From the NCBI RefSeq assembly GCF_022447245.1, contig NZ_JAKVBC010000026.1, positions 1 to 64,000 on the forward strand: a DNA stretch of 64,000 nucleotides. Reading direction: 5' to 3'. The notes below the pieces were generated by a model that saw only the letters and a list, made by a program, of their open reading frames with translations, made no database searches and was not told the origin of the DNA. The translations under genes and the position numbers were made by a program. Shown here in pieces: positions 1-64,000 of the stretch. Numbering within the stretch: the first letter of the stretch is position 1; each line of letters opens with the position of its first letter. The stretch is from Kordia sp. Lineage in GTDB: Bacteria > Bacteroidota > Bacteroidia > Flavobacteriales > Flavobacteriaceae.

Positions 1-927
1 CACCCATTAACTAAAGAAGAGAAGCAAAATTGGCAACATAAAGATATTTTAGAAGATTCCATCCCAGGCGTTAGTTTAGATAAAGCTTACAGAGAACTTT
101 TGACTAATAAAAAACGGGATACAGTTATTATAGCTGTGATTGATACACGATTAGACGTAAATCACGAAGAAATAAGAGATTATATTTGGACGAATGAGGA
201 TGAGATTCCCAATAATAGGTTAGATGATGATAACAATGGATATATTGATGATATACACGGTTGGAATTTTCTAGGTAATGAAAAAGGAGAACAGGCTTAC
301 AGAGCAAATTTTGAATATGTTAGGATTATCAGAAAGTTTAAGGAGAGATTTGAAGGTAAAAAAAGAGAAGAAATAGGTAGTGAATTTATCAACGATTACG
401 ATTTATATCTTAAAGCTAAAAAAGCCTACAATGACGAATTAAAATATGTGAGAAAAAAACTGAGTTCTTTACATTATAAAAAAGTAAAGAAGAATTTTCT
501 TGAACGGGAATTAGCAAAAATATATCCAGAACAAAAAGTATCTGTAGAAACATTACAAAATATTGAAACTGCTGATAAAAAAGTTTCTCAATACGTAAAG
601 GATCTTATAAAACTTAAAAAAGATAGTTTACGAAATGCAAATAATTTTGCATTGGAAAAACGCTATCTTAATATTTACTTGAATGAAGGCTATAAAGAAA
701 GAGAAATTATTGGAGATGATGTTGATGATATAAATGATGTTCCTTATGGTAATAATAAAATAACCTCTGATAATTCTGAAGGGACACATATACATGCAAT
801 AAAAGTAGCTGGAATCATTGCTGCAAGCAGAAATAATGAAACAGGAATAAAAGGAATTATAAATCGAGTAAAAATTATGCCTATTGCAATATCGCCTTAT
901 GGAGATGAAAAAAATCAAAAACCTTAA
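1..927 (+). pseudogene. Truncated S8 (subtilisin-like) serine peptidase, 5' end outside window
   Basis: The reading frame is open from base 1, so the N-terminus lies off the window. The region reading 'AVIDTRLDVNHEE' matches the catalytic-Asp block of Bacteroidota S8 peptidases, followed by the typical 'DDDNNGYIDDIHGWNFLG' segment. The His block is degenerate: 'EGTHIHAIKVAGIIAA' stands where HGTHVAGI is expected. Homology stops at 'SPYGDE' and the frame ends seven codons later, so the whole catalytic-Ser half is missing. The 3' end overlaps the start of the peptide gene at 905. I infer a dead fragment left by a deletion or recombination, not an active protease. Confidence 0.75.
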
Positions 928-1069
928 GTTAATTAAATCGCAAGTAGCTAAGCTACAATTTTCTTCCAAAATTATAGGAGGTACAGGAGGTAATGGAGAT
1001 CCTCAAAGAAGTAAGAAGGCTGGTCCAATGTGTGTCCCTGACCTAACAGAAGATGGAGTAAATTGCTAA
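905..1069 (+). CDS. GG-leader RiPP-like precursor peptide (A), 54 aa
   Basis: The ATG at 905 lies inside the end of the S8 fragment, in another frame. The first 26 residues, 'MKKIKNLKLIKSQVAKL' and on to 'KIIGG', look like the leader of Bacteroidota class I lanthipeptide or natural-product precursors (basic start, L-x-L-x-K-x-x-x-x-L, terminal GG). The core of 28 residues is Gly/Pro rich with two Cys, one the last residue. The stop is 6 bases before the prolyl oligopeptidase start, so the two are probably co-transcribed. No modifying enzyme is nearby. Assignment rests on leader pattern only; the product is unknown. Confidence 0.65.
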   Translation: MKKIKNLKLIKSQVAKLQFSSKIIGGTGGNGDPQRSKKAGPMCVPDLTEDGVNC

Positions 1070-1075
1070 AATGTA

Positions 1076-3268
1076 ATGGATAAAAAATTAATATATATTT
1101 TCCTTGGTATACTTTTTATTACTTCTTGCTCTAATAAAATGGTAAGAAGTTATAAAGGAAAAAGTTTTAAGGGCAAAAGTATTGTAGATATCTATCATGG
1201 CGTTTCGATTACGGATTCATATAGAAACTTAGAAAATTTAAAGGATTCGACTGTATTGGATTGGTTGAAAGCACAAAATGCTTATGCAGAAAATATCTTA
1301 ACTCAAATTGAAGGAAGAGATCAACTTGTCGAAGTTCAAAAAGAAATTGAAAATAATAAGAAACATACTGTAAGACAAATACGATCATTAGCTTCTGGAA
1401 AATACTTTTATCTAAAAAAATTTGCTGGGGAAGATGTATTTAATTTATATTATCGTGACAGCTTAGAAGGAGGAGAACAAAAGATATTTGATATAACTAA
1501 CTATATCAAAAAAACAGGTAAAAAAGACTATCTTATTAACTATATTAAACCTAATTGGAAAGGAAGCAAAATAGCAATTAGTATTTCGAAAAAAGGAAAT
1601 GAAGTATCCGAAATTATTGTTCTTGATCTTGAAAAAAAAACAATTCTTACTAATACCTATTCAAATGTGGCTCCTGCAAGTATTGGTGGGATTGATTGGC
1701 TTTCTGATGATTCAGGGTTTATAAGTTCTTATTTACCATATATTGATCCAAATGATGAAAAATTTTGGTTGAACACCAAATCTTATTTGTATACTTTAGG
1801 AAAAAAGGAAGGGAAAGATATTTTTTCAAAAGACAATAACCCTGAAATAAATATTAATATTGAAGATTTTCCAATGGTCTATAATCTTTCAGAAACAGAT
1901 GGATATTTGTTTGGTCAGTTTTTGGGTAAATCAAGTTTTATGAATATATATTATGTAAATGAATCTGAAATTAAAAAAGACAACATACGATGGAATCAAT
2001 TATGTTCTGAAGAAGAAAAAATTACACAGTATAAAATTGATGGTGAATGTATATATTATCTTACGTCAAAGGACACTTTAAGTCTTGAGATAAGGAAAAC
2101 AACTATTAAAAATCCAAATTTTAAAAATGCAGAATTAGTAGTAGCTTCTTCACCTGAATCGGTTATTACAGATTTTGAAATCACTAAAGATGGACTCTTT
2201 TATGTAAAAGTTAAGAATGGAATTCAAGCAAGACTATTCCATAAGGAAGAAGGTAATCAAGAGAAAGAGATTATGCTACCCAATACTTCAGGTAGAATTT
2301 TTCTGGGCTCACTTGGAGCAAGATATACAGACCTATGGGTAACAACTAGAGGATGGATTCAGCCCTCATTAACATACAAATATAAGCTAAGGAGTAATTC
2401 TTTTTCTAAAATAGAATTAAATAGAAACAAAGTTCCTTCAGGATTTGAAAATATGGTAGCTGAGGAGATTGAAATAACTTCACATGATGGAATTAAGCTT
2501 CCAGTATCTTTAATTTATAAAAAAGGGCTGAAAAAAGATGGGCAAAATAGGGTGCTTTTTTATGGTTATGGAGCTTATGGAACACCTTTATCACCCTTTT
2601 ACTCAACAAGCTTTCTATTATGGGTGAAAGAGGGAGGAATAATTGTTATGCCGCATGTTCGAGGTGGAGGAGAAAAAGGAGATGCTTGGCATAAAGCAGG
2701 TATGAAAACTACAAAATCTAATACCTGGAAAGACTTGATTGCCACAGTAGAATATATGATTGCTAAAAGATATACTAATCCTAAAAAAACTGTTGTTTGG
2801 GGAACCAGCGCTGGAGGAATTATGGCTGGAAGAGCTATTACAGAACGTCCAGACTTATTTAAGGTAATGATAGGAATATCTCCATCAATGAATACGATGA
2901 GATCAGAACATCAACCTATGGGACTAAATAGCATAAAGGAGTTTGGGACTTTAAAAGATTCCTTAGAGTTTAGAGGGTTATTAGAAATGGATGCTTATCA
3001 TTCAATCAAAAAAAATGAAAAATATCCTGCAGTATTGATTTTAGCAGGATTAAAAGATGGGAGAGTAGTTGCTTGGGATCCTGCAAAATTTATAGCTAAA
3101 CTCTTAGATTATAGTACATCAAATGATCCTGTATTATTTCAAGTAAATACAGAGTCTGGTCATGGTGGAATGAATTCTAGTGAAAATAAGCTTTACATAG
3201 ATTATGCCAATATATATGCCTTTGCGCTATGGCAAACAGATCATCCGGATTATAAATTAAATAAATAA
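1076..3268 (+). CDS. Prolyl oligopeptidase family (S9A) lipoprotein peptidase
   Basis: 730 aa. The N-terminus ends in a lipobox-like 'FLGILFITSCSNK', so the mature protein is probably a lipoprotein with Cys at about residue 18. The N-terminal two thirds should form the S9A beta-propeller. The C-terminal alpha/beta hydrolase domain shows the nucleophile motif GTSAGG (Ser578), Asp661 in 'LKDGRV' and His696 in 'SGHGG', with the family block 'PHVRGGGEKGDAWHKAG' before it. Length fits prolyl oligopeptidases, which cut after Pro in short peptides. It follows the peptide gene at 905 by 6 bases. Such enzymes remove leaders in some class III lanthipeptide systems; that role here is inference. General peptide catabolism is the simpler alternative. 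Confidence 0.88.
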   Translation: MDKKLIYIFLGILFITSCSNKMVRSYKGKSFKGKSIVDIYHGVSITDSYRNLENLKDSTVLDWLKAQNAYAENILTQIEGRDQLVEVQKEIENNKKHTVRQIRSLASGKYFYLKKFAGEDVFNLYYRDSLEGGEQKIFDITNYIKKTGKKDYLINYIKPNWKGSKIAISISKKGNEVSEIIVLDLEKKTILTNTYSNVAPASIGGIDWLSDDSGFISSYLPYIDPNDEKFWLNTKSYLYTLGKKEGKDIFSKDNNPEININIEDFPMVYNLSETDGYLFGQFLGKSSFMNIYYVNESEIKKDNIRWNQLCSEEEKITQYKIDGECIYYLTSKDTLSLEIRKTTIKNPNFKNAELVVASSPESVITDFEITKDGLFYVKVKNGIQARLFHKEEGNQEKEIMLPNTSGRIFLGSLGARYTDLWVTTRGWIQPSLTYKYKLRSNSFSKIELNRNKVPSGFENMVAEEIEITSHDGIKLPVSLIYKKGLKKDGQNRVLFYGYGAYGTPLSPFYSTSFLLWVKEGGIIVMPHVRGGGEKGDAWHKAGMKTTKSNTWKDLIATVEYMIAKRYTNPKKTVVWGTSAGGIMAGRAITERPDLFKVMIGISPSMNTMRSEHQPMGLNSIKEFGTLKDSLEFRGLLEMDAYHSIKKNEKYPAVLILAGLKDGRVVAWDPAKFIAKLLDYSTSNDPVLFQVNTESGHGGMNSSENKLYIDYANIYAFALWQTDHPDYKLNK

Positions 3269-3325
3269 TAGATTATTTACAGCTGAAGAAGTCTCTAAAA
3301 AGAAGAAAAGAAAAAACTAAATACA

Positions 3326-3359
3326 AAACTCGCAAGCTTACAAGCTTGGGAGTTTTTTT
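3326..3359 (+). terminator. Rho-independent terminator after the S9A gene
   Basis: The inverted repeat AACTCGCAAGCTT / AAGCTTGGGAGTT with a 2-base loop is followed by a T run. The remaining gap 3269-3591 holds only this hairpin, the shared motif at 3429 and the upstream region of the metalloprotease; I see no gene in it. Confidence 0.8.
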
Positions 3360-3428
3360 ATGTCTCAATATGTAAGTAAATAAGAATGACAATTGTTGTA
3401 CATTTTTTAATAAAATGTATAAATTTTA

Positions 3429-3445
3429 TGTATTTCATCGAAAAA
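3429..3445 (+). promoter_or_regulatory. Candidate shared upstream motif, copy 1
   Basis: TGTATTTCATCGAAAAA lies about 146 bases before the metalloprotease start. A copy with one mismatch lies at 11590-11606 before the S8 protease gene. In both places an AAAAWTTAACAMTTTT-like block follows some 30-45 bases downstream. It could be a regulator site or part of a promoter; function is inference. Confidence 0.35.
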
Positions 3446-3591
3446 ATACGCTTTTCGTCGTTGATTTGTCAAATTTTTAACAATTTTATATGTAAAATAA
3501 GGACTACAGAAAACTGATAATGGCTAATCAATTTAATATCAACTTATTAGATTTTGTGGTAATTATAGATACTTAACCTAAATCTTACATT

Positions 3592-6500
3592 ATGAAAAAG
3601 AACCTACTTTTCATGGTCCTTTTGGCGATGCTACATTTTTCTATGGCAGAAGCACAAGGACGACAAAACTTTTGGTCAACCTCCCAAAAGTCATTAACCA
3701 ACAATAACATTGTTGAACACAATAAGGATTTACCCAGAATAAAAGTGTTTGACCTAAACATTGATGGTTTCAAAAATGCTTTGCAAAATGCCCCGCAGAG
3801 AAATGAAACCAACAGTAGTTCAAACATTGTACTTTCGTTTCCAAATGCGAAAGGTGAAATGGAGCGTTTTCAAATTTTTGAAGCGCCTGTATTACATCCA
3901 GACTTAGCAGCACGATATCCAGGAATAAAATCGTATGCAGGGCAAGGAATTGACGATCCAGTAGCCGTAATACGCTTTAGTGTATCGCCTTTAGGAATAC
4001 AAACGATGCGTTTGTCTGCCTCAGAAAAAGCGGTATTTATTGAACCGATTACTGACGATAGAACAACCTACACAGTGTATGAAAGAGCAGATAGATCTGC
4101 TTCGTTATCAGACTTTGAATGCCAAGTCATCAGTGATGCTTCTAGTAATTTTGAGCTTTCAGCTACCGCACGACCAAACGCAGATGATGGTATATTAAGA
4201 ACCTACAGATTGGCAGTTTCTACTACAGGAGAGTACACAGCATTTCATGGAGGAACAAAAGCAGGTGCATTAGCAGCCATCAATACAACCATGACACGTG
4301 TAAATGGTGTATTTGAAAATGATTTTAATGTAACCATGGTTGTCATTGCTAATAATGATGATGTTATTTACACAAATGCTGGTAGTGACCCATATTCTAA
4401 TGGAGGCTTTAACAGTCAAGTACAAAATACATTGACTAGTGTTATTGGAGAGGCAAACTATGATGTTGGTCATTTATTTGCAAGAGCTTCCGATAATGGA
4501 AATGCAGGATGCATAGGATGTATTTGCGTAAATGGGCGAAAAGGAAGTGCTTTTACGTCAAGAAGCACACCAGTAGGAGATCCGTTTGATATTGATTATG
4601 TAGCGCATGAACTTGGGCATCAATTTGGAGCAAACCATACATTTAGCTTCAGAAATGAAGGAACCAACGCACATTTTGAACCAGGAAGTGGTACTACTAT
4701 CATGGGATATGCAGGAATTACAGGAGCTACCGATGTACAGTCAAACAGTGATCCATATTTCCACTGGTTTTCTATTCAGCAGGTAACTAACTATGTAAAA
4801 AGTACTTCTTGCCAAACAAATACGGCTATAGGAAATGCAACTCCAACAGTAGATGCAGGATCAGATTATACAATTCCTAAAGGAACACCATTTGTGCTTA
4901 CAGGTTCAGGAACAGACGCAGATGGAGATAGCTTAACATACTGTTGGGAACAAGCAGATGAAAACAATGCAGCAACTACCTATCCAAGTGTTACAGGAAC
5001 TAGTGGAGTAGCGTTTCGTTCGTTCAATCCAACAACATCTTCAAGTAGATATTTCCCAAGATTATCAACCATAAAGAGTGGCGCAACTTCATGGCAATGG
5101 GAAGCAGTTCCAAATGTTGCTAGAAGCTTAAACTTTAGATTAACAGTAAGAGATAACAGAGCTGGTGGAGCATCAAACAATAGTGACGATATGGTAGTTA
5201 CCGTAAATGGAACCGCAGGGCCATTTGTAGTAAACGCTCCAAATACTGCAGTAACTTGGAATGCAGGAACAACACAAACAGTAACTTGGGATGTAGCAGG
5301 AACAACAGGAAATGGTGTAAATGCAGCAAATGTTGACATTTTATTGTCTACAGATGGTGGAGATACCTATCCAATTACCTTAGCTTCTAATGTTGCAAAT
5401 GATGGATCGTATGACATTATTGTGCCAAACAATCAAGGAAATCAAAACAGAATTATGGTAAAAGGAGCAAATCATATTTTTTTCGATATTTCAAATGCGA
5501 ATTTTACCATTGCAGGACAAGTAGCGTGTAATGCTACCGTACCGACACGTGTATCAGATGCAAGTATTACATCTTCAGCAGCATCTGTAAGTTGGGATGT
5601 TGTACAAGGAGCTTCTTATGATCTACGTTACCGTGCGACAGGAACTACTTCTTGGACAACAAATGCCGTAACAGGAACTTCTACAGCACTTTCAGGATTA
5701 ACGGCAGAAACCGAATATGAAGTGCAAGTACGTAGCAAGTGTACTAGTGGAAACTCAGCATATTCTAGTTCTACAAACTTTACAACGACAAATGTTCAAT
5801 TGAACTATTGCGATTCTCAAAGTACGAATATCAATGACGAATATATTGGTCGTGTACAACTGAATACGATCGACAATTCATCAGGAGGTCAGTTCTATAC
5901 TGATTTTACCTCTATTTCAACAGATTTGTCAAAATCGCAAGCGTATACAATTACAGTAACACCAACATGGACTGGAACGGTATATAGTGAAGGTTACTCG
6001 GTTTGGATTGATTACAATCAAGATGGAGATTTTACCGATGCAGGAGAACAAGTTTGGTCTAGAAACGCCACTACAACTACACCAGTAAGTGGAACATTTA
6101 CCGTTCCAAACACAGCAACAAATGGAGCTACAAGAATGCGTGTATCTATGAAATATAATCGAATACCAACTCCATGTGAAACATTTACATATGGAGAAGT
6201 AGAAGACTATACAGTAGTTATTGGAGCTGCAGGACCAGATACACAACCACCAAGCATTCCAACAGGATTGACTGCTTCTGGAACAACACAAACAACGACA
6301 ACGTTAAGCTGGACAGCTTCTACAGATAATGTGGGAGTTACTAGTTATGAAGTATTTCAAGATGGAACAAGTATAGGAGCTAGCTTAGGAACGTCATTAA
6401 ATGTAACGGGACTTACAGAAGGCACAACCTATGCATTTACAGTGCAAGCACAAGATGCAGCAGGAAATGTTTCATCTTCAAGTGCAGCTTTAAATGTAAC

Positions 6501-7119
6501 CACATTGTCTTCAAATATAGGCATAACCTTAACACTTAATTTTGATAACTATCCAGAAGAAACAAGTTGGCAAATTAGAAATAGTAGCAATCAAGTAGTG
6601 GCTTCTGGAGGAACATACGGATCACAACCAGATGGTTCTACGCTAGTAATTAACCAAAACTTACCTGCAGGATGCTACAGCTTAATTATAAGAGATAGTT
6701 ATGGAGATGGAATGTGCTGCTCATGGGGAATAGGTTCGTATTCATTAAATGAAGGAGCAACAGTATTAGCCTCTGGAGCTTCTTTTGGAAGTAGTGAAAC
6801 AAGCAATTTCTGTATTGGTGGTGCAACAAGTAGAGGAGACAGTCCTATAAGTGCTACCGCAGATGATACAAATGATCCAATTGTGTTTAATGTTACTATC
6901 TACCCGAACCCAGTAAGAGGAGATGAAGTTAAATTAATTTTAAAAGATCAAGGTGTTCAGCAAAGTACGTATGTAATCCGTGACTTAGTCGGTAGAGGCG
7001 TAAAAGAAGGTGTTATTGAAAGCAAAACAATAAACGTTGCGAATTTACCTAAAGGAATCTACTTACTCGAGATAAGTAATGGAGATGTTAGAACAACGAA
7101 AAAGCTCGTTCGAGAATAA
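3592..7119 (+). CDS. T9SS-secreted reprolysin-like zinc metalloprotease
   Basis: 1175 aa with signal peptide (residues 1 to about 21, ending 'MAEAQ'). The zinc site HELGHQFGANH (His339, Glu340, His343, His349) is the extended HExxHxxGxxH motif of M12B-type metallopeptidases. After it come a proprotein/PKD-like region, a fibronectin III domain (about 645-735), a GEVED domain ending 'GEVEDYTVVI', a second FN3 domain, a domain with 'DSYGDGMCC', and a T9SS type A sorting domain starting 'VTIYPNPVRG' and ending 'KKLVRE'. It is therefore an extracellular or surface protease exported by the type IX system. It stands alone between terminators. Catalytic assignment is firm; substrate is unknown. Confidence 0.92.
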   Translation: MKKNLLFMVLLAMLHFSMAEAQGRQNFWSTSQKSLTNNNIVEHNKDLPRIKVFDLNIDGFKNALQNAPQRNETNSSSNIVLSFPNAKGEMERFQIFEAPVLHPDLAARYPGIKSYAGQGIDDPVAVIRFSVSPLGIQTMRLSASEKAVFIEPITDDRTTYTVYERADRSASLSDFECQVISDASSNFELSATARPNADDGILRTYRLAVSTTGEYTAFHGGTKAGALAAINTTMTRVNGVFENDFNVTMVVIANNDDVIYTNAGSDPYSNGGFNSQVQNTLTSVIGEANYDVGHLFARASDNGNAGCIGCICVNGRKGSAFTSRSTPVGDPFDIDYVAHELGHQFGANHTFSFRNEGTNAHFEPGSGTTIMGYAGITGATDVQSNSDPYFHWFSIQQVTNYVKSTSCQTNTAIGNATPTVDAGSDYTIPKGTPFVLTGSGTDADGDSLTYCWEQADENNAATTYPSVTGTSGVAFRSFNPTTSSSRYFPRLSTIKSGATSWQWEAVPNVARSLNFRLTVRDNRAGGASNNSDDMVVTVNGTAGPFVVNAPNTAVTWNAGTTQTVTWDVAGTTGNGVNAANVDILLSTDGGDTYPITLASNVANDGSYDIIVPNNQGNQNRIMVKGANHIFFDISNANFTIAGQVACNATVPTRVSDASITSSAASVSWDVVQGASYDLRYRATGTTSWTTNAVTGTSTALSGLTAETEYEVQVRSKCTSGNSAYSSSTNFTTTNVQLNYCDSQSTNINDEYIGRVQLNTIDNSSGGQFYTDFTSISTDLSKSQAYTITVTPTWTGTVYSEGYSVWIDYNQDGDFTDAGEQVWSRNATTTTPVSGTFTVPNTATNGATRMRVSMKYNRIPTPCETFTYGEVEDYTVVIGAAGPDTQPPSIPTGLTASGTTQTTTTLSWTASTDNVGVTSYEVFQDGTSIGASLGTSLNVTGLTEGTTYAFTVQAQDAAGNVSSSSAALNVTTLSSNIGITLTLNFDNYPEETSWQIRNSSNQVVASGGTYGSQPDGSTLVINQNLPAGCYSLIIRDSYGDGMCCSWGIGSYSLNEGATVLASGASFGSSETSNFCIGGATSRGDSPISATADDTNDPIVFNVTIYPNPVRGDEVKLILKDQGVQQSTYVIRDLVGRGVKEGVIESKTINVANLPKGIYLLEISNGDVRTTKKLVRE

Positions 7120-7146
7120 TAACCTAAACCTAACTTATGAAAATCA

Positions 7147-7179
7147 AAAGCCTTGAGAAATTCTCAAGGCTTTTTTTAT
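7147..7179. terminator. Strong hairpin terminator between convergent genes
   Basis: A 13-bp perfect stem, AAAGCCTTGAGAA / TTCTCAAGGCTTT, is flanked by A and T runs. It ends the metalloprotease transcript on the plus strand. It could also serve the minus strand, though the minus-strand methyltransferase ends further away. Confidence 0.85.
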
Positions 7180-7295
7180 GGTGTGTCTTTTTGCGAAAAT
7201 AGAGGTGTAAATTCAAGAATCTGGACTAACTGTTGTTTTTTGATCCTAAGATATTCACGTTATTAAAAAGGTAAATGAGTCCAAAGAATAACGAA

Positions 7296-8855
7296 CTATT
7301 GTATCAAATTAATGCTAATAGTTGAAATTTCTTCACTTGGAAAACGATAAGAATGCATTGGGTCAATCGTAATTCCCGCTTTGTTAATAGCATCTAAAAA
7401 TACATCCAATTCCACAATATACTGATCTGAAAAGCCATGCGTCACATCATACGCAGTACAAGGCGTTTTGCCTAAATTTAAAGCAACCGTATTAGGCGCA
7501 ACCGTATGTAATTCAATAAACAGCAAACCGTGTGTTGAAATATAAGGTTTCCACTTTTGAAAATGCTCTATCAAACTTTGAGCAACAGCCGAATTGTGCA
7601 ATTGTTTTCCACGATGCGCAAAAGCTCCTGAAGACAGTAAATTGCCAGTATAAACTCCAGAAGGTTCATTAAAAGGTCTATTATGATCTAAAAACGAACG
7701 AACATTGAGCAACTCATCTAACTTCACATTATATAACTCTTGTAACTTCTGATCAATCTCTGCAGGATTACCAATATCGCCCCAAACAACTTCTGCCCAT
7801 ACATTGGCTTTTTTTAAATTTCGTTTGGTACTCAACAAAGCTTCTTTATTATAATCGGCACCAATCAAGATCAATTTATTGGCACTCAAGTCGTCTTTGC
7901 GTTGGGTTTTGTCCCAAATCAAATCAAAGATATGCTCTAACAAAGCACCATTTCCACAACCGACATCGATAATTCCTTTGGGTTGTTCAGAAAGTGGTTT
8001 GTTAAAAATATCAACCAAAACGGCATCAAACTTATTAAAATAGGTGGCATGACTTCCACCACTTCCCCAAACATTAATGCCTCTAAACACATGTTGCTCA
8101 TTTCCTAAACGATCTTGCTGGAAAAATGATAAAAAATCACCTGTCAAATAGCTTTCTATATGACACATAATCGGCATATAGGAAGCAGTAACTCCATAAG
8201 CATAGCTCTTGGCAAACAAAAACGAACCTTTTGTAGTCAATGAAGAACCATCATGTAACTCTAACAATTGCAATACTTTTAAAAGCGAAGCATCTTTTAA
8301 AAAAGTAGCCGTTTCTATGGTTTCCAAATCTGCATGATATCCCAAATACACAAGCAAAGGCGCTAGTAACACACCTTCTAAATGAAGCGCTACTTCTTCT
8401 TGAAAATACGTATCTGCTTTCAAAGCTTGTTTGGTTATTGACCAATAGGTAGCCATTGAAATTAAGATATCAATTTTTGGTAATGGAAATTGATACGGCT
8501 GTTTTAACAACTCATAATAATAAGAAAACAACGTATTCAAGTTTTCATAATGCGAAATGTGAGGTAGAAAGTTGTTAAATTTTTCGGTAGTTTCAATCTG
8601 AATTTCTTCTGTAGTAACGGTATATTTTAAAATTCCTTGTGAAGCCAAACTTCGTAAAGAAACATTCAAATAACCTGAATGAAATTGTGGAAACTTTTTA
8701 AGAATTGCTGTGATTGAAGTACCATGTTCTGCAGCCAAAAAATCAAAGACAGAATGTTTTTCTAATACGGCTATTGTTGCAGTAATGGCAAGTCCATCCT
8801 GATGTTTAAACAACAAAGATCGAAATGCGCGTTTTTGTTCTCTAGTTAAACTCAT
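7296..8855 (-). CDS. Class I SAM-dependent methyltransferase (AprA-like)
   Basis: 519 aa. The central SAM-binding motif I reads 'GIIDVGCGNGALLEH', followed by 'LIGADYNKEAL' (motif II) and 'WGDIGNP'. The segment 'LLNVRSFLDHNRPF' is typical of stand-alone methyltransferases related to AprA and polyketide MT domains, from memory of the family. The N-terminal 250 residues include a winged-helix-like stretch. It lies downstream, on the same strand, of the two broken peptide genes at 8962 and 9433, with a gap of about 100 bases. Its substrate is unknown: a link to the peptides is possible, a polyketide-like or other small-molecule substrate equally so. Confidence 0.75.
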   Translation of the reverse strand: MSLTREQKRAFRSLLFKHQDGLAITATIAVLEKHSVFDFLAAEHGTSITAILKKFPQFHSGYLNVSLRSLASQGILKYTVTTEEIQIETTEKFNNFLPHISHYENLNTLFSYYYELLKQPYQFPLPKIDILISMATYWSITKQALKADTYFQEEVALHLEGVLLAPLLVYLGYHADLETIETATFLKDASLLKVLQLLELHDGSSLTTKGSFLFAKSYAYGVTASYMPIMCHIESYLTGDFLSFFQQDRLGNEQHVFRGINVWGSGGSHATYFNKFDAVLVDIFNKPLSEQPKGIIDVGCGNGALLEHIFDLIWDKTQRKDDLSANKLILIGADYNKEALLSTKRNLKKANVWAEVVWGDIGNPAEIDQKLQELYNVKLDELLNVRSFLDHNRPFNEPSGVYTGNLLSSGAFAHRGKQLHNSAVAQSLIEHFQKWKPYISTHGLLFIELHTVAPNTVALNLGKTPCTAYDVTHGFSDQYIVELDVFLDAINKAGITIDPMHSYRFPSEEISTISINLIQ

Positions 8856-8961
8856 ATCTTCTAAAGATACAGAATTTTCAAATGTAGCTGAGAAGAAAAG
8901 TAGTTAAAAGAAAGCTAAATTATTATCGTAATAAAATAGCTTTCTAATAAGAGTTAAATCT

Positions 8962-9192
8962 CTATATATTGATAGGACAATTTCCGTAAGGTCCTGTGCA
9001 AATTTCAGGATTAGATGCGGGTAAAGGTTCCTGTGGACAGCATACAAAGATGTGTGATTTAGTAATACAATTTGGACCTCCAGATGGACATAGCATAGAG
9101 AAGGCTGCACCTCCTTGGATACTTGCTTGTTTGTCTAACTAAGAAATAGTATTTTTTCGTAAAGCTAAATTTTTTAAAGTTTGTTTCTTCAT
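8962..9192 (-). pseudogene. GG-leader Cys-rich peptide precursor (B1), broken by an amber stop
   Basis: Read from the ATG at 9192, the frame gives 'MKKQTLKNLALRKNTIS', then TAG (9139-9141, codon 18), then continues in frame through 'LDKQASIQGG' into a 48-residue core and a proper stop. The core has six Cys spaced C-x6-C-x8-CC-x12-C-x6-C and contains 'CITKSHIFVCC'. The neighbour at 9433 is a paralogue with the same spacing. The TAG stands where B2 has Lys. Unless the stop is suppressed or a sequencing error, no core is made. Confidence 0.7.
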
Positions 9193-9432
9193 GATATATC
9201 TATTTTTTGTTCGATGCAAAGATTCATCAATAGAAATAATTGTGTTAACGTGAAACAACTGAAAATAGAATAGGGAATTGACTATATAATTTTCCCCTTT
9301 TAGATAAGTTAAAACACCTGAAAAGGGTAGTATAGGTGTAAAATATTCTGTAATATAGAATATTGATTTTCTATACGATTTGTAAAAAAACAGAAGAAAA
9401 TTAAATCCCTCCTGTTTTTGCAATACTCAGTT

Positions 9433-9668
9433 TTAATTAATTGGGCAATTTCCCCAACCTCCAGAACATATTGCTGGATCTGATGCTGGTGTAGGATCTG
9501 CTGGTTTAACTGAGCAGCAAACGAAGATGTGAGATTTTGTAATACAATCTGGAGTTGTTGACATACAAAATGCTGAAATTGCTAATCCTCCGTGAATGTT
9601 TGACTGTTTTCTAACTTAGAAATTGTGTTTTTACATAAGACTAAATTTTTTAATGTTTGTTTTTTCAT
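9433..9668 (-). pseudogene. GG-leader Cys-rich peptide precursor (B2), broken by a one-base deletion
   Basis: From the ATG at 9668 the leader 'MKKQTLKNLVLCKNTISKL' runs in frame, then the frame is lost. Restoring one base near 9609-9611 gives 'KQSNIHGG' and a core with six Cys: C-x6-C-x8-CC-x15-C-x6-C, again with 'CITKSHIFVCC' and ending 'GNCPIN'. The total length is 236 bases, one short of a multiple of three. It is closely related to B1, so this is a tandem duplication in which both copies are now interrupted within three codons of the same place. Confidence 0.7.
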
Positions 9669-9774
9669 GATTGTAATTAATGTTTCGATTATACCATAAA
9701 ACGATGTGCATAATCGGACGAACTATAGAAAAGTTTCCAAAGTATAAAAAAATACTTTCTGAGTAGAATTGTGC

Positions 9775-11445
9775 TTAAATTCCCTTTGGAATAGCGTCAA
9801 TTAATTTTTGTGTGTAGGAAGATTTTGGATTGGCATAAATAGCATCTGCTTCGCCCAATTCTTCAATTTTTCCAGCATTCATGACCAATAACTGATCAGA
9901 AATGTATTTAACAACTGCCAAATCGTGAGAAATAAAAATATATGTAAAGCCAAAATTATCTTTCAGCTCATTTAAAAGATTCAATACTTGTGCTTGCACC
10001 GAAATATCCAAAGCTGAAACCGATTCGTCACAAATAATCAACTTTGGTTGTAATGCAATAGTTCTAGCAATTCCAATACGTTGACGTTGTCCGCCCGAAA
10101 ACTCATGTGGATATCTTCCGTAATGGGAAGCATCTAAACCGACACGCTCAAGCAACTCAATAACTTTCTCCTTACGTTCGGCATCATTGGCGTACAAACC
10201 GTGCACTTTCATAGGTTCCAAAATGGCAGTTCCGACAGGAATTCTAGGATTTAGCGAAGCAAAAGGATCTTGAAAAATAATTTGAATCTCTTTTCGCAAA
10301 CTACGAATTTCGCTTTTAGACAACTTGGTAATATCTTGTCCCTTATATAGAATTTCACCTTCGGTAGCCGTGTGCAATTGCAAGATAGTATTTCCTAAGG
10401 TAGATTTCCCGCAACCAGATTCGCCTACCAAGCCAAGCGTTTCGCCTTCATATAAAGAAAAGCTAACATCGTTTACGGCTTTCACTTCCGTAGATTTTCC
10501 AAAAATACCTGCTTTACTAAAAAACGACTTCGATACATTTTTCACCTTTAAAATGGGCGCTTTTTCGTAAATAGACTCATGACGAAGTTTTCGTGCTGCT
10601 GAAGAAACGATTACATTTGAAACCGTACCAGCTAATACATCTTGAATTGTTGGAAGCTTTTGTAAACGAACGTCCAAAGAAGGTTTGGACTGCAATAAAG
10701 CTTTAGTATATTTATGTGTAGGATTGGAAAAAATAGTTTTAGTATCTCCATGCTCTACAATATCTCCTTTATACATGACCACTATTCTATCGGCGATTTC
10801 GCTGACCAATGACAAATCGTGCGAAATAAAAATAATGCCCATTTCTGTTTCTTGCTGCAACTCTTTCAACAACAAAATGATTTCCTTCTGAACCGTTACA
10901 TCTAAGGCAGTCGTAGGTTCATCAGCAATTAGTAATTTTGGTTTGCAAGCAATGGCCATAGCAATCATAACACGTTGTTTTTGCCCACCGCTCAATTGAT
11001 GCGGATACGATCGATACATTTGATCAACACGTGGCAACTTCACTTTTTCAAAAAGTGATAAAACTGTTGCTTTGACCTCTTTTTTTGTGCAGAATTTATG
11101 TTGTAGTAATACTTCCTCTACTTGTTTTCCACAGGTCATAGATGGATTTAACGAACTCATAGGTTCTTGAAAAATCATAGAAATTTCATTCCCGCGTAAA
11201 CGTTGAAAGGCTTTATGAGAAAGAGAAATTAAATTTTCATTGTTATATACAATTTCACCAGTAATCGTAGTATTTTTTGAAGGTAATAAACCTAAAACTG
11301 CCAAAGAAGAAACCGATTTCCCACTACCAGATTCGCCAACGATTCCTAAAATTTCGTTAGAGGTAACGGTATATGAAATTCCATGTATCAATTCATTACC
11401 TTTAAAAGCAATGCTGAGATTTTGTATGTCTAATAAAGTATGCAT
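9775..11445 (-). CDS. ABC transporter, two fused ATP-binding domains (dipeptide/oligopeptide type)
   Basis: 556 aa with two complete nucleotide-binding domains. Domain 1 has Walker A 'GESGSGKS', signature 'LSGGQKQR' and Walker B 'LLIADEPTTALD'. Domain 2 has 'GESGCGKS', 'FSGGQRQR' and 'LIICDESVSALD'. Both carry the oligopeptide-family C-terminal extension. The layout matches YejF/GsiA-like proteins that energise peptide permeases. No permease or binding protein gene is adjacent, which is common in Flavobacteriia. A TAnnTTTG box (TATTTTTG) lies on the minus strand at 11450-11457, only a few bases before the ATG. It lies upstream of the two peptide genes on the same strand; a role in their export is not indicated. 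Confidence 0.9.
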   Translation of the reverse strand: MHTLLDIQNLSIAFKGNELIHGISYTVTSNEILGIVGESGSGKSVSSLAVLGLLPSKNTTITGEIVYNNENLISLSHKAFQRLRGNEISMIFQEPMSSLNPSMTCGKQVEEVLLQHKFCTKKEVKATVLSLFEKVKLPRVDQMYRSYPHQLSGGQKQRVMIAMAIACKPKLLIADEPTTALDVTVQKEIILLLKELQQETEMGIIFISHDLSLVSEIADRIVVMYKGDIVEHGDTKTIFSNPTHKYTKALLQSKPSLDVRLQKLPTIQDVLAGTVSNVIVSSAARKLRHESIYEKAPILKVKNVSKSFFSKAGIFGKSTEVKAVNDVSFSLYEGETLGLVGESGCGKSTLGNTILQLHTATEGEILYKGQDITKLSKSEIRSLRKEIQIIFQDPFASLNPRIPVGTAILEPMKVHGLYANDAERKEKVIELLERVGLDASHYGRYPHEFSGGQRQRIGIARTIALQPKLIICDESVSALDISVQAQVLNLLNELKDNFGFTYIFISHDLAVVKYISDQLLVMNAGKIEELGEADAIYANPKSSYTQKLIDAIPKGI

Positions 11446-11589
11446 TTCTCAAAAATACGGAAACAATTTAACCTGCTAAAATAGTATTTAAAAAGTACTT
11501 TAAGTCCTCTTTTTAAGTAAAATAAGTAAGGTTTTAATGTAGTTTTTAACTTTAAAATGTGTGATTTGTAAGAATTTCTTAATAAAAGC

Positions 11590-11606
11590 TGTATTTCGTC
11601 GAAAAA
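11590..11606 (+). promoter_or_regulatory. Candidate shared upstream motif, copy 2
   Basis: TGTATTTCGTCGAAAAA, one mismatch from the copy at 3429, lies about 180 bases before the S8 protease start. The rest of the gap 11446-11788 is A/T-rich with no gene that I can see. Confidence 0.35.
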
Positions 11607-11788
11607 TTATTTAAATGCTTACATAATTCACAAAAAATTAACACTTTTGCAACGTTTTAATGAAGATAAGTCAAAGATTGTCATTTAAAAATACATTATC
11701 TATACTATAGTCACCGCATAGTATATTCAGTCCATAGGTTTACTTTTTTGAGACGCAATTATTAACCTAATAACAACCAAAATCACAC

Positions 11789-14700
11789 ATGAAAAACAAG
11801 TACCTATCGCTAGGCTTTCTAGCCTTTTGGGTATTTTTTGCTCAGTCTTCCATTGCACAGACAGATGCAGAAAAGCAAAAAATTATCCAATCGTATGATC
11901 AAGGAAAATTAAGTGCTATTGAAGTTTCATTTCAAAACAAAGCACAAACAGAAAAAGAAGAGGCTTACAGGATTGCGATTCAGCAAGGCTGGGAAGTAAA
12001 AATTCAAACACCAGACGGAAGATTTTTAGAACTACAAAAAGTAGTAGATGGGCAACCTATATATTACACCACTTTCAATGTAGATGCAGCAAGATCTACA
12101 AGGACGAATCACTTAAATTCTGGCGGATCATTAGGACTCAACCTAATGGGACAAAACATGACAGCTCATATATGGGATGGTGGAGTTGCTAGGGCATCTC
12201 ACCAAGAATACGACGGTCCTGGAGGAAACAATCGTTTTTCTACAGGTGATTCTGGATCATTAAATTTTCATGCTGCACACGTAACGGGAACTATCATGGC
12301 TTCAGGAGTACAACCTGCTGCTAAAGGAATGGCACCACATACAAGGGCTGTTGGTTATGACTGGAACAGTGACAAATCTGAAGCTACAGCTGAAGCAGCT
12401 GGTGGAATGCTTGTTTCTAATCACTCTTACGGATTTAGAGGTGATTTAGTTCCTGACTATTACTTCGGAGCTTATATCACAGAATCAAGAGATTGGGATC
12501 AAATACTTTTCAATGCACCCAATTATTTAATGGTTGTTGCTGCTGGAAATGATGGAAATCAGAACAGTTATAACGGGAATCCATTAGCAGGAAATAGTTC
12601 TTATGATAAGTTAACAGGGCATTCTACTGCTAAAAATAACTTAGTTGTTGCAAACGCACAAGATGCAAATATCGATGGAAGTGGGAATTTGATTTCTGTT
12701 TCAATCAATAGCTCAAGTAGTGAAGGACCAACAGATGATTACCGTATAAAACCTGATATCACTGGAAATGGTACAGGAGTATATTCAACGTATCAAAATA
12801 GTGACACTGCATACAACTCAATCACAGGAACGTCAATGGCATCACCTAATGTAGCAGGATCTGTATTATTGTTACAACAACATTATAATAACACCAACGG
12901 TTCATTTGCAAGGGCTGCTACGGTAAAAGGACTTGTTTTACACACAGCAGATGATGCTGGACCTTCAGGGCCAGATGCTGTTTACGGATGGGGATTGATG
13001 AACGCTAAGCGTGCTGCAGAAGCCATTTCTGATAACGGAAATGAATCTAGAGTTGAACAATTGACGTTGACTTCTGGTCAATCGTATACGATTACAGTTG
13101 ATTCAGATGGAACAAGTCCATTGTTAGCATCTATTTCTTGGACTGACCGTCCTGGAACTGCTACAACAGCGACAAACTCATCAACGCCTGTGTTAGTGAA
13201 TGATTTAGATATTAGAGTAACTAAAGGAGGAACATCTTACAATCCTTGGAGATTAACAGGTGTTAATTCAAATGGAACAGGAGACAATTCTGTAGATCCT
13301 TATGAAAGAGTAGATGTTTCAGGAGCTTCAGGAACTTATACAATTACAGTAACACACAAAGGCTCTTTAGTTGGCGGAAGTCAAGACTTTTCTTTAATTG
13401 TAACTGGATTAACAGGAACACCTGTAGTTTGTAATGCAACGACACCAACTGGAGTTGCTGCTTCTAATATTACTACATCTAGTGCTGATATAGACTGGAA
13501 TACAGTAACTGCTGCCACATATGATGTCCGATATAGAGTCTCGGGAACATCAGCATGGACTACAAGCTCAGAAACTTCAAACTCAACAAGTTTAACAGGA
13601 TTGGCTGCGAGTACTTCCTATCAAGTACAAGTACGTAGCGTGTGTCCAAGTGGTAACTCTTCATATAGTTCATCCACTACATTTACAACTGCAGCAGCAC
13701 CTGTATTTTGTTCTGGTGGTATTTCAACATTTCCATATAGTGAAGGATTTGAAGCAAATGACGGTTGGACACAAGTTGGTGGAGATGATGGTGATTGGTA
13801 CCGCGGAAGTGGAAGCACACCATCAAGTAACACAGGACCTTCAGGAGCAGTACAAGGTTCTAATTACTTATTTTTGGAAGCATCTACAAACGGAAGCGCA
13901 GGACAAATTGGAAACAATGCAACAGCAATTTTAGAAAGTGATTGTTTTGATCTTTCTGGAAAAACATCAGCTTCGTTTAGTTTCCAAAATCATATGTATG
14001 GAACTGCCGTAGGCACATTAACAGTGCAAGCATCTACCGATGGTGCTTCATGGTCAAATTTATGGACAGATTCTGGAAGTCAAGGAAATCAATGGAATTC
14101 CGTTTCTATTAACTTAAGTGCTTATTTGGGACAACAATTTAAATTGAGAATCGTGGGTACTACTGGAAACGGTTGGTCTAGTGATATCGCTATTGATGAC
14201 TTATCATTGACAGCATCAGGCGGTGGAGGAGATCCTGACCCAGGAAGTTGTGCAGGTGAAGTTTCATCATACCCTTACAGTGAAAGTTTTGAAAATACAT
14301 TTGGAGCATGGACACAATCAACAGCAGACGATATTAACTGGAGTATAACATCAGGAGGAACACCTTCAAATAATACAGGACCTAGTTCAGCAACAGAAGG
14401 ATCATACTATACATTTGTTGAGGCTTCTGGAAATGGCACAGGATACCCAAACAAACAAGCAATTTTGAATTCTCCTTGTTTCGATTTAGGTGGAGAAACA
14501 CAAGCTACTTTTGCTTTTAGTTACCACATGTTTGGATCATCTGACATGGGAAGTATCTCTTTAGAAGCTAGTGATGACGATGGAGCAACTTGAACATCGT
14601 TGTGGAGTGAAACTGGAAATCAAGGTAACTCTTGGCAAACTGCTAGTGTAGATTTAGCTGCATATGTCGGGGGAACTGTTCAATTACGTTTCAACAGAAT

Positions 14701-15382
14701 TACAGGTGGTACTTGGCAAGCAGATATCGCTATTGATGGCGTAAGTCTCTCTACTAGTGGCGGCGGTGGTCCATCTTGTTCTAATGTATCATTATCAATC
14801 ACATTTGATAACTACCCAGAAGAAACAAGCTGGGAAATTACGAATAGCTCAGGAACAGTAGTAGCTTCTGGAGGAACGTATGCTTCTCAACCAGACGGAT
14901 CAACATTAACTATTGATGCTGGATGTTTAGATGATGGATGTTATGACTTTACAATCAGAGATTCGTACGGAGATGGAATTTGCTGTGCATATGGTAATGG
15001 TTCATTCACGCTGACAAATAGTGATACTGGTGCTACATTAGCTTCTGGAGGATCATTTACAACATCAGATACGACTAACTTCTGTTTATCAGCTTCTGGT
15101 TCAACTTCGACAAACAATTATGTGACTACAACAAGTGACAATAGATTTGACTCTTCTCTTGAAGTTCGTATCTATCCAAATCCTGTAAAAGGAGCTACAC
15201 TAAATGTAATTACTGCACAAGATAATGCAAGTTACACGATCACTAATATGGTTGGACAACAAGTAGCAAAAGGAAATATAAACTCAGGAGCTATCAATGT
15301 TCAAAAATTAAAAGCAGGTGTATATATGATTCAAATTAATGCTGGATCACAAACCGTAACTAAGAAATTTATTAAACAATAA
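11789..15382 (+). pseudogene. T9SS-secreted S8 serine protease, interrupted by one TGA
   Basis: The full frame is 1198 codons with one internal stop, TGA at 14591-14593 (codon 935). The aligned repeat upstream has Trp there ('DGASWSNLW' against 'DGAT*TSLW'), so TGG to TGA is likely. The signal peptide is residues 1 to about 24. The S8 triad is Asp130 ('HIWDGG'), His161 ('FHAAHVTG', instead of HGTHV) and Ser349 ('GTSMASP'). Then come an FN3 domain, two MAM-like domains (about 650-810 and 825-990), the 'DSYGDGICC' domain shared with the metalloprotease, and a T9SS sorting domain from 'VRIYPNPVKG'. Everything after mid-MAM2 is in frame from 14600. Without readthrough the product keeps the protease but loses its T9SS signal. 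Confidence 0.85.
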
Positions 15383-15414
15383 ATAACTAATAAATAAATT
15401 TAGAGTGCTTTAAA

Positions 15415-15444
15415 GGTCCAAACATTCGTGTTTGGGCTTTTTTA
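15415..15444 (+). terminator. Terminator after the S8 protease
   Basis: GTCCAAAC / GTTTGGGC with a 6-base loop is followed by seven T. The stem and T run are in the standard position 33 bases after the stop. Confidence 0.75.
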
Positions 15445-15900
15445 TATGTTCTTTTTTGAGGAAATTCTTCAAACTTCAAAAAGTACAATTCTTAGTTCTT
15501 TTTTTTGTAGCGTAAAAACTTGCATTCCCTGTGATCTTTATAATCTAATAATCGCACAAATCACAAATCATATAATTCGTAATAAAAAGAATTCACGCAG
15601 TCTTAGACTATCCAGTAGCAATTACTTCACTAATTTTACCTTTTGTTCTAAACTTGGGAAGCTCTTTGCAATCGTATTTTATTTATCAATAGCAACAGGT
15701 GTAGAAGCGTTTGTTTTAACATTTTTGTTGACAAATCACCTTTTTGGTGTGTTTCGTATCATTTCTTGTTAGACTTCGAAGTCGGAACAGTATTTATTAC
15801 GGCACCTTTTATTTTAGAGGAATAGACGCGTATTACTATTACTATTGGATAAATGGAATTGCAGTACTTATAGTCGTTAGTTTATACAAGCTAGAATTGT
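15445..15900 (+). pseudogene. Possible remnant of a membrane protein
   Basis: There is no intact gene between 15383 and 16027. Two short hydrophobic pieces in different frames, 'FAIVFYLSIATGVEAFVLTF' near 15670 and 'YYYYYWINGIAVLIVVSLYK' near 15820, look like transmembrane segments separated by stops and shifts. I cannot name a family. It may equally be chance in A/T-rich spacer DNA. Confidence 0.2.
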
Positions 15901-16027
15901 AAGAATAGATGCTAAAAATAGACAGGTTAAATAAGAATAAAATCCTTTCGTAGAATATATTCTTATTGAATTATTTGAGTTTAGTTAAGAATCTAAAAGC
16001 GAAGCACCCAAAAACCCAACACCTGAC

Positions 16028-16741
16028 TTAAACATGCAACACTTCATCATCTTCTAACAATCCTTCATTGCGGAGTCTAAGTAAAATTTGCGCTACAGCA
16101 ATGACATCTTTTTCACAATAGGTAATGATACGATCAATATCACCTTCTTTATAAAAAACATCACGCACTTGGCTACCATCAATATCATCTTTTGGAGAAG
16201 GAATTCCTAATACTTTGGTCATTAAACGCAACGAAGTATAATGCTTATAATCACCAAATTTCCACAATTCCATTGTGTCTAAATGCGGAATTTCCCAAGG
16301 TTTCTTACCAAACAAATTCAATTTAAACGGCAAGGTAATTCGATTGATAATCATACGACGTGCAATGTATGGAAAGTCAAATTCCTTTCCATTGTGCGCA
16401 CAAAGCAAATGATGAGGTCGGTTAAAATGCGATTCGAGCAAGGCTTTAAATTCGCGTAATAATTGTTCTTCTTCTCCATGAAAAGAAGTCGTGCGAAATT
16501 GCCTAAGATCACCTTTATTGGCAAAATATCCGACTGAAATACAAATAATTTTACCAAACTCTGCCCAAATTCCTGCGCGATCATAAAACTCGTCCGCAGT
16601 AAATTCATCTTTACGTTGATAGGTAGTTTTTTGTTCCCAAAGTGTTTTTTCTTCTGCATCCAAATCGTCATAATATGGATACTCAGGAACTGTTTCTATG
16701 TCTAGAAACAAAACATTTTCTAAGTTTATTTTCTGTAACAT
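16028..16741 (-). CDS. Predicted 3'-5' exonuclease, PolB-exonuclease-like (RNase H fold)
   Basis: 237 aa. The acidic motifs of DEDD exonucleases are visible: 'LFLDIETVPEY' (motif I), 'CAHNGKEFDFPYIARR' (motif II) and 'YCEKDVIAVAQILLR' (motif III). The overall form matches the stand-alone family PF10108 (predicted 3'-5' exonuclease related to the PolB exonuclease domain), common in Bacteroidota. It probably acts in DNA repair or proofreading in the cytoplasm. The hotdog gene 38 bases upstream is on the same strand, so the two may be co-transcribed. Confidence 0.85.
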   Translation of the reverse strand: MLQKINLENVLFLDIETVPEYPYYDDLDAEEKTLWEQKTTYQRKDEFTADEFYDRAGIWAEFGKIICISVGYFANKGDLRQFRTTSFHGEEEQLLREFKALLESHFNRPHHLLCAHNGKEFDFPYIARRMIINRITLPFKLNLFGKKPWEIPHLDTMELWKFGDYKHYTSLRLMTKVLGIPSPKDDIDGSQVRDVFYKEGDIDRIITYCEKDVIAVAQILLRLRNEGLLEDDEVLHV

Positions 16742-16779
16742 ACGTCTTTATTTAGTACGTTCATGAGGAAAAAATTGTA

Positions 16780-17307
16780 CTAGGAAGACTTTGCTTGCTT
16801 ACGTTTTTGTAGCTTCTTCTTATAAAAAGCCTTTTCGGCAATATAAAGGGTTTTAATGACTTCTGCAAAAACCTGCTCTTTCGTGTTGGTGAGATAGGTT
16901 GTTTTTTTAATTGTCATTTCATGTGTTTCTACCACCTGTTTTTTGATAGCTACAATTTCTTCATCAGTAAAGGTAAATGTACAATATAGATGTTCTTTTG
17001 CAGGACGTTTGTAATTGATGGTAGCAGACTTATCCCATACTACATAATTCTCACCTAAAATTTGCACCAACTGAATCATATAAATAGGATCAGTGGCCGA
17101 AAACATACTTCCACCAAAAATGGCGCCTACATAATTTTTGTTTTTATAGCTTAATGGAACTTTGATTTTTACATGTTTCAGATCGTCACTAATTTCAATA
17201 ACTCTTGCGGTGGTTCGGCGATACATCGGTGATAAATTGAAACCATATTTAAAAATTGCCGCAGTGGACATAAATTTTTTCAAGAAGTTGGTAGCTGTTC
17301 TATACAT
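16780..17307 (-). CDS. DUF4442-type hotdog-fold protein (thioesterase-like)
   Basis: 175 aa. 'YVGAIFGGSMFSATDPIYMIQLVQILG' is the hotdog helix region of DUF4442 proteins, with the following strand 'WDKSATINYKRPA'. The family is related to acyl-CoA thioesterases, but substrate and activity are not established. The Lys-rich C-terminus is a low-complexity tail. The gene begins just after a terminator that ends the peptide gene upstream, so it should have its own promoter. Confidence 0.75.
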   Translation of the reverse strand: MYRTATNFLKKFMSTAAIFKYGFNLSPMYRRTTARVIEISDDLKHVKIKVPLSYKNKNYVGAIFGGSMFSATDPIYMIQLVQILGENYVVWDKSATINYKRPAKEHLYCTFTFTDEEIVAIKKQVVETHEMTIKKTTYLTNTKEQVFAEVIKTLYIAEKAFYKKKLQKRKQAKSS

Positions 17308-17332
17308 ACATTTAGCTTTGAGCGTTAAAGAT

Positions 17333-17365
17333 AAAAAAAACCGTTCCTAATTTAGAGACGGTTTC
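17333..17365 (-). terminator. Terminator after peptide gene C
   Basis: On the minus strand AAACCGTCTC and GAACGGTT pair around an A/T loop and are followed by eight T. It separates peptide C from the hotdog gene. Confidence 0.75.
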
Positions 17366-17389
17366 GTTGATAATTAAAGCCAAAGAAAA

Positions 17390-17545
17390 TTAATTCTCAT
17401 TTGGTCTGTGACATTGCGTTCCACATCTGGTATGAACACTTTCACAATTAATTCGGAAAAAGGATAAAAGTCCTCCATTAATGTACGCCGTTTTTTCGGT
17501 GTCAATTTTAGCAATAGTTAACTTTTTTAAATTGATTTTTTTCAA
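17390..17545 (-). CDS. GG-leader RiPP-like precursor peptide (C), 51 aa, TTG start
   Basis: The leader 'KKINLKKLTIAKID' through 'AYINGG' fits the Bacteroidota class I lanthipeptide-type leader. The 26-residue core has three Cys in 'INCESVHTRCGTQCHRPN'. No ATG stands at the expected place: the codon before 'KKIN' is TTG (17543-17545), so I set the start there. The gene abuts and overlaps the end of a decayed TPR gene in another frame, as peptide A abuts the S8 fragment. A terminator follows. Expression may be weak or lost. Confidence 0.55.
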   Translation of the reverse strand: MKKINLKKLTIAKIDTEKTAYINGGLLSFFRINCESVHTRCGTQCHRPNEN

Positions 17546-18768
17546 GTAACTTATTGCTTTTTTGTAAAAAACAAGACTTATATTCATTATTTATACTATT
17601 GAGTACATGTATTTTTTGTGGATCTAACACTTGCTCATAGCATTGACCATATTTCTCGTAATAAAAATTAGCGTTTTTATAACCCTCTATTTTTTCATAA
17701 CAATTACTCAACAATAAATAGGCATCCAATAAATTTCTGGTAGAAGAAAATTGATACTTTTTTTCAAAGCCTTTAATGGCCTTTTTTTCCAAAATAGATA
17801 GCAGTATCATATTCTTTTTTCATCAAATAATTTTTCCCTTTGTAAAGATCACACTCTAAAGAAAAACTATGAATTTTTAAAGAGTCTTGTAAGGCTTTTG
17901 CAGAACTAAAATGTTGTAAAGATTCGTCAAATGCTTTTTGATGAAAAGCAATAATTCCTTGATTTGTGAATAAATGTCCTTTTAGTCTTCGGTGAATACT
18001 TTTGTCTCTAGGACTTAATTGTTTGTGATCTAATATTTGCTGGTTGCGTTTTAACCCTTACACATCATAAATATGAGCATTATCAAGGTTTTTTAGTCTT
18101 CTATGTGCTGTAGCAATATTCAATAAGGTGGCTATGTATTCTACATCGTATTAATTATACGAATTATAATTTTTAGGATCTATTTTTTTTAGGATTTGTA
18201 AATTATTTTGATGTAATCGTAAAGCTTCTTTAAAGTCAGAAACTTCAGATTTTATCAAAGCTATATTGGCCTGAATAGATACTCTTGAGTCATTTAAATG
18301 ATATTTATGTATGGTGTCTAAAGCTCTCGAAAAACAATGATACTAAGAATAAATTTGCTGCGCGCATGAAAAATTTTGTTCCTTTTGTTTCAGGAGGAAT
18401 ACAATTTCTGTTGCGTATGCTATTGTATATTCTTGAGGCTGTTTTTGTATTGCCTTCATAGCTTTGTTGTAGTATTGATGCGCTTTTGTATACTTCTTAA
18501 GATGGTAATTGATTTTCTAAATGTTTATATGCTTCAGCTATTTCAAAGGCGTTTTTTGCGGGAGTATTCTATGTAAATATTCTAAGGCATGCGCTTCTAT
18601 GGTTGCAGCATTTTTTCAATATGATCAACAATGATATTTTTTAAATTTGATGTTGAAATCGTATCTAAACTCAATGCGAGATCCTATATTTTGAGAGTTG
18701 ATTTTAACAGAAAAAAATAAAAAGATTCCTAATAAAAGAAAAGGAAGTTTTTTAAGCGATGCTATCAT
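17508..18768 (-). pseudogene. Decayed TPR-domain protein, probably an AraC/TPR regulator missing its C-terminus
   Basis: From ATG at 18768 a signal-like start 'MIASLKKLPFLLLGIFLFF' is followed by TPR-like stretches in shifting frames, for example 'KYTKAHQYYNKAMKAIQ', 'SDFKEALRLHQNNLQILKK', 'KAFDESLQHFSSAKALQDS' and 'LLDAYLLLSNCYEKIEGYK'. At least five in-frame stops and two frameshifts occur. The layout (signal, TPR array) matches flavobacterial regulators that end in a membrane helix and an AraC HTH; that end is absent because the sequence breaks off into peptide gene C. Clearly non-functional. Confidence 0.75.
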
Positions 18769-18776
18769 TATAAATT

Positions 18777-19262
18777 TTAAAAAAGAGATTGCTGTTTTAC
18801 AGGATTTTCATGCTCTAATAACCATTTTTTGCGCCACAATCCACCAGCATAACCCGTAAGCGATCCGTCACTTCCAATAACTCTGTGGCAAGGTGCTACA
18901 ATCCATAATGGGTTTTTTCCGTTAGCAGAGGCTACAGCGCGAATTGCTTTTACATCTCCTAATTTTTTGGAGAGTTCTAAATATGAACACGTTTTTCCAA
19001 ATGGAATTTTGTTCAACTCATGCCAAACTTTTTGTTGAAAATCTGTTCCTTTTGGAGTTAGATTTAAGTTGAATTCTGTTCGTTTTCCTTCAAAATATTC
19101 TTCTAATTGACAAATACAATCTTTAAGAACTTGGGGAATATCTGCGGAATTTTCAATATTGATTTTTTCATCCAATACAGAAATTTCTTGGATACCAACT
19201 TCGTCAGAAACGACTTTAGCAATCCCTAAAGGAGTTTGAATATGTGCTGTATGTTTATTCAT
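18777..19262 (-). CDS. ogt: Methylated-DNA-[protein]-cysteine S-methyltransferase
   Basis: 161 aa from the second ATG (19262); an ATG five codons upstream (19277) is possible. The active-site motif PCHRV is present with the acceptor Cys, followed by 'IGSDGSLTGYAGG', and the DNA-binding part includes 'AIRAVASANGKNP'. It repairs O6-alkylguanine by suicidal alkyl transfer. The N-terminal part 'HIQTPLGIAKVVSDEVG' is the usual Ogt cap domain without an Ada regulatory domain. It stands 9 bases before the decayed TPR gene. Confidence 0.93.
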   Translation of the reverse strand: MNKHTAHIQTPLGIAKVVSDEVGIQEISVLDEKINIENSADIPQVLKDCICQLEEYFEGKRTEFNLNLTPKGTDFQQKVWHELNKIPFGKTCSYLELSKKLGDVKAIRAVASANGKNPLWIVAPCHRVIGSDGSLTGYAGGLWRKKWLLEHENPVKQQSLF

Positions 19263-19478
19263 CGAACTTAAACGCATAATTCATCGATAAAATGACCAAA
19301 AGTATAGATGAAATGCATTTTTTTTATAGATTTGTTATGCATGAATAATTGATATATTAACAATATTTTACAAAAAAAATTGTAATTTTATAATATATTA
19401 ATGCACAAAAAAAGAAAGTTGTTATTAGTTGGTTATTTTATTAAAGAATTTACCAATGTTAAATATACCCATTTGAAT

Positions 19479-20558
19479 TTATTCTTCTGGGTTATTTTTT
19501 TCTATCAAGCCTAACTTTTTTGCTCTCCTTTCCCAGCTCTTTCTGGCAAGCTGTTGTAAGTCTGCTACATTATCACTTTCGTCCATAATTTCTAAGCCAA
19601 GTAAGGTTTCAATTACATCTTCCTGACTAACCAATCCACTAACCGAACCATATTCATCTACCACCAATGCAATGTGCTCTCGATGTTCAATAAGTTCTTC
19701 AAATAATTCTGGAATTGGTAAATTTCTATTTGTAACTAAGATTTCACGTTTGATAGATGAAAGCGGTTCAGAACCTTTTCCATGAATAATAGCTTCCATC
19801 AACTTATCTTTTAAAATATATCCTGTAATATCATCTGTTTGTTCTCCATGAATTGGAATTCTAGAAAACTTCAAATTAGGATTTTCATCAAAAAATTCCT
19901 GAATGGTCTTTGAAACAGTATCAATTTTCATTACAGAACGCGGCGTCATAATATCTTTTACTAAAATATCTTTAAAACCTAATAAGTTGCGAATCACTTT
20001 ACTTTCCGATTCCTGAAAAACACCTTTATCAGTAGCAATTTCTGCCATCGCACTAAAATCTTCACGGCTCAATACACTTTCGCCATGACCTTTGCTTCCA
20101 ATAATTTTGGTAAACAATTGTAAAATCCACAAAATACCTGTGTATTTTAAAATCAATACCATGAAATCTAGTGTTCTAGTAGAAAACCCTGCAAGCTGTT
20201 TCCAGTACATTGCTCCAATAGTTTTTGGGATAATTTCTGAAGCCACTAAAATTAAAATTGTCATCACAACAGAAATGATAAATACACCATAACTATCTTC
20301 GTCACCATATAATTTTTTTGCTTCCGTTCCTACCATAATTGCACCAACAGTATGTGCAATGGTATTCAATGTCAAAATAGCAATCAAAGGCTTGTCAACA
20401 TCTTGTTTTAGCGCTTTTAGATTATCCGCATACGATTTTCCTTCTTTTTTCTGAATGTTTACAAAAGTAGGTGTAACACTCAGTAAAACGGCTTCTAAAA
20501 TAGAACATAAGAATGAAAAGAAAATGGAGAGTACTCCATATAGTATTAATAGTGTCAT
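19479..20558 (-). CDS. CNNM-domain membrane protein with paired CBS domains
   Basis: 359 aa. The first about 150 residues carry the CNNM (DUF21) transmembrane domain with 'CSILEAVLLSVTP' and 'SEIIPKTIGAMYW'. Two CBS domains follow ('VKDIMTPRSVMKIDT' and 'HIALVVDEYGSVSGLVSQED'). The protein stops after the CBS pair and lacks the C-terminal CorC_HlyC domain, as some family members do. The family is implicated in magnesium or cobalt transport (CorB/CNNM); direct function here is unproven. No operon partner is seen. Confidence 0.88.
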   Translation of the reverse strand: MTLLILYGVLSIFFSFLCSILEAVLLSVTPTFVNIQKKEGKSYADNLKALKQDVDKPLIAILTLNTIAHTVGAIMVGTEAKKLYGDEDSYGVFIISVVMTILILVASEIIPKTIGAMYWKQLAGFSTRTLDFMVLILKYTGILWILQLFTKIIGSKGHGESVLSREDFSAMAEIATDKGVFQESESKVIRNLLGFKDILVKDIMTPRSVMKIDTVSKTIQEFFDENPNLKFSRIPIHGEQTDDITGYILKDKLMEAIIHGKGSEPLSSIKREILVTNRNLPIPELFEELIEHREHIALVVDEYGSVSGLVSQEDVIETLLGLEIMDESDNVADLQQLARKSWERRAKKLGLIEKNNPEE

Positions 20559-20810
20559 AAGCTATTTAAAATTGTATATAGCGAATTTAGATAATATTTT
20601 TCTCAATTTTTTAGATATGCAGCTCTAATCTGAAAAGTTTCTGTTTTTTGGGAGGTTTTTACCGTTAAGTGCTCTTGTTTAGTGTAAAAAAAAAATAGCG
20701 GTGGCGTTTTAAAAAATGTAAGTTACTCCTTTATAAAACATCATTACATACACTTTTTTTCAGTGGTTTCTGTCTCTAAGTTTGTTTCAAATCAATAAAA
20801 CATTTAATTA

Positions 20811-22669
20811 TGAAAAAAGTATTTTTAATCGTTCACTATTACAAAAGTGCTACGTAATGCTTTTTGTTTTAACGGTGGTAAATCTTTCCACATTTAAACT
20901 AAAAACACAGGAAAACCAAGAAGTTAAAATTGAAGGTAATCATATTGAAATCTCTCAAGAATTATTTGATCAAATAAAAAATTGGCAAAATAAAAGGGAC
21001 GGACAACTTCCTTTAGATAAGTTTCTTGCTACTAAAAATATTTCACGAGAAATGCAGCCAAAAGTAGTAAAGCTTATGAAACAGTTGCGCGGAGGATCGA
21101 GAGAAACCGATTGTAATTGCGCTATGCTAACGGTAAATTCTTCATACCATGTAGCGCCAGATTTTACAATCAATTTTCACCACCAGAAAATCAAGGAGGA
21201 TTAACAATATGGTATGCAGAATCTATTAGAGGAGCAGAACACGCCAACGATTGAGATTGAATTCGCCTTCACATAACAATGATTGTGAGTATGGAAAATC
21301 TATAAATGGAGATGGGGTTTCTTTAAATAGTTATGCGCGTATGTCATTTAACTATATCTGTACAAATGGAGTTTTATTTTCAGAAGATTGTGGATGTTCT
21401 AAAAATATCTATTTAAAAGCTAAGTATTATGGAGCATCATGGGTATCTACTTCGGCAGATGGTAATTTTGGAAACCATGCTTGTTTTGCAGCTGTAGAAG
21501 ATGATGTAGCTTTATTTACAATTGATCAATATTTAAGAGATACAAATGTTACAGTACTAGATGGAAGACAATACCAATTATCAAGAGCACAAGATGATGC
21601 TTGGAATCCTCAATTTTGGATGAATATTGTGGATTTAGCGTCTTCGATTGCAGGAGTTGTAGAAGATTTTGATAATGGAATTGACTGGAGTGATACTATT
21701 ACTGAAGTAGGAAATCAAATTATTACTGTTTTTGAAACACCAATAGATATCCACTATCAAGAAGAACAAAATGGTTCTGAAAATGGAAGTTTTTCCATGA
21801 GTTATGATGGCGGAGTTACTTTAGAACCGAATCATATTTTAACGGTGTCAATGATTTCTAAAGGATATATTTATGGAAAAGTAAAAGGGAAATTTGTAAG
21901 TGACTCAGAGCATACAAGTGCATACCTAATATCTGCAGTATTACCTTTTGATGATTCAAATCCTGAATGTTGTATGGAAAAATATGGAAAATGGGTTTCA
22001 GGATCTTTAGGAGCACAAGGTTCCACAGGATTGCAAAATACAATTTCAGCATACTAAACATTATGGGGACCTTGGGATAATTTATCAGATACTAATGGTG
22101 ATGGAAATGTTAATACTACTCAAGGAATTGGACATCTGTATCAGTCAGATCAATGTGATGTTTTTGGAATAGAGTCAGTTACAGGATTAAGCGCACGTGC
22201 AACAGGAATAAATATAGGACCAAATACGCGACCAGCACATTTATCATGGGATGGACAAGCAGGTGTATTATTACATACGGTGAGTACAACAAATACAACT
22301 TATACCTAATATCTAGCGCCAGGAGATTATAGTTTTTCTGTAGCAGCTATTTGTAAAAATGGCGATTCAACAGTGTCAGGAAGGCATCCATTTAATGTAA
22401 AACCTTAAGAAGCTCCTGTAGATCCAGTACGTTTTAAAATGTCACCAAACCCTGGGAAATCTGATGTAGAAATTAAGGTAGAAAACTACAAAGATTTTAA
22501 AACACTAGATTAAGAAATTACAGATGTAAGAGGACTTCCATATTATAAAGCACAAATAAAAGATGGTGTGTACAAGATTAATATTCAACGATAGAATACA
22601 GGAATCTATTTTTGTAAAATTACAACGAATGATAACCAATCAACAGTAAAACAACTAGTAAAAGAATAG
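20811..22669 (+). pseudogene. Decayed T9SS-secreted protein of unknown function
   Basis: The ATG at 20811 is followed by a lost base in the A run (ATGAAAAAA-GT). With one A added, a signal peptide appears: 'NRSLLQKCYVMLFVLTVVNL'. Further frame changes near 21180-21250 lead into a long frame with many Cys and no known domain. That frame then has stops at 22057 (TAA), near 22307, 22408 and 22513, and at 22594 (TAG), yet homology runs on to a T9SS sorting domain ('RFKMSPNPGKSDVEIK' to 'KQLVKE'). At least two indels and five stops make function very unlikely. Most stops fit loss of a Gln codon. Confidence 0.8.
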
Positions 22670-22689
22670 TTAGTGAAGGTTATATAAAT

Positions 22690-22723
22690 GAAAAGAGTCT
22701 ATGTTTTTGTAGACTCTTTTTTA
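22690..22723 (+). terminator. Terminator after the decayed T9SS gene
   Basis: AAAAGAGTCTA / TAGACTCTTTT with an 8-base loop ends in a T run. It is intact although the gene before it has decayed. Confidence 0.8.
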
Positions 22724-22821
22724 TAAAAAAAGAAGTGACATTTTATAAAGCATCACCATACTTATTTGGTTAATAATTTGTTGCATAATAAGTTAGCGTT
22801 ATAATCAAAACATATTATATT

Positions 22822-22983
22822 ATGAAAAAAAAGAAAGTAAGCTTAGATAAGTTGAGCATTAAAAAATCAACAATTGCTGCTACACAAGGAGGAAGACCTC
22901 CATACAAGCCAGCAGAACCAGTAGAAGAAGAAAGATGTATATCACGTCCGCAAGTTTCTTGTATTTTAGACTGGTGGCCATAG
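22822..22983 (+). CDS. GG-leader RiPP-like precursor peptide (D), 53 aa
   Basis: 'MKKKKVSLDKLSIKKSTIAA' followed by 'TQGG' is a good match to the class I lanthipeptide-type leader (K-rich start, L-S-I-K-K-S-T-I). The 29-residue core is Pro/Glu rich with two Cys and ends in 'CILDWWP'. The frame is intact and is followed by a strong hairpin. The antisense strand is occupied by the run-on end of the DinB-like pseudogene. No maturation gene is adjacent. Confidence 0.7.
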   Translation: MKKKKVSLDKLSIKKSTIAATQGGRPPYKPAEPVEEERCISRPQVSCILDWWP

Positions 22984-22994
22984 GATTTTAAAAA

Positions 22995-23048
22995 CAAAAG
23001 GCTGCTTTGAAAAATGGCAATGTTAGTAAATTCAAAGCGGCCTTTTTT
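22995..23048. terminator. Long hairpin terminator between convergent genes
   Basis: AAAAGGCTGCTTTGAA and TTCAAAGCGGCCTTTT pair along 16 bases with a G-T wobble around a 19-base loop; T runs stand on both strands. It serves peptide D on the plus strand and would be the natural end of the DinB-like gene on the minus strand. Confidence 0.8.
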
Positions 23049-23563
23049 AGTTTGCCAACCGCGATATATCGTTGGTTTTAAGTCGTTTAAATTCAAATAG
23101 ACTATAATTTGTCCTCTGTGATGCGTAACGTGATCTTGTAATAAATTTAAAATTTGAAGTTTGGTTTTTGGACCTGCAAAAAACGCAACCACTTCTTTCA
23201 ATTCTTCTGGAGATGCATTTTTGATAATCGCTGCTGTATTATCAAATGCTTCTTTGATAGCAGTAATGACCTCTGCTTTGGTAGTGTAGGTTGCTTTTGG
23301 AGTTTTCTTTCCATCTTTTGAAAAATAAGTTGTGCTCAACCAATCCATATTTTGTTTGATGTGCATCAGTTGCTCCTGAAATATTTTTTGACGTTCAGTA
23401 GTTTTAAAACTATACTTATCTTCTGGCATAGCTTCCGCCATTTCCACCAAGTAATTTTTAGAATTCTCTCATTTCTCTAAAAAAGCAGAAATTGGTGTGT
23501 CTTGTGCATTTGCAATAAACGCTGCAAATAATGTAAGTTATGGAAGGTATTTATTCATGATTT

Positions 23564-23962
23564 TTATTGTGTATAATGTAATATGTTTTGAATATCTGTA
23601 TCAGTGATTTCGGGAGTTATAAAACAGGATTTGTTTGTGTTGTTTTCTCTTTGAAACCTTCTTTTGTAGAAAAAAGAATCTAAACTTGAACTTCTCTCCT
23701 CTTCGTAGCGTATTACAATACCGCGTAAAGCTGGTCCTGTAGATTTAGAATCTAACTTATGACAAGCTACGCAATTAGCATTGAACAATTGTTTTCCAAA
23801 TTTGGTACTTTCATCTAAAGGAGAAACTGTACCACAGAAAAATCGTGGACTTTCCTCAATTGCTAAGGCAGTGGCATATTGTTGCTCTTTAACATGAACA
23901 AGATATAAAACCGCCATTCCCGCAGAAATTAAAAATACAAATATGGAAATAGCAGCTTTCAT
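23564..23962 (-). CDS. Small membrane-anchored c-type cytochrome
   Basis: 132 aa with an N-terminal membrane helix (about 4-22) and one heme site, CVACH (Cys64-His68), in the usual context 'GKQLFNANCVACHKL'. 'STGPALRGI' follows as in class I cytochromes. No Met occurs after the heme site, so the usual Met axial ligand is absent; homologues as I recall them have Met in the block here reading 'CFITPEITD'. It may use another ligand or be in early decay. Downstream of hemB by 9 bases on the same strand, so a hemB-cytochrome transcript is likely. Confidence 0.8.
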   Translation of the reverse strand: MKAAISIFVFLISAGMAVLYLVHVKEQQYATALAIEESPRFFCGTVSPLDESTKFGKQLFNANCVACHKLDSKSTGPALRGIVIRYEEERSSSLDSFFYKRRFQRENNTNKSCFITPEITDTDIQNILHYTQ

Positions 23963-23971
23963 TTTTTCCCT

Positions 23972-24952
<981 letters not shown>

Positions 24953-25006
24953 TTATTTAAAAATAAAAGGTAACCTCTAAAATATCTTTTATATTTTTAT
25001 AAATTA

Positions 25007-25014
25007 CAAAGATA
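25007..25014 (-). promoter_or_regulatory. Candidate -7 promoter box of hemB
   Basis: TATCTTTG on the minus strand matches the Bacteroidota TAnnTTTG consensus about 60 bases before the hemB ATG. No strong -33 TTG was found. Confidence 0.4.
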
Positions 25015-27729
25015 ATGAATAAAACGCCGAAACTCATACCAAAAACGCCTTTTGAATCCTTACAATTTCAATTGACATGGCGTAATTATCAGGAAAAGTT
25101 TTTAGCGTTTTTTGATTTGCATTTAAATGACAATCATTTACATGTGGTTGCGCCACCAGGTTCTGGAAAAACAATTTTAGGTTTGGAAATGCTGCGCCGA
25201 GTGCAAAAGAAAACCATTGTATTTGCACCAACCCTAACCATTCGGAATCAGTGGAAAGATAGATTGCAATCTTTTTTTACGAAAGATGCTTCTTTTACAG
25301 CATTTTCATTTGATTTAAAACAACCTGCATTACTCACCTTTACAACCTATCAATCGCTTCATTCGTTTTACAAATCGTTTGAGACCAAAGAAGCCTTTTT
25401 ACAGCATTTTGAAAATTTCGGAATTGAAGCCATTGTGTTAGATGAAGCACATCATTTAAAAAATGAATGGTGGAAGTGTTTGTTTGCTTTGAAAGATGAT
25501 CGAAAGTTAACAACCATTGCTTTAACAGCTACGCCACCAATTGATAGTACAGATCAAGAATTATCTCGTTATTTTGAATTGTGTGGTCCAATTGATGAAG
25601 AAATTGCCGTGCCAGATTTGGTAAAAGAAGGCGATTTGTGTGCGCATCAAGATTATATTCACTTTTCTTCACCAACAGAAGAACAGACAGCATCTATTGT
25701 GGAATATCGCGAGAAAGTAGCAGATTTTGTAGATAATTTGGAAGAAGATAAACAGTTTCTTTTTTTGTTAGAAACCCATCGTTTTTTAACAGACACAGAT
25801 GATCATTTAGAGGAAATTTATAAAGAACCAACTTACCTTTCGAGTATTTTAATCTTTTTGGAAGCAGTTGACGAAGCTGTTAATCCGTATTTGTTTGAAG
25901 TCTTAGGTTTTGATGTTGATAAAGATGTGAGTTTGCCTAAACTGAATTATGATTGGATTGAAGTTTTACTGCAAAATATACTATTTGCCGATCGTGAACA
26001 ACTGGTTCAGCATGAAGAATTATTGCAGAAATTAGAAAATCGTTTGCGTCGCAACGGAATGCTTCAAAAGAAGCGTGTGCGTTTTTTTGGAGACGATCAA
26101 TTGTATAAAACCTTGGCAAATAGTCCGAGTAAATTGCAAAGTATAGTTGATATTGTTCAGCAGGAATATAGAAACTTAGATACAGAATTGCGCGCGGTAA
26201 TTTTGACGGATTACATTCGGAAAGAATTTTTGAAATTTACAGATATTCAATCCGTAAATCAATTAGGTGTATTGCCAATTTTTCAACACTTGCGGACTTC
26301 TTTGAAGCATGTGCGATCTATCGGAGTACTTTCAGGAACGATGGTGATTATTCCAAAATCTTGCTTGTCAATTTTAAATACATTTCATCCAGATAAAAGT
26401 TATAATTATTCATCGTTAGATTACGATGATGAATTTTTAAAAATATCAATTAGTGCCAAAGTAAAGTCAGGTTTGGTTGCAGACATCACCAGACTTTTTG
26501 AACTAGGACATATCCATGTGTTGATTGGGACAAAATCGTTACTCGGCGAAGGTTGGGATTCACCAGCTATCAATAGTTTGATTTTAGCTTCGTTTGTAGG
26601 TTCGTATGTATCTTCCAATCAAATGCGCGGACGAGCCATTCGTAAGCAACAAGGAAATCCTGATAAGATCAGCAATATATGGCACTTGGCATGTATTGAT
26701 CCAACTGCGGAAGATGGAGGAGACGATTTGGCAAAATTGCAGCGACGTTTTCATGCTTTTGTAGGTGTTTCATATGACGATCCAGTTTATATTACCACCG
26801 GAATTGGTCGTTTATAGCTGCCAATGGCGTATGATAATGACATTATTCATAATATAAACATACGAACTTTTGAAAGTGCTGCAAATCGCCAAACTATCAA
26901 AAGGAGATGGGAAACTGCTATTGAAAAAGGAAATTCGTTGACTACAGAAATACAATACTTTACAGAGCAGCCAAAATTAGCATTGAGACGCAAGAAAGTT
27001 TACCAACGAGAAATGTCGAGTTACATTGCTGCTGAGGTTATTATGGTAGGTTTAGTTGCTGTATCTGAGATATACATACACAATGTTTTGGCAACGCTTT
27101 CTTCTGGATTTTTATACTCTCTATACAGTATTATTGGAATCCTGGGAATGGTTTTAGGATATCAGCTGTTTAAAAAAATCAGTATTTATTCGCAGTCGCA
27201 ATTTGTCTATAAAAATATTGAGAATATTGGAAAAGCAGTACTGTATTCGCTTCATGATTTAGGATATATTACAACGCCATTAGATGAAATTAAAATTAGG
27301 TCAGAAGAAATATTTTTAAGTGGAACTATTTGTAATATTGATGGTGCCACGCGTGTGGAAAGTGCTCTGTTTGTAAAAGCATTACAGGAAATATTGAATC
27401 CTATAGAAAACCCTCGCTATTTGCTAGAAAAATCAAGCCTGTTTAAGGAGATTACAGAATTGCAAAATTACTTTGCAGTACCCGCAATTTTTGGAGGAAA
27501 AAAGAAAGATGTCGAGATTTTTCTCGGAAATTGGAGAACTTATGTAGGCGGCGTACGATTGCATTATACACGCACTGTGGAAGGAAGAAAACTACTCATA
27601 AAAGCGCGTTTGTTCCATGTGACAAATGTTTTTAAAAATACCTCCAAAAAAGAAGTGATTTGGAAATGATTTGAAAGCAATGGTATTGTTTTTGAGGCGA
27701 TTGATTATAATATAAAACCAGATTTTTAA
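25015..27729 (+). pseudogene. DEAD/DEAH-box superfamily II helicase split by two in-frame stops
   Basis: One continuous frame of 905 codons with two stops: TAG at 26815-26817 ('GIGRL*LPMAY') and TGA at 27667-27669 ('VIWK*FESNG', where Trp fits). Helicase motifs are clear in the first 600 codons: Walker A 'PPGSGKT', 'LDEAHHLKNEW', 'ALTATPP' and the C-terminal 'GTKSLLGEGWDSPAINSL' and 'QMRGRAIRKQQG'. The second part has two membrane-like helices (about 27030-27180) and a conserved C-terminal domain. CAG to TAG and TGG to TGA are the simplest origins. The 600-residue helicase core could still be made; the C-terminal part starting at the ATG at 26824 might be made separately. Confidence 0.75.
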
Positions 27730-27817
27730 GATATAAATAGTGAAAGCTTTCTTAATACCTTTTGATTTGAATGAAGAAATGAGTAGCTTCAAACAATAAC
27801 ATTAAAAACAACCGATC

Positions 27818-28762
27818 ATGAAAAGTAAATTTCTAAAACTTAACAAAGCCTGTAGTGAACAATGGGAAAATATGACACCAAATGAAAAAGGTAGTTTTTG
27901 TGATGTATGTTCCAAAAATGTCATCGATTTTACACAGTTAAGTACACGAGAAATTTCAGAAAAGATCAAAAACTCAAAAGGTGAAATCTGCGCACGGTTG
28001 ACCCAAAAACAACTGGCAACACCTTTAATCGATTTAGAAGTTCAAAAAACATACAAATTACCGTATTCAAATATTGCGGCAAGCGTACTATTGGCCTCTA
28101 CACTAGCTGTAAGTACTACTTCGTGTACTCAAAATGAAAAAGCACCAACCGAATATGTAGAGACAGCCTCAAACCTGTCTTCAAAATCAAATATCAAACG
28201 AAACAAAACAAAACCGACGCCAACTGCATCAGATAGTTTTGTCACTTTTAAAGGAATTGTAAAAATTAATGAAAAGGGAGTGCCAATTGAGAACGCTAAA
28301 ATTACATTGGTAACAGTTCAAAAAATACTCAGTACACATAGTTTATCAGATGGCACATTTTCGTTAAAAATTCCTTCAGAATTAATTGATGACGACAATG
28401 TGATTCGAGTTTCTTACGATGAAGTTGAAACGAAAAGCGATGAAACAAACAGATTTGGATATGGAGATAAAGACTATATTTTATCCAAAGAAGAAATGAG
28501 TTCTGAATATGCTATAAAAGCGGAACCATTAGTTTTAGTTTTGGGAGGAATTGGTCATGTCAGAAAAAAGGATCCGGTAATTATTCAAAATCAGAAAAGA
28601 GTTGATTATGAGGAATTCAGAAAAGCGCGACTTGGAAAGAAAAGCAGTTGTAATGTAGAAAACAAAGAGTTTTTATTTTTCGAATCGGAAGCAGCAGTTG
28701 CTATTTATGGAAAAGAAGCAGAAAGCGGTCTATTTATTTTGGTAGATAAGTCTAAGAAATAA
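27818..28762 (+). CDS. Flavobacterial hypothetical protein with carboxypeptidase-regulatory-like domain
   Basis: 314 aa. The N-terminus has the Cys pattern 'CSEQWENM' plus 'GSFCDVCSKNVIDFTQL', a motif common in Bacteroidota proteins of unknown function and possibly metal binding. A membrane helix (about 85-105) follows, then 'FVTFKGIVKINEKGVPIENA', which resembles a carboxypeptidase-regulatory-like beta-sandwich. The C-terminus is unassigned. It probably displays its C-terminal part outside the membrane. It overlaps the 3' end of the convergent TPR gene by 11 bases. Confidence 0.65.
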   Translation: MKSKFLKLNKACSEQWENMTPNEKGSFCDVCSKNVIDFTQLSTREISEKIKNSKGEICARLTQKQLATPLIDLEVQKTYKLPYSNIAASVLLASTLAVSTTSCTQNEKAPTEYVETASNLSSKSNIKRNKTKPTPTASDSFVTFKGIVKINEKGVPIENAKITLVTVQKILSTHSLSDGTFSLKIPSELIDDDNVIRVSYDEVETKSDETNRFGYGDKDYILSKEEMSSEYAIKAEPLVLVLGGIGHVRKKDPVIIQNQKRVDYEEFRKARLGKKSSCNVENKEFLFFESEAAVAIYGKEAESGLFILVDKSKK

Positions 28763-29978
28763 AATTAAATACCCAAGTATACACAACCATCATTCCTAAA
28801 ACAATTCCACCAACGAGTATAATATCGTTGGTAAAAAGCATGCCTAAGAAACCTACGCAAAGTATCGCAATTCCGTAGAAAAGTCCTAGCATTCTACTTT
28901 TTTTGGAGTTTCGTAAAAATGACCCAGGTAATGGGAGCAAGGCGCAAAAACTGGTAAATCCAAACAACATATACAGAGGATTGTTGAAAACAAAAAAGGC
29001 AATAACTCCTAAAATTCCTGTAATGGTCAACCCGCCAAAAGCATATCCACTATATTTTTCATTTTCAGTCAATAAATATTTTCCATACGAATCGCCTAAT
29101 AAAATAGTGTTCGACAAGGCTTCCATAATCCATCCGCCAAGGACAAAAACTAAGTAGATGATGATTAATGGAATGATTAAAAACGTTAAATCAGAGGCTT
29201 CTAATACTTTCACGCCTAAACGGTACGCAACATACAATCCAATAATAAAAATCCATTGATTTCGAGACGATTGCTTGCTGATCCAAAAGGCATATTTTAG
29301 ATACCATTTGTACAATAAATTCTTCGATTTTATAGCCGTTGCCATGCCTTCACGTGCATACTGCATATTTGGGTTGAGTTGCAGTGCTTGTTTGAAATGA
29401 TGTAAGGCTTTTTTAGTATCGCCATTTTCCAATGAAACCCATCCAACATTAGCATGTGCATAATCATCTTCAGCATTATCAAACAAAATATGTTCTACTG
29501 TTTGATTGGCTTCTTCCTTGCGATTGAGTTTGGTCAACAAGCGTGCGCGAATATTTAAACAAGCTACATTTTTAGGATCTAATCGTAAACCTTCGTTGAC
29601 AAAGTGCAAGGCTTCTTCAAACTTCTTTTTATCCATTAACAAGGCGCCTTTAAAACCAAAATAATCGGCTTGGTACGGATCGAGTTGTATGCTTTTTTCT
29701 ACTAAATCAATGGCATCTTGAAGTTTGTCTAAACGGGAAGCGATTTGTGCTTTTAAAAAGAATAAATTTCCTTCATTTGGTGTTTCACGGAGTAAATCGT
29801 CAATCATTTGAGATGATTTTCCGTAGTCTTCTACGTTGAAAAAACACAGTGCCAAATAATATTTACTTGGATAGTTATAAACGTCTTCTGAAACAGCATC
29901 ACTCAAATAGCTAATAGCTTCTTGAAAACGTCCTAGTTCAAATAATTGAACACCTCGTAAATGATTTTTTGACTCCAT
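28752..29978 (-). CDS. TPR-repeat membrane protein
   Basis: 408 aa. Residues 1 to about 225 form six or so TPR repeats ('GNLFFLKAQIASRLDKLQDA', 'ACLNIRARLLTKLNRKEEAN'). The C-terminal 170 residues hold about five to six hydrophobic helices. Its ATG shares one base with the stop of the AAA+ gene (TAATG), so the two are translationally coupled. The pair suggests a membrane-anchored adaptor that works with the ATPase, but I know no characterised function. Confidence 0.75.
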   Translation of the reverse strand: MESKNHLRGVQLFELGRFQEAISYLSDAVSEDVYNYPSKYYLALCFFNVEDYGKSSQMIDDLLRETPNEGNLFFLKAQIASRLDKLQDAIDLVEKSIQLDPYQADYFGFKGALLMDKKKFEEALHFVNEGLRLDPKNVACLNIRARLLTKLNRKEEANQTVEHILFDNAEDDYAHANVGWVSLENGDTKKALHHFKQALQLNPNMQYAREGMATAIKSKNLLYKWYLKYAFWISKQSSRNQWIFIIGLYVAYRLGVKVLEASDLTFLIIPLIIIYLVFVLGGWIMEALSNTILLGDSYGKYLLTENEKYSGYAFGGLTITGILGVIAFFVFNNPLYMLFGFTSFCALLPLPGSFLRNSKKSRMLGLFYGIAILCVGFLGMLFTNDIILVGGIVLGMMVVYTWVFNFIS

Positions 29979-31270
29979 TATTTCTTAATGTTTAAATAGG
30001 CCAAAATATCGTCATACAATCCGCTGTCGTTTGCGTACAAGGCGTAATTTTTAGAAGAAACAAACCATTCTTTGGTGCTTGGTTTTATCTTTTTAATGGC
30101 TTTTAAGATATCTTTTGTACTCAATGGCTTTGGAATGCCATCTTTGAAAGAAGCTTCTAATTTTCTTTCGATGGCAACATCAATAGCAGATTGAATATCT
30201 GCTCCCGAAAATTCTTTGGCTGCTTTTGCCAATGCCATATAATCAATGGTTTCTGTTGGCTTTTCTTTGAGGTGAATATTAAAAATAGCTGCTTTGGCTT
30301 CTACATCTGGCGGTGATACAAAAATGATACGATCAAAACGTCCAGGACGACGAAAAGCAGGATCTAAATGCCATGGTGCATTTGTAGCACCTAACACTAA
30401 AATTCCATCATTATCTGCGTCAATTCCGTCCAATTCTGCCAAAAATTGATTAATTACAGTTCTTCCCGAAGTTTTATTGACATCGTTTCTATTCGCGCCA
30501 AGTGCATCAATTTCATCTATAAAAATGACACACGGTGTATTTTTTCGAGCGGTTTCAAAGATTTCGTGCAAGTTTTTCTCCGAATTCCCAATCCACATGT
30601 CCAAAATATCATTGATGCCAACACTGATAAAATTCGCATTAATTTCTCCAGCCGTAGCACGCGCAATATGTGTTTTTCCACAACCAGGCGGACCGTATAA
30701 TAGAATTCCGCCACCAATTTTTTTGCCATAGGCTTTGTACAAATCACGGTGTTCTAAAGGCTTGATAATTTTCATGTCAATTTCCTTTTTGATGTCTTCC
30801 ATACCACCAATACTTGCAAAATTGGTTGTTGGTTTTTTCAAAAAAGACAAGCCATCTTCATCGATAAAATCAGGTTCGCGTGTGGTAGTTACTTTTAGCG
30901 CATTGTCAAAATCTTCATTTACATAATTTCTGTCTAATGCCAGTAACTCTTTATATGTCTCTTGTGCGTCACTATAATTTTCTTGATTGATTTGACAGTA
31001 GCACAATAATTCTAAATATTTCTGATCGGGATTTATTTTTATGATTTCTTCCAACAACACTTCGGCAGCTGTAATTTTTTGCTGCTTGTAGAAGCAACTT
31101 GCCAATTCGTATTTGGCTTCCAAATGACTTTCGTCTAAATCAATAATTTCAATGAACTGTTGTTCGGCTTCTTCAAAACTTCCTTGTTGCACATACAGTT
31201 TTGCAATTTGGAGTTTGAGCGGAATATTATTTGGGGAAAATTGTAAGGCTTCTAATAAACTTTCTAACAT
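29978..31270 (-). CDS. AAA+ ATPase with N-terminal TPR domain
   Basis: 430 aa. The N-terminal about 130 residues are TPR repeats. The AAA+ module follows: Walker A 'LYGPPGCGKTH', Walker B 'CVIFIDEIDAL', and 'NAPWHLDPAFRRPGRFD' with the arginine finger region. It resembles the VPS4/FtsH/Cdc48 side of the AAA family. It probably remodels or unfolds protein partners bound through the TPRs. Coupled to the membrane TPR protein downstream. Confidence 0.85.
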   Translation of the reverse strand: MLESLLEALQFSPNNIPLKLQIAKLYVQQGSFEEAEQQFIEIIDLDESHLEAKYELASCFYKQQKITAAEVLLEEIIKINPDQKYLELLCYCQINQENYSDAQETYKELLALDRNYVNEDFDNALKVTTTREPDFIDEDGLSFLKKPTTNFASIGGMEDIKKEIDMKIIKPLEHRDLYKAYGKKIGGGILLYGPPGCGKTHIARATAGEINANFISVGINDILDMWIGNSEKNLHEIFETARKNTPCVIFIDEIDALGANRNDVNKTSGRTVINQFLAELDGIDADNDGILVLGATNAPWHLDPAFRRPGRFDRIIFVSPPDVEAKAAIFNIHLKEKPTETIDYMALAKAAKEFSGADIQSAIDVAIERKLEASFKDGIPKPLSTKDILKAIKKIKPSTKEWFVSSKNYALYANDSGLYDDILAYLNIKK

Positions 31271-31360
31271 TCGTTAAATCTTTTCGGTAATCTTTTAAAA
31301 ATTATCTAAAAATACGATAGTTTTTTAAAAAATACGATGCTATGTATGTGCTTAAAGCGC

Positions 31361-31771
31361 TTATTTTTTTACGAGATTTAAATGTTCTGTAGCAAAAAAC
31401 TCTGATCTATCTATGGGTTTGAGTTTTCGTCTTTTTTTCAAATAACGTAGTTTAGAGTTAATTTTTGTCCACTCAGTATCTGATTTATTTTCTTTTATTT
31501 GCTGCACATTTAAGTGTAAAGTATCGTTCTTAATTTTCCAATCTCCTTTTATTTCTACATTGATAATTTCATGAAATTTATACGAACGAGTTCGATGAAA
31601 AGTGCCATTTTTATATAAAACCAAACTGTCTAGACTAGTAATGTCCCATTGATTACTGTGTCGTGTTTCTTTTTTTTGTAGATATGTCTTATGGATTTCT
31701 TGAGAAATTAAACTATTGGTTAGTGGACCGAAGATGAATAAAAGTATTATTTTCTTTGAGCTTATTTTCAA
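31361..31771 (-). CDS. Hypothetical secreted protein, 136 aa
   Basis: Signal-like start 'KKIILLFIFGPLTNSLISQ'. The rest, with 'GDWKIKNDTLHLNV', recalls the small beta-rich lipocalin-like proteins of Flavobacteriia in which a strand 'G.W....D.L.L' repeats. No named family recognised. Its ATG overlaps the thioesterase stop by 4 bases, so they form one transcription unit. Confidence 0.6.
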   Translation of the reverse strand: MKISSKKIILLFIFGPLTNSLISQEIHKTYLQKKETRHSNQWDITSLDSLVLYKNGTFHRTRSYKFHEIINVEIKGDWKIKNDTLHLNVQQIKENKSDTEWTKINSKLRYLKKRRKLKPIDRSEFFATEHLNLVKK

Positions 31772-32199
31772 ATGTATCCAATTTCTTCTGTCAATGCAAC
31801 TCTACTTTTGGCAAAATTCCCTGTTCCAAAAGCAATTTCTCTGCCTTTTTCATCGACCAAAGTGCTTTCTGCAACAAATAAATTTCGCGATTTGAATTTG
31901 AGTTTTCCTGTCGCTGTAATTTTTCCTTCGCTGATAGGTCGTGTAATATTGATATTAAAAGAAGTCGTTAAGACAAAAGCATCTTTTACAATAGAGTTTA
32001 CGGCAAAAAATGCAGCATCATCCAATAATTTAAAATATACAGAACCATGAATGGCGCCTAGGGCATGAAAATACTTTGGGTCAATGGTCATTGAAATGAT
32101 GGCAGTTTCATCTTCAATCGTAATTTCAGTAGTTTGATAAATGTGCGTATTCATATTTGCAGACAAATACATACGCTCTAACTTTCGATAGTGTTCCAT
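31768..32199 (-). CDS. PaaI-family hotdog thioesterase
   Basis: 143 aa. 'FHALGAIHGSVYFKLLDDAAFFA' is the hotdog helix with the HG-x-x-x-x-x-x-D pattern of PaaI-type thioesterases, followed by 'TTSFNINITRPIS'. Such enzymes hydrolyse acyl-CoA or aryl-CoA esters in the cytoplasm. The N-terminus 'MEHYRKLERMYLSANMN' includes possible alternative starts at Met10 and Met16; the long form is kept because its residues look conserved. Overlaps the next gene by 4 bases. Confidence 0.85.
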   Translation of the reverse strand: MEHYRKLERMYLSANMNTHIYQTTEITIEDETAIISMTIDPKYFHALGAIHGSVYFKLLDDAAFFAVNSIVKDAFVLTTSFNINITRPISEGKITATGKLKFKSRNLFVAESTLVDEKGREIAFGTGNFAKSRVALTEEIGYI

Positions 32200-32227
32200 G
32201 TTTTAAAATTAATAAAATCGTGTGAGA

Positions 32228-33274
32228 TTAAAGTCCCGTATTTTTTTCAATCCAATCAAAAGGTTTTTTGATAAATTTTGGTGCATCAAAACGATATCCG
32301 ATTAAGAATTCAAAAAAGTTTTCAGTTTGAAGAGAGTTTTCTTCTGATTTATCAAAATTCGAAAGATTTTTAACATTGTATCTTGCACCTCCGTACAACG
32401 AATTTGAATTGTAGCCTAAAATTAGTGTAGCATTGTAGGTGTAATGTAATTCGTTACTATTACTAGTGCCGCTTGTATTGTCTAAGATATTGATTTCGGT
32501 ATCTTTTGTAAAATTTATTCCAATCCCAGGAGCTTCTTCTACAGATAAAAACCAATTATTTTGGTATACAAATGTGTATAAGTATGAAGGTTTGAGTGTT
32601 ATGTTTACTTCTTTTGATTCTATTTCCGAAATTTCGTCCGTATGTTTTAATTCTGCACTTATATAGTTGTAATCTAAAGAAGGAATAAAGCTTCCAGCAG
32701 ATTTTTTTTGCCAATGAATATATCCATTGATCGCTGGTAGTGAGAAGTTATCGTTAAATTTATAAGCTGTATTTCCTGAATATGTAGTTGTGCGCAATCC
32801 TGAAAATTGTATTTATGGATCAATTCCTTCGCGCCAATTTTCGATAAAATCACCTGTGTTATTTATATAAAATCCTTTGATGCGTTCATAACTTATGCGC
32901 TGCAACCATTTATTAAAGTAAAATTGAAGACCAAAATTGTTCAATTCGGTTTTTCCTTTTAGATTTTCATCATCATTTCCAGGTAAAAATTGAGGACTAA
33001 AACCAAGCGTGATACCACAAAAACGATAATCAACTGTTAGGGAAAGTCTATATTCACTATTCGGTGAAAACTCTATCGAGGATTCAGAATCTTGTATTTT
33101 GTAGGATCGTACATCACCACTGAAATTGGTACGAATGCTAATTTTTTCCTTCAACTTATCAAAGTATTCATTTTCTGAAACAATTGTATCTTTTGTTTCA
33201 GGTACGTTAGGTGTTTGTGCTTTCATACTGAATAGCATACCTAAACACAGACATTTACAAAGAAACCATTTCAT
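32228..33274 (-). pseudogene. DUF4421-like outer-membrane-type protein with one in-frame stop
   Basis: Signal peptide 'CLCLGMLFSMKAQ' is followed by alternating beta strands typical of an outer-membrane barrel. The frame is interrupted once, TAA at 32813-32815 (codon 154, 'REGIDP*IQFSGLRT'). DUF4421 proteins usually have Tyr there ('DPYI'), so TAT/TAC to TAA is likely. The remainder, 'KKSAGSFIPSLDYNYISA' and 'LILGYNSNSLYGGARYN', continues in frame to the end. One lesion in an otherwise well-kept frame suggests recent loss or an error. Confidence 0.7.
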
Positions 33275-33488
33275 AATGGTGTTAAATATACTTATTCATA
33301 GGTAAAATCTTAACACATGCTATAATTATAAGGCTAAAAATATATACAGGAGTCATAAATTTTAGCAGACTTACTAGTAAATCTGAAAAACTATACATTG
33401 AGAAATAAAGCGCTCCTAATTTTTACAGTATGTATATGTAGCATATAAGTATCACCATGTATAAAAATATCAACGCTTTTTCTACTTT

Positions 33489-33854
33489 TTATCCCATGAT
33501 AGCAACCATCATTGAGATTGCAGAGCTAATGGCAATTACCAGTGTTAATATTGAAAAAATGACTGGAAATAGATTCGCATTTTGGGTAATCGTATTCCAA
33601 CTGTTTTCTGTTTGAGTAGTATCAATAGTTCCCGAAATGTATTGGTATATATTGTGGAATACATCAATTATTGTTTGAAAGCTTTCACTAAATGAGCCAC
33701 TTATCGCAACAAAGCTCGTGCTAATTAAAAAAGGAATTAATAATAAAATTGGAGCGCCAAAAGTACAGATGAAACGTACTATTGGAGGCTTAAAAAGAAG
33801 CATATAATCTTCTATCTCAAACGGCTCGCTTGTATCTAATCTTTCGTCAATCAT
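33489..33854 (-). CDS. Small hypothetical membrane protein, 121 aa
   Basis: Two hydrophobic segments (about 31-52 and 96-119) flank a Thr/Asn-rich soluble part. The start 'MIDERLDTSEPFEIEDYMLL' is acidic. Nothing known is recognised. Stands alone between the DUF4421 pseudogene and the hemF region; possibly transcribed with hemF. Confidence 0.45.
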   Translation of the reverse strand: MIDERLDTSEPFEIEDYMLLFKPPIVRFICTFGAPILLLIPFLISTSFVAISGSFSESFQTIIDVFHNIYQYISGTIDTTQTENSWNTITQNANLFPVIFSILTLVIAISSAISMMVAIMG

Positions 33855-33981
33855 TCCTGAAATTTTGACAAAACTGCCTGTTGGAATAACACCTAAAGAA
33901 TATTCAGTATGATGACGTTTAAATTTTAAAATATACTTATTCCTAAGTGCTATTAATAAACCGAACTTTTCAATACGTACG

Positions 33982-34080
33982 TTAAAAAGTCTTAGCTATA
34001 ATGCAGTGAAATATGTTAAACAAAAAGATGACAACAGCAGCAGAAATTCCGAAGTAAATAGCAGCTGTGTTTAAATCCAT
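33982..34080 (-). CDS. Possible 32-aa single-helix membrane peptide
   Basis: ATG at 34080 lies inside the last codons of hemF (stop 34071-34073), in another frame. The product 'MDLNTAAIYFGISAAVVIFL' continues to 'FNIFHCIIAKTF'. It is a single hydrophobic helix. The overlap suggests translational coupling to hemF, but with this length and A/T content chance is possible. Confidence 0.35.
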   Translation of the reverse strand: MDLNTAAIYFGISAAVVIFLFNIFHCIIAKTF

Positions 34081-34973
34081 GCTTTTGGTGTTTTTAAGAC
34101 TTCCAATAATTTTGCTTCGTGACTTCCTTCTTCTGGATGATGATTGTATTTCCACTGAACTGTAGGTGGTAAACTCATCAAAATGCTTTCAATTCGCCCG
34201 TTGGTTTTGAGTCCGAATAAAGTCCCGCGATCATGCACTAAATTGAATTCTACATAACGTCCACGACGTACTTCTTGCCAATCTTTATGTGCTTGTGTGT
34301 ATTCCATTTCCTTGCGACGTTCTACGATAGGAACATAACTGTTTAGGAAGCTATTTCCGACTTCTGTTACAAAATTGTAACGATCTTGCATGGAGAACTC
34401 GTCCGTTTCTTTCAAATAATCAAAGAACAATCCTCCAACACCACGCGCTTCATTGCGATGCGCATTCCAAAAATAGTTGTCGCAGATTTCTTTGTATTTT
34501 GGATAGAATTCAGGATGATGTTTGTCGCAAGCTTCTTTACAAATTGTATGGAAGTGAATGGCATCTTCATCATACAAATAATAGGGTGTTAAATCTTGTC
34601 CGCCACCAAACCATTGTGTCACTACATTTCCTTGCTCATCATACATTTCAAAATAACGCCAATTGGCATGTACTGTTGGGATGAATGGATTTTTCGGGTG
34701 TAGTACCAAGCTCAATCCGCAGGCAAAAAAATCACCTTGCTCTACCTTAAAATTTTTGCGTAATGCTTCTGGAAGTTCACCATGAACCGCTGAAATATTT
34801 ACACCGCCTTTTTCAAATATATTTCCATTTTCAATTACGCGTGTACGTCCGCCGCCACCTTCTGGACGTTTCCATAAATCTTCTTGAAATGTAGCTTTTC
34901 CATCAATTTTTTCTATGGTTGAAGTAATCGTGTCTTGTAATTGATGAATGTAGTTTAGAAAAAGGTCTTTCAT
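34071..34973 (-). CDS. hemF: Oxygen-dependent coproporphyrinogen III oxidase
   Basis: 300 aa, full length. It decarboxylates coproporphyrinogen III to protoporphyrinogen IX using O2. Family blocks are clear: 'GGGGRTRVIENGNIFEKGG', 'NPFIPTVHANWRYFE', 'WFGGGQDLTPYYL', 'GVGGLFFDYL' and 'VEFNLVHDRGTLFGLKT NGR'. A TACCTTTG promoter box lies at 35011-35018. Two GG-leader peptide genes lie upstream on the same strand but are separated from it by a terminator, so hemF has its own promoter. O2 dependence points to an aerobic life. Confidence 0.97.
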   Translation of the reverse strand: MKDLFLNYIHQLQDTITSTIEKIDGKATFQEDLWKRPEGGGGRTRVIENGNIFEKGGVNISAVHGELPEALRKNFKVEQGDFFACGLSLVLHPKNPFIPTVHANWRYFEMYDEQGNVVTQWFGGGQDLTPYYLYDEDAIHFHTICKEACDKHHPEFYPKYKEICDNYFWNAHRNEARGVGGLFFDYLKETDEFSMQDRYNFVTEVGNSFLNSYVPIVERRKEMEYTQAHKDWQEVRRGRYVEFNLVHDRGTLFGLKTNGRIESILMSLPPTVQWKYNHHPEEGSHEAKLLEVLKTPKAWI

Positions 34974-35010
34974 TATTTTTGATTTAGCATCGATTGCTTA
35001 GTAAGTGATA

Positions 35011-35018
35011 CAAAGGTA
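35011..35018 (-). promoter_or_regulatory. Candidate -7 promoter box of hemF
   Basis: TACCTTTG on the minus strand, TAnnTTTG type, 38 bases before the hemF ATG. Confidence 0.45.
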
Positions 35019-35052
35019 CTTTTTATATTAGAAATAGACCATTGCATAAAAC

Positions 35053-35082
35053 AAAAAAGAAGCCATTGCTGACTTCTCTTTT
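35053..35082 (-). terminator. Terminator after peptide gene E
   Basis: AAAAAGAAG / CTTCTCTTTT around the loop CCATTGCTGA. The stem and loop recur almost base for base at 35334-35366 after peptide gene F. Confidence 0.65.
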
Positions 35083-35107
35083 ATTAATTGTATGTTGAAA
35101 TATGTTT

Positions 35108-35308
35108 TTAGTTAAAACATTTTGGATAGCCATTACATGATAAGTTACAGCTATTTCTTTCACTTGCACAATTTCCGCCTCCACCAGGGCAACTATCCGT
35201 TGGTGCTTGTGGAGAGTCAAAGCCACCAACAATCATTTGTTGTGCTTTTTTCTCTAGAGAAACAATTGTGCTTTTTCCTAGACTTAATGTTGTTTTACTT
35301 TTTTTCAT
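35108..35308 (-). CDS. GG-leader RiPP-like precursor peptide (E), 66 aa
   Basis: Start set at ATG 35308, since 'MKKSKTTLSLGKSTIVSLEK' then 'KAQQMIVGG' is the class I lanthipeptide-type leader; upstream in-frame codons belong to spacer. The 37-residue core has five Cys and a GGGG stretch ('PGGGGNCASERNSCNLSC'). Directly downstream of gene F with its own terminator. Five Cys and several Ser/Thr would allow thioether rings or disulfides. No modifying enzyme nearby. Confidence 0.7.
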   Translation of the reverse strand: MKKSKTTLSLGKSTIVSLEKKAQQMIVGGFDSPQAPTDSCPGGGGNCASERNSCNLSCNGYPKCFN

Positions 35309-35333
35309 TGTTTTTGAATTTTTGTTGGTAATT

Positions 35334-35366
35334 AAAAAGAAGCCATTGCTGACTTCTTCTTTTTTT
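35334..35366 (-). terminator. Terminator after peptide gene F
   Basis: AAAAAGAAG, loop CCATTGCTGA and CTTCTTCTTTTT; near-identical to the hairpin at 35053. Confidence 0.65.
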
Positions 35367-35425
35367 AGATACATTTTTGCTGAAGTTTTTAGTTAAGTTC
35401 CTCAAAAACTTCTCAAAATTGTGTC

Positions 35426-35599
35426 TTACTGATCTTGAATAGTTTTTTCACATGGTCCATTTTCACAACTTTTTCCTTTTTCAGTAGGACATTGATCACC
35501 TGGACAACTATAGGAAGTTACAGAGCGTCCTCCCTTGATGTTTTCTAAATTAGCAACTGTTTTTTTGCTGATTTCTAATTTTTTTTTGCTTTTTTTCAT
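35426..35599 (-). CDS. GG-leader RiPP-like precursor peptide (F), 57 aa
   Basis: Leader 'MKKSKKKLEISKKTVANLEN' plus 'IKGG', core of 33 residues with four Cys spaced C-x4-C-x7-C-x4-C. It is in tandem with gene E, each followed by nearly the same hairpin. The leader starts of E and F are alike ('MKKSK'), the cores are not. A hypervariable core behind a conserved leader and terminator is what one expects of natural-product precursors. Confidence 0.72.
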   Translation of the reverse strand: MKKSKKKLEISKKTVANLENIKGGRSVTSYSCPGDQCPTEKGKSCENGPCEKTIQDQ

Positions 35600-35683
35600 A
35601 GTATCTATGTTTTAAAGATAAGTATGAAATGTACCGAAAAGATATAGGAAATATTCTACACTTAAGTTTAAAAAATAAATTTT

Positions 35684-36426
35684 TTACTTTTTTGTATGCA
35701 ATTCTCGTAAAGTAGTAATGGTTCCCGCTACAGCAGATAAAGGCAATACGACAAGAATTCCCACTATTGGTATCATTAAGATTAACATAAATACAATTCC
35801 GTTACCAATAGCAATCCCGCGGTGATTGCGTACGTATTCAACACTTCTATTATATGGAAAATACCGTTCTAATGTATAGTCCATATTTCCAAATCCTGCA
35901 TAATAGGCTTGTACTAAGAAGATCATTAGTAGAAAAACGGAACCAATTACTGGAATAAAACTAAAGATGAAAAACGGAGTAATCCACAAGAGTTCTACAA
36001 CAAAATTTCGAATACCTAATTGAATACTTCTTGAGAATGCAGAAGCTTTTGCTTTTAAACTTGATCCTGGGCGTTTTACAATTCCGTAAATATGGCGTTC
36101 AATTTTCTCTGAAATCGGACTCATAAATGGCGCAGCAATAATCATGAGTGCGTGTTTAAATATGACAATTCCAATGGCAAAAACTATTAAACCACCAATA
36201 AAATTACTGATAGCAATGATGGTTTGTTTTCCCCAGGAAAATCCCCAAGCGCTTGAGAGGACGCTACCGATATCATCCGAAAAACTCCAGGAAGCAAAAT
36301 GACGGTAATTCCTAATAGAAAACTAATGACAATAGGAATTTTGAAATATTTCCATAAGTTGAGTTCATTCAGCAGTCTGTACGCTGTAAAGTAGTCTTGA
36401 ATTCCGTTGAATACTTCTTTTACCAT
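35684..36426 (-). pseudogene. EI24-domain membrane protein with a one-base frameshift
   Basis: The first frame gives 'MVKEVFNGIQDYFTAYRLLN' and 'LWKYFKIPIVISFLLGI', the normal start of flavobacterial EI24 proteins. Near 36290 the frame is lost, and the next frame carries on with 'GKQTIIAISNFIGGLIVFAI' and 'ALMIIAAPFMSPISEKIE' to the end. The total length is one base short of whole codons, so a single deletion explains it. Four to five membrane helices are expected. EI24/CysZ-like proteins have been linked to sulfate uptake, but flavobacterial members are uncharacterised. Confidence 0.75.
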
Positions 36427-36429
36427 GGT

Positions 36430-37254
36430 TTAAATATATAAATCTCTTGGGTTAATATCACTAGATCCTCTTTCAATACTAGAATATGAGCTCTCTATTT
36501 TTTCTAATAGTTCTTTTATTTCTTCGGAAATGTCTGAAAAAAAGATGTCCGAAAACTCAAAGATATCAAACAAATCAAAGTATTCATCTTTTAGTTCTTT
36601 TTTATGAAGTTGAATCAGGTTGTTTAATTTTTCTAGTACTTCAGCAGGAATATTTCTCAGCAAGAAAAAGTTTCCTTTTAAAAAAGAGACTAGACGCAAT
36701 GCTTGTTTTGGTGAATCTTCTATGATTTGTTCTAAATTCTGTTCAATTGTTACAATATAGCGTATGATTTCATTTCTAATTTTGACTCCATTCCTATTCA
36801 AACGAAATACACTTAAAGTGTCAAATACAAAAACTATAGAAAATAAATTACGGATTTTTTGCTCTTTTATGATGCTTTTTTTCACTGTATTGTCTACAGG
36901 AAGTTCATCATACACGCGAAATACATATGAATATAAGTGAAAGTAGCTGTATTCATCAATAATTCCTGTAAAGTACGTTTCGTAAACACTTTTTCGATAT
37001 GTATTAAAATTTGTGTCTGTTTCTACAAAAGTACGGAGTCTTTTATACGGATCGCTAGGATGTAATTGCACTTCTTTACGTTGAATAGAAAGTACTTTTT
37101 TTAAAGTTAAATCTAGCACAGTAAGTCGGATGATATCTTTTAAATCCGTTTCGGAAGGTGCTAACAAAATCATAACAGCAGCAGGTTTTAACACCGATAA
37201 ATAACTGATGATTTCTTTATCAAATTTTATGTTTGCGATCGTATCAATTGGCAT
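36430..37254 (-). CDS. Hypothetical protein, 274 aa
   Basis: No family recognised. The sequence is mostly helical and Lys/Glu/Ile rich, without signal or membrane helix. The C-terminal part has a predicted coiled-coil-like run 'DISEEIKELLEKIESSYSS'. It ends 4 bases before the EI24 remnant start and lies 23 bases after the GNAT gene, so it sits in one operon with both. Codon use is like its neighbours. Confidence 0.55.
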   Translation of the reverse strand: MPIDTIANIKFDKEIISYLSVLKPAAVMILLAPSETDLKDIIRLTVLDLTLKKVLSIQRKEVQLHPSDPYKRLRTFVETDTNFNTYRKSVYETYFTGIIDEYSYFHLYSYVFRVYDELPVDNTVKKSIIKEQKIRNLFSIVFVFDTLSVFRLNRNGVKIRNEIIRYIVTIEQNLEQIIEDSPKQALRLVSFLKGNFFLLRNIPAEVLEKLNNLIQLHKKELKDEYFDLFDIFEFSDIFFSDISEEIKELLEKIESSYSSIERGSSDINPRDLYI

Positions 37255-37277
37255 AAACTCTACATGTAGATTTTGAT

Positions 37278-37802
37278 TTACAAAAGTCGCTCAAAATGTA
37301 ATACATCCATAATATTCCCGTGAAAATCCTCATGTCCATCTTTGACACGTTTGGTAAGAATAAAATTGTGTTTTTCGGCAATACGTAGGCTTCCAGGGTT
37401 GTCTTCTCCAATCCTAATAATTGCTTTTTGTAATGCTAGTTCTTCTTTAGCATAGTTGATGAGTTTTAAAATTCCTGCTGAGGTAATGCCTTTTCCTTCA
37501 TACGCATTGTCGATAAAATAAGCGAATTCACATTCTTTCGTTTGCCAATCAATTTTTTTAATAATTAATAAACCAATCAAACTTTGAGAATCATTCGCAA
37601 TAACTTTGAACGTAAAGTTTTCTTTTGCTGCTACCTCACGTATTTTTTTATGGATATAATCTTCAGTTGCTGTTAGAGAACATACACTTCTAACAGTGAT
37701 AGGAAAGTATTGATGTAAGCGTTTGGCATTTGCTTGAACCAATTCAAAAAGTGCTTTGCTGTCTTTTTGTTCTAAAAGAGCTATGGAAAATTGTATTTGC
37801 AT
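37278..37802 (-). CDS. GNAT-family N-acetyltransferase (RimJ/RimL-like)
   Basis: 174 aa. The C-terminal half has the GNAT layout, with 'FAYFIDNAYEGKGITSAGIL' supplying the acetyl-CoA loop and 'IIRIGEDNPGSLRIAEKHNF' the following helix, as in RimJ/RimL-type ribosomal-protein or small-molecule acetyltransferases. The loop reads 'EGKGITSAG' instead of the usual Q/R-x-x-G-x-G/A. Substrate unknown. First gene of the 37.8-35.7 kb operon. Confidence 0.85.
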   Translation of the reverse strand: MQIQFSIALLEQKDSKALFELVQANAKRLHQYFPITVRSVCSLTATEDYIHKKIREVAAKENFTFKVIANDSQSLIGLLIIKKIDWQTKECEFAYFIDNAYEGKGITSAGILKLINYAKEELALQKAIIRIGEDNPGSLRIAEKHNFILTKRVKDGHEDFHGNIMDVLHFERLL

Positions 37803-37839
37803 TCTTGTAAATGTAGTACAAATTCTAATAAAAATAATT

Positions 37840-38844
37840 TTACTCTTTTATTTCCATAAAATCACTACCTCTTAGGCATCCACGATGCAATGTAAATACC
37901 TTTTTCATAGATTTTTTAAAAAGTAATTCGGAAGACCAAGGATCAAACCTCCAAATATTGAAAAGCTTTATAATTTCACAATCATCTTTACAGTTTTCAT
38001 CCTTTATTTCATCATATTCTTGAGCAACTTCATAATAGAATTTTCCTGAATAAGGTGTGTTTTCTCTATATCCAAACTTTAGGTATGTTTTGTAATCTGC
38101 ATTTGATACTTTTAATTTGTTTTGTCTGCATGTTTGTATTGCTTTTTCCTTTGTAATGGTAAATTTTTTCTTGGGAATTTTATCAATATTTTCTAAAATA
38201 AGCGATTTACTATATACATTGCCAACAGAATCTAATTCTATATGTAATAGATCATTATATAATTCATTATCTGACAATTTAATGTCATACGCAATCACGA
38301 ATGAATTTGGTTTTTGATATACAGGTTCAATCCAACTTCCCAGATACGGGTTTTGCATCCAATACGTTCCTGTTGTATTGGTTTGCCATTTTTTCACAGA
38401 TGTGCAGCCATCAAAGTTGAAAACGATGTTGTTGTCAAAAAAATCTTTTCCAAATATACCTTGCAGTATTTTATCTGCTTTGGTTTTCATAGAGTCTTTT
38501 AGGGGTTGATACTTGAACTCTTCTTTGTTGTACTTCCAGGTGTGATTATTATAATTAATGGTGTACAACCAAGTCCCGTCAATTTTATATTTAGACCATT
38601 TTCCAATGTATTGTTCGTTTTTTCGAAACCAACCTTCTGTATGAATCTCTGTCGTATCTTTTATATATCGAACGCTGTAGAATATGGAATCTTTGTTGTT
38701 ATACGTTTCTTCCCATATTCTGTATTCAGAGTTTTTAACTAATTCTACCTCTGTACTATCAGTTTTGAAAGTAACTGAGTGATACTGAGAATGAACTTGT
38801 GTTGCAAATAGAATTGTTATTATGAGAATGATATACTTTTTCAT
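37840..38844 (-). CDS. Hypothetical secreted protein, 334 aa
   Basis: Signal peptide 'KKYIILIITILFATQVHSQ'. It contains 'GWFRKNEQYIGKWSKYKIDG', a strand pair like MORN or toxin-antitoxin-type 'G.W..Y..DG' repeats, and a Cys pair in 'DENCKDDCEIIKLFN'. No defined family. It stands between the GNAT gene (own strand) and a repeat element, and looks like a periplasmic or surface protein. Confidence 0.55.
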   Translation of the reverse strand: MKKYIILIITILFATQVHSQYHSVTFKTDSTEVELVKNSEYRIWEETYNNKDSIFYSVRYIKDTTEIHTEGWFRKNEQYIGKWSKYKIDGTWLYTINYNNHTWKYNKEEFKYQPLKDSMKTKADKILQGIFGKDFFDNNIVFNFDGCTSVKKWQTNTTGTYWMQNPYLGSWIEPVYQKPNSFVIAYDIKLSDNELYNDLLHIELDSVGNVYSKSLILENIDKIPKKKFTITKEKAIQTCRQNKLKVSNADYKTYLKFGYRENTPYSGKFYYEVAQEYDEIKDENCKDDCEIIKLFNIWRFDPWSSELLFKKSMKKVFTLHRGCLRGSDFMEIKE

Positions 38845-38950
38845 AAGTATAAATAGTAACGCGACTTTAGAGGATAAGTTGTAGTATGTATAGAGATTTT
38901 TTGAAACTTTGCGTTAAGGATGGAGGTGTTATCCTTTTTGGCTTTGCAAC

Positions 38951-39034
38951 GTCATTACGAGGAAGCATGACGAAGTAATCTGTTACATAACAAACAGGTT
39001 GCCATAACAAATTAGAAATTTGTCTCGCAATGAC
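38951..39034. repeat. REP-like palindromic repeat element
   Basis: The ends GTCATTACGAG and CTCGCAATGAC are inverted copies with one mismatch, and the interior 'GAAGCATGACGAAGTAATCT' belongs to the dispersed intergenic repeats seen in many flavobacterial genomes. The rest of the 333-base gap up to hemE holds the hemE terminator and no gene. Confidence 0.6.
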
Positions 39035-39118
39035 TGAATTAAAAAGATATAGCCGAGAGCCTGACCTCAAAAGGACGTTGAAAGAAGTGGAAACGTACTT
39101 TGAGGGAACGCCCAAAAT

Positions 39119-39157
39119 AAAAAAATCCGTTGCTTACTCATGTAAATAACGGATTTG
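39119..39157 (-). terminator. Terminator after hemE
   Basis: AAATCCGTT and AACGGATTT pair around a 16-base loop, with a T run on the minus strand. Confidence 0.75.
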
Positions 39158-39177
39158 ATTTATGAAAAGTAACTCTT

Positions 39178-40200
39178 TTATGCTTGATACTCTTTTACAG
39201 CGTCAATGAAAGCTTTGGCATTGTCTATTGGAATGTCAGGCAAAATTCCGTGACCTAAGTTGACAATGTACTTATCCTTTCCGAATTCATTAATCATTTG
39301 ATGCACCATTTTTTTGATTTCTGCAGGTGGCGAATATAAACGTGTTGGATCAAAATTTCCTTGTAGCGTAATGTTTCCGCCTGTTAAATAACGTGCATTT
39401 CGTGCAGAACAGGTCCAATCCACACCTAAAGCAGCTGCATTCGATTTTGCCATTTCTTGGAAGGCAAACCAACAACCTTTTCCATAAGCAATTACGGGAG
39501 CATCATCTTTTAGCGCTTCAATAATTTGGTTAATGTATTGCCAAGAAAATTCTTGATAATCCGTTGGTGATAACATGCCGCCCCAAGAATCAAATACTTG
39601 TAAAGCATTGACACCAGCTTTTACTTTTTCTTTTAAATAAGCAATCGTAGTATCGGTTATTTTTTGTAATAATTGATGTGCTGCTACTGGATTTGTAAAG
39701 CAGAATTTTTTGGCTTTATCAAAGTTTTTACTTCCTTGTCCTTGTACACAGTAACAAAGAATTGTCCAAGGCGAACCCGCAAAACCAATCAATGGAATTT
39801 CATCATTTAACAACTCTTTTGTTGCTTTGATTGCTTTATAAACGTAATCTAAAATTTCAGGATCAGGAACAATTACATTATCTACATCTTGTTGAGAACG
39901 CACAGGATTTGGCAAATATGGACCAAAATTTGGTTTCATTTGCACTTCAATATTCATTGCTTGCGGAATCACCAAAATGTCTGAGAATAAAATGGCTGCA
40001 TCCATTCCGTAACGACGAATTGGTTGTACGGTAATTTCACTAGCCAATTCAGGTGTTTGACAACGTGTAAAGAAGTCGTACTTCTTTTTAATTTCCATGA
40101 ATTCTGGTAAATATCTTCCTGCTTGGCGCATCATCCAAACAGGTGGACGTTCTACCGTTTCTCCTTTTAACGCTCTTAAAAATAAATCGTTTTTTAGCAT
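39178..40200 (-). CDS. hemE: Uroporphyrinogen decarboxylase
   Basis: 340 aa, full length. It removes four carboxyl groups from uroporphyrinogen III to give coproporphyrinogen III. Signatures: '[17 protein letters not shown]' at the N-terminus with the conserved Arg pair, '[13 protein letters not shown]', '[17 protein letters not shown]', and '[18 protein letters not shown]' near the end. It is in the same direction as hemCD and hemA, but separated by AlkB and two four-helix remnants. Confidence 0.97.
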
Positions 40201-40225
40201 AGATGTAGCTTTTGGCTCTTTGCTT

Positions 40226-40358
40226 TTAGCTGTTAGCCGTTTTTAATTTTTTTATTAATCCGTTAATCATTTTACCTTCTTTTTGAATCAATTCTAAAAT
40301 TGAACTTATTTTAGAAGCTTCAATTAGATATAGTTTAGTAATAATGATCATTTGTGTT
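40226..40358 (-). pseudogene. C-terminal fragment of a four-helix-bundle (S23/IVP) protein
   Basis: On the minus strand 'TQMIIITKLYLIEASKISSI' and '[19 protein letters not shown]' match the end of the copy at 40907. The fragment starts right at the AlkB stop (40361), so only the last about 45 residues remain. It ends in the same TAGC-rich tail repeats as the larger copy. Confidence 0.65.
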
Positions 40359-40360
40359 TT

Positions 40361-40873
40361 TCATTTCATTTTACGAAACGTCAAACTCATTCTTCCGTTT
40401 TCGGTGTTCGATTTAGGAATTGCGTGTTGCCATTCGTCTTGTACTTCTTTGGTCATATACAAAAAAGAACCTGAAGGTAATTCAAAATCTTTTATAATGT
40501 CTTTATTTTCAATATGGCGAAATCGTAATGTACGTGTTTCTCCAATTGAAACAATTCCGACTCCTGTGTCTTCAACTAATATATCTGTTTGATCCGAATG
40601 AAAACCCATGTGTGATTTTCCATCTAAATAATAATTAATCAAACAGTTATTTGGCGCAAAGCTGAGTTCTTTCTCAATAAGACCTACAACTTCTTGTATT
40701 TCATTTGTAAATACTTGGTACGGATAACTAATTTGAGAATAATTGTAAGCTTTACCAAAACTTGCTGTTTTTCGTGCAGCCATGCGTACATCCCAAGAGA
40801 CATTGTTTTTTAGAAATTCAAACAATATTTCTGGTTGTTTGATGAAATTCTCTATAAAGGTTATTCCGTTCAT
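40361..40873 (-). CDS. AlkB-like 2-oxoglutarate/Fe(II)-dependent dioxygenase
   Basis: 170 aa. Iron ligands HxD in 'MGFHSDQTDILVEDTGV' and the distal His in 'DEWQHAIPKS' are followed by 'GRMSLTFRKM' with the 2-oxoglutarate-binding Arg. 'VSIGETRTLRFRH' and 'LPSGSFLYMTKEVQ' are AlkB family blocks. It probably demethylates damaged DNA or RNA bases. Placed between two four-helix-bundle remnants inside the heme gene run, which looks like an insertion. Confidence 0.88.
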   Translation of the reverse strand: MNGITFIENFIKQPEILFEFLKNNVSWDVRMAARKTASFGKAYNYSQISYPYQVFTNEIQEVVGLIEKELSFAPNNCLINYYLDGKSHMGFHSDQTDILVEDTGVGIVSIGETRTLRFRHIENKDIIKDFELPSGSFLYMTKEVQDEWQHAIPKSNTENGRMSLTFRKMK

Positions 40874-40906
40874 TTTAATAAGCTTTTGACTATTAGCTTC
40901 TAGCCT

Positions 40907-41263
40907 TTAGCTATTTTTAATTCTGTTGACTAATCCATTAATCATTTTCCCTTCTTTTTGAATCAACACTAAAACCTTTTCAACTTTAGCGGTTTCAATC
41001 AAATTAAGTCCAATAATGATAATCATTTGTGTTTCTAGTTCAAACAAAGAGCCCATGGCAATCTCGAAGAATCTTTTGAATTCTATTTCGCTATTTCTAC
41101 TGCAACCTTCAGCTTTATTTGAAGGAATAGAGACAGCGGCACGAGTTGTTTGACTTTTAAAACCCTATTTTTCACTTGAAGGTAAATCTTCAGATAGTTT
41201 GTATACTTGTTTTACAAGTTCGATTCCCTGTTTCCAAATCTCAAGTTTTTTAAAGTCCCTCAT
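40907..41263 (-). pseudogene. Four-helix-bundle (S23/IVP-type) protein with one amber stop
   Basis: 119 codons, the normal length. 'MRDFKKLEIWKQGIELVKQV' and 'TTRAAVSIPSNKAEGCSR' are classic for the family first found as intervening sequences in 23S rRNA genes. Codon 33 is TAG (41165-41167) between 'SEK' and 'GFKSQ', where family members usually have Tyr. Repeats of the form TAGCTTCTAGCCTTTAGC flank it. A partial copy lies on the other side of AlkB at 40226. Confidence 0.78.
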
Positions 41264-41385
41264 TATCTGCTTTTATAGCTATTTTTTAATTTTAGTTGAT
41301 TTTCCAGCTTCTTATTATTTTATTCATAAATATATTCAGAAAATCACAACTGAGCCAATAGCTAAAGGCTAGAAACTAATACCTA

Positions 41386-42963
41386 TTACACATAATGCTC
41401 ATTCACCAATTCTATGACACTTTCTACCGTTGGAACTTTAGCAATACGAACATCTTCAAAATGTTGTCTTGCTTCTTTAGCAGTTGTTTCTCCTATGCAA
41501 AAAGCAATTCCTTTGGCTTTGTTTGCTGAGATATAACTTTGTACTGTTGATGGACTGTAAAACATAACGCCTTCAATTCCGTCTTGTAATTTTTCAGCAT
41601 CTAACATGGTTTTATAGGCATGTACTTCGGTAACTTCTATATGATTTTCTTCCAAAATACTTGGTAAAGCGTCCAGACGAATGTCACTACAAAAATACGT
41701 TGCCGTAGTACCTTCAATATACTCAAGTAAATATTCTGCTAATAGTTTTGAATTTCGTGCCGATTTTACCACAGGACCAATTTTCTGCTCAATGAGTTTT
41801 TTGGTTCTTCGTCCTACACAGTAAATATTTTCAAATTGTAATTCGTCAGAAGAGAAATTATTTGCTAAAGCTTCTACTGCATTTTTACTGGTAATGATTA
41901 CATTTTTAATTGGCTCACGAACTACTTGTGGCTTCATTCTGTTTAAGCTGATTTTAATGAAATCGCTACTTTCAGAAACAATTCCTTCCGTAAATAGTTG
42001 GCGTTGTGCTTCTGTCAATAACTTGGTAGAATACACATTGATTTGCTTTCCAGAATTTTTGATTTCATCCATCAAGCGTTTTCCGCCCCTTTCTATGATG
42101 TAGTTTGAACAGTATTCTGCCAACTCGTGATGTTCGCCTAGTTTTTCATAACGTTTTGTATAAATTCGTTTTGTTCCGTCAGTACTTAACAAAACACCTT
42201 CAAGCGTTACTACTTCATCTTTTACATAGGCAATTGCTCCAATTGGTGCTGTACAACCGCCTTCTAATAAGTTTAGAAATTTACGTTCAATGGAAGTGCA
42301 AATTTCTGTTTCTTCATGATTGATTTCTGCACAAATTGCTCTTACTTCTTCATCGGCTTCCAAAGCAGTAATCATAATAGCTCCTTGAGCTGGCGCAGGA
42401 ATCATCCAATCTAAATTGATAGATTCTTCTGGTCGTAAACCAATACGACCCAACCCGGCAGCGGCGAAAATTGCTCCATTCCAATGCTCGTTGTCTTTTA
42501 ATTTTTGCAAACGCGTATTTACGTTTCCACGTAAATCTTCAATAGAATGTGTTGGATATCGGTTGAGCCATTGTGCTTTTCGGCGTAAGCTTCCCGTAGC
42601 AATCACTGCATCACGTTGCGATAAAAACTCTTCGTTCTTCTTAAAAACTAAGGTATCACGTACATTTCCACGTTTTAAAACGGCTGCTTGTACAATTCCT
42701 TTCGGTAATACTGTTGGAACATCTTTAAGAGAATGCACGGCAATATCGATATCATTATTGAGCATCGCAATATCGAGCGTTCGTGTAAAGATTCCTGTAA
42801 TTCCGAGTTCGTATAATGGTTTGTCTAAGACTAAGTCGCCTGTAGATTTTACGGGAACTAATTCGGTTTTGTGACCTAAAAATTCGAGTTGTTCTTGTAC
42901 AACTTTGGCTTGCCACAATGCGAGATCACTATCTCTAGTCCCGATTCTGATAAGTTTACTCAT
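41386..42963 (-). CDS. hemC-hemD: Fused hydroxymethylbilane synthase / uroporphyrinogen-III synthase
   Basis: 525 aa. Residues 1 to about 300 are HemC: 'IRIGTRDSDLALWQAKVVQ', 'HSLKDVPT', and the dipyrromethane-cofactor Cys in 'LLEGGCTAPIGAIAY'. Residues from about 305 are HemD: 'VIITSKNAVEALANNF', 'YCVGRRTKKLIE' and 'GVMFYSPSTVQSYI'. The fusion makes four porphobilinogens into uroporphyrinogen III without release of the linear tetrapyrrole. The ATG overlaps the hemA stop by 4 bases. Fused genes occur in other Flavobacteriia. Confidence 0.95.
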   Translation of the reverse strand: MSKLIRIGTRDSDLALWQAKVVQEQLEFLGHKTELVPVKSTGDLVLDKPLYELGITGIFTRTLDIAMLNNDIDIAVHSLKDVPTVLPKGIVQAAVLKRGNVRDTLVFKKNEEFLSQRDAVIATGSLRRKAQWLNRYPTHSIEDLRGNVNTRLQKLKDNEHWNGAIFAAAGLGRIGLRPEESINLDWMIPAPAQGAIMITALEADEEVRAICAEINHEETEICTSIERKFLNLLEGGCTAPIGAIAYVKDEVVTLEGVLLSTDGTKRIYTKRYEKLGEHHELAEYCSNYIIERGGKRLMDEIKNSGKQINVYSTKLLTEAQRQLFTEGIVSESSDFIKISLNRMKPQVVREPIKNVIITSKNAVEALANNFSSDELQFENIYCVGRRTKKLIEQKIGPVVKSARNSKLLAEYLLEYIEGTTATYFCSDIRLDALPSILEENHIEVTEVHAYKTMLDAEKLQDGIEGVMFYSPSTVQSYISANKAKGIAFCIGETTAKEARQHFEDVRIAKVPTVESVIELVNEHYV

Positions 42964-44219
42964 AACGAGTTATTTTCCAATTGAAATACTTTTTGTATTA
43001 ATGCTACACTTTCTTCCGAAGTTGTGTTTTCATCTTTGAGATGATTTGCGAATTGTGTGGTTATTTTTTGAATGATTCTATTGCTGATGATTTCTGCTTG
43101 AGATTCGTCGAAATCACTAATTTTTTTACGTTGAAAGTCCAATTCAGCATTTTTGATGGCTGTTAGTTTTTGCTTTAACGCTTTGATTGTTGGTGCAAAC
43201 TTTCTGGTTTCTAACCAAGCTGTAAATTCAGCTTTTACTTCATCAATAATTTCTTCAGCTTTTGGAACATCTGCTTTTCTACGTTCTAAAGTTTCATCGG
43301 TTATTTGCGATAAAGCATCTAAATGAACTAAGGTTGTATTTTCTAATTCCGTCACATTACTTGATACATTCTCAGGAATTGATAAGTCTAAAATCAATAA
43401 TTCCTTATCGGTAAGAATGTCGTCTTTAGAAACTGTTGGGCGTTCTGCACCTGTGGCTACGATTAACACATCTGTCTTTTGAATTTCTTCAGAAAGTGCT
43501 GCGTAATCTTTCACTGTTAAGTTAAACTTTCCAGCAATTTTCTCCGCTTTGTCTTTGGTTCTATTGATCAGTGTAATGTGATTGTTTTTGGTATGTTTTA
43601 CCAAGTTTTCACAAGTGTTTCTTCCAATTTTACCAGTTCCGAATAATAAAATATTCTTTTCAGAGATGTTATCTACATTCTTTAAGATGTATTGAACCGA
43701 AGCAAATGCTACCGAAGTAGCTCCTGAAGATATTTCTGTTTCGTTTTTGATACGCTTGCTTGCCGTAATCACTGCATTTAACAAACGCTCCATGAATCCG
43801 TTGATCAGGCCTACTTTTTGAGAAGCTTTGAATCCTTTCTTTAATTGTGAGATGATTTCAAAATCTCCTAGAATTTGACTGTCTAATCCGGTACCAACTC
43901 TAAATAAGTGATTGATGGCATCTTTATTTTTGTGGATATAAGCAACATCGCGAAATTCTTCTGCACTTCCATTAGAATAATCGCAAAGTAATTTGATAAA
44001 CTCGCAAGGATGCGGAGCAAAGCCATAGATTTCTGTTCGGTTACAAGTAGATATAATCAATGCACCATCTCCAATATTTTCCACCTTTGTAGTTTCAAGG
44101 ATAGAAGCTTGAGCTTTATCAGACAAACTAAACTTTCCACGGATGTGTGCTTCCGCTTTTTGGTAACTTAATCCAACACAGTAGAAAGAATTATGTTTTG
44201 AAATATTGTATTGCTTCAT
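42960..44219 (-). CDS. hemA: Glutamyl-tRNA reductase
   Basis: 419 aa. It reduces glutamyl-tRNA to glutamate-1-semialdehyde, the first committed step of C5 heme synthesis. The nucleophile Cys is in 'ISTCNRTEIYGFAP', the NADPH-binding loop in 'ILLFGTGKIGRNTCENL', and 'DSQILGDFEIISQLKKGF' is conserved. Upstream there is a TACTTTTG box. hemCD follows with a 4-base overlap. A divergent AraC regulator starts 203 bases away. hemL is not in this window. Confidence 0.97.
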   Translation of the reverse strand: MKQYNISKHNSFYCVGLSYQKAEAHIRGKFSLSDKAQASILETTKVENIGDGALIISTCNRTEIYGFAPHPCEFIKLLCDYSNGSAEEFRDVAYIHKNKDAINHLFRVGTGLDSQILGDFEIISQLKKGFKASQKVGLINGFMERLLNAVITASKRIKNETEISSGATSVAFASVQYILKNVDNISEKNILLFGTGKIGRNTCENLVKHTKNNHITLINRTKDKAEKIAGKFNLTVKDYAALSEEIQKTDVLIVATGAERPTVSKDDILTDKELLILDLSIPENVSSNVTELENTTLVHLDALSQITDETLERRKADVPKAEEIIDEVKAEFTAWLETRKFAPTIKALKQKLTAIKNAELDFQRKKISDFDESQAEIISNRIIQKITTQFANHLKDENTTSEESVALIQKVFQLENNSL

Positions 44220-44238
44220 AGGGATTCAAAATCGTTAA

Positions 44239-44246
44239 CAAAAGTA
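44239..44246 (-). promoter_or_regulatory. Candidate -7 promoter box of hemA
   Basis: TACTTTTG on the minus strand, TAnnTTTG type, about 20 bases before the hemA ATG, within the 203-base region shared with the divergent AraC regulator. Confidence 0.45.
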
Positions 44247-44422
44247 TCATTCAACACGAAATAAAAATAACGCTCAAAGGACTTTTTATATCGCTATAAG
44301 TTTTTTAGATGCATTTCTTATTAAAAACCTGCGGAATGTTGTAATTTTACTGCAAAATAAGGCTTTTTAAGCTGTTTAACATAGAATCATTCTAAATAAG
44401 ATAAAAACAGGTAATTCTACTT

Positions 44423-45307
44423 ATGGAACTAAAAAATAACGCTCAAGGTACTTTGAAAGAGACTCAGGTTGAAGATGGCTTTTATATTTTAAAGCTTCAA
44501 AATGATGGTAATGATACTCAACAACTTATACGTGAAATTGACAGTAGTTTTATACAGTTTCATTTTTGTGTAAAAGGAGAATGCAAGTTTAATTTTAATA
44601 ATGGAAGGTATTCTTTTAATGTGTTGGATGAACATGCGTTATTGCTGTACAATCCACAAACCGATTTGCCCATTAATGTAGATATAAAGCCCAAAACCTG
44701 GTTGATTTCTGTGTTGATTCCTATTAAAAAGTTCCATTCATTATTTTCTACAGAAGCCAATTATATTCACTTTTTAGACGCCGATAAGAAAGATAAAAAG
44801 TATTACGATAATAAAAAAATAACGCCAATGATGGCTGTTGTGCTGAATCAAATGTTAAATAACAACATGCACGAATCTATTAAAAAGCTCTACCTAAAAG
44901 GAAAGGCATACGAGTTATTGAGCTTATATTTTAATAGAAGTGAAGATGCTGATATAGAACAATGTCCGTTTTTAGTGGATGAAGATAATGTTTTGAAAAT
45001 TCGTCGTGCAAAAGATATTGTGATTGCAAATATGGCAGAACCGCCAAGTTTACAAGAATTGGCAAATGAAGTCGGTTTGAATATTAAAAAACTTAAAGAA
45101 GGTTTTAAACAAATTTACGGAGATTCTGTGTTCAGTTTTTTGTTTGATTATAAAATGGAATACGCGCGTAAATTGTTAGAATCTGGTAGTTATAATGTCA
45201 ATGAAGTCGGGCTTAAAGTTGGGTACAGTACTGCAAGTCATTTTATTGCTGCGTTTAAGAAGAAATACGGCACTACACCTAAGAAGTATATTTTGTCTGC
45301 TAGTTAG
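44423..45307 (+). CDS. AraC-family transcriptional regulator
   Basis: 294 aa. The C-terminal about 95 residues form the double HTH: 'LQELANEVGLNIKKLKEGFK' and 'NVNEVGLKVGYSTASHFIAA' followed by 'KKYGTTPKKYI'. The N-terminal 190 residues are a ligand-binding region of the cupin-like sort ('FIQFHFCVKGECKFNFNNG'). It is divergent from hemA, a neighbourhood I recall from other Flavobacteriia, so control of hemA is a fair inference. No siderophore or iron gene adjoins. Confidence 0.92.
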   Translation: MELKNNAQGTLKETQVEDGFYILKLQNDGNDTQQLIREIDSSFIQFHFCVKGECKFNFNNGRYSFNVLDEHALLLYNPQTDLPINVDIKPKTWLISVLIPIKKFHSLFSTEANYIHFLDADKKDKKYYDNKKITPMMAVVLNQMLNNNMHESIKKLYLKGKAYELLSLYFNRSEDADIEQCPFLVDEDNVLKIRRAKDIVIANMAEPPSLQELANEVGLNIKKLKEGFKQIYGDSVFSFLFDYKMEYARKLLESGSYNVNEVGLKVGYSTASHFIAAFKKKYGTTPKKYILSAS

Positions 45308-45313
45308 ATTGTT

Positions 45314-45372
45314 AGATACGCTTCACTTCGACAAGCTCCTTGAGCGCACTTTGTTATTGACCTCGCCTTTTG
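45314..45372. repeat. Possible dispersed repeat fragment
   Basis: 'CTTCACTTCGACAAGCTCC' resembles the CTTCGACAAGCTC core of dispersed repeats in flavobacterial genomes. The rest of the gap up to 45619 is A/T-rich spacer; I see no other feature in it. Confidence 0.35.
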
Positions 45373-45619
45373 GTAGGTTAGTAGTCTCTTCTTTTGTATC
45401 GAGAAGTATTTTATCTAGGCTTATTATTTAAAGTCAGCTTTCAATTCTTTCATAACATTTTAAGTATAAATACGGTATTGTATAAGTATAAGCCGCAATG
45501 GCATTTTCCGTATTTTCGGTCTGTTTTATTGATGAATTTCCATTCAAATTTGTGTTTGATTACAAAGGTGAAATCTGAAAAATCTTAAACGAGTAAGAAA
45601 CACAAATACATAAAAAAAT

Positions 45620-45760
45620 ATGGAAACCAGTATGATTCAATACGAAATGCTTAAACTTCTAAAGAAGATGGAGCAAAAATCATTAATCCCTCAAGAACAA
45701 TATAATGCATTAAAGGAAGATTTTAAAGCGCATTTATACGAAGAAAGCTTTGTTGATTGA
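45620..45760 (+). CDS. Small ORF, 46 aa, SHOCT-like
   Basis: 'MLKLLKKMEQKSLIPQEQYN' then 'ALKEDFKAHLYEE' resembles the short helical SHOCT motif (L-x-x-L-x-x-x-G-x-I-x-x-E-E-F-x-x-x-K-x-x-L). It lies just before the broken PLP enzyme and could be that gene's rewritten N-terminus. The match is weak and the ORF short. Confidence 0.35.
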   Translation: METSMIQYEMLKLLKKMEQKSLIPQEQYNALKEDFKAHLYEESFVD

Positions 45761-45762
45761 TT

Positions 45763-47108
45763 AGAGGTTAGAAAGATATTTTTAACAGCGGAGTCGATCC
45801 TAAGTTTGAAGTAGAGCCAATGAACTCTGCAAATTTATGTCCTAGGTTTGTTCCAGTACTAAATAGAATTCGTCAACTGTATTCTCAATTTAATGCAGAT
45901 TTTTCTATGCAGTCAAGACAAGAACGTTACGGAATTATTATGGAAGCAATCCGAAAAGTAATTGGGCAACATGTTGGCGCCGTATCTGAACCAAATGTTA
46001 AAAATATTGCATTGGTGCGAAATACAAGCGAAGGAAATAATCAACTTTCGAAAGGATTTAAACTTTGGGAAGGGAATACTGTGCTTTTATGGGACGAAAA
46101 TCATCCTACAAATAATAATGTCTGGAAATTGAGAGCTACTCGTACAAAAAAAGTCAAAATGTTTTCACTTAAAGAAATAGACTGTTTTAATTGGACTGAT
46201 GAAAGGATTGTAACTGAAATTTGCAATATTATTATAAATACTATCAGAAAGACAGAAGGAAAAACTGTATTGTTAAGTTTTTCGGAAGTATCCAATATTT
46301 CAGGGATTTGCATGCCTTCCAAAGAAATTGTACAAAGACTACGTGCAGTATATCCAGATATTCATATACATATAGATGGAGCGGTGAGTTGGGGCGGTTT
46401 GGAAATTAATTTGAAAGAGAAAAACGGAATACAAGGAGTAGACTGTGATAGCTTTACTTCTAGCTCACATAAATGGTTAATGGGACCTTTTGAAACAGGT
46501 ATTTTTTATATGAAACCTGAACGTACTAAAAATTTTGATATTAGTATTCATGCCTATGATGGCAAAATTGACTTTGAAGATAAATTGCCAGAAGACACAT
46601 CTCGATTTGAATTGCTTGGACAACGAGATGAAGCAAATATTTACGCATTTGGACAAACCATTGCAAAACATAATAAAATCGATGGAAATGATCCAAAAGA
46701 ATTGAAGCTAGAATTAAGTTTCTTCAAAATGATTTGCGAAGAAAATTAGTGGTTATGGCACAAAGATTAGGTGTCAGAATTGTACATACAACACCAATGT
46801 CTAGTAAATTTTCCAATGGTGTTACTGTTTTTACAATTGTCACCCCAAGAAACACCATTAACCATAAAGATTTATATGACTGTTTATATGGTAAAAAAGG
46901 AGAGGCAAATCGTTTCGCAGTAGGTTTTATTCCAGAAAGAAAAGGAGACAATCCACATCCAGAAGCGCTTCGAATTTGTCTACATATTATGAATTTACCA
47001 GCTCAAATTTCCGCAGTCGTACATAAGATTGCCACTTTTATTATCAAAGATCATGACATGACTATGGAAGAGTTGAATGCTATATCAGTGGAAGAGTATG
47101 ATTGTTAA
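45763..47108 (+). pseudogene. Class V aminotransferase-fold PLP enzyme, frameshifted
   Basis: From 'FNSGVDPKFEVEPMNSANLC' the frame runs to 46749 and continues in another frame from near 46720 to 47108 ('VVMAQRLGVRIVHTTPMSSK'). The Schiff-base Lys is in 'FTSSSHKWLMGPFETGIFYM', with 'IHIDGAVSWGGLEI' and 'IALVRNTSEGNNQL' as the other PLP-fold blocks. The form resembles isopenicillin-N-epimerase/EgtE-like enzymes. No clean start is seen: codons before 45790 contain stops, so the N-terminus is damaged too. Substrate unknown. Confidence 0.75.
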
Positions 47109-47135
47109 ACTAAAATATTAAGTTTAGTGCAAGTT

Positions 47136-47477
47136 TTAAACTTGCGCTAGCTGCTTTGTTATTAAACTAATTGCTGTTTCCATTAAGTTTTTCAACTCGA
47201 TTACACTGCTAGCTTTTTTATAATATAGTAAATTAGACCAGTCTTCATTTACAATAACTTTTACCGCAAAAAAGCTGTCTTTAGAGACTTCAAAATCCTC
47301 AGAATGCCAGCCGATATCAAGCACATAAATTAAGTCTTTGCTTGTATAACTTACTTGTAAAATATCTTCGAATAAATTATGTTTTTGATCTTCCAAAGGA
47401 ACATACAGTAATAATACTGCCTTCGTGGCAGACAATTTTCCATTACAAAAATTTATATGCGAGAATATATTTGCCAT
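47136..47477 (-). CDS. Hypothetical protein, 113 aa
   Basis: No family recognised. Mixed alpha/beta pattern without signal peptide; 'LIYVLDIGWHSEDFEVSKDS' and 'FFAVKVIVNEDWSNLLYYKK' alternate as strands do. It stands alone and convergent to the PLP remnant. The frame has flavobacterial codon use, which supports a real gene, but this is moderate evidence only. Confidence 0.5.
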   Translation of the reverse strand: MANIFSHINFCNGKLSATKAVLLLYVPLEDQKHNLFEDILQVSYTSKDLIYVLDIGWHSEDFEVSKDSFFAVKVIVNEDWSNLLYYKKASSVIELKNLMETAISLITKQLAQV

Positions 47478-47587
47478 TCAACAGTGAGCGTTTTGAATTA
47501 TTCAATAACAAAATAAATACTGAATAAAGTTCGGATTGAAAAGCTTTTGCTTTAAGAGATATAAAGCTTTAAATTCGTCCAATAAAA

Positions 47588-50500
47588 TCAATACCTTCCG
47601 CTTGCACTAATGCGTTTTCGTCTTTTATATTTCACCTGTTCTATAGCATCTTCAAACATTTCTTCATCAATTTCTTCGCCATAAATACGCTCACCTCTTG
47701 TTTTGGTGACCAAATACGGTTCTGTATTCAATGTTGGTTTGTCTAGGAACGCAACATGATACAGTTTATTTGTTTCACGGTAGCGATTTTCTTCTTTTAC
47801 TTTAAAGAAATAAATGGTGATATCTCCATCTTGGTTCTGCACTTTAATCGTTTTTACAAACGAAATAGTGTCTTTCTCTTTATCGAGCCCAATACGACTA
47901 ACCAATCCTGCTTTTGCATAGCGTTGCTGTGTTTTCAGTGAATCAGGTACAATAGCAAGCAAGTCTTTTTCAGCCAATTTCCATAAAGTCGAAGCTAAAG
48001 CTTTGTCATTAAAAAATGTTTTTTCTTTGAGTTTTTGCGGAATATGCTCATTGTTTTCGGCTAATAAAGCAACATAAGTTGTCAATGCCGATCTTGCTTC
48101 TGTTTTGATCAATTTTTGGTAAAAATCTTTAATGTTTTTGTCTTTTCTAAACGGAAATAACAATTTTACATATCGTTCTAAAGCCAAACCACTTTTATAA
48201 TTGTATGACGATTTTCCTAAGTTACGCTTCACTTCAATTTTGGCGTCATTCAACAATTGGTTTTTATATTTTTTATAGATTTTTGGTTTAATGAGACTAC
48301 TATCGCTTAATTGCGTTAACAGTTCATAAATAGGAGTTTTATACTCTTGTATACTTGAATACTTTAGCAACTCGGGAAACAATTCTTTTTTCAATTCCAA
48401 ATTGTCTTTCCCTGTCTTAAACAATCTGTTTGTTGCTCTTGAATCTAGAGGAAAATCTTTTTCTAATAACTCCAGAATCATTTCATAGGAATCTTTTTCC
48501 TTGTGTTTTAGCAAAGTTCTCAATATGGCTGTTTGCGTTTTTGGCTTATCATACGCTTCTACGTACAATTCTTTTAAAAAAGGATAGATTCGTGGATTTT
48601 TAAGCTTTCCTAAAGAAAAGATTAAATAGTTTTTGATGTTTTCACGATCGTCTGGAAAATCATGTTTTTTTAGCAAAGAAATAATTGGATCCGCGTGTTT
48701 ATCCTTGAATTTAATTTTTGCATACGATTTAAGAACAATACTGTCATTTTCTTTAATACCATTAAAGAAAATATTGGTTTTGTCAACAAACACATCTTTT
48801 CCTAGCAAGGTGTCAAGCGGCGTAAACGTTTCGTAGAAGTTTTTTACAAATTCAGAACGATCCGAAATAGAATCTTCGAGTGTAGAAAGACTGTATAAAA
48901 CACCTTTTTTCAAAATGTTCTTGTGATATATACGCTTTGCACTAGCAGTATCTTTGAGTATATATGTGCTGTAGTACATATCGTCTTTTTGTGCACTTTT
49001 TTTATTTTCAATCACAAAATTATACTCATAAAAACGTTCCATGCCAGCCCACAAACTATCAATATTGTGAAACATTTGTAAGTCGTGATATTTTATTCTT
49101 CGGACTAGTATTTTTTCATTGCTTTTGGAAGTGTATGAAATGTATTTTTTCTCTTGATCGTATGCTTTTTTATCCAAATTGTATTGTGAATCATACGCTG
49201 GTCTCACAGTAGGTTGTTTGGTGTTTGTAAGTACAGAAAAATATAATGAAGTATCAATCACAGTTTTGAATCGTTTGTACTTTGGAGTTTTAATTCTGAA
49301 CGAATTAAAATACGTTTCTGCCTTTTTTGCATCATCACTAATCATTCCTAGTAAATAATAACTTTCGTCTTTTATGACAGTTTTGAGGTAGATTTTTTTC
49401 TTCGAAATAGTATCTATAATTCCAGACGATTCATAGCTTTTATAGTTGTAATTTTTAAATGCACCATCAAGCTTTTTTATGTTTAACTTTTTATAAAAAT
49501 TATCATGAATGTACTCCGCTTCAAAAGCATCTTCTTCAATATAACGAGTATCATTATTGAATACTTCTTTAAAGAAATAATACTCATCATTTACGGCAGC
49601 TTGTAGCAACTTATTTCCAATATTTTTGGTATTGTCTGAAATATAATTTACTGGAAATATAAACTCATATTTATTGTATTCAGAAGTATATGTTTTCAGC
49701 GCATCAGAAGGTTTTCGAAACTTGATAGAATCGAAAATTTCCTTTTCATATTGCAATACAAAATCCTTTTTCCCGCCAAACTTTATGATGATGATTTCTA
49801 AAGGAGTTTTGTATATATGATACTTTTGATAGTCGCCTTTTTTGGTTTTATTGACAATACTAAATCCTGGAAATGGACTTGTGATTGCTTCTTTTGAAAT
49901 AATATCACCTGGAATATCTTCGTATAATAATGGATCAATTTCTTCCAAGGTAATTTTTTCCTCATTCGGGAATTGATCGTAGGTATTTAAGCGTGTAATA
50001 GTCAAATAAGCACCATTTGTCATATCGGGCGCTAAGTAGAACTTTTGTTCTTTATATACAAATTCTCTGAGCTCATCAAAGGTTTTAATGGTAATAAAAC
50101 CATCGGGTGTGCTATAGGTATTCAAATACGGTTGTACATGTAAATCTTCTAAGTTTACTTTGGCTTTCAGTGCAAAATCGGTTTGTTCAGAGGTTAATGG
50201 TCTTATCGTATAACCACGATCTTCTAACATTTGAAGCATACCTTTTTCTCCGGCTAAATGTGCCGCGCCAACTCCTGCAAAAACAGTTTTATGCTGCATT
50301 AATGAATCCATCACAATGACCATATTTTCATTACGCTTGTACAGCATGTGTTCGCGATAAAAATAGGTGTTTACAGCCGCGCCAATAGAATCGAGCAACT
50401 CAATATTTCGGTCTCTATACACATCTTCTTGGACTGTATATCTGTTTTGATTCTTGAACATTTTTTGAACCCATTCGTCTGGTTTTTTCTTTAAAATATT

Positions 50501-51037
50501 ATAGGCAGCGCGCGAAGTAAGATATCTAGATTCTTTGATGTCTTCCAGACTGATAATAGGTTTGTTGTGCTTCTTTCCTGCCTGATAAATAAACATATCT
50601 AAGTATGTTTCTTCTTCAAAATCATCTGCACCAGCTTGTTTTCGGTACAAATAGCCATTAATAATTCTATTGTCAAATCGGATAATGCGTCGTACGGCTT
50701 CTTTCTTTGAAAAGCGCGGATTAAAATTTCGGTTGTAAAAATTCTCACCACCATAAGTTATCGAAGATGCATCCGTATCTGACATTTGTTCATAATTATA
50801 CGCAAGCCATGTTGTTGGATCAGATTCTAAAGCAATCGTTTCCGCTTCAGCGAGTGCCTTAAAAAAAACATCGTCCAATCGAAAAGCAACTTTCTTACTT
50901 ACATGCATCGTTCCGTACAAATTAGAAGGTTTTTCCATACCATTTCCTGAAACTTCCCAGAGAAGACTTTGCCTTTCTTCTTGAGCAATTAAAAAGGATG
51001 TGCAATACAGAAATAAGAGTGAAATATATATTTTCAT
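47588..51037 (-). CDS. TraB/GumN-family protein with long C-terminal region, 1149 aa
   Basis: A signal peptide (about 1-18, ending 'FLIAQ') is followed by the TraB/GumN domain: 'SNLYGTMHVSKKVAFRLDDV', 'AEAETIALESDP' and 'VFAGVGAAHLAGEKGMLQML', which hold the GxxH and ExD-type motifs of this putative metalloprotease fold. The remaining about 850 residues have no known domain but include HEAT-like helices near 'LLKHEKDSYEMILELLEKDFP'-type segments. The long form is typical of Flavobacteriia. Probably periplasmic; function not established. Confidence 0.8.
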   Translation of the reverse strand: MKIYISLLFLYCTSFLIAQEERQSLLWEVSGNGMEKPSNLYGTMHVSKKVAFRLDDVFFKALAEAETIALESDPTTWLAYNYEQMSDTDASSITYGGENFYNRNFNPRFSKKEAVRRIIRFDNRIINGYLYRKQAGADDFEEETYLDMFIYQAGKKHNKPIISLEDIKESRYLTSRAAYNILKKKPDEWVQKMFKNQNRYTVQEDVYRDRNIELLDSIGAAVNTYFYREHMLYKRNENMVIVMDSLMQHKTVFAGVGAAHLAGEKGMLQMLEDRGYTIRPLTSEQTDFALKAKVNLEDLHVQPYLNTYSTPDGFITIKTFDELREFVYKEQKFYLAPDMTNGAYLTITRLNTYDQFPNEEKITLEEIDPLLYEDIPGDIISKEAITSPFPGFSIVNKTKKGDYQKYHIYKTPLEIIIIKFGGKKDFVLQYEKEIFDSIKFRKPSDALKTYTSEYNKYEFIFPVNYISDNTKNIGNKLLQAAVNDEYYFFKEVFNNDTRYIEEDAFEAEYIHDNFYKKLNIKKLDGAFKNYNYKSYESSGIIDTISKKKIYLKTVIKDESYYLLGMISDDAKKAETYFNSFRIKTPKYKRFKTVIDTSLYFSVLTNTKQPTVRPAYDSQYNLDKKAYDQEKKYISYTSKSNEKILVRRIKYHDLQMFHNIDSLWAGMERFYEYNFVIENKKSAQKDDMYYSTYILKDTASAKRIYHKNILKKGVLYSLSTLEDSISDRSEFVKNFYETFTPLDTLLGKDVFVDKTNIFFNGIKENDSIVLKSYAKIKFKDKHADPIISLLKKHDFPDDRENIKNYLIFSLGKLKNPRIYPFLKELYVEAYDKPKTQTAILRTLLKHKEKDSYEMILELLEKDFPLDSRATNRLFKTGKDNLELKKELFPELLKYSSIQEYKTPIYELLTQLSDSSLIKPKIYKKYKNQLLNDAKIEVKRNLGKSSYNYKSGLALERYVKLLFPFRKDKNIKDFYQKLIKTEARSALTTYVALLAENNEHIPQKLKEKTFFNDKALASTLWKLAEKDLLAIVPDSLKTQQRYAKAGLVSRIGLDKEKDTISFVKTIKVQNQDGDITIYFFKVKEENRYRETNKLYHVAFLDKPTLNTEPYLVTKTRGERIYGEEIDEEMFEDAIEQVKYKRRKRISASGRY

Positions 51038-51206
51038 AAAATAAGTAGAAAATTTAATGGTAAAGTGTCATCGGTAAAATGTCAACTAATGTACTAAAGA
51101 TAAAAATTCTATCATGTTAACAGAATCATAATGCGTAAAAAAGGCTTTTTAATGAGTGTATAAAGATTTCCTATACTTGTCTGTTTATTTATTGAAGATA
51201 GAGTCG

Positions 51207-51214
51207 TATTTTTG
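51207..51214 (+). promoter_or_regulatory. Candidate -7 promoter box of hemH
   Basis: TATTTTTG, TAnnTTTG type, 35 bases before the hemH ATG, with a T-rich -33 region (TTTATTTATTG). Confidence 0.5.
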
Positions 51215-51249
51215 TGTTTAAGAAAAAGATTGAAAACTAAAACAAGCAG

Positions 51250-52287
51250 ATGAAAGGTGTATTACTCATTAATCTTGGTTCGCCAGATACTCCAAACCCT
51301 AAAGACGTAAAAAAATATTTAGCTGAATTTTTAATGGATGAACGTGTCATTGACGTTCCAAAATGGTTGCGTACATTTTTAGTAAAAGGAATTATTTTAA
51401 ATACGCGCCCCAAAAAATCAGCAGCAGCATATCAAAAAATTTGGTGGGAAGAAGGTTCTCCGCTAATCATCATTTCAGAGCGTTTTCAAGAAAAAGTACA
51501 AGCGCGTGCCAAAGTTCCTGTTGCGTTAGGAATGCGTTATGGATCTATGAGTATTCAAAAAGGATTGCAAGAATTACACGACCAAGGTGTAGATGAAGTG
51601 TTAGCAATACCTTTGTATCCACATTATGCAATGTCATCTTCGGAAACTGTAATTGTAAAAACCAAAGAGGAACAACAAAAGCATTTTCCAAACATGCAGT
51701 TGACATTTGTGCCAGCGTTTTACAATCATCCAGATTATATCAAAGTATTATCTGAAAAAATAAAATCACACATCAAAGACATTGATTACGATCATATTTT
51801 GTTTTCGTATCACGGAATTCCAGAACGACATATTCGTAAAACAGATCCCACAAAATCGCATTGCAAAATGGATGGAAGTTGTTGCAATACACCATCAAAA
51901 GCACATGAGTTTTGCTACAGACATCAATGCTTTGAAACCACAAAATTAGTGGGCGAATATTTAGACTTACCAGAAGGAAAATATAGTAACTCATTCCAAT
52001 CTCGTTTAGGAGGCGACCCTTGGTTAAAACCTTATACTGATAAAGAATTTGAACGTTTCCCTGAAGAAGGAAAAAAGAATTTAGTAGTCATCACACCAGC
52101 ATTTGTAGCCGATTGTTTAGAAACACTAGAGGAAATTGCGATGGAAGGTGAAGAAGAATTCAAAGAAGCTGGTGGAGAACAGTATCAGCATGTTCCTTGT
52201 TTAAATGATGATGACGCATGGGTAAAAGTAATGACACGCTGGATCAATGAATGGAGTGTAGCTTCTAAAGAAGAAGCAACCGCTTAA
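51250..52287 (+). CDS. hemH: Ferrochelatase
   Basis: 345 aa. It inserts Fe(II) into protoporphyrin IX. 'KGVLLINLGSPDTP' opens the protein; the catalytic His is in 'ILFSYHGIPERHIRKTDP'. The Cys-rich insert 'HCKMDGSCCNTPSKAHEF' followed by 'CYRHQC' has five Cys; a metal or Fe-S role is possible but not shown. 'QSRLGGDPWLKPYTDKEFE' and 'VVITPAFVADCLETLEEI' are conserved. The stop overlaps the MATE start by one base (TAATG), so the two are co-expressed. Confidence 0.97.
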   Translation: MKGVLLINLGSPDTPNPKDVKKYLAEFLMDERVIDVPKWLRTFLVKGIILNTRPKKSAAAYQKIWWEEGSPLIIISERFQEKVQARAKVPVALGMRYGSMSIQKGLQELHDQGVDEVLAIPLYPHYAMSSSETVIVKTKEEQQKHFPNMQLTFVPAFYNHPDYIKVLSEKIKSHIKDIDYDHILFSYHGIPERHIRKTDPTKSHCKMDGSCCNTPSKAHEFCYRHQCFETTKLVGEYLDLPEGKYSNSFQSRLGGDPWLKPYTDKEFERFPEEGKKNLVVITPAFVADCLETLEEIAMEGEEEFKEAGGEQYQHVPCLNDDDAWVKVMTRWINEWSVASKEEATA

Positions 52288-53627
52288 TGGCAATCAAAAA
52301 ATCTGCCGAACTTGGCATTGCGCCCATAGGAAAACTTCTCATAGCGCAAGCCTTACCTGCATCGATAGGAATCTTAGTCATGTCTTTAAATATGGTTGTC
52401 GATACCATTTTTGTAGGACAATGGATTGGAGCTATGGCAATTGCTGCAATTACGGTAGTGGTGCCGTTAACTTTTTTAATTGCTTCTATCGGAATGGCGA
52501 TAGGAGTTGGTGGTGCATCCATTATTTCCAGAGCTTTAGGCGCAGAAGATCATGACAAAGCACAGGATACATTTGGAAATCAAATAGTTATGTCGTTTGG
52601 TTTGGCGGTTTTCTTTGTGATCATCGGGTTGATTTTTAAAGAAGAAGCTTTAGCGCTCTTTGGTGCGAATGGTAAAATTCTCGCTCCAGCGGAAATTTAC
52701 TATGTCATTGTCATGTACGGAATTCCGTTTTTGTCGTTATGTATGACAGGAAATCCTGTGGTGCGCGCAGAAGGCAAACCAAAATTTGCGATGGTAGCGT
52801 TGATACTTCCTTCTATCGGAAACATATTCTTTGATTACTTATTTATCAATGTGTTAGATATGGGTATGGCTGGTGCGGCTTGGGCAACGTCTATTTCATA
52901 TTTTATCTGTTTTCTATTTATCTATTGGTTTTTCCTTTCAAAACACAGCGAGCTTAAAATCCGACTCAAATGTTTCAAACTAAAACAGACTATTGTTAAA
53001 GAAATAACAGAGTTAGGCGGCGTAACCTTGGCGCGACAAGGAACTGTGAGTATTCTTTCTATCATTTTGAATCATACATTATTTCAATACGGAGGAGAAA
53101 CTTCAGTAACCATTTATGGAATTATAAGTCGAATGTTGATGTTTGCGTTATTTCCTGTGATGGGAATCTCGCAAGGATTTCTGCCAATTGCAGGATTTAA
53201 TTATGGAGCAAAAAAACTAGTGCGGGTCAAAGAAAGTATCAACATTTCAATAAAATACGGAACAGGTTTAGCCTTGATTATTTTTGCAATCATCATGGTT
53301 TTTCCAGAACAAATCACTGCAATTTTCACCAATGACGAAACGGTCATTCGCGATACTCCAAATGCGTTGCGATGGGTATTTTTAGTCACACCACTAATTG
53401 CCGTACAAATGATTGGTTCTGGATACTTTCAAGCCATTGGAAAAGCTATTCCTGCATTATTACTCACACTTACAAAACAAGGATTCTTCCTGATTCCTTT
53501 AATTTTAATATTGCCAAAATACTATGGAATCTTTGGTGTTTGGGTTGCTTTCCCAATTGCGGATTTACTCTCTACGATTGTTACAGGTTGGTATCTGAAT
53601 AGAGAAGTACGACGCACACTTAAGTGA
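52287..53627 (+). CDS. MATE-family efflux transporter
   Basis: 446 aa with twelve hydrophobic helices. 'PIGKLLIAQALPASIGILVM' and 'GVGGASIISRALGAEDHDKA' are the usual N-lobe blocks, 'MGISQGFLPIAGFNYGAKK' the C-lobe counterpart. MATE proteins export drugs or metabolites by Na+ or H+ antiport. Translational coupling to ferrochelatase is suggestive of porphyrin or heme export, but that is inference. The gap 53628-53905 after it has only short broken frames. Confidence 0.92.
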   Translation: MAIKKSAELGIAPIGKLLIAQALPASIGILVMSLNMVVDTIFVGQWIGAMAIAAITVVVPLTFLIASIGMAIGVGGASIISRALGAEDHDKAQDTFGNQIVMSFGLAVFFVIIGLIFKEEALALFGANGKILAPAEIYYVIVMYGIPFLSLCMTGNPVVRAEGKPKFAMVALILPSIGNIFFDYLFINVLDMGMAGAAWATSISYFICFLFIYWFFLSKHSELKIRLKCFKLKQTIVKEITELGGVTLARQGTVSILSIILNHTLFQYGGETSVTIYGIISRMLMFALFPVMGISQGFLPIAGFNYGAKKLVRVKESINISIKYGTGLALIIFAIIMVFPEQITAIFTNDETVIRDTPNALRWVFLVTPLIAVQMIGSGYFQAIGKAIPALLLTLTKQGFFLIPLILILPKYYGIFGVWVAFPIADLLSTIVTGWYLNREVRRTLK

Positions 53628-53905
53628 TATTCAGTGATATTTTAGAGTGACTAGGGAAACCATTGAAAATTAGTACAATCACCAAATGAGTACGTATAAA
53701 ATCATTCGTGAATTCGTCAAACTACTAGCAAGATGTGAGTTATGAGTACCGTAAATTGACAAAAAATCAAATCAACGATAAACAGCATATCAAATCCTTC
53801 AAGAAGCAAATCAATAGTTAAGAGAATCTTAAAAAAATGGTAAAGCCTATAATCAAAAAAAGAATAATCCGTATTTTTAGTAGCTAAACCAAACCAACCT
53901 AAAAA

Positions 53906-56900
53906 ATGCGAATCTTTACCATTGCAATGGCGCTATTTCTTACCATAGCGAGCCAATTTGAAGCACAAGCGCAAAATTTTGACGAAACTTATTACAAAAA
54001 TCTAGAATACAGACTTGTCGGTCCATTTCGTGGTGGGCGAAGTGCTGCTGTAACTGGAGTCCCTAACAAGCCAAATCTTTATTATTTTGGTTCTACAGGT
54101 GGAGGAATTTGGAAAACTACCAATGGAGGGCGTTCTTGGGAAAATATTTCTGACGGATATTTTGGAGGAAGTATTGGAGCAATTACAGTTTCTAAAAGTG
54201 ATCCAAATGTAATGTATGTTGGCGGTGGAGAAAAAACCGTGCGTGGTAATGTATCTTCTGGTTACGGAGTATGGAAAAGTGTAGATGCAGGAAAAACATG
54301 GAAAGCTTCTGGATTAAAAAACTCAAGACACATTCCAAGAATGGCAGTTCATCCAACGAATTCAGATATTGTATACGCTGGTGTGATGGGAAATATCTAT
54401 AAGTCGTCCAATGATAGAGGCGTATATAAAAGTATAGATGGCGGAAAAACTTGGAAAAAAACACTCTTTGCCAATGCGGATGCAGGTGTTGTTGATCTGT
54501 TAATTGATCCAACAAATCCAAGAATTCTATACGCATCTACATGGCGTGTTCGAAGAACTCCGTACAGTTTGAGTTCTGGAGGTGATGGTTCTGCCTTGTG
54601 GAAAAGTACTGATAGTGGTGAAACATGGACGGAAATCTCCACCAAAAAAGGATTTCCAACGGGAACGTTAGGAATTATAGGAGTTACGGTGTCTCCACTA
54701 AACAATCAACGTGTTTGGGCAATTGTAGAAAACAAAGACAAAGGTGGATTATACAGAAGTGAAGATGGTGGCGAAACATGGACGCAAGTAAATAGCGAAC
54801 GTAAATTACGTCAGCGTGCTTGGTATTACACGCGTGTATATGCAGATACAGAAAACGAAGATGTAGTATACGTACTAAACGTTCGTTATCATAAAAGTAC
54901 GGATGGAGGAAGAACATTCAATACGTATAACGCTCCGCATGGAGATCATCATGATTTATGGATTGCACCAGAAAATCCAAAACGTATGATTATTGGAGAT
55001 GATGGTGGAGCACAAGTTACATATGATGGTGGTGAAACATGGAGCACGTATCATAATCAACCGACATCACAATTTTACCGTGTAACGACTGACAATAGCT
55101 TTCCATATCGAATTTATGTAGCACAACAAGACAATTCTACCATACGAATTCCACATAGAACGGATGGATATTCTATTTCGGATGAAGATTGGGAAAGTAC
55201 TGCAGGAGGCGAATCAGCACATATTGCAGTAGACCCGAAAAACAATGACATTGTATATGGTGGAAGTTATGATGGTTTCTTAACCAGAGTCAATCACAAA
55301 ACAGGAACAGTACGCGCTATCAATGTGTGGCCAGATAATCCAATGGGACATGGCGCAGAAGGCATGAAATATCGTTTTCAATGGAATTTCCCAATTATTT
55401 TCTCAAAGCACAATCCAAATCGCTTATATACATTTTCCAATCATGTACATGTTACGGAAAATGAAGGGCAATCATGGGAAATTATCAGTCCTGATTTAAC
55501 GCGAAACGATCCAGAAAAACTTAAATCTTCTGGTGGACCGATTACACAGGATAACACTTCCGTAGAATATTACTGTACCATATTTGCTGCACAAGAATCA
55601 CCTTTAAAAGAAGGATTATTATGGGTTGGAAGTGATGATGGATTGATTCACATTACACAAGACGGTGGACAAAACTGGGAAAATGTAACACCAAAAGGAA
55701 TGCCTGAATGGATGATGATCAATAGTATTGAGCCAAGTGCGTTTGATGCTGGAACCTGTTATGTAGCAGGAACAAAATACAAAACAGGAGATTTTAAACC
55801 ATACATATACAAAACAACCGATTACGGAAAAACGTGGGCAAAGATTACAAACGGAATCAATTCGGAACACTTTACGCGTGTGGTTCGTGAAGATCCAAAA
55901 CGCAAAGGATTATTATATGCTGGAACGGAAACAGGAATGTACATTTCGTTCAACGATGGAAAAAACTGGCAATCGTTCCAATTGAACCTTCCTATAGTTC
56001 CCATTACAGATTTAACCGTAAAAGACAACAATTTAGTTGTAGCAACACAAGGAAGAAGTGTTTGGGTTATTGACGATTTAACCGTGATTCATCAACAATA
56101 CAATATCACTAAAAACGAAAACATTCTATACAAACCAAAAGATACGTACAGAATGCGAGGTGGTTCAAGAAAAGGTAGTAAAACTGAAGGAACAAATCAT
56201 CCAAATGGTGTGATGACATATTTTTATCTAAATGATTATGATGCAACAGATGAGGTTTCATTAACTTACATGGAAGCAAATGGTGATGTGATCAAAAAAT
56301 TCAGCACAAAAAATAAAAAGAAAGACAAGCTTACCGTCGAAAAAGGAGCAAATTTGTTCGTTTGGAATACCATTTATAAAGGAACAGAACGCTTAAAAGG
56401 GATGATTTTATGGTGGGCAAGTTTACAAGGCCCAAGAGCAGTGCCAGGCGAATACAAAGTGAAGCTTACGGTTAAAAAAGAAGGGCAAGACGCTGTAGAA
56501 ATCACAAAACCATTTACAATTTTGGCAGATCCTAGAGCAGAAAGTACACTTGCCGATATGCAAAAGCAATTTGATTTTATCAAAGATGTCAATGCAACGA
56601 TGGACAACGCACACAAATCCATCAAAAAAATTAGAAAAATTAATGCAAAATTGAGTTCTTTTGCAACGCAATATAAAGATGATGAGAATGTAAAAGATTT
56701 GGTGAAAAAAGCGAAAGAATTGAAAAAACAATTCACAACTATTGAAGAAGCTTTGTATCAAACAAAAAATCGTAGTGGACAAGATCCGTTGAATTTCCCA
56801 ATTCGTTTAACGAACAAATTAGGACACTTAAATTCACTGGTAAGCATGGGTGATTTTGCGCCAACGGCACAAGACATTGCGGTAAAAAATGAATTGACAC

Positions 56901-57013
56901 AAAAAATCAATAAAGAATTGAATACTTTCAATGAGTTGGTAGACACAGAAATCAAAGCTTTTAACGACGCCTTTAATGCAAAAAAATTAAATTACTTATT
57001 TATAGAAGACTAA
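53906..57013 (+). CDS. Secreted BNR/sortilin-like beta-propeller protein
   Basis: 1035 aa. Signal peptide residues 1-22 ('LTIASQFEAQAQ'). Many repeats of the form 'S.DGG.TW' occur ('KSVDAGKTWK', 'KSTDSGETWTEI', 'RSEDGGETWTQV', 'DGGQNWENV'), the Asp-box signature of BNR or VPS10/sortilin-type propellers. The last 250 residues are helical with a Lys-rich part. Often named glycosyl hydrolase, but no catalytic residues can be assigned. No T9SS domain is seen, so it may be periplasmic. The next gene, hemJ, starts directly after the stop. Confidence 0.85.
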   Translation: MRIFTIAMALFLTIASQFEAQAQNFDETYYKNLEYRLVGPFRGGRSAAVTGVPNKPNLYYFGSTGGGIWKTTNGGRSWENISDGYFGGSIGAITVSKSDPNVMYVGGGEKTVRGNVSSGYGVWKSVDAGKTWKASGLKNSRHIPRMAVHPTNSDIVYAGVMGNIYKSSNDRGVYKSIDGGKTWKKTLFANADAGVVDLLIDPTNPRILYASTWRVRRTPYSLSSGGDGSALWKSTDSGETWTEISTKKGFPTGTLGIIGVTVSPLNNQRVWAIVENKDKGGLYRSEDGGETWTQVNSERKLRQRAWYYTRVYADTENEDVVYVLNVRYHKSTDGGRTFNTYNAPHGDHHDLWIAPENPKRMIIGDDGGAQVTYDGGETWSTYHNQPTSQFYRVTTDNSFPYRIYVAQQDNSTIRIPHRTDGYSISDEDWESTAGGESAHIAVDPKNNDIVYGGSYDGFLTRVNHKTGTVRAINVWPDNPMGHGAEGMKYRFQWNFPIIFSKHNPNRLYTFSNHVHVTENEGQSWEIISPDLTRNDPEKLKSSGGPITQDNTSVEYYCTIFAAQESPLKEGLLWVGSDDGLIHITQDGGQNWENVTPKGMPEWMMINSIEPSAFDAGTCYVAGTKYKTGDFKPYIYKTTDYGKTWAKITNGINSEHFTRVVREDPKRKGLLYAGTETGMYISFNDGKNWQSFQLNLPIVPITDLTVKDNNLVVATQGRSVWVIDDLTVIHQQYNITKNENILYKPKDTYRMRGGSRKGSKTEGTNHPNGVMTYFYLNDYDATDEVSLTYMEANGDVIKKFSTKNKKKDKLTVEKGANLFVWNTIYKGTERLKGMILWWASLQGPRAVPGEYKVKLTVKKEGQDAVEITKPFTILADPRAESTLADMQKQFDFIKDVNATMDNAHKSIKKIRKINAKLSSFATQYKDDENVKDLVKKAKELKKQFTTIEEALYQTKNRSGQDPLNFPIRLTNKLGHLNSLVSMGDFAPTAQDIAVKNELTQKINKELNTFNELVDTEIKAFNDAFNAKKLNYLFIED

Positions 57014-57568
57014 ATGTTGTTAGAATATTACGGTTACATAAAAGCACTACATTTAATATTTGTAGTTTCATGGTTTGCGGCATTATTTTACCTTCCGCGT
57101 TTGTTTGTATATCAAATTGAAGCTTTTCACAAACCATCGCCAGAAAAGGAAATTTTGGGCAAACAACTCAAAATCATGGCAAAACGCTTGTGGTTTATTA
57201 TTGGATGGCCTTCGTCAATATTGGCAACTTTTTTTGGAGTGTTGCTACTTGTGGCCAATTCATCATTATTGCAATTAGGTTGGATGCATGTTAAGCTGGC
57301 ATTTATAGTACTCTTATGGATTTATCATTTAAAATCACATCAAATGTATAAGCAGCTGCAACTCGATGACGTTCGATATAGTTCTACTTTTATGCGCTTG
57401 TGGAATGAAGGAGCTACATTAATTTTATTTGCGGTAATTTTCTTAGTGATTTTAAAAAGCTCCATCAATTGGATTTTTGGTGTGATTGGAATCTTTGTAT
57501 TAGGAATTCTATTAATGCTAGGATTTAAGCTTTACAAGCGCATACGCGAGAAAAATCCAGAAGCTTAG
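57014..57568 (+). CDS. hemJ: HemJ-type protoporphyrinogen IX oxidase (CopD-like)
   Basis: 184 aa with four to five membrane helices. 'YGYIKALHLIFVVSWFAALF' and 'YLPRLFVYQIEA' match HemJ, the heme-linked oxidase that turns protoporphyrinogen IX into protoporphyrin IX. The conserved His13 fits the heme ligand. It closes the pathway between hemF and hemH in this window. It starts on the base after the previous stop (TAAATG). Assignment is from family memory; hemG and hemY are absent here, which supports it. Confidence 0.85.
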   Translation: MLLEYYGYIKALHLIFVVSWFAALFYLPRLFVYQIEAFHKPSPEKEILGKQLKIMAKRLWFIIGWPSSILATFFGVLLLVANSSLLQLGWMHVKLAFIVLLWIYHLKSHQMYKQLQLDDVRYSSTFMRLWNEGATLILFAVIFLVILKSSINWIFGVIGIFVLGILLMLGFKLYKRIREKNPEA

Positions 57569-57660
57569 GAGACTCAATTTTCAACGATTTTTTGTGAATG
57601 TTAAAATTCTTATTTTTGGCTTGATTATTGCGCGAAAGCAAGGAAGATAAACCCGCACTC

Positions 57661-59121
57661 ATGAAACCAGCTAGACTTTCTTTACGTTCTCGAATATTTG
57701 CTTATATGATTCTTCTGATTCTTGTAGCATCTATTTTAATAGCGATCGTTACTATTAAACAATATAGAGAACAATCACGTGAATATCACGATAGAAGACT
57801 AGATAGAAAACAAGAGCAGGTACAATCGCATGTAGAGCATTTAATCAATAAAGAAACAACCTATGTTGTAAATGCTGAAAACTTAGGATATATTTTCCAA
57901 GATAGAGATGCTATCTACAAAATTGCGGATATTCTTAAATTAAATATCAACTTATATAGTCTTGAAGGCGATTTTATCATTACGTCCGATACTTCCATAC
58001 GAAGTGAAAATATTGTAGAATGTTTGCCTGCCAAAGTGTTGAATGGTTTACAAGATAGCGAGGAGAAAAAATTTAAAGATGAAAGTATTTTTGTAAATGA
58101 AATAGAATACCAATCTTCTTACAATATCATTACTGATGCAAAATCAAAACCATTAGGGATTATCAATCTGCAATTTGAGGTAGACGATTCTTTCGAAAAT
58201 GAATTAAATGAGTTTTTAGCACGTTTAGCTTTTGCATATCTCATCATGTTTATCATTGCCATTGCATTTGCCTATTATGTATCGCGATATATTACCAAGT
58301 CCTTGAAGAAAATTGGGGAAAAACTAGATCAAACTCGCTTCAATAAACGCAATGAAAAAATTATTGTTGAAAATGCAGGAGAAGAAATATTCAACCTAAT
58401 TACGGCATATAATAGTATGATTGATGAGTTGGAAGAAAGTGCCGTAAAACTGGCAAAAAGCGAGCGTGAACAAGCTTGGCGCGAAATGGCAAAACAGGTT
58501 GCGCATGAAATTAAAAATCCGTTGACACCTATGCGCTTGACTGTACAAAGTTTTCAACGTAAGTTTGATCCAAATGATTCTGGAATTCATCAAAAAGTAG
58601 ATGAATATAGCAAGACAATTATTCAGCAAATAGATACTATGAGTAACATTGCGTCAGCGTTTTCTAACTTTGCAAAAATGCCAGCACAGCAAAATGAAAT
58701 GTTGAATGTGGTTGAAATTACGCGTTTGGCGATGGAACTTTTTAATGAAAGTTATATTAACTATTCGTACGATGAAGAAGAAATTATTGCCAAATTTGAT
58801 CGTACGCAACTTATACGAGTTATCACTAATTTGGTAAAAAATGCCATTCAAGCCATTTCAGATGATCGTCCGCCACGTATTGATGTTCGTGTCTTTGAAG
58901 AAAACAATATGGTTATCATCACTGTAAAAGACAATGGAATTGGTATTACAAAGGAAAACGAACCAAAAATATTTGAGCCAAAGTTTACCACGAAAACAAG
59001 CGGAATGGGATTAGGACTCGGAATGGTAAAAAATATTGTAGAAACTTACGATGGAAGTATTACTTTTACATCTGAAGAAAATGAAGGCACAACATTTAGG
59101 GTGTCATTTCCAAAAAACTAA
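57661..59121 (+). CDS. Sensor histidine kinase (NtrY-like)
   Basis: 486 aa from the ATG at 57661; codons before it have no good start. Membrane helices at about 15-35 and 190-215 flank an extracytoplasmic sensor domain. A HAMP-like linker 'YYVSRYITKSLKKIGEKLDQ' follows, then HisKA with the phospho-acceptor His282 in 'QVAHEIKNPLTPMRLT', and HATPase_c with 'NLVKNAIQAI', 'VKDNGIGI' and 'GMGLGLGMVKNIVE'. The block 'HEIKNPLTPMRLT' is typical of NtrY-type kinases. No response regulator gene lies next to it. Confidence 0.92.
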   Translation: MKPARLSLRSRIFAYMILLILVASILIAIVTIKQYREQSREYHDRRLDRKQEQVQSHVEHLINKETTYVVNAENLGYIFQDRDAIYKIADILKLNINLYSLEGDFIITSDTSIRSENIVECLPAKVLNGLQDSEEKKFKDESIFVNEIEYQSSYNIITDAKSKPLGIINLQFEVDDSFENELNEFLARLAFAYLIMFIIAIAFAYYVSRYITKSLKKIGEKLDQTRFNKRNEKIIVENAGEEIFNLITAYNSMIDELEESAVKLAKSEREQAWREMAKQVAHEIKNPLTPMRLTVQSFQRKFDPNDSGIHQKVDEYSKTIIQQIDTMSNIASAFSNFAKMPAQQNEMLNVVEITRLAMELFNESYINYSYDEEEIIAKFDRTQLIRVITNLVKNAIQAISDDRPPRIDVRVFEENNMVIITVKDNGIGITKENEPKIFEPKFTTKTSGMGLGLGMVKNIVETYDGSITFTSEENEGTTFRVSFPKN

Positions 59122-59129
59122 ATAAAACC

Positions 59130-59912
59130 ATGAGCTACGAAAACATATTAGTACAAGAAGACAACGGAATTGCAACGATTACTATTAATCGTCCAAAAAA
59201 ACTAAATGCACTTAACAGAGATACGATTCAAGAATTGCACAATGCTTTTGAAGCTTTGGATGCTTCGGTAGATGCAAAAGTAATTGTCCTGACAGGAAGT
59301 GGAGAAAAAGCTTTTGTTGCTGGCGCTGATATTAGTGAATTTGCACATTTCTCTGTAGAAGAAGGAGGAAAATTAGCGGCAAAAGGACAAGAATTATTGT
59401 TTGATTTTGTACAAAACTTAAGCACGCCTGTTATTGCTGCTGTAAATGGATTTGCACTAGGTGGCGGATTGGAATTAGCAATGGCAGCACACTTTAGAGT
59501 AGCTAGTGATAATGCTAAAATGGGCTTGCCTGAAGTATCTTTAGGAGTAATTCCTGGATATGGTGGAACTCAGCGTTTGCCACAGTTGGTAGGAAAAGGA
59601 AAAGCCATGGAAATGGTCATGACTGCTGGAATGATTGGTGCTGAAGAAGCAAAACAATGCGGATTGGTAAATCATGTAACTACACAAGAAGAATTATTAC
59701 CACTTGCATATAAATTGGCTAGTAAAATCATGCGAAATTCTTTAGTAGCGATTCGCGGCGCTATCAAAGCCATTAATGCAAATTATACTGATGGTGTAAA
59801 TGGTTATGAAACAGAAATTTCAGAATTTGGAAATTGTTTTGGAACAGAAGATTTTAAAGAAGGAACAACGGCATTCTTAGAAAAAAGAAAAGCAGATTTT
59901 CCAGGAAAATAG
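59130..59912 (+). CDS. Enoyl-CoA hydratase/isomerase family (crotonase)
   Basis: 260 aa. Oxyanion-hole residues are in 'FVAGADISEFAHF' and 'NGFALGGGLELAMAAHFRVA', and the catalytic Glu in 'KMGLPEVSLGVIPGYGGTQRL'. The form fits short-chain enoyl-CoA or crotonyl-CoA hydratases of fatty acid or butyrate-like pathways in the cytoplasm. Starts 8 bases after the histidine kinase stop, so the genes share a transcript. Confidence 0.92.
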   Translation: MSYENILVQEDNGIATITINRPKKLNALNRDTIQELHNAFEALDASVDAKVIVLTGSGEKAFVAGADISEFAHFSVEEGGKLAAKGQELLFDFVQNLSTPVIAAVNGFALGGGLELAMAAHFRVASDNAKMGLPEVSLGVIPGYGGTQRLPQLVGKGKAMEMVMTAGMIGAEEAKQCGLVNHVTTQEELLPLAYKLASKIMRNSLVAIRGAIKAINANYTDGVNGYETEISEFGNCFGTEDFKEGTTAFLEKRKADFPGK

Positions 59913-59933
59913 ACAAGAAAAAATAATATATAA

Positions 59934-59971
59934 AAAGTCATGGTTTTTTTAATCATGGCTTTTTTTTGTTT
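59934..59971 (+). terminator. Terminator after the crotonase gene
   Basis: AAAAGTCATG / CATGGCTTTT with an A/T loop, then eight T. Confidence 0.7.
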
Positions 59972-60155
59972 CAAAATGAAGTAAATAAGAAGCATTTACA
60001 CCTTGAGATACATACAAGTATTTCTTCGTGTTTTTTATGAACATGTACGATTTTTTGGTGTTTATTGTAGAAAAATAATAATTTACAGTAGGGAAAAGTA
60101 TTTTTTTTGATGTTATTATAATATCTACCTAAGCCAATTTACTAAAACAACCAAC

Positions 60156-61158
60156 ATGAAAAAACTACTACTAAGCTGTGCATTTTGCATATATATTCTT
60201 GGGGTAAGTGCGCAATGCGGCATTCATCCAATTATGAATTTGACGCTAAATTCAAAACAATCCCAGCGATCCAGATTATGATAATCCTGAATTATCACAA
60301 CCTCGTATCAATTATTATTTAGAGCAACTTTCAGCAATGTATAACAATCCGCAAAACTCTGCGGATATTGATTCTTTATTTAATGAATTTCAATTTCATG
60401 TGGATCCAATGACCCTACAATACCATAATACTTTGTTAAATGTAGATACAAATGCCAGTTGGGTTTAAACATTGAAGGACACAGGAACTGCTGGAATTAC
60501 AGATTTTGACAACATCTTATCTCAATATCAATTTTCTGTTTCATCTTTTAATGATTGGACAATTCCTCCTTATGCAGGAAAAACTATTTTCGAATTAGAG
60601 TCGACCTTTGATTTTATAAACACTTATGCATTATGTGACGATTTGCAGAATGCAATCACAGAAGATTTGAATTACGATTTAGCTTTTTACAATGATAATA
60701 TTTGTAGCTATGATGGAATTACTTACACTATTGAAACCTCCGAACTGCCTCCACAACAAGCTCCTGTAGTAGCTTGTGATGTATTTAAAAATCCGGCAAA
60801 TAGTTATGTCTTTTGTCTTAAAAGACGCCTGTATATTTAGCATGCCAAATACGCAAACGCGTTTTGTTATGGTTTCTAATGATTGTAGTACAGTTAATTT
60901 TTTAAGAATATTATCTGCATCAGAAAATGAATTAACAGGTGTGAAAATCTATCCAAATCCAACCTCAGATGTATTGAATATTGAAGGAATTGAAAATATC
61001 AAAGCTGTGGAGCTACATTCAATTTTAGGAAAACAACTTTCTATTTCAATAAATGATTTTACCCGTATTGATGTAAGTGCCTAGAAAATGGAGTGTACTT
61101 CTTGAGAGTCATAGATGATAAAAATCGTACTGTGATTAAGAAATTCATCAAACAGTAA
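60156..61158 (+). pseudogene. Decayed small T9SS-secreted protein
   Basis: ATG 60156 opens a signal peptide 'LLSCAFCIYILGVSAQ'. Frame shifts follow near 60240 and again before 60830, TAA at 60466-60468 interrupts 'NASWV*TLKDTG', and one base is lost near 61080. In corrected frames the protein ends in a T9SS sorting domain, 'LTGVKIYPNPTSDVLNIE' to 'VIKKFIKQ'. The mid part ('PRINYYLEQLSAMYNNPQ') has no known domain. At least three indels and one stop. Confidence 0.78.
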
Positions 61159-61177
61159 AAAAGTGAATTAATCACAT

Positions 61178-61214
61178 AAAAAAATCCTGTTCATTACGAA
61201 CAGGATTTTTATTT
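61178..61214. terminator. Bidirectional terminator between convergent genes
   Basis: AAAATCCTGTTC / GAACAGGATTTT, perfect 12-bp stem with loop ATTAC and runs of A and T on both sides; it lies between the decayed T9SS gene and the S46 peptidase. Confidence 0.85.
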
Positions 61215-61231
61215 TAAGTCTGTATTGTAGA

Positions 61232-63376
61232 TTATTTTTTAATCGTCAATTCTTTAATAATATTGTCAGCACCAGATAACTTATCAACCAACCAAAATAC
61301 ATATCTGATATCTACATTAATGGTACGTTGTAATTTATCGTCAAAAATAACATCACCAGCCATAGCTTCAATATTTCCATCAAACGCCAATCCAATTAAT
61401 TCTCCTTTTCCATTTAATACAGGAGAACCTGAATTTCCACCAGTAATATCATTATTTGTCAAGAAATTTACTGGCATGTATCCGTTTTTATCAGCATACT
61501 GTCCGTAATCTTTCTTTTTGTATAAATCCAATACATCAGCAGGAAGATCAAATTCTTGATCGTTTGGCTTGTATTTCGCAATCATACCTTTCATCGTAGT
61601 ATAATTGTTAATTTTTGCATCATTACGAGTATCTTTTGGTAATGCAACTACCTTCCCATAGGATAAACGTAAAGTTGAGTTTGCATCAGGATATTTTACC
61701 TTACTTAATTTTGATTCGCGCAATCCTTGAACAAACTTTCTATACGCTTTATCATAACTTTCTTTAGCAGCAGCAATGTTTTCAGGTTGACTTCTATATT
61801 GCGTCAATAAATCTTTTGATAATAAATATAAAGGATCATTTTCAAGCAACGCTTTATTTGGGAACATTAAGAAAGCTTCCAAACGCTTTTTAGAAGTAAA
61901 AATACTTAGTTCAAATATAGCATCTACATAGCCTTTGAAGTCATTATTTATTTCAGCACTAATTTGTTTCACTAATGGCGGTAATTCGTACCCAGATTTT
62001 TCAACATACAATTTCAACTGTGCAGCCATAACATCCTTTTCTAAAGGCATGTATGCATTTTTAAACATATTATCAATAAGTCCTTGTAGTCGTGGACGTA
62101 ATTCGTCACGTTTTGCTTTATTCTGATCTAAATAATATTCTAAATTTCTTCCCAATCTTGCTGGTGATGCAGCGAAAGTGCTTCCACGTAATACACCAAT
62201 TAAATAATTGTTATGACGTGCTTTGTCATTTGTTAAAGCATAATAGTTATTAATATCATTAACGACATTTCCATAGGTTGCTTTGTTACGTTTTTTATTT
62301 GCCCAACGATTAAATTTCTTTTCCAAGTCACGTTTTTTCTCAGCAGTTTTATGCTTGGTTAAGGCATCAATCATTCCTTGTCTATTTTTCCAATAATTTG
62401 CAATTCCAGCATATTTAGAAGCATATTTTAAATTGATGTCTTCGCTTTTGTCCATGTGCTTTTTCATAGCATCCATACTTGTTTTTGAAGCTTCTACCCA
62501 AGCAGGATACGCGTAGTTTACATTTTGAGCAATTCCTTCTGCTGGCATCCAACGGTTTGTACGTCCTGGATACCCTAAAATCATAGCAAAATCATCTTCT
62601 TTTACACCGCCTAAATTTACAGCTAAGTGTCTTTTAGGTTTCATAGGAATGTTATCTTCTGAATATTTTGCAGCATTTCCGTCTTTGTCAGTATATACTC
62701 TAAATAATGAAAAATCTCCTGTATGACGTGGCCATTCCCAGTTATCAGTGTCTCCACCAAATTTCCCAATGCTTTCTGTTGGTGTTCCTACCAAACGAAC
62801 ATCATCATAATCTTCGTACACAAAATAATAGAATTCATTTCCTTGAAAAAAGGAACGTACAGAAACAGTATACTTTCCACCTTCATTATTTTCTTGTTCA
62901 ATAAGAGCAATTTCCTTGTTGATAGCAGCTTGTCTTTCCTTTTCTGTCATGCTATCATTCACTTTTGCTAAAATTCGTTTGCTTACATCATCCATTCGCA
63001 CGAAAAAACGAACAGATAAACTCTGAGGCTTTAGTTCTTCATCAAGGCTTTTTGCCCAAAATCCATTTTTTAAATGATTTTTTTCTTCTGTAGATAATTC
63101 AGCAATGGCGTCATATCCGCAATGGTGATTTGTTAATACCAAACCTTGGTCAGAAATTATACTTGCCGTACAACCACCATTAAATTGCACAATAGCGTCT
63201 TTTAAACTGTTGTTATTAATGCTGTAAATTTCTTCGGCGGTTAATTGTAACCCCATTTTTTGCATATCTCTGTGATTTAAACGCTCTATATGCATTAAAA
63301 ACCACATACCTTCATTGGCATTAGATGTAGGCATCATAAAAATGCATACAATCATAAATAGAAAAGCTTTCTTCAT
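61232..63376 (-). CDS. S46-family dipeptidyl-peptidase (DPP7/DPP11 type)
   Basis: 714 aa, with a signal peptide (about 1-20). The trypsin-fold triad is visible as His in 'VLTNHHCGYDAI' and Ser in 'ITGGNSGSPVLNGKGEL'; the Asp lies in the 'DTDNWEWPRHTGDF' region. The helical domain between is as in family members. 'GLAFDGNIEAMAGD' carries Gly rather than the Arg that, as I recall, marks Asp/Glu-specific DPP11, so a DPP7-like preference is more likely. It releases dipeptides from peptide N-termini in the periplasm, feeding amino acid catabolism. Confidence 0.93.
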   Translation of the reverse strand: MKKAFLFMIVCIFMMPTSNANEGMWFLMHIERLNHRDMQKMGLQLTAEEIYSINNNSLKDAIVQFNGGCTASIISDQGLVLTNHHCGYDAIAELSTEEKNHLKNGFWAKSLDEELKPQSLSVRFFVRMDDVSKRILAKVNDSMTEKERQAAINKEIALIEQENNEGGKYTVSVRSFFQGNEFYYFVYEDYDDVRLVGTPTESIGKFGGDTDNWEWPRHTGDFSLFRVYTDKDGNAAKYSEDNIPMKPKRHLAVNLGGVKEDDFAMILGYPGRTNRWMPAEGIAQNVNYAYPAWVEASKTSMDAMKKHMDKSEDINLKYASKYAGIANYWKNRQGMIDALTKHKTAEKKRDLEKKFNRWANKKRNKATYGNVVNDINNYYALTNDKARHNNYLIGVLRGSTFAASPARLGRNLEYYLDQNKAKRDELRPRLQGLIDNMFKNAYMPLEKDVMAAQLKLYVEKSGYELPPLVKQISAEINNDFKGYVDAIFELSIFTSKKRLEAFLMFPNKALLENDPLYLLSKDLLTQYRSQPENIAAAKESYDKAYRKFVQGLRESKLSKVKYPDANSTLRLSYGKVVALPKDTRNDAKINNYTTMKGMIAKYKPNDQEFDLPADVLDLYKKKDYGQYADKNGYMPVNFLTNNDITGGNSGSPVLNGKGELIGLAFDGNIEAMAGDVIFDDKLQRTINVDIRYVFWLVDKLSGADNIIKELTIKK

Positions 63377-63556
63377 GTTTTGATTTTTTTGAGGGCTAAA
63401 GATATTAAAATTGCAATAGAAAAATGTTAATGCAACTCAGTATCTTTTAGCTTTTTTGAAGATAGTAGCTAGTTCCATTATTAGTTTTTGATAATTAACT
63501 GTTTTACAGTGATTTTTGTTTGGGATTTGATAAAAATTTACAGCTATTTGGAAAGA

Positions 63557-63596
63557 GAAAGCTTTCTGAAAATTCAAACTTTCAGAAAGCTTTTTA
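63557..63596. terminator. Terminator after peptide gene G
   Basis: AAAGCTTTCTGAAA / TTTCAGAAAGCTTT around an 8-base loop, followed by T on both strands; 3 bases after the peptide stop. Confidence 0.8.
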
Positions 63597-63598
63597 AA

Positions 63599-63772
63599 TT
63601 ACATAATGTCACAATCGTCAACTAACATAGATGCAGGACAATTATTACCGTCGCCAGGAAAATGGTGTGTGTAAAAAATCCATCCTCCAACGATATTATT
63701 AATTTCCTGTGATTTAAAAGTTGAAATTCGCTGTTTGTTAATCTTTAATAATGTAAGGTTTCTTTTTTTCAT
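63599..63772 (-). CDS. GG-leader RiPP-like precursor peptide (G), 57 aa
   Basis: Start set at the ATG at 63772, which gives 'MKKRNLTLLKINKQRISTFK' and 'SQEINNIVGG', the same leader plan as A-F. The 27-residue core begins with 'WIFYTHHFPGDGNNC' and has two Cys. Four aromatic residues in the first six give it a character unlike the others. A longer frame upstream is spacer. Its terminator is strong and no maturation gene is close. Confidence 0.7.
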   Translation of the reverse strand: MKKRNLTLLKINKQRISTFKSQEINNIVGGWIFYTHHFPGDGNNCPASMLVDDCDIM

Positions 63773-63859
63773 GATTAGAGTTTTTAAATTATCATAAGCT
63801 ATAGTAATCATCTGATAATCAATTATGAAAAAATGAAAGAGAAAAGGGAATAAACGTTG

Positions 63860-64000
63860 TTATTTTTGGTGTAAGCGTACTATTTTTTGCATCTGTTTTA
63901 GAAAGTTTGCCTTTTGTCTATAAGACACCAAAAGCTTACTGTCATTTTTTAAGGTAGCAATATATGTTGAATCTTCTTCCCAACTTGCTATTTGTGCTAA
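63860..64000 (-). CDS. Partial CDS, C-terminal end, possibly LytTR DNA-binding domain
   Basis: 46 codons remain before the window edge. 'STYIATLKNDSKLLVSYRQK' followed by 'ANFLKQM' resembles the last strands and helix of LytTR response regulators ('..L.NG..L.VSRR..'), though Tyr replaces the usual Arg. Its start is outside the window, so the assignment is weak. Confidence 0.4.
   Translation of the reverse strand, partial: LAQIASWEEDSTYIATLKNDSKLLVSYRQKANFLKQMQKIVRLHQK

What the first reader, a model, noticed from the sequence alone, without database searches (positions are those of the whole stretch)
905..63772. Eight dispersed GG-leader, Cys-containing peptide genes without maturation enzymes
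Seen in sequence: eight short frames (905+, 8962-, 9433-, 17390-, 22822+, 35108-, 35426-, 63599-) share a leader plan: MKK, basic, L-x-L-x-K, then T/S/R-I/V-x-x-L or similar, ending GG. Their cores share little except two to six Cys. Known: this matches class I lanthipeptide/natural-product leader families in Bacteroidota (pinensin-like). Inference: a distributed precursor repertoire matured by enzymes encoded elsewhere, with one enzyme set serving many cores. No LanB, LanC, radical SAM or C39 protease-transporter gene is in 64 kb.
Basis: partly seen in the sequence, partly recalled or inferred. Interest (0 to 1): 0.72.

Follow-up and report, generated by a model that had tools for sequence, protein, structure and literature searches.

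The report
One lanthipeptide machine, 120 scattered precursors
A marine Kordia bacterium carries more than a hundred scattered genes for cysteine-rich peptides that share one address label, while its genome holds a single set of enzymes of the kind that turns such peptides into ring-shaped natural products, so one small factory probably processes a large and fast-changing peptide collection.

Summary
The eight leaders are real: a leader profile trained on other contigs picks out exactly these eight in the window. Five genes look intact; three (8962, 9433, 17390) look decayed. The host is a Kordia. Fetched stretches, 8.5% of the genome, hold 174 such loci on 38 contigs, 122 intact by simple rules. 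Cores are 11% Cys against 0.9% in long ORFs and no more alike than shuffled ones; three core groups tested are under purifying selection. The genome has one class I cassette: LanC, split LanB, C39 exporter, HlyD. All 11 genomes of the genus have one LanB and 45-98 leader matches. In 249 Flavobacteriaceae, leader and LanB co-occur. One enzyme set serving many scattered cores is thus well supported genomically, not chemically. It works like a class I counterpart of prochlorosins. Unexpected: 20 of 21 TPR-AraC membrane regulators have a leader gene about 100 nt downstream, suggesting sensor-peptide pairs. New variant of a known kind.

The parts
905..1069 (+). intact precursor: leader ending GG, core with 2 Cys; a Met six bases upstream (899) is also possible
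   Evidence: 14.1 bits; missed by NF038153
8962..9192 (-). decayed precursor: leader piece 9127-9192 ends at an in-frame TAG; core piece 8962-9096
   Evidence: intact homologue in another Kordia
9433..9668 (-). decayed precursor: leader piece 9582-9668 and core piece 9433-9564 are in different frames
   Evidence: (leader piece 22.2 bits, just over the NF038153 cut-off)
17390..17548 (-). probably decayed precursor: leader and core open, but no Met at the leader start; abuts a broken regulator relic
   Evidence: (12.6 bits); intact homologue in one of nine compared Kordia
17529..18615 (-). relic of a TPR-AraC membrane regulator, in two frames, DNA-binding end missing
   Evidence: 63% and 87% identity over two pieces to the intact regulator of a relative, L158
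22822..22983 (+). intact precursor; near-identical core in one of nine compared Kordia
35108..35308 (-). intact precursor (leader starts at 35308, not at the first Met of the frame); core conserved in four of nine compared Kordia
35426..35599 (-). intact precursor, tandem with the former; related genes in six of nine compared Kordia
63599..63772 (-). intact precursor (leader starts at 63772)
   Evidence: 29.8 bits

Best explanation
The eight genes are scattered precursor genes (lanA type) of a class I lanthipeptide system that is spread over the whole genome. Each makes a peptide with a shared leader (about MKK..K.LxLxK..IS.L....GG) and its own Ser/Thr- and Cys-rich core. The leader is most likely the handle for one trans-acting cassette on another contig: split LanB dehydrates Ser/Thr in the core, LanC couples Cys to them as (methyl)lanthionines, and the C39 ABC exporter with its HlyD partner cuts after GG and exports the product. 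Because only the leader is recognised, cores can change, duplicate and die freely, which gives each Kordia species a different, quickly renewed set. Shown by sequence: the leaders, their number and dispersal, the single cassette, leader-LanB co-occurrence, core constraint in three groups, and gene decay. Inferred: dehydration, cyclisation, leader recognition by this LanB, cleavage and export. Unknown: what the products do.
For: Leader match to the lanthipeptide model and exactly eight window hits with a held-out profile. 174 leader loci on 38 contigs, 122 intact by simple rules. Cores 11.2% Cys and 19.9% Ser+Thr, leaders 0.03% Cys, long ORFs 0.88% Cys; 113 of 116 cores have a Ser/Thr shortly before a Cys. 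Leaders alike (mean identity 0.44), cores not (0.24 against 0.23 shuffled). One LanB in 11 of 11 genomes of the genus against 45-98 leader matches. Cassette conserved in 8 of 8 named Kordia loci, exporter 95-97% identical. Co-occurrence in 249 genomes: 13 both, 2 leader only, 10 LanB only, 224 neither, p = 7e-14. A leader of this type near LanB in 19 of 20 named loci. LanC keeps the Cys and Cys-His positions of solved relatives. dN/dS of cores 0.11, 0.26 and 0.04 in three window groups.
Against: No chemistry. Most leaders score below the NF038153 cut-off: 20 of 117 listed matches pass it. Two of 15 leader-bearing family genomes lack LanB: G170, whose match passes the cut-off, and G182, whose match lies in a 305-aa frame and may be false. 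Ten of 23 LanB genomes showed no leader at that threshold, so some LanBs may serve other leaders. The genome holds other C39 matches (six in all) and a second LanC beside a class V-like kinase, so other enzymes could act on some cores. One core of 116 has no Cys. No strong shared promoter was found.
Confidence: 0.8

Rival explanations
1. The peptides are exported by the C39 transporter without lanthionines and fold through disulfide bonds, as secreted Cys-rich peptides; LanB/LanC act only on the two or three cassette-linked precursors.
For: The GG site and the C39 exporter alone would suffice for secretion. Some cores have many Cys and odd Cys spacing. The exporter is the best conserved of the cassette genes compared in most named Kordia loci.
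Against: Leaders follow LanB across the family, and cassette-linked precursors share the leader type of the scattered ones. Whether C39 exporters without LanB co-occur with these leaders was not tested.
Confidence: 0.12
2. The scattered leaders are substrates of a radical SAM enzyme (TIGR04149-type) or of another RiPP enzyme, not of LanB.
For: A 2024 mining paper says Kordia is rich in rSAM-modified peptides as well as lanthipeptides and that its classifier confuses the two (PMC11118758, section 7 read, section 6 passage). One window peptide matches TIGR04149 weakly (10.6 bits, cut-off 25). One PapB-like SPASM protein exists (C8:10809), with a weak match also to the GG-leader maturase model TIGR04148 (59.8 bits, cut-off 300).
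Against: Only four SPASM matches in the genome; two are grasp-with-spasm parts and the other two pass no maturase cut-off shown. The same window peptide matches the lanthipeptide model better (14.5 bits). Radical SAM proteins without SPASM and YcaO enzymes were not searched.
Confidence: 0.06
3. The window copies are mostly relics: a decaying gene family with few working members.
For: 3 of 8 window genes look broken. In the fetched DNA 50 of 174 loci look degraded or lack a Met by simple rules, though one of these starts with GTG and may be fine.
Against: 122 of 174 look intact, and the tested cores are under purifying selection.
Confidence: 0.05

Closest known systems
Class I lanthipeptide precursors of Bacteroidota with LxLxKx5L leaders ending GG (NCBIfam NF038153; PMC7268733, passages seen)
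   Same: Leader motif, GG site, C39 exporter, split LanB and LanC in the genome
   Different: That study looked only within seven genes of LanC; here 171 of 174 loci found lie away from the cassette
Prochlorosins/synechococsins of marine picocyanobacteria (PMC10783134, passages seen)
   Same: One synthetase, many precursors (29 and 79 for the two characterised enzymes), scattered genes, conserved GG leader, variable cores
   Different: Class II LanM and Nif11 leaders there; split LanB plus LanC, another leader type and regulator-linked genes here
RiPP-rich Kordia genomes of the TrRiPP survey (PMC11118758, section 7 and passages read)
   Same: Names Kordia as rich in lanthipeptide and rSAM precursors; up to 176 RiPP precursors in a Bacteroidota genome (which one is not said there)
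   Different: Its main text holds no 'LanB' and no 'regulator'; no single-cassette reading, decay or regulator pairing in the text seen; supplements not read

Membership tests
Class I lanthipeptide (NF038153 leader group) | Leader matches the family model | tested here: met
   Seven of eight window leaders are listed at E up to 10 in the genome search. Of eight peptides given (seven genes; 9433 as two pieces, 8962 not given), six match at E up to 1 and one reaches the cut-off. 20 of 117 genome matches pass the cut-off. 905 fits only the genus-trained profile.
Class I lanthipeptide (NF038153 leader group) | LanB dehydratase (both domains) and LanC cyclase in the genome | tested here: met
Class I lanthipeptide (NF038153 leader group) | Core with Ser/Thr and Cys | tested here: met
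   113 of 116 intact cores
Class I lanthipeptide (NF038153 leader group) | (Methyl)lanthionine rings in the product | not testable with these tools
   needs mass spectrometry
Class I lanthipeptide (NF038153 leader group) | Precursor encoded beside its enzymes | tested here: not met
   No enzyme gene in the window; 3 of 174 loci near the cassette. Usual, but not strictly defining.
Prochlorosin family | Single LanM (class II) synthetase and Nif11 leader | tested here: not met
   The enzyme beside the leaders is a split LanB with LanC; the leaders match NF038153 and no Nif11 model was listed. A whole-genome LanM search was not run; the second LanC matches LanM's cyclase part only, below its cut-off. 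Works like, is not a member.
TIGR04149 rSAM-modified RiPP | Leader model at its cut-off (25 bits) | tested here: not met
   Best 10.6 bits, one of eight peptides given
Pinensin family | Pinensin-like precursor and LanC clade | not tested
   No pinensin sequence was compared

The most novel reading that the evidence does not exclude
Kordia uses one promiscuous class I lanthipeptide machine to make a whole language of peptides. About 20 membrane TPR-AraC regulators each sense the ring peptide encoded right behind them (private autoinducer channels that control growth or killing programmes), while about 100 free-standing precursors form a fast-changing effector repertoire.
Probability: 0.3. Interest if true: 0.88.

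Novelty: new variant of a known kind. Interest (0 to 1): 0.72.

Why it matters
Prochlorosins are the best known case of one promiscuous synthetase with dozens of scattered substrates, and they are class II. Here a split class I LanB with LanC appears to serve about 122 intact precursors in a heterotrophic marine genus known for algicidal members (PMC10734526, passages seen). That is a ready natural test of how far leader-guided LanB tolerance goes, and a large set of natural substrates for engineering. The conserved regulator-precursor pairs offer a direct way to ask what such repertoires are for, an open question for prochlorosins too (PMC10783134, abstract passage).

Tried and rejected
Radical SAM maturation of the leaders: looked for with the SPASM model only; four matches, none convincing as partner. 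A common promoter: k-mer and TAnnTTTG scans of 121 upstream regions gave only weak signals (a TTAACCA-like string near -20 in a minority), left open. Spread by recent copying of large segments: DNA similarity between distant loci, in the 25 pairs printed, is short and falls mainly on the leader or, at regulator-linked loci, on the stretch before it; 59 of 174 windows have such a distant match and 9 a near one. RNA families and tRNAs in the window: none at the thresholds used. Chance: rejected.

Literature: nine searches. In the listings and the passages opened I saw no description of one LanB cassette serving scattered precursors in Kordia, nor of TPR-AraC/leader pairs. Subscription papers and supplements were out of reach, so this is not proof of absence.
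Full report
What the window holds. I built a leader profile from 72 leaders of other contigs of the same genome and searched the 1314 stop-to-stop frames of at least 25 aa in the window. Exactly eight frames score 12.6-29.8 bits, the eight of the finding; the next scores 5.8. In 30 random sequences with the window's second-order Markov statistics the mean number at 12 bits or more is 0.07. The public model NF038153 (class I lanthipeptide leader) lists seven of the eight in the genome search at E up to 10, from 0.003 to 7.9. Of eight peptides given to NCBIfam (seven genes, 9433 as two pieces, 8962 not given), six match at E up to 1 and one passes the curated cut-off.

Three of the eight look decayed. 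8962: the leader piece 9127-9192 ends at an in-frame TAG. 9433: the leader piece 9582-9668 lies in another frame than its core. 17390: no Met at the leader start; the gene abuts a relic of a TPR-AraC regulator in two frames that has lost its DNA-binding end. In other Kordia species homologous genes in the same neighbourhood are intact. Assembly errors in this draft genome cannot be excluded for single cases. Intact by sequence are 905, 22822, 35108, 35426 and 63599.

Who and where. The window is contig C19 of a 5.24 Mb genome in 82 contigs. Of 20 window proteins scanned, those beside precursors look ordinary: coproporphyrinogen oxidase, CysZ-like protein, peptidases, DinB, an ABC ATPase.

How many. 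NF038153 gives 117 matches at E up to 10 in this genome, 20 over the cut-off (two of them only with their neighbours in the frame). I read all 117; 104 carry the L-x-L-x-K pattern by a simple rule; a few are doubtful, and one reads like a sigma factor. Control: of 14 well-known genomes five had some match at E up to 10, none over the cut-off, and none matched at E up to 0.1. In 447,463 bases of fetched own-genome DNA (chosen around leaders, enzymes and regulators, so not a random sample) the genus-trained profile finds 174 loci on 38 contigs at 10 bits or more: 122 intact by simple rules, 50 degraded or without a Met, 2 cut by a stretch end. The random sequences give 0.17 per 64 kb at that score, so one or two of the 174 may be chance. 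They lie in 96 spots; 47 are single and one holds 14 in 3 kb. Three lie near the cassette. The eleven genomes of the genus have 45-98 matches each at E up to 0.1, lower bounds because at most 150 candidates were scored.

What the cores look like. For 116 intact precursors (a slightly stricter count): 11.2% Cys and 19.9% Ser+Thr; leaders 0.03% Cys; long ORFs 0.88% Cys. 113 of 116 have a Ser/Thr before a Cys with one to seven residues between; one has no Cys. Leaders are 44% identical on average, cores 24%, shuffled cores 23% (2500 random pairs, 1000 for the shuffled ones). Over nine Kordia genomes with the same neighbourhood (40 kb each), the sets differ: one has none, others have other genes at similar places (905 and 63599 were outside the stretch compared, and the tenth genome gave no orthologous anchor). 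Where a core has counterparts it is constrained: dN/dS 0.11 (35108, five sequences), 0.26 (35426, six) and 0.04 (22822, one pair), pooled over pairs; these are small samples.

The machine. One LanB exists, split into an N part (C1:228978-230948) and a C part (C1:231142-231957), with LanC just before it and a C39 ABC exporter and HlyD partner about 3-5 kb downstream on the other strand. Upstream lie a sigma factor and a TPR protein, downstream a TPR-AraC regulator and three precursors. LanB aligns with NisB (4wd9) and with 9g04, the C part with 9g04 and 5ehk over its first half, LanC with 8byk and LanC-like proteins, the Cys and Cys-His motifs lining up (that these bind zinc is recalled), the exporter with the peptidase-containing transporter 4ry2 over nearly its whole length (exporters without the peptidase part score higher). 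LanC, LanB-N, LanB-C, AraC-like, HlyD and C39 are found together in 8 of 8 named Kordia loci. Eleven of eleven genomes of the genus have exactly one LanB match.

Link between leader and machine. Among 249 Flavobacteriaceae genomes, 15 have a leader at E up to 0.01 and 23 have LanB; 13 have both, 2 leader only, 10 LanB only, 224 neither (Fisher p = 7e-14; two of the 13 are of the window's genus). In 19 of 20 named LanB loci at least one leader lies on the fetched stretch; the exception is a short Aminicenantes contig. This ties leader and enzyme; it does not show modification.

Regulator pairs. A search of the genome with the cassette's TPR-AraC regulator gave 39 match rows. Counting by hand the genes whose match or open frame covers both the TPR and DNA-binding parts, and merging split rows, I get 21 genes, three of them broken; rows that match in one part only were dropped. 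In 20 of 21 a leader starts 87-146 nt after the match, same strand: 19 (the C23 one scores only 8.1 bits, and C4 is a degraded pair), and for the broken C45 gene the leader piece read. C13:2398 has none. As a control, of 108 long ORFs in long stretches eight have a leader 60-260 nt downstream; five of these eight are such regulators. In relatives 25 of 31 regulator copies have the leader; the six without are all in Aquimarina loci. The cassette's regulator has a signal-like start, a TPR part, one predicted membrane helix and a C-terminal AraC domain. Paired cores have fewer Cys (8.1% against 11.7%, 17 against 105 peptides). Reading this as sensor plus signal is inference.

Known and new. The leader type, its GG end and C39 link in Bacteroidetes, and split LanBs, are in PMC7268733 (passages seen). 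Scattered precursors with one promiscuous synthetase are known for prochlorosins (PMC10783134, passages seen). PMC11118758 (section 7 and passages read) already names Kordia as RiPP-rich. PMC7477175 (passages) lists a lanthipeptide type among nine clusters in K. antarctica. Seen in passages and not decisive: PMC10734526, PMC9248904, PMC12328550. What I did not see in print, in the nine searches named under Tried and rejected, is the single class I cassette with scattered precursors, and the regulator pairs.

Noticed in passing
G000 many contigs (L164-L193); cassette L042:11387-13084: TPR-AraC membrane regulators followed about 100 nt later by a leader gene: 20 of 21 in this genome, 25 of 31 copies in relatives.
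   Followed up: partly
L043 (G000 C14:6000-24000): A second lanthipeptide-like locus: LanC of LanM type beside an LxmK-like (class V) kinase and a 282-aa Cys-repeat frame (NCBIfam matches below the family cut-offs).
   Followed up: no
L044/L033 (G000 C5:4300-6300): A LanC-like gene with a stop inside and a leader-like frame lacking its Met close by: looks like a dead second lanthipeptide cluster.
   Followed up: no
L045 (G000 C1:278000-281000) and L162 (C56:17372): Two SPASM proteins of the grasp-with-spasm system, the first beside its ATP-grasp enzyme and a C39 exporter.
   Followed up: no
L113 (G000 C16:61258-64238): Tandem array of 14 leader loci within 3 kb.
   Followed up: no
window 7296-8855 (-): A 519-aa protein with the AprA-type methyltransferase domains PF23525 and PF23526, next to the two broken precursors.
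   Followed up: no
L047 (G000 C22:16638): Peptidase C39 domain in a short frame without a transporter part.
   Followed up: no
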